Source: a virus. From it: a stretch of DNA of 23,771 nt. Below are positions 1 to 23,771 of the stretch, one piece after another. The translations under genes were made by a program, and so were the position numbers. The DNA lies in the IMG/VR virus record IMGVR_UViG_3300036800_000531, positions 1 through 23,771 of that record; one strand, given 5' to 3'. Within the stretch, counting starts at the first letter, position 1; every line of letters starts with the position of its first letter. The notes beneath the pieces are model-generated. The model ran no database searches and had not been told where the DNA came from. It saw only the letters and a list, made by a program, of their open reading frames with translations.

Positions 1-2196
1 ACCGCCTACACCGGCACCGGCGAGACCGGGACCAGCTACACGGCCCCGCTGACCTATGCGATCTACCCCGGCGCGGCGAGCATCGGCAACGAGATCGCCG
101 GGTCGCTCTCCTACGGCGGGACTTGGCTTCCGATCCCGACCAGCTTTCAGTCGGCCGGCGGCAACCGGGTGCTGCTGAGTCAGGGCACCAGCGAGCCGAA
201 CACGCAGGTCTACTGGCACCCCGCCGCCAGCAGCCGGGCCTTCAGCGGCTCAGCGGCTACCTGCACGATTGACGGGACGGCGCTCACAGTGTCCGGCGCG
301 ACCGGCGCGCTCGCCTTCGGCCAGTACCAGTATCTCGGCGGCAACAACGTCGACTCCACGCCCGGCCTCACCGGCCATGCCGACGCCGAGCAGATGATCG
401 CGGATTACACGCAGATCACCGCGGGCTCCGGCACGTCTTGGACGATCTCTCCATCCCAGGGCTACTACACCGGCCCCTGCATGACCGGGGTCTCGCTCCA
501 GGACGCCAACGCGGCCAAACCGGCCCTGACCGCCGGCCTGCGCCTCGTGAGCTTCACCGGCTCGGCCTCCTACGGTTACCTGATCGTCAACGACCTTCAG
601 TCGGCGATCAACACCGTGTTCGGCGGGAACGGGGTGAACCAGTACGCCTTCTGGCTGAACGGCTACAGCTACCTGACCCTCAACCATCCGACCGTCGTCA
701 TGGCCGCTGCGATGCAGGGCCTCAGCGACAACAACATCGAGGGCATCCGCTGCGATGGCGGCGTGTCGAACGTCTTCGTCAACAACTTCGACGCGCGCTT
801 CATGGATTCGCCGCTCAACGACACTGGCTGCACGAACGTCAGCGTCGAGCACATGCGCGTGCGCGGCTTCAACAACAACGCTGTCTTCATGATCGGTGAC
901 AACTGGACCGTCGCGGACTCCGTGTTCATGGAGCCGATCAACGTATCGTCCTCGCACCCTGACTTCTTCCAGGTTTCCAACAATTACGGCCCGGCCAATC
1001 TGCGCCTCGACCGGGACATCTTCTTCGAAGGCGACTATTACGGGGGTCCGGCCAACAATCAGAGCCCGATCTTCACCGACCTCGGCTGGATTTCAGCCTC
1101 GGGCGGGGCGTACATCGACGACGGCCTCTCCATCGGTTGTGGAACCGCCCCCTGCTACGACGCAGCCACGGGCGGCGATCCGGCCGGCGGGACTACCATG
1201 ACCGTGACCGGCAACAACGTCTCGGGCACCGCGACGTCGATGGGGACCGGCTCGCCCATCTCCGGGACGGGCGTCGTCAGCGGAACCGGCACGACCGCGA
1301 ACATCAGCCCCAACTCCGGGACCGGCGCGACAGCGACCTGGACGGCCTCGGGCGGCGCGATCACGGCGGCCACCATCGTCGCGGTCGGCGGCCATTCCAC
1401 CGCCTCGGGCAATCTCTACACGGTCGGCGACAACCTGACCGCGACGCTCGGCGGCTCCGGCGCGGTCCTGCGCGTGGCCACCATAGACGGCTCTGGCGGC
1501 GTGACCGGCCTCACCGTCGTCAGCGGCGGTACGGGCTATTCGACCAACGGCGCGGCCGCGGCGCTCTCTCAGGGGACCAACACCTATCAGGTGTCGATCA
1601 AACAGGCGGTTCCGCCGACCCAGCTGCACCAGCGGTTCGTGACGAACTTCGCCTCCCATGCCGTCCTCTACGCCGGTTGCTCTGACAGCGCGCCCAAGCT
1701 GCCCCACGGCATCGGCGTGACCCTGACCAACTGGACCTCCGTCAACGTCGGGTTCCCGCCTCAGAACGCGACCGGAAGCCCGTTCTCGAACGAGTGCTCG
1801 ACCAACAATGCGCCCAACTACGCCGGGACCAATCTCGGCCTCATCGGGACCGGCCCGCAGTGGTCCAACGTCGTGCTGAACGGCGTCTATTCGTCGGGCT
1901 CCACGCCCCTCTACCCCTCGGCGGTCACGACCCTGAACAACAGCCAAGTCACCCACGCAACCGGCGTCGTGGCCGGAGATTTCGCCGTGACCTCGCCCCG
2001 CACGGTCATCGCCGCCGCACTGTCGGGGCTCAGCTACCAGACGCCCATGGCGACGGTGATCTCCACCCTCTCCACCGACCTCGCCCCCGGGGCCAACCAG
2101 CAGTCCGGGGCCACCGACTACGGCTGGGAAACGCGGACTTTCCACTGGAACGACGGCTCGGGGGTTCTGGTCTCCACCGTGGGGCCGACGGAGTGA
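1..2196 (+). CDS. Beta-helix tailspike-like protein, 5'-truncated by window edge
   Basis: The reading frame is open from base 1, so this is the C-terminal 731 codons of a longer protein; the GTG at 169 is only an internal candidate start. The middle part has Asn/Asp/Gly-rich rungs (for example NNIEGIRCDGG and NNFDARFMDSPLNDTGC) typical of right-handed parallel beta-helices of the pectate-lyase type used by phage tailspikes and polysaccharide depolymerases. Two copies of a small Gly/Thr/Ser module (about 262-468 and 1186-1330) resemble modules in the cement, sheath and gpJ proteins of this phage, and a second motif type (YTVGDNLTAT, then VSGGTGYS) follows. No catalytic residues can be named with confidence. 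It probably recognises or degrades a host surface glycan. Its place just before the minor head gene, far from the baseplate genes, is unusual. Beta-helix fold is likely; the exact role is inferred. Confidence 0.6.
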   Translation, partial: TAYTGTGETGTSYTAPLTYAIYPGAASIGNEIAGSLSYGGTWLPIPTSFQSAGGNRVLLSQGTSEPNTQVYWHPAASSRAFSGSAATCTIDGTALTVSGATGALAFGQYQYLGGNNVDSTPGLTGHADAEQMIADYTQITAGSGTSWTISPSQGYYTGPCMTGVSLQDANAAKPALTAGLRLVSFTGSASYGYLIVNDLQSAINTVFGGNGVNQYAFWLNGYSYLTLNHPTVVMAAAMQGLSDNNIEGIRCDGGVSNVFVNNFDARFMDSPLNDTGCTNVSVEHMRVRGFNNNAVFMIGDNWTVADSVFMEPINVSSSHPDFFQVSNNYGPANLRLDRDIFFEGDYYGGPANNQSPIFTDLGWISASGGAYIDDGLSIGCGTAPCYDAATGGDPAGGTTMTVTGNNVSGTATSMGTGSPISGTGVVSGTGTTANISPNSGTGATATWTASGGAITAATIVAVGGHSTASGNLYTVGDNLTATLGGSGAVLRVATIDGSGGVTGLTVVSGGTGYSTNGAAAALSQGTNTYQVSIKQAVPPTQLHQRFVTNFASHAVLYAGCSDSAPKLPHGIGVTLTNWTSVNVGFPPQNATGSPFSNECSTNNAPNYAGTNLGLIGTGPQWSNVVLNGVYSSGSTPLYPSAVTTLNNSQVTHATGVVAGDFAVTSPRTVIAAALSGLSYQTPMATVISTLSTDLAPGANQQSGATDYGWETRTFHWNDGSGVLVSTVGPTE

Positions 2197-2202
2197 GCGC
2201 GA

Positions 2203-2222
2203 GCCTTTCGTGATCGAAGGGC
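2203..2222 (+). terminator. Hairpin after the tailspike-like gene (weak terminator candidate)
   Basis: GCCTTTCG (2203-2210) pairs with CGAAGGGC (2215-2222) over 8 bp, with one G-U pair and a TGAT loop. It starts 7 nt after the TGA stop of the upstream gene. There is no T-run, so Rho-independent termination is doubtful; it could protect an mRNA 3' end or do nothing. It lies in the 94-nt gap 2197-2290, whose second half holds the first leader element. Confidence 0.3.
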
Positions 2223-2252
2223 AGCGCCCACCAACTGTCGAGGCTTTCGTCT

Positions 2253-2289
2253 AGCCGAACCGAAACTTCGCGCCGCCACATAACGCGGC
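2253..2289 (+). promoter_or_regulatory. Repeated leader element, copy A (box plus hairpin before start codon)
   Basis: Box AGCCGAACCGAAAC (2253-2266), 5-nt spacer, then stem GCCGC (2272-2276) / GCGGC (2285-2289) with loop CACATAAC, then one base and the ATG at 2291. The same layout recurs at 2547, 16406 and 21484. No Shine-Dalgarno sequence is visible before this ATG. The element could act as a structured mRNA leader that helps or controls initiation, or the box could be part of a promoter; the sequence alone does not decide. Confidence 0.7.
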
Positions 2290-2290
2290 C

Positions 2291-2548
2291 ATGGACGAAC
2301 AAGCCTGGATCGCTCTTGGGACGCTCGCCGCCTTCGTGGCCGTCCAGGGCTTCACATTCGCGTTCCTGTTGGGGGGCCTGTTCGCCAGGCTCAAACAGGT
2401 CGAGGTCAGTCAGGCCGACCATGGCAGCGTAGCGGTCGGCATCGCTACGCTCACGACCGAGATGGGCGCGGTGAAGTCGGGCCTCGCCGAGCTTCGCAAT
2501 ACGCTCTTGGAGCCGGCCAGGGCCCGCCGCCGCGAAGGCGTGGGATAG
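2291..2548 (+). CDS. Small membrane protein with C-terminal coiled coil
   Basis: This 85-residue protein has one strong hydrophobic segment (about residues 6-32, WIALGTLAAFVAVQGFTFAF and onward) followed by a polar helix with heptad-like spacing (KQVEVSQ, then TTEMGAVKSGLAELRNTLLE). The tail is basic (ARARRREG). The layout of one anchor plus a coiled coil is shared by phage i-spanins, small holin-like proteins and tail-chaperone-like proteins, so no function can be assigned. It sits between a tailspike-like gene and the minor head protein gene, away from the lysis cassette. The ATG follows leader element A after one base and has no visible ribosome binding site. Its stop codon TAG overlaps the first bases of leader element B. 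Real gene likely, role unknown. Confidence 0.65.
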   Translation: MDEQAWIALGTLAAFVAVQGFTFAFLLGGLFARLKQVEVSQADHGSVAVGIATLTTEMGAVKSGLAELRNTLLEPARARRREGVG

Positions 2549-2581
2549 CCGGGCCGAAACCTTCCCGCGCCACCACTCGCG
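2547..2581 (+). promoter_or_regulatory. Repeated leader element, copy B
   Basis: Box AGCCGGGCCGAAAC (2547-2560) begins inside the TAG stop (2546-2548) of the preceding gene. After 5 nt comes stem CGCG (2566-2569) / CGCG (2578-2581) with loop CCACCACT, then two bases and the GTG start at 2584. No Shine-Dalgarno sequence precedes the GTG. Copies A and B also share bases between box and stem (CTTCGCGCC versus CTTCCCGCGCC), so these two are the closest pair. Confidence 0.7.
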
Positions 2582-2583
2582 AC

Positions 2584-3387
2584 GTGGCCAAGCCCCTCAC
2601 CATCAAGCCGGTCCATCCGAACGCCGGCATCGCTGCGGCGTATCGGCGCGCGATGGTCGCGGAAGTCGGCGCCATGCACGAGGCGTTCGTCGACTGGCTC
2701 GCCGGCGCCTGGGCGAACCATCCCCCCGAGATGGCGCAGGACCGCAGCCCGGCCGAGGCCCTGCAGGCGGCTCTGACCGACCTGGGCGGCCTGTGGCTCC
2801 GCAGGTTCGACGATCTCGCCCTTCGCCTCGCCCGTCACTTCACGCTCGCCGCGTCTAGGCGCTCGGACGCCGCGCTCATGGCCGCGCTGAAGAGGGCAGG
2901 GTTCGCCGTTCGCTTTTCGATCAGCCGCAAGGTCGAGGACGTCGTCGCCGCCTCGGTCGCGGAGAACGTCACGCTCATCAAGTCGATCGCGAGCCAGTAC
3001 CTCACGCAGGTCGAGGGCGCGGTCATGCGCTCGGTCCAGACCGGCCGCGACCTGGGCGCGCTGACCGACGAGCTGACGCACTTCTACGGCGTCTCCAAGC
3101 GCCGCGCGGCCTTCATCGCGAAGGACCAGAACAACAAGGCGACGGCCTCTGTCGTCCGCGCCCGGCAGGTCGAGGTCGGGGTAACGCAGGCGATCTGGCT
3201 GCACTCGGCCGGCGGCAAGCATCCGCGCCCGACGCACGTTCGCGCCGGCAAGGATCGCACCGTCTACGACGTCAAGGACGGGTGGCTCGATCCGGCCCTG
3301 AACCGCCGCATCTGGCCGGGCACCGAGATCAACTGTCGCTGCGTGAGCAGGTCTATCGTTCCGGGACTCGAGCGGAGGGCGGCCTGA
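2584..3387 (+). CDS. Minor head protein, Mu gpF / SPP1 gp7-like head morphogenesis family
   Basis: The 267-residue protein has a helical N-terminal two thirds and a C-terminal region (about 200-258) matching the phage head morphogenesis (Mu F-like) domain: AIWLHSAGGKHPRPTHVRAG, then WLDPALNRRIWPGTEINCRC. The W-H, RPTH, W/IWPG and NCRC signatures are characteristic. Proteins of this family sit near the portal vertex, are often encoded right after the portal, and are thought to enter the capsid with the DNA or help head assembly. Here the portal must lie further left, separated by a tailspike-like gene and a membrane-protein gene. The start is GTG, preceded by leader element B rather than an ordinary ribosome binding site. 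The next gene overlaps the stop as TGATG. Confidence 0.85.
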   Translation: MAKPLTIKPVHPNAGIAAAYRRAMVAEVGAMHEAFVDWLAGAWANHPPEMAQDRSPAEALQAALTDLGGLWLRRFDDLALRLARHFTLAASRRSDAALMAALKRAGFAVRFSISRKVEDVVAASVAENVTLIKSIASQYLTQVEGAVMRSVQTGRDLGALTDELTHFYGVSKRRAAFIAKDQNNKATASVVRARQVEVGVTQAIWLHSAGGKHPRPTHVRAGKDRTVYDVKDGWLDPALNRRIWPGTEINCRCVSRSIVPGLERRAA

Positions 3388-3557
3388 TGGCCCCGCAACA
3401 CCGCTTCGTGCCGCTGTCCGACCAGACGACGTCGGGGAACGCCTGGCGGCCGCAGAGCGCGCGCTGGGAAGAGGATCACGTCGAGGCGTGTGAGCGCCAT
3501 CGGGTGAAGTACCTGGAGGCGCTTCTGCGCCAGACCCGCCTGGGCATCCCTCAATGA
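3387..3557 (+). CDS. Small conserved-looking phage ORF (56 aa)
   Basis: This short polar protein (MAPQHRFVPLSDQ to RQTRLGIPQ) starts with an ATG sharing its A with the TGA stop of the minor head gene. A good ribosome binding site (GGAGG, 3374-3378) lies 8 nt upstream. The longer reading frame from 3282 lies inside the minor head gene and is rejected as the start. The 3' end overlaps the next ATG as ATGA, so it is sandwiched by translational coupling, which supports it being real. It has no membrane segment or motif I recognise. Two Trp, several Arg/Glu and a helical C-terminal half are all that can be said. Confidence 0.6.
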   Translation: MAPQHRFVPLSDQTTSGNAWRPQSARWEEDHVEACERHRVKYLEALLRQTRLGIPQ

Positions 3558-4777
3558 GCGACGCCACCCTCACGCTCGCGATCGACAGCACGAATCGCTT
3601 CGTCGACGTCGATGGGCGGATGCACGTCCGCGTCTGCAATTTGAGCAAGGCGAACGTGTGCGGCTACCTGGGCCGCGAAATCCCCGGCTGGCAGGAGCTG
3701 GGGCTCGAAGCCGAGCGCGTCTACAAACTCTACCGCGACCCCGTCGAGCTGGCGAAGGCCGCGCCGACCGTCAACAATATTCAGCTGCTCGACGTCCACA
3801 TCGGCGTGAGCGCGGACGATCCGAAGAAGGAACGCGTCGCCGGCTCGACCGGGACCGATGCGGCGTTCGTCGCGCCCTACCTGCAGAATTCCCTCGTCAT
3901 TTGGGATGCCGGAGCCATCGCGGGCGTCGAGACGAACCAGAAGCGCGAGCTCTCCTGCAGCTACCGCTACCGGCCCGACATGACGCCCGGAAGCACAAGC
4001 CAAAGCGAAACCTTCGACGGCGTAATGAGAGACATCGCTTTCAACCACGTCGCACTCGTGGAGCAGGGGCGCGCTGGACACGACGTCCTCGTCGCTGACG
4101 CAAAACTGGAGACCTCGCCTATGTCGAAGGCCGCGCAAGCTCTGCAGGACGCCCTCAAGGGCAAGCTCGCGAGCGACGCTCAGATCGACTTCCCCGCGCT
4201 GGCGAAGCTCGCCGCGGATGCGGAGAAGGAAGACCGCGAGGCCAAGGACAAGAAGGCGAAGGACGACGAGCGCGAGGAAGAGCGCAAGGAAGCCGAGCAG
4301 ACCGAGGCCAAGGACAAGGCCGCGCGCGACAAGGCGGCCAAGGACAAGAAGGCCAAGGACGACGAGGCCGAGCAGATCGCCAACGAGGACCGCAAGGCCA
4401 AGGACAAGAAGGCGAAGGACGAGGAAGAGGCCAAGGAGCGCGACAAGGAAGAGGCCGAGGACCGGGCGAAGGACGCCGCCTCGAAGGCCGTCACCGCCGC
4501 CCTGGCCGCCCGCGATGCGCTCGACGCCGCGAAGGTCGAGGTCCGCCCGTATGTGGGCGAGGTCACGACCGCCTGCGACAGCGCCGAGGCCGTCTACAAG
4601 TTCGCATTCGACGCCATGGGCGTCGACGTCAAAGGCGTCCACGCCTCGGCTTTCGGCGCGATCCTGCGCGCCCATCCCAAGCCAGGTGGCCGCCCGGCGC
4701 CCCGTCTCGCGGCGGACGGAGCCAACGACGACTTCAACACGCGGTTCCCGGGCGCTCAGCGCTTCGGCCGCGCCTAA
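3554..4777 (+). CDS. DUF2213 capsid maturation protease fused to charged scaffold
   Basis: Residues 1-185 match the DUF2213 family of phage head proteins, thought to be prohead proteases: the segment ELSCSYRYRPDMTPG (Ser134 in a likely nucleophile position), a His at 82 in LDVHIGVSADDP, and the closing motif MRDIAFNHVALVEQGRAGHD are family hallmarks. Residues 190-310 form a very charged, helix-forming region with repeated AKDKKAKDDE units, as expected of a scaffolding protein that fills the procapsid and is then degraded. The C-terminal 90 residues look like a compact capsid-binding end. Protease-scaffold fusions in one frame are known in phages such as lambda (C/Nu3). It directly precedes the cement and major capsid genes. 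The active-site assignment is inferred. Confidence 0.8.
   Translation: MSDATLTLAIDSTNRFVDVDGRMHVRVCNLSKANVCGYLGREIPGWQELGLEAERVYKLYRDPVELAKAAPTVNNIQLLDVHIGVSADDPKKERVAGSTGTDAAFVAPYLQNSLVIWDAGAIAGVETNQKRELSCSYRYRPDMTPGSTSQSETFDGVMRDIAFNHVALVEQGRAGHDVLVADAKLETSPMSKAAQALQDALKGKLASDAQIDFPALAKLAADAEKEDREAKDKKAKDDEREEERKEAEQTEAKDKAARDKAAKDKKAKDDEAEQIANEDRKAKDKKAKDEEEAKERDKEEAEDRAKDAASKAVTAALAARDALDAAKVEVRPYVGEVTTACDSAEAVYKFAFDAMGVDVKGVHASAFGAILRAHPKPGGRPAPRLAADGANDDFNTRFPGAQRFGRA
4121..4777 (+). CDS. Possible nested scaffold protein from an internal start
   Basis: An in-frame ATG at 4121 (Met190 of the long product; MSKAAQALQDALKG follows) is preceded by GGAG (4108-4111) with a 9-nt spacer, a proper ribosome binding site. 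It falls exactly at the junction between the DUF2213 protease part and the charged scaffold part. Translation from here would make a free 218-residue scaffold in excess over the protease-scaffold fusion, as Nu3 is made inside lambda C. This is an inference from position and ribosome binding site only; the ATG could simply be an internal Met in a single polypeptide. Confidence 0.5.
   Translation: MSKAAQALQDALKGKLASDAQIDFPALAKLAADAEKEDREAKDKKAKDDEREEERKEAEQTEAKDKAARDKAAKDKKAKDDEAEQIANEDRKAKDKKAKDEEEAKERDKEEAEDRAKDAASKAVTAALAARDALDAAKVEVRPYVGEVTTACDSAEAVYKFAFDAMGVDVKGVHASAFGAILRAHPKPGGRPAPRLAADGANDDFNTRFPGAQRFGRA
4238..4427 (+). repeat. Degenerate AKDKKAKDDE-coding repeats in scaffold
   Basis: Three close copies of a roughly 30-nt unit coding for AKDKKAKD(D/E)E lie at about 4238-4270, 4334-4366 and 4395-4427, with related Lys/Glu/Asp heptad-like sequence between. 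They are in-frame, protein-level repeats of a charged helix, likely a coiled coil. They are not DNA direct repeats of the CRISPR kind. Confidence 0.7.
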
Positions 4778-4793
4778 GAGGATCTGACGCACA

Positions 4794-5759
4794 ATGGCCG
4801 TCGGCGATTTCCCCTCCCAGGTTCAGACCTATCAGGCTCCGGCCGTCGAGGGCGACTTTGCCTCGGCCAACCCGCGCGCCTCCGTGCTCGCCGGGGCCGA
4901 GGCCCTGGTCGCCGGGCCCAATGGCGTCACTGTCGGGCGCTTCGCCTGGGTGGATACGACCGGCCAACTCGCGAGCAACAACTCGCCCTACGGCGGCGCG
5001 CCTGACGGCTTCGTCCATCGTGAACAGCAGGCGCTGATCACCACCTTCCTGGCCTCGTCCGGCCTCCTCGTGCCGCAGGGCTTCATGGTCACGCTGCACC
5101 AGGAAGGCGACTTCTGGGTCAAGCACACCGGGACCATCGTCGCGACCAAGGGCATGAAGGCGTACGCCAACCTCGCCACCGGCGCGATTGCCTTCGCCGC
5201 GACCGGCGCACCGCCCTCGTCCGGCTCCGGCTCCGCCTCGTCCATCGCGGCTGGCGCGGGTTCGGTCACCGCCTCCATCGCCATCGTGGCCCCGAACAAC
5301 GGACCCGATTACGGCGTCATGACCGTGACTGCGGTCGGCTCCGGCTCCCTGCCGGTCGGCGCGGTCCTTTCCGGGACTGGCGTGCAGACCGGCACGGCGA
5401 TCACCGCGCAGCTCACCGGCTCGGCCGGCGGCATCGGGACCTATCAGGTGTCGATCCCGCAGACGACCGCGTCGACCACCGTCACGGCGGCCTTCGGTAC
5501 GCTGACTGTCGGCGGCACCGTGGCGGGCGTGTTTGAGGTCGGCGGGGCCCTTTCGGGCACCAACGTCGTGGCCGGAACCACGGTCACCGCGCTGGGCACG
5601 GGAACTGGCGGCGCCGGGACCTACATCGTCAACAACAACACCGTCGTCTCCTCGACGGCCATTTCGTCCACGACCTTCGTCGAGACGAAATACATCTGCG
5701 CCTCCGCTCAGGTTCAGCCGAATACGCTGGGCCGCATGTCCTCCTGGCCTCTGGGATAA
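4794..5759 (+). CDS. Capsid cement/decoration protein (gp24-like) with inserted beta modules
   Basis: The first 140 residues (for example [44 protein letters not shown]) resemble the phage structural cement protein family encoded just before DUF2184-type capsid proteins. The end ([20 protein letters not shown]) resembles the usual C-terminal strand of that family. Between them, residues about 150-295 hold two copies of a Gly/Thr/Ser module ([28 protein letters not shown]) that also occurs in other virion proteins here, apparently inserted into a loop. The protein should bind the outside of the capsid lattice, so the insert may be displayed on the head. AGAGGA-type ribosome binding site at 4777-4782. 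Family call good; display is inferred. Confidence 0.75.
5306..5675 (+). repeat. Two copies of the shared virion beta module in the cement gene
   Basis: Copy 1 (about 5306-5491) codes for [20 protein letters not shown], then [13 protein letters not shown] and [19 protein letters not shown]. Copy 2 (about 5497-5675) is more diverged ([40 protein letters not shown]). The shared pattern is: strand, VG-x-x-(L/I)-(S/T)GTGV, GT-x-(I/V)TA, GG-(I/A)GTY-x-V, then a Thr/Ser-rich strand. Confidence 0.65.
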
Positions 5760-5765
5760 TCACAG

Positions 5766-6884
5766 ATGAACTTTGCGCAATCCGTGCAGACTTGGGCGAA
5801 GGACCGCAGCCGCCTGGAGCGTGAATTCGGGATCGTGATCCCGGAAGCGCGCGCCTACCTGCCCGCCGAACTGAAGCGGGATTGGTCGGCAGGCGCGGCC
5901 ATGGACGCCATCATGGCGATGGACGCTCAGCCCACGCTGACGACCGCAGCCAACGCCGGCATTCCGGCGATGCTCACCACGTTCATCGATCCGGACGTCC
6001 TGCGCATTCCCTTCGCCCCGCTGAAGATGTCCATGATCCTCGGCAGCGAGCGCAAGAAGGGCGACTGGACCGTCCTGACCGCGATGTTCCCGATGGTCGA
6101 GACGACCGGCGACACCACCAGCTACGGCGACTTCAACAACGCCGGCAGCTCGGGCGCGAACATCAACTGGCCGCAGCGTCAGAGCTACCACGCTCAGACG
6201 ATCATCCAGTACGGCGAGCGCGAAATCGCCATGGCCGCCACGGCGGGCGTGAACCTGGCCGTCGAGAAGCAGACCGGCGCGGTCAATGCGCTCAACCAAC
6301 TGCAGAACAAGACCTACGCCTTCGGCGTGCGCGGCCTGCAGTGCTACGGCCTGCTCAACGATCCGAACCTGACCGCGGCGATCCAGCCGGGCCCGAAGGC
6401 CTACAACGCCCAGGCGCATGGCCCCTGGATCACGTCGGGCGTCGTCACCGCGACCCCGAACGAGGTCTACAACGACGTCGTCAGCCTGTTCATCCAACTG
6501 GTGACGCAGACCGACGGCATCATCGAGCTCGATCGCGAGAACAAGCTCGTGCTGGCCCTGGCGCCCGACGTGGCCGTCGCCTTCACGGCGGCGAACAGCT
6601 TCAACGTGCAGGTCCGCGACCTGCTGGAGAAGTCGTTCCCGAACCTGCGCATCGAGACGGCGGTGCAGTACGACAGCGGCGTTTCCGGCCTCTCCGGCAA
6701 CCTCGCCCAGTTGATCTGCGAGGACGTGCTCGGCCAGGAGACCGGCTACTGCGCCTTCACCGAGAAGCTGCGGATGCACCCGCTCGTCGTGGGCATGTCG
6801 AACTGGATGCAGAAGCTGTCGCAGGGCACCTGGGGCGCGGTCATCCGCCAGCCCTTCGCCATCGCGCAGATGCTGGGCCTGTAA
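5766..6884 (+). CDS. Major capsid protein (DUF2184-type major capsid family)
   Basis: This 372-residue protein sits directly after the cement gene and has features of the DUF2184 major capsid family: an N-terminal arm (AKDRSRLEREFGIVIPEARA), then IPAMLTTFIDPDVLRIPFAP, GDWTVLTAMFPMVETTGDTT and FGVRGLQCYGLLNDPNL. The fold should be HK97-like and form the icosahedral shell. Length is normal for the family. The gene keeps the standard order scaffold/protease, cement, capsid. The ATG lies 6 nt after the cement stop, with only a weak ribosome binding site, so coupling to the upstream gene is likely. A 43-nt gap follows, with no leader element and no hairpin. Confidence 0.85.
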   Translation: MNFAQSVQTWAKDRSRLEREFGIVIPEARAYLPAELKRDWSAGAAMDAIMAMDAQPTLTTAANAGIPAMLTTFIDPDVLRIPFAPLKMSMILGSERKKGDWTVLTAMFPMVETTGDTTSYGDFNNAGSSGANINWPQRQSYHAQTIIQYGEREIAMAATAGVNLAVEKQTGAVNALNQLQNKTYAFGVRGLQCYGLLNDPNLTAAIQPGPKAYNAQAHGPWITSGVVTATPNEVYNDVVSLFIQLVTQTDGIIELDRENKLVLALAPDVAVAFTAANSFNVQVRDLLEKSFPNLRIETAVQYDSGVSGLSGNLAQLICEDVLGQETGYCAFTEKLRMHPLVVGMSNWMQKLSQGTWGAVIRQPFAIAQMLGL

Positions 6885-6927
6885 GCGCGCCAGAGAGCAA
6901 CCCACAACCCAAGAGGCTTGATCCATC

Positions 6928-7419
6928 GTGTCTGAGGCCAGAGACCCGACCGCGCCCGTCGTGAAGACCGGCGATACCGTCACCATCGCGCTCAAGCATC
7001 CGTCGGGCCTTCGGCTCGACCTGATGGGAGAGATCGAGATCCGCAAGACGCCGTCGGGCGACGAAGCCCGCGCGCCGCTACTGAAGAGCTACTTCGTGCG
7101 CGGCTCGTCCGACGAGCGCCGGCTCGACAGTGCCGACGACAAGGGCCGCCCGCTCGACCATGCCGGCGTCCCCCAAGTGCGCGGCGGCTACGGCCTGACC
7201 TTCGGCATTCCGAAGGACTTCTGGGAAGCGTGGCTGAAGCAGAACGCGGACTATCCGCTCGTCCGCAACGGTCTGATCTTCGCCGCGGGCGCGAACCGCG
7301 CTCCGGGCATGGCGGTGGAGAAGAACGAGCTGAAGGGCTCGTTCGAGCCGCTCGATCCGAAGGGTACGGCCATCGGCGGCGTGAAGTTCAAGCCGGCGTA
7401 CGACGACCAAGCCGCGTGA
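6928..7419 (+). CDS. Hypothetical head-region protein (163 aa)
   Basis: The start is GTG at 6928 with AGAGG (6912-6916) 11 nt upstream. The protein is soluble and mixed alpha/beta with no signal peptide or membrane segment. The N-terminal part has strand-like stretches (VVKTGDTVTIALKHPSGLRL) and the middle has an aromatic segment (IPKDFWEAWLKQNADYPLV). I do not recognise a family with confidence. Its place between the capsid gene and the DUF4054 connector is where many contractile-tailed phages encode a small protein of unknown function, so a minor head or head-assembly role is a guess from context. Confidence 0.65.
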   Translation: MSEARDPTAPVVKTGDTVTIALKHPSGLRLDLMGEIEIRKTPSGDEARAPLLKSYFVRGSSDERRLDSADDKGRPLDHAGVPQVRGGYGLTFGIPKDFWEAWLKQNADYPLVRNGLIFAAGANRAPGMAVEKNELKGSFEPLDPKGTAIGGVKFKPAYDDQAA

Positions 7420-7422
7420 TGA

Positions 7423-7842
7423 ATGGGCGCGGTCGCCACGTTCAATTTCACAGCGTGGCAGGCCCGCTACCCTGAGTTCACCTCGGTAAGCGAGCTGGCG
7501 GCTGACGACTATTTCGCCGAGGCCTGCGTCTATCACGACAACACCGGCGCCGGGCCCGTCGTGGACGGCGCGACGCAGCTGAGGCTCCTGAACATGCTGA
7601 CCGCGCATATCGCGGCCATCTATTCGGGCGTGGGCACGCTGGGACCGAGCGGCGTCGTCGGGCGGATCGCGGCGGCGACGCAGGGGTCGGTGAACGTCAC
7701 CGCCGAGTTCGACGCGACCAAGGGTGCGCAGTGGTATCTGCAGACGCCCTACGGCGCGTCCTACTGGGGCGCTACCGCCATCTATCGCACCGCCCGCTAC
7801 CTCCCTGGCTCGGACCAGCGCCGCCGCTACGGGTGGCGCTGA
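7423..7842 (+). CDS. Head-tail connector / adaptor protein (DUF4054 family)
   Basis: The 139-residue protein begins FNFTAWQARYPEFTSVSELA and contains LRLLNMLTAHIAAIYSGVG followed by GVVGRIAAATQGSVNVTAEF and the C-terminal AQWYLQTPYGASYWGAT, all typical of DUF4054 phage proteins, which are helical adaptors placed under the portal (gp6/gp15-like connectors). Length is normal. It starts 3 nt after the preceding stop and overlaps the next gene as TGATG, placing it in a translationally coupled head-completion block (7423-9464). Confidence 0.85.
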   Translation: MGAVATFNFTAWQARYPEFTSVSELAADDYFAEACVYHDNTGAGPVVDGATQLRLLNMLTAHIAAIYSGVGTLGPSGVVGRIAAATQGSVNVTAEFDATKGAQWYLQTPYGASYWGATAIYRTARYLPGSDQRRRYGWR

Positions 7843-8282
7843 TGGCTACGTTCCTCGGGGGCGAGAAGCTGCAGGCGTATCTGAAGGACCTCGCCGCCAA
7901 GGTCCGCAACCCCGGCACGCTGGAGGTCGGCTTTCTGGAGGGCGCAACCTACCCGGACGGCACGAGCGTCGCGATGGTGGCGGCCGTTCAGGAGTTCGGC
8001 TCGCGAGACATCCCGCCGCGCCCCTTCTTTCGCAACATGATCCGCAAGGAGAGCGGGCACTGGGGCACGGACGTCGGCCAAGTGCTGAAGGCCAACGACA
8101 TGGACGCCACGCGCGCCCTCGAACTGATGGGCGAGGAGATCAAGGGCGAGCTGCGCGAGTCCATCATCGAGACGAACGAGCCGCCCAACGCGCCCGCCAC
8201 GATCAAGGCCAAGGGCGCGTCCAAGCCGCTCGTCGACACCGGCCACATGCTCAACAGCATTGGCGACAGGGTGACGAAGTGA
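7842..8282 (+). CDS. Neck/tail-completion protein, HK97 gp10-like
   Basis: The ATG at 7842 overlaps the upstream TGA and gives a 146-residue protein; the longer frame from 7731 lies within the DUF4054 gene and is rejected. The segment LEVGFLEGATYPDG, then VAMVAAVQEFGSRDIPPRPFFRNMI, matches the common phage protein pattern VGF...YP.G..VA.VA..nEFG....PpRPFfr, seen in gp10-like head-tail joining or tail-completion proteins. A C-terminal LVDTGHMLNSIGDRV is also typical of this family. It probably acts at the neck between connector and tail. The end overlaps the next gene by 4 nt. Confidence 0.75.
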   Translation: MATFLGGEKLQAYLKDLAAKVRNPGTLEVGFLEGATYPDGTSVAMVAAVQEFGSRDIPPRPFFRNMIRKESGHWGTDVGQVLKANDMDATRALELMGEEIKGELRESIIETNEPPNAPATIKAKGASKPLVDTGHMLNSIGDRVTK

Positions 8283-8578
8283 GGCTCCTCGATCTCGATC
8301 CGCGCTGGTTCGTTCTTGAAGATGGCGGCCCGAAGGTGGGCCTCACCTTCGATTGCCCGCATTGCCGCGAGACTCGCCTGGGCGTCGCTTTTCATCATGC
8401 GATGCACGCCGCCGATGAGGACGGCTACATTCTGGCCAGGCACGGGTCGACCGACGCGGGACACATCTGGACGCTGAGCGGCCCTGACGATTTTGCTTCC
8501 CTAAGTCTCTCGCCCTCGGTGGACGCCAGCAGCACCGGTCACTGGCACGGCTTCGTCACGAACGGAGAGGTGACGTGA
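8279..8578 (+). CDS. DUF6527-like small zinc-binding-type protein
   Basis: The GTG at 8279 overlaps the upstream stop (GTGA) and gives 99 residues. Cys26-Pro-His-Cys29 looks like half of a metal site, and the C-terminal LSPSVDASSTGHWHGFVTNG is a close fit to the conserved end of the DUF6527 family (LSPS plus HWHGF(I/V)TNG). Such proteins are common in phage neck regions; from memory, the same family appears as BubE in bacterial ubiquitin-like (Bub) operons, where peptidase activity has been proposed. Whether the phage version is an enzyme is unknown. The candidate functional residues are Ser78/Ser80, His88 and His90. It ends overlapping the next start (GTGA), so it is fully coupled to the virion genes. 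Confidence 0.6.
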   Translation: MRLLDLDPRWFVLEDGGPKVGLTFDCPHCRETRLGVAFHHAMHAADEDGYILARHGSTDAGHIWTLSGPDDFASLSLSPSVDASSTGHWHGFVTNGEVT

Positions 8579-8949
8579 ACCTCAACGTCGCCGCCGGCGC
8601 AGCGGTCGCCGCGGTGAACCCGGCGATCCTCGGGACCGTGAAGCTCTCGACGGGCAACACGACGAACCCCGACTACAGCCGCTCGCCGACCTACACGACC
8701 GTCGCCAACGTCCCGATGCAGGTCCAGCCGGTCAGCCCCGGCCTGATGGCCCAGCTCGCCAGCCTGAACATCCAGGGCGTGATGAAGCGCGTCTACGTGA
8801 ACATGGACGTCGAGGGCATCGAGCGCGTGCTGAGCAAGGGCGGCGACCTCCTGATCTTCTCCGGCCAGACGTGGAAGGTCGTCCACCCGCTCGAGGAATG
8901 GTCGACCGGCTGGTCGTGCGTGATCGTCTCGCTGCAGGACGGCGCATGA
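8575..8949 (+). CDS. Head closure/completion protein
   Basis: This 124-residue protein (GTG start overlapping the upstream TGA) has the pattern NPDYSRSPTYTTVANVPMQV, then KRVYVNMDVEGIERVLSKGG and TWKVVHPLEEWSTGWSCVIV. That small beta-rich layout, ending in a strand with a Trp-containing W-s-xGW motif, is typical of head-closure or stopper proteins encoded between the connector and the tail terminator of contractile-tailed phages. No catalytic motif is present. The order connector, gp10-like, closure, terminator, sheath strongly supports the assignment. It overlaps the next gene by 4 nt (ATGA). Confidence 0.6.
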   Translation: MNLNVAAGAAVAAVNPAILGTVKLSTGNTTNPDYSRSPTYTTVANVPMQVQPVSPGLMAQLASLNIQGVMKRVYVNMDVEGIERVLSKGGDLLIFSGQTWKVVHPLEEWSTGWSCVIVSLQDGA

Positions 8950-9464
8950 CGCCCTCGATCACGGACACCGCCGCGATCACGGCGCTGGGCGATTGGCTGG
9001 TCTCGATCCTGCCCGGCGGCACGCCCGTTTTTCGGGGCCAGGACAACCGCGTTCCGGAGCCCGCGCAGAGCAACTTCGTCGTCATGACGCCGATCGGTCG
9101 CGCGCGCCTGGCCGTCTCCGCCGACACCTGGGACCCGACCGCAACCGCGCCGACCGCGCTGAACGTCACCACATCCACCGGCCTCGACGTCCAGGTCGAC
9201 GTGCATGGGCCCGCGAGCGCCGACTACGTCCAGATCATCATCGCCCTCTTCAGCGACCAGAACGCCTACGAGGCCATCGCCGTAGCCGTGCCCGGACTGG
9301 CCCCGCTCACCGCGAGCGATCCCCTACAGTTGCCGTTCCGAAACGCCGAGGATGAATACGAGGATCGGTGGACCACCAAGCTGACCCTGCAAGGCGACAT
9401 CGTCCTGACACCCCCGCAGGACTTCGCGAACGTGCTGGCCGTGGCGCTGGAGCAAACTGACTGA
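8946..9464 (+). CDS. Neck / tail terminator protein (LIC_12616-like)
   Basis: The ATG at 8946 overlaps the upstream stop and gives 172 residues; the longer frame from 8871 is inside the closure gene. The N-terminal GDWLVSILPGGTPVFRGQDN, then RVPEPAQSNFVVMTPIGRAR, and the later TGLDVQVDVHGPASADYVQI match the phage neck terminator family (LIC_12616-type). These proteins form a hexameric ring that caps the tail tube and joins it to the head. The position immediately before the sheath gene is standard for this type of phage. It overlaps the sheath start as TGATG. Confidence 0.75.
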   Translation: MTPSITDTAAITALGDWLVSILPGGTPVFRGQDNRVPEPAQSNFVVMTPIGRARLAVSADTWDPTATAPTALNVTTSTGLDVQVDVHGPASADYVQIIIALFSDQNAYEAIAVAVPGLAPLTASDPLQLPFRNAEDEYEDRWTTKLTLQGDIVLTPPQDFANVLAVALEQTD

Positions 9465-11179
9465 TGTCGATCCCCGTCAATCAGCTCGCGAGCGTAAGCC
9501 CCGGCGTCATCGGCGCGGGCGGCGCGTCTCAGAGCCTCATCGGCTTGATCCTGACCCGCTCGACGCGCGTCCCCATCGGCACGGTCCTGCCGCTCGGATC
9601 GCTGGCCGCCGTGCAAGCCTACTTCGGATCCGGCTCGACCGAGGCGGCGATGGCCGCGACCTATTTCCAGGGCCCCGACAACGCCGCCGTCACGCCCGGC
9701 TCGCTGCTCTTCTACCAGTACACGGGCGCCGCACCGGTCGGCGCATGGGTGCGAGGCGGGAACGTCGGCGCACTCGGCCTCACCTACCTGCAGGGCCTCC
9801 TGACGACAGGCGTCATTACCCTGACCATCGACGGCACGGCCAAGACGTCGAGCGCCATCAACCTCTCGTCCGCGACCTCCTTCAGCAACGCCGCCTCGAT
9901 CATCCAAACGGCGCTCGGCGCGTCCGACGCCGTGGTGACCGCCGCCATCGCGGTTACGACCGGCATCATGACCGTCTCGGCCGTGTCGTCTGGGACGCTC
10001 GCCGCCGGCCAAGTCCTCACCGGGACCGGCGTGCCGGGCGGAACCACGATTACTAGCCAGCTTTCCGGCACGACCGGTGGCGTCGGGACCTACCAGACGA
10101 GCATCGTGACTGCCGTCGCTTCGACCACCGTCACCGCGGGCGCTGTTACCGTGACCTACGACAGCACCTCGGGCGGCTTCCAGATCAACTGCGGGTCCGT
10201 CGGCGCGACGTCGACCATCACCTATGCGACCGGCACGCTCGCCGCAGGACTGCTGCTCACCGCCGCGAGCGGTGCGATCATCAGCCAGGGCCAGGCGGCT
10301 GCGACGCCGGCGGCGGCCATGGCGGCGGTCATCGCCGTCAACGCCAACTGGGGCTCGTTCGCCACAACCTGGGAAGCGGCGAGCGCCGACGCCATCGCCT
10401 TCGCTGGCTGGACTTCCGGGCAGAGCGGCATGTTCGGATACGTCCAGTGGTCGACGGACGTCACCCTGACGAACACCGTGCCGGCGACCGCTTCGGCCAT
10501 CTACGCGATCATCCAGGCCGCCGACGCCGGGACCTTCCCGATCTACGCGCCGGTCAATCAGCAACTCGCCGCCGCGCTGGCGCTCTCCATCGCCCCGTCG
10601 ACCAACTGGGGCGCCCCGAACGCGCGGCAGAACTTCGCCTTCGTCACGCAGTCCGGCCTCGCGCCCGACGTCGTGAACGGCCAGATCGCGCTGAACCTCA
10701 TCGCCAACGGCGTGAACTTCTACGGCCAGTATGCGGTAGGATCGAACAGCAACAACCTGCTCTATCCCGGATCGATAACCGGCCCCCGCCTGTGGGCCGA
10801 CAGCTTCTTCGACGCGGCCTGGATGAACAGCTCGTTCCAGCAAGCCATGATGGCGCTGCTGATCGCCGTGAAGTCGATCCCTTACACGCCGGCCGGCTAC
10901 GCCCTCGTGCGCGAGGCGATGAGCGGACCGATCGCGGCGGCGCTGAGCTTCGGCGCAATCCGCGCGGGCGTCACGCTCTCCTCGACCGAGATCGCCGCGG
11001 TCAACGCGATGGCAGGCTTCGACATCGCCACCACGATCGCGAACACCGGCTGGTATCTGCTGATCTCGAACCCGTCGGCCCAGGTCCGCGCCGCGCGCGG
11101 CTCGCCGCCGATGACGTTTTTTTACACCGACGGCCAGTCGATCCAGCAACTGACCCTGGCCAGCCTTGAGGTGATCTGA
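9464..11179 (+). CDS. Tail sheath protein (DUF3383 family) with inserted beta module
   Basis: The 571-residue protein starts SIPVNQLASVSPGVIGAGGA and continues with LIGLILTRSTRVPIGTVLPL, YFGSGSTEAAMAATYFQG and LYPGSITGPRLWADSFFD, the pattern of DUF3383 sheath proteins, which form the contractile outer tail layer. The C-terminal handshake region (NTGWYLLISNPSAQVRAARG and SIQQLTLASLEVI) is complete. Residues about 158-226 (IMTVSAVSSGTLAAGQVLTG, then GVGTYQTSIVTAVASTTVTA) are the extra module shared with the cement and gpJ proteins, placed between ASIIQTALGAS and VTVTYDSTSGGFQI where ordinary family members run on directly. The module likely projects from the tail surface. Family assignment is strong. 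Confidence 0.88.
   Translation: MSIPVNQLASVSPGVIGAGGASQSLIGLILTRSTRVPIGTVLPLGSLAAVQAYFGSGSTEAAMAATYFQGPDNAAVTPGSLLFYQYTGAAPVGAWVRGGNVGALGLTYLQGLLTTGVITLTIDGTAKTSSAINLSSATSFSNAASIIQTALGASDAVVTAAIAVTTGIMTVSAVSSGTLAAGQVLTGTGVPGGTTITSQLSGTTGGVGTYQTSIVTAVASTTVTAGAVTVTYDSTSGGFQINCGSVGATSTITYATGTLAAGLLLTAASGAIISQGQAAATPAAAMAAVIAVNANWGSFATTWEAASADAIAFAGWTSGQSGMFGYVQWSTDVTLTNTVPATASAIYAIIQAADAGTFPIYAPVNQQLAAALALSIAPSTNWGAPNARQNFAFVTQSGLAPDVVNGQIALNLIANGVNFYGQYAVGSNSNNLLYPGSITGPRLWADSFFDAAWMNSSFQQAMMALLIAVKSIPYTPAGYALVREAMSGPIAAALSFGAIRAGVTLSSTEIAAVNAMAGFDIATTIANTGWYLLISNPSAQVRAARGSPPMTFFYTDGQSIQQLTLASLEVI
9946..10145 (+). repeat. Shared virion beta module copy in the sheath gene
   Basis: This stretch codes for TVSAVSSGTLAAGQVLTGTG, VPGGTTITSQL and GGVGTYQTSIVTAVASTTVT, closely matching copy 1 in the cement gene at protein level and partly at DNA level (GGSRTCGGGACCTAYCAG and TCGACCACCGTCAC occur in both). 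It interrupts the sheath fold between two segments that otherwise read as continuous. Confidence 0.65.
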
Positions 11180-11183
11180 GCCG

Positions 11184-11621
11184 ATGTCCATCACCTCCGC
11201 AAACGCGGTCTTTTTGATCACCATCCCCGGGGTCTATTCCTCGCCGGTGCAGCTGGCCGCCTTCTCGGCCGACGATATGTTCTCGACGGAGGAGGTCGAG
11301 CCGATCGAGCTTCAGATGGGCGCCGATGGCGTCCTGACCGGCGGTTGGGTCCCGACCATGAACCGGATGAACATCACGTTCCTGGCGTCGAGCCCGTCGA
11401 ACGTCGTTTTCGAGACCTGGGACGTGGCGCAGAATCAGTCGCGCTCGATCTTCAACGCCACGGGCACGGTCGCCCTTCTCGGCACGGGCCGCGTCTACAC
11501 CCTGACCAAGGGCTTCCTCTCGCGGGTGAGCCGCGTCCCGGAAGCGAAGAAGGTCCTGCAGCCGCGCCGCTGGGGGATCACCTGGGGCGCGGTCACGCCT
11601 GGCCCGCAAGCGGTCACATGA
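11184..11621 (+). CDS. Tail tube protein
   Basis: This 145-residue, beta-rich protein follows the sheath gene after 4 nt, the usual place for the tube protein. Features include SPVQLAAFSADDMFSTEEVE, MGADGVLTGGWVPTMNRMNI, FLASSPSNVVFETWDVAQNQ and a C-terminal GRVYTLTKGFLSRV. The GGWVP and SPSN-x-VFE-x-W elements fit the tube proteins paired with DUF3383 sheaths. It would stack as hexameric rings to form the rigid tube driven through the cell envelope. A GAGG ribosome binding site lies inside the end of the sheath gene (11168-11171). The stop overlaps the chaperone start as ATGA. Confidence 0.78.
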   Translation: MSITSANAVFLITIPGVYSSPVQLAAFSADDMFSTEEVEPIELQMGADGVLTGGWVPTMNRMNITFLASSPSNVVFETWDVAQNQSRSIFNATGTVALLGTGRVYTLTKGFLSRVSRVPEAKKVLQPRRWGITWGAVTPGPQAVT

Positions 11622-12061
11622 GGCGCTCGGTAGACTTCACGGTCACCGCCGAGGGCCGCGACAAGGGCAAGGTCTTCACTTTGACCGAAATGCCGGCGCT
11701 GCAGGGGGAGAAGTGGGCAATCCGGGCGCTTCTGGGCATGACCAAGAGCGGCGTCGAGCTGCCGGCGGACGTGGCGCAATCGGGCATGGCGGGGCTCACG
11801 CTCGTTGGCCTGCGCTCGCTCATGATGATCGGCTACGAGGATCTGGAACCGCTGCTCGACGAGATGATGGCCTGCGTCCAGCGCAAGGAGGCGGCCGTCA
11901 CGCGCCCGATGCTGGACGGCGATATCGAAGAGGTGCCGACCATCGCGCGACTGCGGGCGGAGGTCTTCGAACTCCACACGGGTTTTTCCATCGCCGCCGC
12001 CCTCTTGAAATTGGGGACGGCGGCCAGGCTCACGGGGGAGGGCGCTTCGCCGCCCCGGTGA
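11618..12061 (+). CDS. Tail assembly chaperone, zero-frame product (gpG-like)
   Basis: The ATG at 11618 overlaps the tube stop and gives 147 residues; upstream starts in this frame lie inside the tube gene. The sequence (VDFTVTAEGRDKGKVFTLTE, MPALQGEKWAIRALLGMTKS and a helical middle) resembles small tail chaperones encoded between tube and tape measure in contractile phages. Such proteins coat the tape measure while the tail assembles and are not in the finished virion. Near the 3' end (11980-11986) is a G GGT TTT heptamer that should direct a fraction of ribosomes into the -1 frame, giving the longer product listed separately. Position and frameshift together make the call strong despite low sequence similarity. 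Confidence 0.75.
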   Translation: MRRSVDFTVTAEGRDKGKVFTLTEMPALQGEKWAIRALLGMTKSGVELPADVAQSGMAGLTLVGLRSLMMIGYEDLEPLLDEMMACVQRKEAAVTRPMLDGDIEEVPTIARLRAEVFELHTGFSIAAALLKLGTAARLTGEGASPPR

Positions 12062-12216
12062 ACGTGCCGGCCACGGTCGCATCGGTCATCTACAGCGGCC
12101 TGGCCTCGCGGATCGAACTCGACACGGCCTATGGCGTCGAGGACCTCTACGACTTCCTCGAACTGATCGCCGTCCGGGCCCACAACGATCGGGTGGCTCA
12201 TGCCGACGATCATTGA
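11618..12216 (+). CDS. Tail assembly chaperone, -1 frameshift product (gpGT-like, 199 aa)
   Basis: Slipping back one base at 11980-11986 fuses the first 123 residues of the chaperone to 76 residues from the -1 frame (GFFHRRRPLEIGDGGQ, then VIYSGLASRIELDTAYGVED and LYDFLELIAVRAHNDRVA), ending at TGA 12214-12216 inside the start of the tape measure gene. In lambda G/GT, P2 E/E+E' and many contractile phages the extended form bridges tape measure and tube. The acidic-helical C-terminal part here fits that role. An alternative is a separate 52-residue protein from a GTG at 12058, overlapping the zero-frame stop. The slippery site and stem make the fusion more likely. Confidence 0.7.
11980..12024 (+). 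promoter_or_regulatory. Programmed -1 ribosomal frameshift signal (slippery site plus stem)
   Basis: Heptamer G GGT TTT (11980-11986) is in the correct phase for the X XXY YYZ rule: zero-frame codons GGT TTT become GGG TTT. A 6-nt spacer (11987-11992) is followed by a 7-bp GC stem GCCGCCG (11993-11999) / CGGCGGC (12018-12024) with an 18-nt loop. Position before the tape measure gene matches the classic site of tail chaperone frameshifting. Confidence 0.75.
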
Positions 12217-13831
12217 CGCCCTGGTCGTCACCCTCGGCCTGGACCCGAAGGCATTCGAGGAAGGCTCGGACCGCGCCGGGAAGTCCTTCGCCAAGACGAA
12301 GCGCGCGGCCGTCGAGGACGGCAAGGCCATCGAACAGGCGGGCAAGACCGCCAGCGCCTTCTTCTCCAAGCTGAAGGTCGAGGCGCTCGGCTTCTTCGCC
12401 GTCGTCGTCGGCGCGACCTCGCTCGCCAAATTCGCCAAAGAGACCATCGACCTCGCGGCCAACACCGGCCGGCTGGCGACCAATCTTGGCGTTTCAACCG
12501 AGGCGCTGTCGCTCTGGGAAGGAGCGGTACGCCAGAACGGCGGCACGACCGAGGACGCGGTCACCTCGATCCAATCGCTCGTGGGCGCCTTCGAGCAAAT
12601 CCAGCTCACCGGCTCATCGCCGCTGATCCCCTACCTGCAGCTTCTGCATGTCTCGCTCGCGGACCTGAACGATCCGACCAAGACGCTCCTGAAGCTGGCC
12701 GACGCCTTCCACGCCATGGACCCCCGCCAGGCCATGGCGCTCGGAACCGGCATGGGCATGACGCCCGCCATGATCACGCTCCTCGAACACGGGCGCGGCG
12801 CGGTCCTGGGCGTTCTGGAGGCGCAGGCCAGGGCCTATGTGATCCACGCGCGCGACGCCGAAGCGGCGCAGCGCGCTCAACAGCAGATCAGCCTCCTGAA
12901 GGACAGCTACCGCGCGCTGGGAGCGGAGCTTCTGACCGACGCCCTGCCGGGTCTGACGAGGTTCGCGGACGCGCTCACGCAACTGGCGCAGGACCCCGCG
13001 ACGCACGAGCTGCTGGACGAAACCGAGCGTCTTGGCTCGGCCGTGGGCCACATGGTCGCCGACGTCATGGGCGCGCTTTCGATCCCGACCGGCGAGAGCG
13101 GGTTCGTGAAGTGGCTCACCAGTCAGGTGAAACAGGCGACGTGGATGGTGCAGGGGCTCGACGCCCTCGCCCACTGGACCACGACGCCCTTCGCGCAGCG
13201 GCACAAGGCGTGGCAATATTGGCAGGCGGCGTCGATGTATTTCCAGGCCGCTGGCCAGGAGTCGGCCATCGATTGGAGCAAGACGCCGGGCGCGCCGACC
13301 TCGTCCATCCCGGCCGGCGCGGACCTCGTCTCCACTGGCGTACCGCTGGGCGTCATCGCCGGCCTCTATGCTGAGAGCGGCATGGACCCGAACGCGGTCA
13401 ATCCCACGACCGGCGCCTATGGCATCGCCCAGTGGCTCGGCCCGCGCCTGACGGCCCTTAAGGCATTCGCGGCGGAGAAGGGCAGGCCGGTTTCCGACAT
13501 GGGCGTTCAGACAGCCTTCCTCATCAAGGAGCTTTCCGACCCGCGCTACGCGGCGATCCTGAACGCCCCCGATGAGGGGACGCGCGCGAGCCGCTTCATC
13601 GGCGATTTCGAGCGACCGGGGGCTGGCTACGCCGGGGACATGGTCCGCGCTCAAAGGTGGCTGGCCGCGCAGCGCAGCGGCGGCCCGGTAAGCCATCGCC
13701 ACAGCGAGACGCACATCGGCACGATCCAGGTCCACACCCCGGCGACCGATGGCGCGGGCGTCGCCAAGGACCTCGGCCAGCATCTGGCGCAGAACGGCTT
13801 GGTCGTTCAGGCTGACACGGGGCTTCAATGA
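12200..13831 (+). CDS. Tape measure protein with C-terminal lysozyme-like domain
   Basis: The 543-residue protein has a helical tape-measure N-terminal part (DPKAFEEGSDRAGKSFAKTK; hydrophobic stretch ALGFFAVVVGATSLAKFA near 65-85; then TNLGVSTEALSLWEGAVRQ), typical of short tape measures. Residues about 370-490 form a lysozyme-like domain of the phage-tail-lysozyme type: IAGLYAESGMDPNAVNPTTG, AYGIAQWLGPRL, with Glu392 the likely catalytic acid, and GDFERPG. It would set tail length and locally cut peptidoglycan during genome entry. The start ATG lies 17 nt inside the frameshifted chaperone end, so coupling is expected. The C-terminal SHRHSETHIGTIQVHTPATD is a common tape-measure tail end. Length suggests a short to medium tail. 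Confidence 0.82.
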   Translation: MPTIIDALVVTLGLDPKAFEEGSDRAGKSFAKTKRAAVEDGKAIEQAGKTASAFFSKLKVEALGFFAVVVGATSLAKFAKETIDLAANTGRLATNLGVSTEALSLWEGAVRQNGGTTEDAVTSIQSLVGAFEQIQLTGSSPLIPYLQLLHVSLADLNDPTKTLLKLADAFHAMDPRQAMALGTGMGMTPAMITLLEHGRGAVLGVLEAQARAYVIHARDAEAAQRAQQQISLLKDSYRALGAELLTDALPGLTRFADALTQLAQDPATHELLDETERLGSAVGHMVADVMGALSIPTGESGFVKWLTSQVKQATWMVQGLDALAHWTTTPFAQRHKAWQYWQAASMYFQAAGQESAIDWSKTPGAPTSSIPAGADLVSTGVPLGVIAGLYAESGMDPNAVNPTTGAYGIAQWLGPRLTALKAFAAEKGRPVSDMGVQTAFLIKELSDPRYAAILNAPDEGTRASRFIGDFERPGAGYAGDMVRAQRWLAAQRSGGPVSHRHSETHIGTIQVHTPATDGAGVAKDLGQHLAQNGLVVQADTGLQ

Positions 13832-14460
13832 GCGGCCCCTATCCAGACGTTCCAGACGCCCCTGGCGTTCCGGCGGTCGCTCGCAACCCGGCGGCGACCA
13901 GCTCGGCCGCCCCGACGCCGCTGACCTCCGACAGCCCTGCCGTGGCGGAACAAGCCTCGACCGAAGCGCAATGGGCGATCACCGACAGCGGCGGGGCGGT
14001 GGCGATCAAGCCGGACAACTTCCTGCGCATCGAACACGCGACCGATGTGAACATTCCCGACTATCCCGTCGAGGAAGGCGGCTTTCAAAGCTACAACCGC
14101 GTCGTTCGCCCGGTCGACGTGCGCCTGACCGTCACCAAGGGCGGCTCGGTCGACGACCGCACCGCCTTCCTCGCCGCCATCCAGAAGTACCTGCTCTCGA
14201 CGGACCTCCTCACCGTCACCACGCCCGAGGAGAGCTACGCCGATATGTCCCTAGCGCATCGCGACATGCGCCGGGACAAGGACAACGGCGTCACGCTGCT
14301 CACCGTCGAACTGCACTTCGTCCAGATCATGAACACGGCCACGGCCGCCTTCAGCAACACGGCCAGCCCGACCGGGGCCGATCCGCAGGCGCAAGGGGCG
14401 GTTCAGCCGCAGACGCCCACAGCGACGCAGGCGAGCGCCGCAGCGGCGGGGGCGCACTAG
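13828..14460 (+). CDS. Dit-like baseplate/tail protein
   Basis: The 210-residue protein starts with an ATGA overlap. A Pro/Ala-rich disordered lead (1-45) precedes a compact part (NFLRIEHATDVNIPDYPVEE, then GGFQSYNRVVRPVDVRLTVT and FLAAIQKYLLSTDLLTVTTP) and a disordered Ala/Thr/Gln-rich tail. The motif of a ValGlu/GlyGlyPhe loop followed by KP/RP-x-D-V-x-(L/V) and a mixed beta sheet matches Dit-like proteins seen after tape measure genes in small-baseplate myophages. It should form the ring joining tube to hub. The call rests on motif memory and on position between tape measure and plug. Confidence 0.65.
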   Translation: MSGPYPDVPDAPGVPAVARNPAATSSAAPTPLTSDSPAVAEQASTEAQWAITDSGGAVAIKPDNFLRIEHATDVNIPDYPVEEGGFQSYNRVVRPVDVRLTVTKGGSVDDRTAFLAAIQKYLLSTDLLTVTTPEESYADMSLAHRDMRRDKDNGVTLLTVELHFVQIMNTATAAFSNTASPTGADPQAQGAVQPQTPTATQASAAAAGAH

Positions 14461-14868
14461 ATGCAGATCGTACCCCTTCAGCCTGTCCCGTCGCAGACGC
14501 TGGCGATCAGTCTAGACGCACAGGCGTGTTCCATAGCGGTGCGCCAGACGGCGACGGGCATGTATCTGTCGCTGGCCGTGGCGGGCTCGACGGTGCTGGA
14601 CGGCGTTCTGTGCCTCAACGCCACGCGCATCGTGCGGGACGCCTATCTGGGCTTCACCGGCGACCTCGCCTTCTTCGACACTGAAGGCTCATCGGATCCG
14701 CAATACGTCGGCCTGGGCCTCCGCTGGATACTCGTCTTCCTCGCGCCGGGCGAAGCGTTGATCGAGGTCGACCTGCTGCTGCCGGCGTTCGCCTCGTGGC
14801 CGGACGTCATCGGCGTCTCGCCCGGTGTCGAGCTGGGCGTGGGCGACGGAACGGTGGTGGGCCTGTGA
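14461..14868 (+). CDS. Baseplate plug protein, Pam3 gp18-like
   Basis: The 135-residue protein begins MQIVPLQPVPSQTLAISLDA and contains VLDGVLCLNATRIVRDAYLG and FTGDLAFFDTEGSSDPQYVG, then LGLRWILVFLAPGE. These are the hallmarks of the phage baseplate plug family named after cyanophage Pam3 gp18. In that minimal baseplate the protein contributes to the ring or plug under the tube. It begins directly after the preceding TAG and overlaps the hub start as GTGA. Length is normal for the family (about 100-135 residues). Confidence 0.82.
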   Translation: MQIVPLQPVPSQTLAISLDAQACSIAVRQTATGMYLSLAVAGSTVLDGVLCLNATRIVRDAYLGFTGDLAFFDTEGSSDPQYVGLGLRWILVFLAPGEALIEVDLLLPAFASWPDVIGVSPGVELGVGDGTVVGL

Positions 14869-15758
14869 CCTACGCCCTGCGCGCCATCGACCTGAGCTTT
14901 CGCCTGGGCGACGGCGGCACGACGTTCGACGGCGGCAACAACACCGTGACCGTCTCGGGCCTGCGCGTCTCCGCCACGGTCAGCAAGGCCGGCGCGGTCA
15001 GCATGAACAACGCGACCATTCGCGTTTGGGGGCTTCAGCCCTCGGTCGCAAACCGGCTCTCGACTCTGGGCAAGCTGATCACGGCAGGGCGGAACAACAC
15101 CGTCACCATGTCGGCCGGCGCGGTCGACGGGGCCAAGAGCGTGATCTTCATCGGCACGATCCAGCAAGCCTATCTCGACTTTCAGTCCGCGCCCGACGTG
15201 CCGCTCGTGATCACCGCCTTCACCGGCCTGCTCGACGCCCTGCGCCCGCTTGCGCCAACGACCTATCAGGGCGCGGTCGATGCGGCAGACGTCATCGCGG
15301 GCCTGGCCAAACAGATGGGCTATGGCTTCGAAAACGGCGGCGTCTCCGGCGTCATCCTTTCCAACCCCTACCTGCCAGGAACCGGCCGCGATCAGGCGTA
15401 CGGGGCGGCCAAGGCGGCGGGGATCAACATCACCATCGACGATCAGCCCTCGGGGACGCCGACTATCGCCATCTGGCCGCAGGACGGCGCGCGCGATGGC
15501 GAAGCGCCGCTAATCTCGAAAGACACCGGCATGGTCGGCTCGCCCGCCTGGACCGAAAACGGGATCATCATCAAGACGCAGTTCAATCCGCAGATCGTGT
15601 TCGGCGCGAGGGTGGAGGTGAAGAGCAGTCAGGTTCCGAACGCCAACGCCACCTGGCAAATCTTCGGGATCACGCACGAGATCGAGGCGCAGATGCCCAA
15701 CGGCAAGTGGTTCAGCCTTCTGCAGGCAACCGTCCTGGGGCACGCGGCCATTGCCTGA
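14865..15758 (+). CDS. Baseplate hub protein
   Basis: The start is GTG at 14865, overlapping the plug stop; an upstream start at 14796 is inside the plug gene. The 297-residue protein begins TYALRAIDLSFRLGDGGTTF and has GLRVSATVSKAGAVSMNNAT, IRVWGLQPSVANRLSTL and later NPQIVFGARVEVKSSQVPNA with IFGITHEIEAQMPNGKWFS, a pattern of tandem barrel-like domains known from phage hub proteins (T4 gp27 / Mu gp44 type) that hold the spike trimer. Position between plug and gp138-type spike supports it. The C-terminus overlaps the spike start by 8 nt. Confidence 0.75.
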   Translation: MTYALRAIDLSFRLGDGGTTFDGGNNTVTVSGLRVSATVSKAGAVSMNNATIRVWGLQPSVANRLSTLGKLITAGRNNTVTMSAGAVDGAKSVIFIGTIQQAYLDFQSAPDVPLVITAFTGLLDALRPLAPTTYQGAVDAADVIAGLAKQMGYGFENGGVSGVILSNPYLPGTGRDQAYGAAKAAGINITIDDQPSGTPTIAIWPQDGARDGEAPLISKDTGMVGSPAWTENGIIIKTQFNPQIVFGARVEVKSSQVPNANATWQIFGITHEIEAQMPNGKWFSLLQATVLGHAAIA

Positions 15759-16407
15759 CACTTACCAGGGCGCTCAACGCGCATCGGACAGCGCGGGCGG
15801 CTTCAACGCTCAGCAGTTCATGATGCGCCAGTTGATGGCGAAGCTGTGGACCGCGACTCTCGTCAAGGTCGTGAAGGTCTATCCGGCCGCTGTCGGCGCG
15901 CTCGACGGGGCGCAGGGTCTCGTAGACATCCAGCCGCTCGTTCAGCAGGTCGACGGCCAGGGGAAGAACCCGACGCCGCACGGCACGATCTACGGCGTCC
16001 CCTACTTCCGCCTCCAGGGCGGAACGTCGGCCATCGTGATCGATCCGGCCGCCGACGACCTGGGCATCGCCATCTTCGCCAGCCGCGACATCTCCAAGGT
16101 GGTGACGACGCAGGCCGAAGCCGTGCCGGGGAGCTTCCGCCAGTTCGACCCCGCCGATGCCCTCTACCTTGGAGGCTTCCTCAACGGGATGCCGGTCCGC
16201 TACATCCAGTTCACGTCGAGCGGCATGATCGTGCTCGACCCGACGCAGATCAGCTTTCAAGCCCCGACCGTGCATGTTCAAGGCAATCTGACCGTATCGG
16301 GAACCGTCGTCGCCCAAGGGGATGTGACGGGGCAGGGGACGTCGCTGCACACGCACCACCACAGCGGGGTCACGACCGGCTCGGGCAACACCGGGCCCCC
16401 GACCTAG
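15751..16407 (+). CDS. Membrane-puncturing spike protein (phi92 gp138 / P2 gpV type)
   Basis: The best start is TTG at 15751, overlapping the hub end (MPDTYQGAQRASDSAGGFNA follows with fMet). The 218-residue protein has an OB-fold-like N-terminal half (VGALDGAQGLVDIQPLVQQV, TIYGVPYFRLQGGTSAIVID) and a beta-helical C-terminal needle (PTVHVQGNLTVSGTVVAQGD). It ends with LHTHHHSGVTTGSGNTGPP; the HxH cluster coordinates a metal at the spike tip in gpV and gp138 trimers. It is the piercing tip of the contractile tail. The TAG stop overlaps leader element C, which precedes an inserted beta-helix gene. Confidence 0.85.
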   Translation: MPDTYQGAQRASDSAGGFNAQQFMMRQLMAKLWTATLVKVVKVYPAAVGALDGAQGLVDIQPLVQQVDGQGKNPTPHGTIYGVPYFRLQGGTSAIVIDPAADDLGIAIFASRDISKVVTTQAEAVPGSFRQFDPADALYLGGFLNGMPVRYIQFTSSGMIVLDPTQISFQAPTVHVQGNLTVSGTVVAQGDVTGQGTSLHTHHHSGVTTGSGNTGPPT

Positions 16408-16441
16408 CCGAGCCGAAACCGGCAGGGAGCAAGCGTCTCCC
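16406..16441 (+). promoter_or_regulatory. Repeated leader element, copy C
   Basis: Box AGCCGAGCCGAAAC (16406-16419) begins inside the TAG stop (16405-16407) of the spike gene. After 5 nt comes stem GGGAG (16425-16429) / CTCCC (16437-16441) with a 7-nt loop CAAGCGT, directly followed by the ATG at 16442. The stem's 5' arm could double as a distant Shine-Dalgarno sequence (12 nt before the ATG) that the hairpin would hide. The stem sequence differs from the other three copies but is fully paired. Confidence 0.7.
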
Positions 16442-18259
16442 ATGCGCCTCGCCCTTCTCCCGGCCCTCGCCGCCATCCTCTTCACCTCGGCCGCCGCCGC
16501 TCAGGCCGTCGTTCCGTCCGGTTCGCTGCCCGCTCGAGGAACGCCGGCATCGACCGATACCTACATCACCGTTCCCATCGGAGGGACGGCAAAGCAGGGC
16601 GCTCTCCCCGACCTGGCGTCCTATGTCCGGATCAGCGTCAAAAGCTACGGCGCGAAGTGCGACGGGACGACCGACGATACGAGCGCCATCAACTCGGCAT
16701 TGACCGCGGCGGCCGCTGTGGGCGGCGAGGTGCTGGTCGATGGGGGCTGCAAGGTCGGAACCAGTGGCGCGGGCGTCACCATTCCTCCGGGCGCGACGCT
16801 GGGCGGGGCTTCGTGGCAGGGCGCAAACCCGGCGGTCGGCTCGCAGTTGATCTGCAACAACCAGGCCGCGTACGTCTGTTTGACGGTCTCCGGCTACAGC
16901 GGATCGAATGGCCTCTTGGCCAATGGCGTCCACGACCTTTCGATCATCGGCACAGGCGGAACGCCGGTCAGCGGCTTCATCGGGCTGGAATACCTGGCCG
17001 GGTACGAAGTGTGGGGCCGGGAGATCAAGGTCGCCAACGCCGACACCTGCATCCTGTGGAAGGCGGGTGTCCCGACGAGCGGCGGTATCAGCTTCGACGG
17101 CTCACGGATCAACGCCGCTCAGTGCAAGAGCCACTACCTCGTCTTCGACGGCTGGCCTGAAGCCCGCTTCAACAGCGTGAGACTGGGCGACAATGGCTCC
17201 GGCGACTATGCGGCCACCGACGCCGTCCTCTTCAAGAACACCGCCTGCACGACTTCGGGATGCGGCCCCAACGGGATCGTCTTCACCGCACTCCAGATCA
17301 ATCCGCAGAACAGCCTCGGGTGCGCCTTCCGCTGGTCAAGCTACGGCGGCGGGAGCGGCGTGGGCGCAGAGTTCAAGATCGCTCACTCGCACGTCGAGTG
17401 GCACACCTCCGGCGGCACGGCGGTGTTCTGTTCGGACAGCACCTGGACCACACTTTCGAACCTGGTGGTCGACTCCACCACCTTCTCGCTCGGAAGCGCC
17501 AGCGTCCCCCTGTTCGCGTTCAACAGCGCCACCGCGCTCGTTCAGGATTACTTCCGGGGCAACAACTTCGGCGGCTGCACCGGGATCACGCTGGCCCCGT
17601 CCCCGGCCTCGGGCGCGGCCTTCTCCGATGTCTGGTTTACCGACAACTTCGGGTGCGTCGCAGCGTCATTCACGTCGAACGGGACCGGGACGAACAAGCT
17701 CTATTCGCTCCACAACAACTGGAACGCCCTGACCGTCGCCGGCGCCTGGGATGGCGCGCTGAAGAGCGACGACTATTTCTCGACCATCACCGACTCCGCC
17801 ACCGGCAACGTCTACATGACCGAGCCGCAGCAGACCTGGACCCCCAAGCTCGCCCTGTGCGCCGCCGCCACCTTCGGGTGCGGTACGAGCGCCGGGACGC
17901 AGACCGTGTGGGGGCGCTATCAGCGCACGCCTTCGGGCGGCTTCATGGCCTCGTTTCAGGTCACCATGACCGGGACTGTGGGCGGGTCTGGCTTCGCGGA
18001 GATCGAGGGCCTGCCCTTCACCTGCGCGTCGTCTCAGCAGAGCGCGGCCAGCGGGGGACCGGCCACCTACCAGGGCGGCATGGTCAATATGTACGGGCCG
18101 CTCATCTTCCAGATGTCGACGGTGTCGGGCGCGCCGCTGATGCTGTTCGAGCCGGGCGCGGCCAGCGGATCGCAGACCAATCTCGTTCAGATCCCCTACG
18201 CCAATCTCTCGTCGACGAGCACGATGGCGGGGACGGTCTCCTGCGCCAAGGCGTCGTAG
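16442..18259 (+). CDS. Secreted pectate-lyase-like beta-helix protein (tailspike candidate)
   Basis: The 605-residue protein starts with a clear Sec signal peptide (MRLALLPALAAILFTSAAAA, cleavage near AQA/VV). Residues about 60-130 are the typical pectate_lyase_3 / GH28-related opening (ISVKSYGAKCDGTTDDTSAI, then NSALTAAAAVGGEVLVDGG and VTIPPGATLGG), followed by beta-helix rungs to about 440 and a C-terminal jelly-roll-like region with many Cys (LALCAAATFGCGTSAGTQT). This is the layout of phage tailspike depolymerases, but an export signal is odd for a particle assembled in the cytoplasm. The gene splits the usual spike-wedge gene order and is preceded by leader element C. It may be a tailspike or an exported capsule-modifying protein. 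Confidence 0.72.
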   Translation: MRLALLPALAAILFTSAAAAQAVVPSGSLPARGTPASTDTYITVPIGGTAKQGALPDLASYVRISVKSYGAKCDGTTDDTSAINSALTAAAAVGGEVLVDGGCKVGTSGAGVTIPPGATLGGASWQGANPAVGSQLICNNQAAYVCLTVSGYSGSNGLLANGVHDLSIIGTGGTPVSGFIGLEYLAGYEVWGREIKVANADTCILWKAGVPTSGGISFDGSRINAAQCKSHYLVFDGWPEARFNSVRLGDNGSGDYAATDAVLFKNTACTTSGCGPNGIVFTALQINPQNSLGCAFRWSSYGGGSGVGAEFKIAHSHVEWHTSGGTAVFCSDSTWTTLSNLVVDSTTFSLGSASVPLFAFNSATALVQDYFRGNNFGGCTGITLAPSPASGAAFSDVWFTDNFGCVAASFTSNGTGTNKLYSLHNNWNALTVAGAWDGALKSDDYFSTITDSATGNVYMTEPQQTWTPKLALCAAATFGCGTSAGTQTVWGRYQRTPSGGFMASFQVTMTGTVGGSGFAEIEGLPFTCASSQQSAASGGPATYQGGMVNMYGPLIFQMSTVSGAPLMLFEPGAASGSQTNLVQIPYANLSSTSTMAGTVSCAKAS

Positions 18260-18619
18260 GTGACGATCCCGCTCGATACGCTCCTGTTGGACCGGACCAG
18301 CTGGGACCTCGTCGTCGACGCCTCGGGCAACATCGCCATGGCTGCGCCGCCCTATGCCGTGGCGCAGGACGTCGCGTCCGCCATCAAGGCGCGCAAGGGC
18401 GAGGTCTGGTACGACACGACCAAAGGCGTCCCGTACGATCAGATTTGGGGCAAGCTACCGCCGCTCCAGGCGGTCAAGGCGGCGTTCGTCAAGGCGGCGT
18501 TCACCGTCCCCGGCGTCGTCACCGCCAAATGCTTCCTCTCCGGTCTCGCCGGTCGCAAGCTCGTGGGCCAGGTGCAGGTGACGGACAATACGGGCGCCGC
18601 CCAGACGGTGGCGTTCTGA
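18260..18619 (+). CDS. Baseplate wedge protein, gp25/W family
   Basis: The GTG directly follows the TAG stop of the beta-helix gene and gives 119 residues. The pattern [40 protein letters not shown] and [20 protein letters not shown] matches the T4 gp25 / P2 gpW wedge family, whose conserved Glu-Val-Trp-Tyr-(D/N) segment is present. It locks the sheath to the baseplate wedge and helps trigger contraction. In related phages it directly follows the spike gene, so the beta-helix gene before it looks like an insertion. The gpJ gene follows after one base. Confidence 0.85.
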
Positions 18620-18620
18620 C

Positions 18621-20021
18621 ATGACCGCCGTTCCGTCCCCCACGTTCGGCCCCACCGGATTTGCGATCCCCGCCGAGAGCGCAGTTCTGGCCGGCGTCCA
18701 GGCCGACATGAACGCGGCGTTCGGTGGCAACCTCAACCCGGACCTGACGACGCCGCAGGGCCAGCTCGCATCGTCCATGACGGCCGCCATCGCGGATAAG
18801 AACGATCAGTTCCTCGCTCTGACCAACGGCGTCGATCCTGCCTTCGCCACCGGGCGGATGCAGGACGCCATCGCGCGGATCTACTTCCTGACGCGCAACG
18901 CGGCCCAGCCGACGACGGTCCTCGCAACGTGCGTTGGCCTCGTTGGGACGGTGATCCCGACCGGGGCGCAGGCCAAGGCGAGCGACGGGAACATCTATCT
19001 GGCCACGACCGGCGGCACGATCCCGGCCGGCGGCTCGCTGACGCTCTCGTTCCAGTGTTCGGTGACCGGGCCGATCGCCTGCCAGACCGGAGCTCTGGCG
19101 ACGATCTACCAGACCATTCCCGGCTGGGACACGATCAGCAATCCGGTCCCCGGAGTCGTGGGCAACGACGTCGAGACGCCCGCCGCTTTCGAGGCGCGGC
19201 GCAAGCGGTCCGTGGCGCTCAACTCGGTCAGTCCGCCGGACGCCATCCTCGCCGCGGTGCTTTCCGTCCCCAACGTCATCGACGCCTATGTGGTGGACAA
19301 CCCGACCAACGCGCCGGTCACCATCGGCGGCGTCACGCTCGCGGCGCACTCGGTCTACGTCGCGGCCGTGGGCGGTTCGTCGATGGCCGTCGCTCAGGCG
19401 CTCTGGTCCAAGAAGCCGCCCGGCTGCAACTACAACGGCAACACCTCGGTCACGGTCTATGACCCGAACCCGCTCTATCAGACGCCGCCATCCTACGCGG
19501 TGACCTACGAAATCCCGCCGAACCTCTCGATCTTCTTCAACGTCACGATGAGCGCGGCGGGTGCGCCGGCCAATGCCCTGGCGCTCGTGCAGGCCGCGCT
19601 GCAGTACGCCTTCGCGGGCGAGGACGGGGGACCGCGCGCGCGGATCGGCTCGACGATCTTCGCCCTGCGCTTCTACTCCGGCATCGCCGCCGCATGGCCA
19701 GGCGCTCAGGTCGTTTCCATCGCCATTGGATCGGCCAACGCGCCGGGCGCGGTCATCACCGGCTCGATCAGCGCCACGACGCTCACCGTCTCGGCTACGT
19801 CGTCGGGCGCGGTCGCCATCGGCCAGTTCATCACCGGGACGGGCGTGACGGACGGGACCTATGTCGTCTCCGGCTCCGGATCGACCTGGACCGTCTCACA
19901 GAGCCAGACGGCCGCCAGCGAGACGATGACGCTGATCGCCGCCAGCCTCGCGGACCTGACCGTGCAGATCAATCAGGAGCCGGTCCTGTCCTCGGCCGAC
20001 GTTCAGCTCACTCTGGTCTAG
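18621..20021 (+). CDS. Baseplate wedge protein, gpJ / gp47 family, with inserted module
   Basis: The 466-residue protein has the family opening [20 protein letters not shown] and [20 protein letters not shown], then [40 protein letters not shown] and [20 protein letters not shown], all characteristic of baseplate J/gp47 (Mu gp47-like) proteins that form the wedge around the hub. Residues about 380-443 ([39 protein letters not shown]) are the module shared with cement and sheath, placed just before the usual last strands ([20 protein letters not shown]). It shows no frame disruption. The insertion into a normally short loop is unusual for an internal wedge protein. Confidence 0.85.
19757..19950 (+). 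repeat. Shared virion beta module copy in the gpJ gene
   Basis: It codes for [38 protein letters not shown] and [20 protein letters not shown]. Compared with the sheath copy it keeps TVSA-x-SSG-x-(L/V)A-x-GQ-x-(L/I)TGTGV and the final strand but lacks part of the centre. It sits between the segments [13 protein letters not shown] and [10 protein letters not shown]. Confidence 0.6.
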
Positions 20022-20027
20022 CGCGCG

Positions 20028-21476
20028 ATGGACAACATCGAGCGCACCGTCATCCAGCAGTACGGCGCATCGACCGCGCTGCTCTCGCTGATCGACAACT
20101 TCAACGAGGCGGTCGATCCGGGCGAGGACATCGACGCCTGGTACGCGGACGTCTGGAGCCTCGCCACGGCGCAGGGCTACGGGCTCGATCTGTGGGGCCG
20201 TATCGTCGATGTTCCCCGCATCCTCACCGTCTCGGGCTACGGCAACTATTCGCTCAGCGACCCGGCGTATCTGACGCTCATTTACGCGAAGGCGCTGTCG
20301 AACATTTCGGACGGCTCGATCCGCACGTTCAATCAGATCCTCATGACCCTCTTCCCGGGCGTGGGCGACTGCTACGTCGTCGACAACCTCGACATGACGA
20401 TGAGCGTGATCCTGCCCTTCACGCCCACGGCCGTGCAGTACGCGATGATCGCGCTGCCGGGGCTGCTCCCGCGCCCGGCCGGCGTCCTCCTGAACCTTCC
20501 CGGCTCCGGCTCCGGCTCGCTGGCCATCGCCATCGCCGCGGGCGAGACCGAGAGCGGCACGGTCACCTCGTGGACGTTCGACACGAACACCGCGACCGTC
20601 ACTGGCGGCTCCGGCTCCTACGCCTTCACATGGTCGCTGGCCTCGGCCTCGGGCGGCGCGTTCACGCTCACCGGCGGCGGCACGGCCAGCGCGACGGTCG
20701 CAGTGAGCGGCGTCGGCTCGGGCGTCACCGCGACCGTTCACCTCTCCTGCCAGGTGCTCGACACGATCACCGGCACGACCGCGACCAGCTCGTCGGTGAC
20801 CTACTCGTTCGACAACACCACGGCGATCCCGTTCACCATCGCCATCGGCTCGGGCGCGACGGCCTCGGCCGCCTCGACCTCGCACACGTTCGGCGGCAAC
20901 ACGGCCACCGTCACCGGCGGCGTCGGACCCTTCCTGATCTCCTGGACGATCACGCCCAACGACTCGAGCGGGACCTGGAGTCTGGCGAACGCCTCCACCG
21001 CGACGACAACGCCATCGGTCAGCGGCGTTGCCGCCGGCGCCACCTCCACCGCCTCGCTCGTCTGCATGGTGACCGACACGACGACCGGCCTCAGCCATTC
21101 CAGCGCGGCCGTCACCTACTCGTTCAACGACTCCGCCCTCTCGTTGGTGACGAGCGATGGCGTCTACAGCTACGTCGTCGTCGCGCCCTCGACGGGCTAC
21201 GGCTTCCCGACCCTGACCGTCGTCGCGTTCGGCGGGTCCGGCTCCTACACCTACTCGTTTACGCTGGAGACCTATCCCGGCAACGCGCCGTTCTGGCGGA
21301 TCACGCCGTCCGGGGCGACGTGCGGGGTGGCGGCCAGCGGCGTCGGCTCCGGTCACTCGGCCATCATGTACGTCAGCGCCACGGTGACGGACACCATGAC
21401 CGGCCAGACGGCGACGGCGACGGCGGTGCTCTACCAGTTCGGCAACAACTCCGGCGGCGGCAACCCCTCCCTCTAG
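20028..21476 (+). CDS. DUF2612 baseplate protein with three Ig-like repeats
   Basis: Residues 1-155 match DUF2612 (phage tail protein I-like): MDNIERTVIQQYGASTALLS, LATAQGYGLDLWGRIVDVPR, NISDGSIRTFNQILMTLFPG and ALPGLLPRPAGVLLNL. These proteins link the wedge to fibres. The remaining 325 residues are three tandem units of about 100 residues, each with TVTGG-x-G-x-(Y/F) near the start, VSGV-x-(S/A)G in the middle and VTDT-x-TG then VTYSF at the end (third copy more diverged). They look like Ig- or PKD-type beta sandwiches for surface adhesion. No separate tail fibre or chaperone gene follows, so this C-terminal part may itself be the adhesin. No good ribosome binding site is visible upstream of the ATG. 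Confidence 0.78.
   Translation: MDNIERTVIQQYGASTALLSLIDNFNEAVDPGEDIDAWYADVWSLATAQGYGLDLWGRIVDVPRILTVSGYGNYSLSDPAYLTLIYAKALSNISDGSIRTFNQILMTLFPGVGDCYVVDNLDMTMSVILPFTPTAVQYAMIALPGLLPRPAGVLLNLPGSGSGSLAIAIAAGETESGTVTSWTFDTNTATVTGGSGSYAFTWSLASASGGAFTLTGGGTASATVAVSGVGSGVTATVHLSCQVLDTITGTTATSSSVTYSFDNTTAIPFTIAIGSGATASAASTSHTFGGNTATVTGGVGPFLISWTITPNDSSGTWSLANASTATTTPSVSGVAAGATSTASLVCMVTDTTTGLSHSSAAVTYSFNDSALSLVTSDGVYSYVVVAPSTGYGFPTLTVVAFGGSGSYTYSFTLETYPGNAPFWRITPSGATCGVAASGVGSGHSAIMYVSATVTDTMTGQTATATAVLYQFGNNSGGGNPSL
20508..21476 (+). repeat. Three tandem Ig-like domain repeats in the DUF2612 gene
   Basis: Repeat 1 is about 20508-20819, repeat 2 about 20820-21135 and repeat 3 about 21136-21476. Shared landmarks are TATVTGG (copies 1 and 2) or TVVAFGGSGSY (copy 3), then VSGVGSG / VSGVAAG / ASGVGSG, then CQVLDTITG / CMVTDTTTG / ATVTDTMTG, then SVTYSFDN / AVTYSFND / AVLYQFGN. 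The repeats are clear at protein level and diverged at DNA level. Confidence 0.7.
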
Positions 21477-21483
21477 GCGACGA

Positions 21484-21519
21484 AGCCGGAGCGAAACCCG
21501 AGGCGCGCAACCCTGCGCC
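21484..21519 (+). promoter_or_regulatory. Repeated leader element, copy D
   Basis: Box AGCCGGAGCGAAAC (21484-21497) starts 7 nt after the TAG stop (21474-21476) of the DUF2612 gene. After 4 nt comes stem GGCGC (21502-21506) / GCGCC (21515-21519) with loop GCAACCCT, directly followed by the GTG at 21520. It opens the lysis cassette. The gap 21477-21519 holds nothing else visible. Confidence 0.7.
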
Positions 21520-22056
21520 GTGGCCATCGATCCTACCCGTCTAAAAGCCTGTCTGGCGTTCACGCTGGGTCCCTCGATAGAGGGCGGCTACGTCGTCGAC
21601 GACGGCGGCCCGACGAACCACGGCGTCACGCAACACATCCTCACGGCCTACCTCCAGCGCCCGGCGACCATCGACGAGGTCAAGGCGCTGACGCTCGAAA
21701 CCGTCGTGCCGATCTACGCGGAGCTGTTCTGGTTTCCGGCCAAGTGCGACCTGCTCCCGGCCGGGCCTGACCTCATGCACTTCGACGCGTGCGTGAATAT
21801 GGGGCAGGGCGAGGCCGTGAAGGTGCTGCAGGGCGCCGTCGGCATCGCTCCGCGCGACGGAGCCTTCGGGCCCGTCACTGCCCTGGCGTTGAGGCAGTTT
21901 GTCAACAAGTTCGGGCCGGGCGAGCTGATCGACCCGATGCATGACGCACGCGCGCGTGCGTACCGGGCCGACAAGGATTTTCTGACTGATGGCGGTGACT
22001 GGCTGAGGCGCAACGACGCCTGCGCGAAGGCCGCAAAGCTGATGGTGCAGACATGA
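21520..22056 (+). CDS. Endolysin, GH108 family muramidase with C-terminal PG-binding domain
   Basis: The 178-residue protein has the GH108 signature near its start: SIEGGYVVDDGGPTNHGVTQ, with Glu21 in the EGGY motif as the expected catalytic acid. It continues with ETVVPIYAELFWFPAKCDLL, then the family PG_binding_3 region (MHFDACVNMGQGEAVKVLQG, AVGIAPRDGAFGPVTALALR). The enzyme cleaves the glycan strands of peptidoglycan at lysis. No signal peptide or SAR anchor is present, so it should need a holin, and a candidate follows with an ATGA overlap. The start is GTG, 0 nt after the hairpin of leader element D, so initiation may depend on that element. Length is normal for this family. Confidence 0.88.
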   Translation: MAIDPTRLKACLAFTLGPSIEGGYVVDDGGPTNHGVTQHILTAYLQRPATIDEVKALTLETVVPIYAELFWFPAKCDLLPAGPDLMHFDACVNMGQGEAVKVLQGAVGIAPRDGAFGPVTALALRQFVNKFGPGELIDPMHDARARAYRADKDFLTDGGDWLRRNDACAKAAKLMVQT

Positions 22057-22265
22057 TCCCCGATCAGCGCGGCTGGGCGGCCATCGGCCTTATCCTGCTC
22101 TACGTCTTCTTCTTCACCTGCCGGGCCATCGTGCCTGCGCTCGCCCACGACGAGACCGTCAACGGCATCCTGAACAACATGCAGGGCATCGTGATCGGGG
22201 GCCTCGTCGGCTTCTACTTCGGGCAGTCGAAGAAGGACGGCGCGCCGCCGGTCCCGCCGGCATGA
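22053..22265 (+). CDS. Holin candidate (two membrane segments, 70 aa)
   Basis: The ATG overlaps the endolysin stop (ATGA). Two hydrophobic stretches are visible: WAAIGLILLYVFFFTCRAIV (about 8-27) and GIVIGGLVGFYFGQ (about 45-58), with a short polar link. The second ends in GFYFGQSKK, reminiscent of the GFYFG-S motif seen in many small phage holins. The C-terminal tail is short, basic then Pro-rich. A holin would form membrane holes that release the cytoplasmic GH108 endolysin next to it. The position directly behind the endolysin supports this strongly; the topology is inferred. It overlaps the next start as ATGA. Confidence 0.7.
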   Translation: MIPDQRGWAAIGLILLYVFFFTCRAIVPALAHDETVNGILNNMQGIVIGGLVGFYFGQSKKDGAPPVPPA

Positions 22266-22549
22266 GCGTCGCCGCCCTCGTCCAATTGGCCCTGATCGCG
22301 GGATTCGCGGTCGTCAACGTCCCCTTCCTTCTTCACCTCTTCACAAGGAACTCGAACACCATGGCCCTCTCCCAAGCTTTCACCGACGCCCTGAACAACC
22401 TCGTGGCCGGCTTCAACGCCGAAGTCGCGGCCAAGCAGGCTCAGATCGACGCACTCACTGCCCAGGTGAACAGCGGCGCATCCGACGCCGCCCAGGTCGA
22501 CGCCGAGGCCACTGCGGCACTCGTGGCCGCGACGCCCGCCGCCTCCTGA
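22262..22549 (+). CDS. Small membrane-anchored coiled-coil protein with possible second start
   Basis: The full 95-residue form has an N-terminal membrane segment (VAALVQLALIAGFAVVNVPF) and then a soluble helix (FNAEVAAKQAQIDALTAQVN) with heptad spacing. An internal in-frame ATG at 22361 (MALSQAFTDALNNLVAGF) has AAGGA (22345-22349) 11 nt upstream, so a soluble 62-residue form may also be made. One anchor plus a coiled coil resembles an i-spanin, but it is shorter than most; an antiholin-like or structural role is also possible. It overlaps the holin gene by 4 nt. Confidence 0.6.
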   Translation: MSVAALVQLALIAGFAVVNVPFLLHLFTRNSNTMALSQAFTDALNNLVAGFNAEVAAKQAQIDALTAQVNSGASDAAQVDAEATAALVAATPAAS

Positions 22550-22551
22550 CG

Positions 22552-22857
22552 ATGACGGCCGCCGCCGCACCGCAGGACCTCCAGGCCGTCGCCCAAGGGC
22601 TGGCGGTGTGGATCTCTGCGCAGAAGTCGGCGGCCTACATCCGCGCCGCTATCCAGGCGTGGGCGACGATGGACTTGGAGCCGGACATCGGCGCGCTCGA
22701 GTCTCAGACCGTCACCGCCATGCTTGGCAACGTCCCCTTTGTTGGCGGCCTGCTGAGAGCCGCCGCCAAGCCGATCTCGTCCGGTCTCCAAGCTGGGACC
22801 GATCTCACCATCAACGACATCGTCGCCATCCTGACGACGCCAGTCAGCGGGAGCTGA
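22552..22857 (+). CDS. Hypothetical protein in lysis region (101 aa)
   Basis: The ATG is 2 nt after the upstream TGA. The protein is Ala-rich and helical (PQDLQAVAQGLAVWISAQKS, then YIRAAIQAWATMDLEPDIGA), with a moderately hydrophobic centre (TAMLGNVPFVGGLLRAAAKP) that is too short and polar to be a clear membrane segment. I do not recognise a family. Its place between a coiled-coil membrane protein and a lipoprotein suggests it belongs to the lysis or late accessory set. Being in a tight run of co-directional genes with short gaps supports that it is real. Confidence 0.55.
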   Translation: MTAAAAPQDLQAVAQGLAVWISAQKSAAYIRAAIQAWATMDLEPDIGALESQTVTAMLGNVPFVGGLLRAAAKPISSGLQAGTDLTINDIVAILTTPVSGS

Positions 22858-22859
22858 AC

Positions 22860-23213
22860 ATGCGAAAGACCTTCCTCGCCTTGGTCGCCTTCGACCTGGC
22901 GCTATCGCTGAGCGCCTGCGCGCTCGTCGGCCAGCCCGGCACGTCCGCACTGCTGGCGTCGACCAAGGCGTTCGTCGTGGCGGAACAGAGCTTCGACACC
23001 GCGGTCGAGGCGGCCGACATCACCGTCAACACCGGCTCGCTGGCCCCCGCCACCGTGCAGAAGATCAAGACCATCGCCGACCAGGGCTATGGCGCGATCA
23101 AGCTCGGCCGCGCCGCCATCGCCGCCGGCAACGCCTCCTCGATCAGCGCCGAACAATCGGCGCTCACTTCGTTCGTCACCCAACTCGCGGCCCTCGTGCC
23201 GGCGAAGTCCTAA
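22860..23213 (+). CDS. Small lipoprotein (117 aa), outer-membrane spanin or virion accessory candidate
   Basis: The start ATG at 22860 has GGGAG (22849-22853) 6 nt upstream. The N-terminus MRKTFLALVAFDLALSLSAC is a lipoprotein signal with lipobox L-S-A-C at residues 17-20, so Cys20 should be acylated. The mature part is Ala-rich and helical (FVVAEQSFDTAVEAADITVN, then KIKTIADQGYGAIKLGRAAI). In a lysis cassette, a phage lipoprotein may be an o-spanin partner of a membrane-anchored i-spanin, for example the protein at 22262-22549; however, it is not Pro-rich and is longer than typical Rz1 proteins. The lipoprotein nature is well supported; the spanin role is inference. Confidence 0.6.
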   Translation: MRKTFLALVAFDLALSLSACALVGQPGTSALLASTKAFVVAEQSFDTAVEAADITVNTGSLAPATVQKIKTIADQGYGAIKLGRAAIAAGNASSISAEQSALTSFVTQLAALVPAKS

Positions 23214-23225
23214 GGAGCCGCCGAC

Positions 23226-23441
23226 ATGAACACCGCCATCGTCACCCTCGTGCTGGAGCTGATCGCGGCCATGCCGCAGGCGGTCAGCACGATCCAGACT
23301 GCCTATCAGAACATCCGGTCCGACCTCAGCGCCAACGATCAGGCGACCATCGACGCCGCGCTGGCGGCCGCGAATACCAAGACCGACGCCGACATGGCGC
23401 AACTGGACAAGGACGCTCTCGCGCACGGCGCGACGGCCTGA
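23226..23441 (+). CDS. Small helical ORF ending the late operon (71 aa)
   Basis: A strong ribosome binding site AAGGAG (23212-23217, overlapping the previous TAA) lies 8 nt before the ATG. The protein has a weakly hydrophobic N-terminal helix (MNTAIVTLVLELIAAMPQAV) and a polar helix with acidic and Ala residues (ATIDAALAAANTKTDADMAQ). Its general look (Ala-rich helix with evenly spaced Asp) resembles the end of the lipoprotein gene and of the 22262 ORF, so the three may be related small helical proteins. No function can be assigned. It is the last + strand gene before two hairpins and a convergent gene. Confidence 0.6.
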   Translation: MNTAIVTLVLELIAAMPQAVSTIQTAYQNIRSDLSANDQATIDAALAAANTKTDADMAQLDKDALAHGATA

Positions 23442-23451
23442 CGAGACGGGG

Positions 23452-23478
23452 CCGCAGGGCACCCCCCCTGTCCTGCGG
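23452..23478 (+). terminator. Hairpin after the late operon
   Basis: CCGCAGG (23452-23458) pairs with CCTGCGG (23472-23478), with a C-rich 13-nt loop, followed by TTCC. It starts 11 nt after the stop at 23439-23441. It may be the first of two stacked terminators; the T-run is very short. Confidence 0.5.
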
Positions 23479-23484
23479 TTCCTG

Positions 23485-23515
23485 GCCCCCGGCGCGATGG
23501 CCTCTCGCCGGGGGC
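23485..23515. terminator. Strong GC hairpin, likely bidirectional terminator
   Basis: GCCCCCGGCG (23485-23494) pairs with CGCCGGGGGC (23506-23515), a perfect 10-bp stem with an 11-nt loop, followed by TTTCG. It lies between the last + strand ORF and the convergent minus-strand gene, so it probably ends transcription from both sides; on the minus strand too the T-tract is poor. Confidence 0.65.
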
Positions 23516-23522
23516 TTTCGCG

Positions 23523-23771
23523 TCAGGGCTTATGGCAGACCTTGTCCTTGGCGATGCAGCTGTTCCCGCAGACCTTCCCCTTCTTGCAGACGGGTGGCGC
23601 AGGGTGACCGCCCACTGACACGGCGAGGCCGGTCACCTTCGTGTGCTCGACGATGATGTTCGATGGACACTGAGTGTATCTCCCCGTCGTCGCGTCCCGG
23701 CATTTCGTGGCCGCGTCCGCAGAGGAGGCGAGGGCGAGGACGGCCAGGGCCGTGAGGATCATCGTGCGCAT
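23523..23771 (-). CDS. Small secreted cysteine-rich protein
   Basis: The protein has a Sec signal peptide (MRTMILTALAVLALASSADA, cleavage before ATKC) and a 62-residue mature part with six Cys: CRDATTGRYTQC, then VCKKGKVCGNSCIAKDKVCH. The C-terminal CGNSCIAKDKVCHK motif recurs in small secreted proteins of proteobacteria and their prophages, as far as I recall, but I know of no assigned function. The start codon is the last three bases of the window; Met4 is an alternative and an upstream start cannot be excluded. It runs opposite to the late operon and shares the hairpin terminator. It could be a moron, a phage early-side gene or the first host gene beyond a prophage. Confidence 0.6.
   Translation of the reverse strand: MRTMILTALAVLALASSADAATKCRDATTGRYTQCPSNIIVEHTKVTGLAVSVGGHPAPPVCKKGKVCGNSCIAKDKVCHKP

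Follow-up and report, generated by a model that had tools for sequence, protein, structure and literature searches.

A repeated 14-nt box with potential start-adjacent hairpins ahead of four genes of an uncultured tailed phage

Results

Four boxed gene starts

The sequence analysed here is the IMG/VR record IMGVR_UViG_3300036800_000531, positions 1 to 23,771, a partial genome of an uncultured tailed phage. This whole stretch of 23,771 nucleotides is referred to as the window; the early region of the phage lies outside it. Four genes in the window are each preceded by a 14-nt box and a potential hairpin next to the start codon (Table 1). No family match and no relative were found for the product of gene A, the codon-position GC of which resembles that of the remaining genes. 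Spike gene C is absent from loci L011, L012 and L017, where the genes that flank it in the window abut.

Table 1. Boxes, potential hairpins and boxed genes in the window
Feature	Position	Strand	Description
Box A	2253-2266	+	AGCCGAACCGAAAC; box start 38 nt ahead of ATG 2291
Potential hairpin A	2272-2289	+	5 bp, loop 8; 1 nt from ATG
Gene A	2291-2548	+	85-aa protein, hydrophobic N-terminal stretch
Box B	2547-2560	+	AGCCGGGCCGAAAC; box start 37 nt ahead of GTG 2584
Potential hairpin B	2566-2581	+	4 bp, loop 8; 2 nt from start codon
Gene B	2584-3387	+	Mu F-like head morphogenesis protein (PF04233, phrog_324)
Box C	16406-16419	+	AGCCGAGCCGAAAC; box start 36 nt ahead of ATG 16442
Potential hairpin C	16425-16441	+	5 bp, loop 7; 0 nt from start codon
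Gene C	16442-18259	+	tail-spike-like; pectate-lyase-like segment; signal-peptide-like N-terminus
Box D	21484-21497	+	AGCCGGAGCGAAAC; box start 36 nt ahead of GTG 21520
Potential hairpin D	21502-21519	+	5 bp, loop 8; 0 nt from start codon
Gene D	21520-22056	+	endolysin, glycosyl hydrolase family 108 (PF05838)

The boxes are identical at 11 of 14 positions, and all four lie on the coding strand within intergenic gaps (94, 35, 34 and 43 nt), the boxed starts having no overlap with the upstream gene. The first two bases of box B are the AG of the TAG stop of gene A, box C overlaps the TAG that ends the gene before it (15751-16407), and the gene ahead of box D (20028-21476) stops 7 nt before it. 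Box A is directly preceded by a T, which creates a TAG that stops no identified gene. From the end of the box to the start codon there are 22-24 nt at every boxed start. When the four leaders are compared, their similarity mostly ends at the box edges; beyond the box, leaders A and B are 55% identical, as are leaders C and D. A sequence-only reading of the window had already described these boxes, their identity, a box-to-start spacing of 36-38 nt and four stem-loops with 3' arms 1, 2, 0 and 0 nt before the start, all of which we reproduced.

Among the 26 computed gene calls, nine are preceded by a gap of at least 30 nt. On our reading of the open reading frames, four of these gaps (3554, 8575, 12200 and 23226) are artefacts of genes missed by the caller. 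Four of the five remaining gapped genes are boxed, and the fifth (6928) has GAGG. A further box match, with one mismatch, lies at 3998 inside the protease gene.

The boxes compared with chance

Chance does not account for the four boxes, which are real. When repeats upstream of called genes were searched for blind, with codon-usage gene calling that lists most of the expected genes, exactly this box came out, in four copies. The same statistic in 139 relatives (L018 omitted, near-duplicates possible among the loci) gives 2 in 82 cases, 1 in 56 and 4 in a single one, L013, whose score reflects a repeated leader unrelated to the box. Exact matches number only 3 in 18 records of about 44 Mb in total, with 14 for a control pattern read backwards, so that roughly 0.002 (control 0.008) would be expected per window against the 4 seen for this post hoc pattern. 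When window positions were drawn at random, using a start list with several wrong coordinates, 0 of 300 draws reached 4 at up to two mismatches and 6 of 300 did at up to three.

These results disfavour chance resemblance, or an over-reading of GC-rich sequence, and leave it most improbable, even though the pattern was defined post hoc and some counts lean its way. With up to two mismatches allowed, the window holds 5 matches where 1.94 are expected, a count equalled or exceeded in 6 of 100 shuffles, so the loosely matched pattern is unremarkable. Cruder repeat statistics either gave larger clusters (up to 6 when all open reading frames were used with up to three mismatches) or missed the box: with length-greedy genes and 12-mers, 25 of 140 sequences reach 4 and the window is not one of them, while in a second length-greedy version it scores below 3. 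We infer that these versions fail because spurious long open reading frames displace real genes in a genome of 67% GC.

Potential hairpins and possible ribosomal RNA pairing

Potential hairpins that end 0-2 nt before the start are found at 4 of 4 boxed starts and at 2 of 22 unboxed ones (p=0.001, in a comparison set of the 26 called genes, where the starts at 8871 and 14796 are probably not the true ones). Shuffling the bases of the leaders gives a product probability of 5e-5 for the four hairpins, calculated on a start list with several wrong coordinates. Across three flank choices, the predicted pairing probability of the start-proximal stem is 0.98-0.99 for A, 0.00-0.15 for B, 0.31-0.99 for C and 0.63-0.99 for D; thus stem B is not predicted to form and stem C varies with the flank. 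The folding energies are mostly nothing special against shuffles, with z-scores of -1.1, +0.9, -2.0 and -0.5 (A to D) for the leader alone and -1.8, -0.2, +0.4 and -2.1 once about 20-30 nt of flank are added. One could therefore argue that the box is the whole element, a site bound by protein or RNA, and that the CG-rich interval behind it pairs fortuitously. The doubtful stems and ordinary z-scores fit this explanation, which we nevertheless consider very unlikely given the distribution of start-adjacent stems and the shuffling result.

That the stems differ in sequence yet stay paired had been put forward as the mark of a conserved RNA structure. This argument is not supported: the A/B and C/D leaders are each 55% identical after the box, so that the copies are not clearly independent, stem B is unpredicted, and among the 139 relatives there were no further copies to show covariation, which four copies cannot prove. 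MAFFT alignments of the leaders did not bring the four stems into register.

As had been stated, leaders A and B lack a Shine-Dalgarno sequence. The only Shine-Dalgarno-like sequence in leader C, a GGAG, lies within the 5' arm of the hairpin, and leader D has a GAGG 16 nt ahead of the start codon. The box itself is not Shine-Dalgarno-like. Its duplex with the anti-Shine-Dalgarno sequence is worth between 0.1 and -5.8 kcal/mol, whereas a control with a full Shine-Dalgarno sequence gives -11.6; without useful pairing of this kind, it has no known reader. The AGCCG half of the box gives -11.5 to -15.9 kcal/mol with a CGGCU stretch just upstream of the anti-Shine-Dalgarno sequence, on the 16S 3' end of G007, a genome that carries a capsid relative and may not be the phage's host. 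In this comparison 17 to 79 of 500 shuffled boxes pair at least as strongly, so the pairing is not significant alone, and the CGGCU stretch is normally paired in helix 45. The box may still pair directly with ribosomal RNA at this unusual place.

Searches for further copies

The box was not found as a start-associated repeat in any of the 139 relatives, all of them distant. A lack of further copies ahead of starts in related phages had been named beforehand as evidence against the element, and none was seen in these relatives; the nearest has a capsid protein only 57-58% identical, so the element may be younger and lineage-specific. Among 13 capsid relatives there is one exact match (L016, 12671), with no leader context. 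In the relatives of the endolysin (5 loci) and of the spike (20 loci), no box with up to one mismatch lies 30-45 nt before an open reading frame. The four hits of the search at 30-45 nt lie in L010, L012 and L016 and repeat nothing.

Two IMG/VR scans for a box with a start at 21-25 nt gave 77 and 52 stretches, lists that share no contig name when compared by eye. In the matched stretches of these 129 loci there is no repeated leader; one locus has two boxes, and 11 loci, among them 6 copies of a single site, have a stem near a start. A third scan with TAGCCGNGCCGAAAC and no start requirement gave at least 118 stretches, and in the loci examined 7 have a stem near the start, their likeness to the leader being limited to the box. 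One contig was matched twice among the matches listed. Both of its sites have the box as one half of a GGCACGGCTTTAGCCGTGCC palindrome, and the record has box matches on both strands; we took these sites for a probable REP-like repeat and set them aside.

Across 385 bacterial genomes from the class of G001 (Rhodovarius crocodyli), which we take to be Alphaproteobacteria, 12 have one box match each and none has two; the backwards control pattern has 18 matches in the same genomes. The 4227 covariance models of Rfam gave no match to the element at E<=1.

Possible signals at the DNA level

A signal read in DNA would place a one-block promoter or activator site ahead of very short or leaderless mRNAs. 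It could be recognized by a phage-encoded factor or polymerase, or act as an ECF-type -35 element, and the hairpin would be incidental or would stabilize the 5' end of the mRNA. The fixed spacing of 36-38 nt, which would place the box around -37 to -24 with the start codon as transcription start, fits this idea. So does L013, which shows that repeated promoter-leader cassettes occur in this phage group: five copies lie ahead of open reading frames upstream of its MuF gene, most of them with a TATAAT-like -10, followed by a leader and GGAG. This cassette shares with the element a leader repeated before several genes, a variable hairpin, a conserved block and a related structural module; unlike the box, it has a TATAAT-like promoter and a GGAG Shine-Dalgarno sequence, and there is no visible sequence similarity between the two.

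The sites have no second block in common, upstream or downstream of the box. Searching for sigma-70 -35/-10 hexamers with 16-18 nt spacing gave none in 1900-2700, and the only sigma-70-like site in 4001-23771 is on the opposite strand (14060-14088). A two-block promoter is unlikely because no upstream block is shared and no such promoter lies on the coding strand around the boxes. PF00940 (single-subunit RNA polymerase) matched neither the window and the other records searched with it (16 in all) nor the control genomes, so this result carries no weight. As a DNA-level signal also leaves the start-adjacent hairpin unexplained, we regard it as rather unlikely.

Lambdoid phages carry boundary sequences at gene junctions, and it could be speculated that the box is a short homology where cassettes such as spike C, gene A and the lysis genes recombine. 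Two of the boxes (B and C) overlap the preceding gene's stop, the three loci mentioned above all lack spike C at the same junction, and the A-B interval looks like a small cassette, with two boxes around one gene. Against this, a 14-nt box is short for homologous recombination, the distance to the start is very constant, the hairpin has no explanation, and no other phage has the same boundary among the matches listed from the relatives and IMG/VR scans. We hold this origin to be improbable.

The arrangement also recalls the lambda nut site, in which a linear box (boxA) is accompanied by a short variable hairpin (boxB) with a characteristic loop bound by an N-like protein. A processive antitermination or RNA-polymerase-modifying site, nut-like or of the ops/RfaH type, would account for a conserved linear box followed after 4-5 nt by a short variable hairpin, invariably oriented with transcription, and for tail-spike and lysis genes among those downstream. 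However, a boxA-like sequence is not obvious, the loops are 7-8 nt, stem B is doubtful, and sites of these types usually lie early in a leader and do not abut start codons. There is little probability in this explanation.

Discussion

The box has the look of a genuine control signal for gene starts, seen to date in this phage alone. The roles suggested from the sequence alone (translation initiator, control RNA, protein site or promoter box) were reasonable. We tentatively favour a phage-lineage-specific, start-associated control element acting on the mRNA at translation initiation. The box is non-random and tied to gene starts, and potential start-adjacent hairpins accompany it at every copy. 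On the other side, the box lacks useful anti-Shine-Dalgarno pairing, stem B is predicted to stay unformed and stem C to depend on context, and no relative with the element was found.

How could such an element work? A folded hairpin would remove 16-18 nt and bring the box to 4-7 nt from the start codon, the usual place of a Shine-Dalgarno sequence. The box might then be read by something other than plain anti-Shine-Dalgarno pairing, for instance by an RNA-binding protein of the phage or the host or by a different part of the ribosome, which would either recruit or block the 30S subunit. In this way the element could give a common level or timing to genes outside the translationally coupled operon, namely the tail-spike insert, the lysis gene and the gene that follows an insertion. 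A stricter form of the idea, in which the unpaired box is the recognition site of a Shine-Dalgarno-independent two-part signal and the hairpin, free in sequence, serves only as a spacer that leaves the box 4-7 nt from the start, seems unlikely to us.

The sequence-only reading knew of no described family with this form, and Rfam gave no match; among published phenomena, the element resembles the SAS repeats of cluster K mycobacteriophages. SAS have the consensus GGGATAGGAGCCC with an AGGAG core (PMC3203893, PMC12699233) and lie in one orientation, typically 3-7 bp from the start, at genes set well apart from their upstream neighbour, whose stop codon they sometimes overlap (PMC3203893). They number 11-19 per genome, in its non-structural half, and at about half of the sites an inverted repeat of 17 bp, ESAS, lies upstream (PMC3203893, PMC12699233). 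The box is likewise a short asymmetric repeat in a single orientation, before gapped genes, with some upstream-stop overlap and an accompanying inverted repeat. In contrast, the SAS consensus has no match in the window with up to two mismatches, the box is 22-24 nt from the start (4-7 nt only if the hairpin folds), the inverted repeat is 4-5 bp and downstream of it, and the 4 copies lie among the structural and lysis genes of an incomplete genome. Conservation at the same genes in related genomes, an SAS trait, was not seen among the 139 distant relatives.

Split ribosome-binding sites offer a second parallel. Hairpins shorten the distance from Shine-Dalgarno to AUG from 22 to 5 nt in T4 gene 38 and from 27 to 11 nt in gene 25 (PMC3014915). 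Here a potential hairpin likewise intervenes and would take 22-24 nt to 4-7 nt if folded, whereas the upstream element is not a Shine-Dalgarno sequence and recurs at four genes; the pairing probability of this hairpin is high for A and D, variable for C and low for B.

At present, this is an orphan element of one uncultured phage, possibly young and lineage-specific. If its function is real, it would be another phage-installed repeated start-site signal, unrelated in sequence to SAS/ESAS, with a recognition part separable from a spacing part. Moreover, it would suggest that a gene dropped into a phage operon with translational coupling takes on a shared initiation module that replaces the Shine-Dalgarno sequence.

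A start-associated repeat in the window

Four copies of a 14-nt box lie on the coding strand ahead of four genes, at the very positions that the sequence-only reading had assigned to them. As that reading had also held, 11 of the 14 positions are constant across the copies and the start codon is 36-38 nt away. Boxes B and C start within the TAG stop codon of the preceding gene; box A also reads TAG, which is the stop of no identified gene. Sequence flanking the box is close to random across the four sites: mean identity is 0.32 on the upstream side and 0.30 past the start codon (random 40-mers: 0.28, sd 0.08). The 22 nt 3' of the box average 0.36 across the sites, and 0.55 within both the A-B pair and the C-D pair.

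Features of the window and of two other virus contigs, with the box position expected if the hairpin were folded
Feature	Position (nt)	Gene or protein	Predicted distance from box to start codon, folded (nt)
Box A	2253 (start)	85-aa orphan	6
Box B	2547 (start)	Mu F-like protein	7
Box C	16406 (start)	Tail-spike-like protein	5
Box D	21484 (start)	Endolysin	4
Tail-spike-like gene	16442-18259	Tail-spike-like protein	
Apparent carriers of a ~60-residue module	4794-5759, 9464-11179, 18621-20021	Minor head protein, tail sheath, baseplate J-like protein	
L013 (IMGVR_UViG_3300001605_000004), cassettes	4165-6715	Upstream of MuF gene	
L220 (IMGVR_UViG_3300012971_000018), GGTNN runs	about 11800-19400	Ahead of genes	

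The box is a real, non-random, start-associated repeat. Its degenerate form matches three times in 18 records (~44 Mb), where a backwards control pattern matches 14 times, and fewer than 0.01 matches are expected in the window by either rate. Because this pattern had been fitted to the sites, we used a blind statistic, in which genes are called by codon usage, 14-mers are taken 20-60 nt ahead of their starts, and the score counts how many genes share one 14-mer, with up to two mismatches allowed and the distance to the start held equal. The score of the window is 4, with the same box as the winning word, and 138 of 139 relatives score 1 or 2; L013 alone reaches 4, through a different, clearly genuine repeated leader. 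Random window positions scored 4 in none of 300 draws at two mismatches and in six of 300 at three. Cruder versions of the upstream-repeat statistic gave a less clear outcome.

The phage and its genes

The window spans the entire virus record of 23,771 bases; it has 67% GC and is an incomplete genome whose first ORF has no start. Its structural module is of the contractile-tailed type, with genes for a Mu F-like head protein, a head maturation protease, the major capsid protein and a tail sheath, and it also encodes a GH108 endolysin. All 498 matches of the capsid protein in the phage collection fall below 60% identity, examples being Pseudomonas phage Orisa03 and Klebsiella phage RCIP0114 at ~46%. 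The tail-spike-like gene looks like an insert, since its two flanking genes abut in the virus loci L011, L012 and L017; the N-terminus of its product is signal-peptide-like (MRLALLPALAAILFTSAAAAQA), which is unusual for a virion protein. A similar module, roughly GTGVxxGTxITxQLxGxxGGxGTYxxS, seems common to three other proteins, which cross-match one another in relatives; the minor head protein and tail sheath both match phrog_21413.

A potential hairpin between box and start codon

Fully paired stems of 4 bp or more, with a loop of 4-9 nt and ending no further than 2 nt from the start, are present at all four boxed genes and at 2 of the 22 called genes that lack the box (p=0.001), and base-shuffled intervals produce them with a probability of 0.03-0.16 per site (product 5e-5). 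In the thermodynamic ensemble, stem A is solid and stem D good (0.63-0.99), stem C falls to 0.31 with 30 nt of flank, and stem B does not exceed 0.15, the spacer of leader B pairing instead with the box's own G residues. A variable hairpin abutting the start codon had been proposed: its enrichment at boxed starts stands, and folding is predicted less surely for C with 30 nt of flank and hardly at all for B. That the stems differ yet stay paired had been taken as a sign of conserved RNA structure; this argument is weak because the leaders form two similar pairs (A-B and C-D). The predicted hairpin is enriched but unproven.

Search for other carriers

No relative with the element was found, a result that holds for capsid identities of 57-58% or less and not for the window's genus. 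Across 127 capsid-relative loci (2.18 Mb), near-matches with CGAAAC intact number 16 forward and 19 reverse, and look like background. Among the matches listed from three IMG/VR pattern scans, nearly all were isolated sites or belonged to a palindromic repeat unrelated to the box leader; at one locus the box occurs twice, there too with no leader. In 385 genomes from the class of Rhodovarius crocodyli, there were 12 single box matches versus 18 for the control. Several loci of IMGVR_UViG_3300047160_036057 (L368, L390, L433-L436) were rejected: their box matches lie on both strands, the two sites inspected are REP-like palindromes GGCACGGCTTTAGCCGTGCC, and the record, classed as viral, is perhaps host DNA.

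Two virus contigs carry repeats of other kinds. In L013, five similar promoter-leader cassettes, TTGCTTAATAAGTAAA-like and in most copies with a TATAAT-like -10 and a GTCGA..TCGAC-type hairpin of variable loop, continue into CGCGCCTCGGGTACTGGGGCTGGAG ahead of the ATG; they have no match in Rfam. The 112-kb L220 has runs of 5-nt units (GGTCCGGTTTGGTAAGGT...) in several places.

Known systems and a possible mode of action

The nearest described phenomenon found is the SAS, the start-associated repeat of cluster K mycobacteriophages. It is described as a short repeat in a single orientation that marks the starts of genes set apart from their upstream neighbour; roughly half of the sites also have an inverted repeat, and the function is unknown (PMC3203893, PMC12699233). 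The window's element departs from the SAS in sequence, distance and conservation, and so resembles a SAS but is not one. The open-licence literature yielded no paper with the box sequence or with similar repeated intergenic hairpin elements, which is weak evidence of novelty.

As to a promoter, the stretches scanned around the boxes contain no sigma-70-like promoter on the coding strand, and the four box sites have no second conserved block, which a two-part promoter needs. In the window, 16 of the 26 called genes overlap the preceding gene or start within 6 nt of it, and nine have a computed upstream gap of at least 30 nt, four of these gaps being, on our reading of the ORFs, artefacts of missed genes. 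Four of the five remaining gapped genes carry the box (the fifth has a Shine-Dalgarno-like GAGG), which suggests that the box is a signal for starts unable to inherit translation from the preceding gene. If folded, the hairpin would bring the box to the usual place of a Shine-Dalgarno sequence. Such a geometry would match that of genes 38 and 25 of T4, where, according to a review of that phage, a hairpin cuts the distance from 22 to 5 nt and from 27 to 11 nt (PMC3014915); unlike in T4, duplex calculation shows that the window's box pairs poorly with the anti-Shine-Dalgarno sequence. Because of this poor pairing, the box may be read by a protein or through another rRNA contact. On this inferred reading, the element would function at the translation start.

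Follow-up and report, generated by a model that had tools for sequence, protein, structure and literature searches.

The window, an IMG/VR virus record of 23,771 bases in which profile scans recognise the structural module of a contractile-tailed phage, very probably encodes two forms of the tail assembly chaperone by a programmed -1 ribosomal frameshift; we put the probability of this comparative reading at about 95%. The -1 slip is predicted not only for this phage but for every relative examined. The sequence elements, their conservation and their covariation are direct observations. The mechanism is of the lambda G/GT type and thus of a kind already known. New are the family-wide evidence, the proposed identity of phrog_3976 as the T domain, and the frequent use of non-standard heptamers such as GGATTTT.

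Gene order and reading frames

The structural genes of the window code for a Mu F-like protein, a DUF2213 protein, a cement protein, the major capsid protein, a DUF3383 tail sheath, an E217-gp32-type tube protein, the chaperone, the tape measure, a Dit-like protein, a baseplate plug, a hub, a spike apex, baseplate J and a lysozyme-family protein. The presence of the DUF3383 sheath gene indicates a phage with a contractile tail. The chaperone gene is situated between the genes for tube and tape measure with the sheath upstream, i.e., in the position claimed for a G/GT-type gene when the DNA was read on its own. The 'tube' role of the product encoded ahead of the chaperone would follow from gene order. 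The features are collected in Table 1.

Table 1. Features of the chaperone locus and of other genes of the window discussed in the text
Feature	Position	Strand	Evidence or remark
Tail sheath (DUF3383)	9464..11179	+	PF11863 E=3e-107; phrog_205 tail sheath; Gly/Thr-rich module at residues ~113-293
Tail tube-type structural protein (E217 gp32 family)	11184..11621	+	PF22764 E=2.6e-18; phrog_1964
Zero-frame tail assembly chaperone (G-like, TAC-N; 147 aa)	11618..12061	+	phrog_1932 E=5.5e-39
Shine-Dalgarno-like GGAGGT, possible upstream stimulator	11959..11964	+	inferred
Slippery heptamer G_GGT_TTT	11980..11986	+	in phase; homologues with same protein position
-1 frame extension (T-like domain, 76 codons + stop)	11986..12216	+	phrog_3976 'unknown function' E=3.6e-20
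Spacer, 6 nt	11987..11992	+	between heptamer and hairpin
Putative stimulatory hairpin, stems of 7 and 4 bp around a 1x1 mismatch, loop of 8 nt	11993..12024	+	folding; arm-swap test
Candidate independent start GTG (GTGA)	12058..12060	+	-1 frame; judged not a conserved route
Predicted 199-aa fusion (GT-like, TAC-NC)	11618..12216	+	via -1 shift at 11980-11986
Tape measure protein	12200..13831	+	phrog_9570 tape measure E=2.9e-38; overlaps end of -1 ORF by 17 nt
Cement-like protein	4794-5759		Gly/Thr-rich module at residues ~127-310
Baseplate J	18621-20021		Gly/Thr-rich module at residues ~330-448
Large fibre-like protein, cut by window start	1-2196		Gly/Thr-rich module
Large fibre-like protein	16442-18259		weak pectate-lyase-like match

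All coordinates given in the sequence-only reading, the spacer included, were correct on re-examination. The zero-frame codons ACG GGT TTT TCC put the heptamer in the X_XXY_YYZ phase which a -1 shift demands, as had been claimed. The zero frame ends with the TGA at 12059-12061. The -1 frame indeed remains open beyond this stop and terminates with the TGA at 12214-12216, within the start of the tape measure ORF. The extension had been described as adding 76 residues. This holds if one counts from the slip site. Since the shift also costs the short form its final 24 residues, the protein becomes 52 residues longer overall (123 + 76 = 199 residues in the shifted product, 147 in the unshifted one).

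Two further observations concern other proteins of the window. Several different structural proteins share a Gly/Thr-rich module, SGTGVxxGTxITxQLSGTxGGxGTYQ. With composition correction off, the comparison gives 37% over 191 aa for sheath and cement and 42% over 90 aa for sheath and baseplate J. It looks like a surface insertion common to virion proteins and exchanged among them. Further, there are two large fibre-like proteins, the first of which has no Pfam match; both are possible tail spikes.

Protein products

The zero-frame product is recognised as a chaperone by its PHROG profile. Phage_TAC_15 of Pfam matches 11 of 34 relatives (best 4.5e-5), and the Pfam scan gave no match for the window's own chaperone or for the -1 domain. 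The AlphaFold2 model of the chaperone part has a pLDDT of 90.8 and in Foldseek matches predicted phage chaperones, among them AB1gp01 (E=4e-7). Against the PDB no significant match was obtained with the window models. The HK97 chaperone 2OB9 is the seventh Foldseek match (E=2.7, TM 0.36-0.40), and predicted phage chaperones match better. Sequence searches with both domains against solved structures returned chance-level matches only.

The -1 product belongs to phrog_3976, a family matched by all 40 relatives tested. In the window this match begins upstream of the only nearby start codon. The model of the T part (pLDDT 87.9) consists of a linker of about 25 residues predicted with low confidence, followed by a three-helix domain for which Foldseek lists short uncharacterised phage proteins at E 0.01-0.1. 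On the frameshift reading, phrog_3976 is the C-terminal (T) domain of the chaperone.

Conservation of the slip site

Homologous loci were taken from two viral-contig scans, one bacterial-genome scan and eight annotated phage regions. Including the window this yielded 182 loci, of which 178 were placed automatically and 113 are unique; thinning to at most 85% nucleotide identity left 88. A DNA-level search of INPHARED phages with positions 11600-12300 gave no match. One contig, IMGVR_UViG_2700989241_000001, carries the chaperone locus twice, with about 20 kb between the copies, which could reflect a junction of two related tail modules or of neighbouring prophages.

In the homologues the slip site occupies the same position in the protein, just after a conserved LHx(G/D/N)F. 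Its core TTTT is invariant in 88 of 88 thinned loci, despite the fact that GGN, AAY, GAY and TTY codons are free to vary without a change in protein. Thus, GGT, GAT or AAT always end with T, and TTT is never TTC. The base preceding the slip codon covaries with it: in all 11 loci with AAT the base ahead of it is A, and GGT and GAT mostly follow a G. The commonest sites are GGGTTTT, without a longer T run, then GGATTTT and AAATTTT. GGATTTT is an imperfect X_XXY_YYZ; G_GA(U) slip sites are functional in several RNA viruses (PMC5009743). When the first three bases do not permit re-pairing, a second phased site, T_TTT_TTN, is found in 11 of 14 loci compared to 17 of 74 otherwise (Fisher p = 1.2e-4, without correction for relatedness).

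Three thinned loci possess neither a clean heptamer nor T_TTT_TTN, and P-site re-pairing would be poor there, which weighs against the frameshift reading. These are L084 (Klebsiella phage RCIP0114), L130 and L151 with the sites CGCTTTTG, TTCTTTT and CGATTTTTC, respectively. A locus outside the thinned set, L128, has GTCTTTT. In all four the -1 product is conserved despite the odd slip site; in L084 the hairpin is nearly absent. Conservation of the heptamer had been suggested as a check in the sequence-only reading; essentially all homologues retain the slip site.

U_UUU is among the more shift-prone tetramers in Escherichia coli, and the most efficient -1 motifs reported for this bacterium are of the type H_HH.U_UU.Y, in which H is not G (PMC4066793). 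G_GGU_UUU is outside this set, which counts against the frameshift reading. A low efficiency of slippage is what a G/GT system needs.

Coding signal past the slip site

The -1 frame runs beyond the zero-frame stop in all 113 unique loci. The length of the -1 product is constant, 69-91 codons from the slip site; the zero-frame tail measures 3-141 nt. Ahead of the heptamer the diversities at the three zero-frame codon positions,.39/.26/.60, are as usual for a gene read in the zero frame. Over the ten codons that follow the heptamer they are.37/.60/.51 (70 loci with a long overlap), i.e., the greatest variability has moved to what is the third codon position in the -1 frame. Directly after the slip the -1 product is already conserved (FFxxRRxxDxG), 25 codons upstream of the GTG in the window.

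Elements downstream and upstream of the slip site

The 7 bp stem proposed earlier is perfect (11993-11999, GCCGCCG; 12018-12024, CGGCGGC) and continues beyond a 1x1 mismatch with 12001-12004/12013-12016, giving 7+4 bp in total. Folding of 11992-12024 gives a minimum free energy of -21.5 kcal/mol (z = -4.1). Across the family the hairpin starts 5-6 nt past the heptamer, within the 5-7 nt range for a stimulatory stem-loop. In the 88 loci the 48 nt which begin 12 nt after the first base of the heptamer have a mean folding z of -1.5, with 55% of loci below -1.5; at six control offsets the means are between -0.39 and +0.27. When the 5' arm of one locus was combined with the 3' region of another, the pairing weakened from -16.75 to -13.01 kcal/mol (Z -13.4, 0/5000 permutations; Z +0.2 to -2.7 at eight control offsets). 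This demonstrates that the two arms change together in a compensatory manner. Part of the 5' arm is held constant by Arg codons that the -1 product conserves; these codons do not explain the complementarity of the partner arm.

We also considered that the hairpin might compensate for weak heptamers and rejected this, as its strength does not rise with weaker ones: the energies are -19.2 for GGG, -18.8 for GGA, -15.6 for AAA and -15.3 kcal/mol for loci with none of these.

A Shine-Dalgarno-like element upstream of the slip site is a lead absent from the sequence-only reading. GGAG, GAGG or AGGA occurs in the equivalent interval in 54 of 87 loci compared to 40.4 (sd 3.6) in synonymous shuffles, a count reached by 0/300 shuffles; four control intervals are not clearly enriched. 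GGAGG at exactly the spacing of the window is present in 31 loci. The Glu codon at this site is GAG in 51/65 instances, compared with 52% in the rest of the gene (p 4e-5). The combination of slippery heptamer, downstream stem-loop and upstream Shine-Dalgarno-like element resembles E. coli dnaX. The known upstream spacing which stimulates -1 shifting is 8-11 nt (PMC6321510); unlike in dnaX the GGAGG of the window ends 16 nt before the heptamer. The element is therefore a lead rather than an established part of the signal. A further difference from dnaX is that the frameshift product of the chaperone gene is longer and not truncated.

Alternative explanations

Could the -1 frame be a separate small gene, started by stop-start coupling at the GTG (GTGA) and yielding a 52-residue T-only protein without any frameshift? 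This GTG, which the sequence-only reading did not mention, is in the right frame, overlaps the zero-frame TGA and in principle could start such a protein; moreover, public records often show T as a hypothetical gene of its own or have nothing annotated there. Yet relatives do not conserve this start: only 8 of 88 loci have GTGA or ATGA at the zero-frame stop, 55 loci have no ATG, GTG or TTG between residues -2 and 30, and 18 have none in the -1 frame from the last stop upstream of the slip site to residue 45, which excludes a separate gene with a usual start codon in these. In addition, the conserved motif and the -1 type of diversity begin at the slip site, far ahead of the GTG. Across the 88 loci the T region has no conserved start of its own. 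This is the opposite of the outcome named beforehand as speaking against a frameshift, a lost heptamer with a downstream frame that has its own start. A coupled separate gene is not a general explanation and the GTG of the window is not needed; as an independent start it was rejected on conservation, and we regard this reading as very improbable.

Alternatively, the extension may arise from slippage of RNA polymerase on the T run instead of from ribosomal slippage. T7 tracts can cause transcriptional slippage (PMC4066793), and the slip sites have a T-tract core which extends to T_TTT_TTN in about one third of the thinned loci. However, the commonest form has no longer T run, and the run in the window is only five Ts, which makes transcriptional slippage unlikely. 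Further, the covariation of the preceding base with the slip codon fits tRNA re-pairing, and the compensating hairpin sits at a ribosomal distance; a polymerase would need neither. This route is exceedingly improbable. It might also be argued that a chance heptamer lies beside an ordinary overlapping ORF which is not expressed in the -1 frame. GGGTTTT is found once in the window versus 0.88 expected on both strands, so that a lone copy is not improbable, and high-GC sequence yields many spurious ORFs. What goes beyond chance is position, phase and conservation. Site, frame, product and hairpin are conserved in 113 unique loci, and an accidental heptamer, contradicted by these comparisons, was rejected as practically negligible.

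Proposed mechanism

According to the programmed frameshift reading, most ribosomes would stop at 12061 and release the 147-residue, G-like chaperone. A minority would slip back one base on G_GGU_UUU, aided by the hairpin 6 nt downstream, and would read on to 12216 to produce the 199-residue fusion, whose C-terminal T-like domain would be reachable by the frameshift route only. If lambda is a guide, the tape measure protein would be coated by both forms, with the T domain bringing in tube subunits and so linking tape measure and tube; neither form would be part of the finished virion. The analogy with lambda (PMC5009743) is the basis for inferring that slippage occurs, at what rate, and what the two products do.

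A more specific proposition concerns the make-up of the signal. Tentatively, and with the odds rather against it, the shift may rest on the invariant U_UUU (a tRNA-Phe slip) together with optional P-site re-pairing (GGG, AAA, GGA, or the second T_TTT_TTN frame when those fail), the covarying hairpin, and a Shine-Dalgarno-like pause element at the unusually long spacing of 16 nt. If true, this would be a three-part bacterial -1 signal with an upstream element beyond the dnaX spacing.

Relation to known systems

The heptamer of lambda gpG/gpGT is G_GGA_AAG. This family was described by Xu, Hendrix and Duda 2004, and -1 frameshifting of the chaperone has precedent in lambda and most long-tailed phages (reviewed in PMC5009743). 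As in lambda, a short chaperone and a minor -1 fusion would be encoded between the major tail protein and the tape measure, with T accessible only by the shift. Unlike lambda, the window has the heptamer G_GGT_TTT in a phage with a contractile tail, and its family preserves an immediately downstream hairpin by compensatory change. The chaperone and T families also have no recognisable sequence similarity to those of lambda, as Pfam and PHROGs scans gave no lambda-family match.

A closely similar case is that of the Vandenendeviridae/Andersonviridae myophages (phage Adele). The accessible part of that report describes a contractile tail, a -1 shift at an invariant GTTTTT near the end of TAC-N and a downstream T ORF wrongly annotated as a separate gene; unlike in the window family, a hairpin or an upstream element does not figure in this part (PMC12846349). 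The second commonest heptamer of the chaperone family, GGATTTT, equals the G_GAU_UUU at which dianthoviruses, umbraviruses and insect flaviviruses shift to the -1 frame (PMC5009743). These are eukaryotic RNA viruses which share the heptamer only. A literature search outside subscription journals found no prior report of a chaperone frameshift in Obolenskvirus or Pbunavirus relatives.

Annotation of relatives and significance

In the annotations of relatives the frameshift has mostly been missed, or T has been entered as an independent gene with no assigned function. No annotation covers the T region in Acetobacter phage phiAO1, Klebsiella phage RCIP0114 and Pseudomonas phage Orisa03. Pantoea PA-1, Aeromonas vB_AsaM-56 and Edwardsiella Edno5 list it as a hypothetical gene of its own, and in Acinetobacter YMC-13-01-C62 it bears the name 'putative tail-fiber/lysozyme protein'. 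The finding would correct the annotation of a large group of contractile-tailed phages and prophages that have a DUF3383 sheath and are related to Obolenskvirus and Popoffvirus phages. Their small ORF ahead of the tape measure gene (phrog_3976), so far 'hypothetical' or unannotated, would become the C-terminal domain of a frameshifted chaperone. Beyond this, the 88 diverged loci represent a natural mutagenesis experiment on the tolerances of a bacterial -1 signal.
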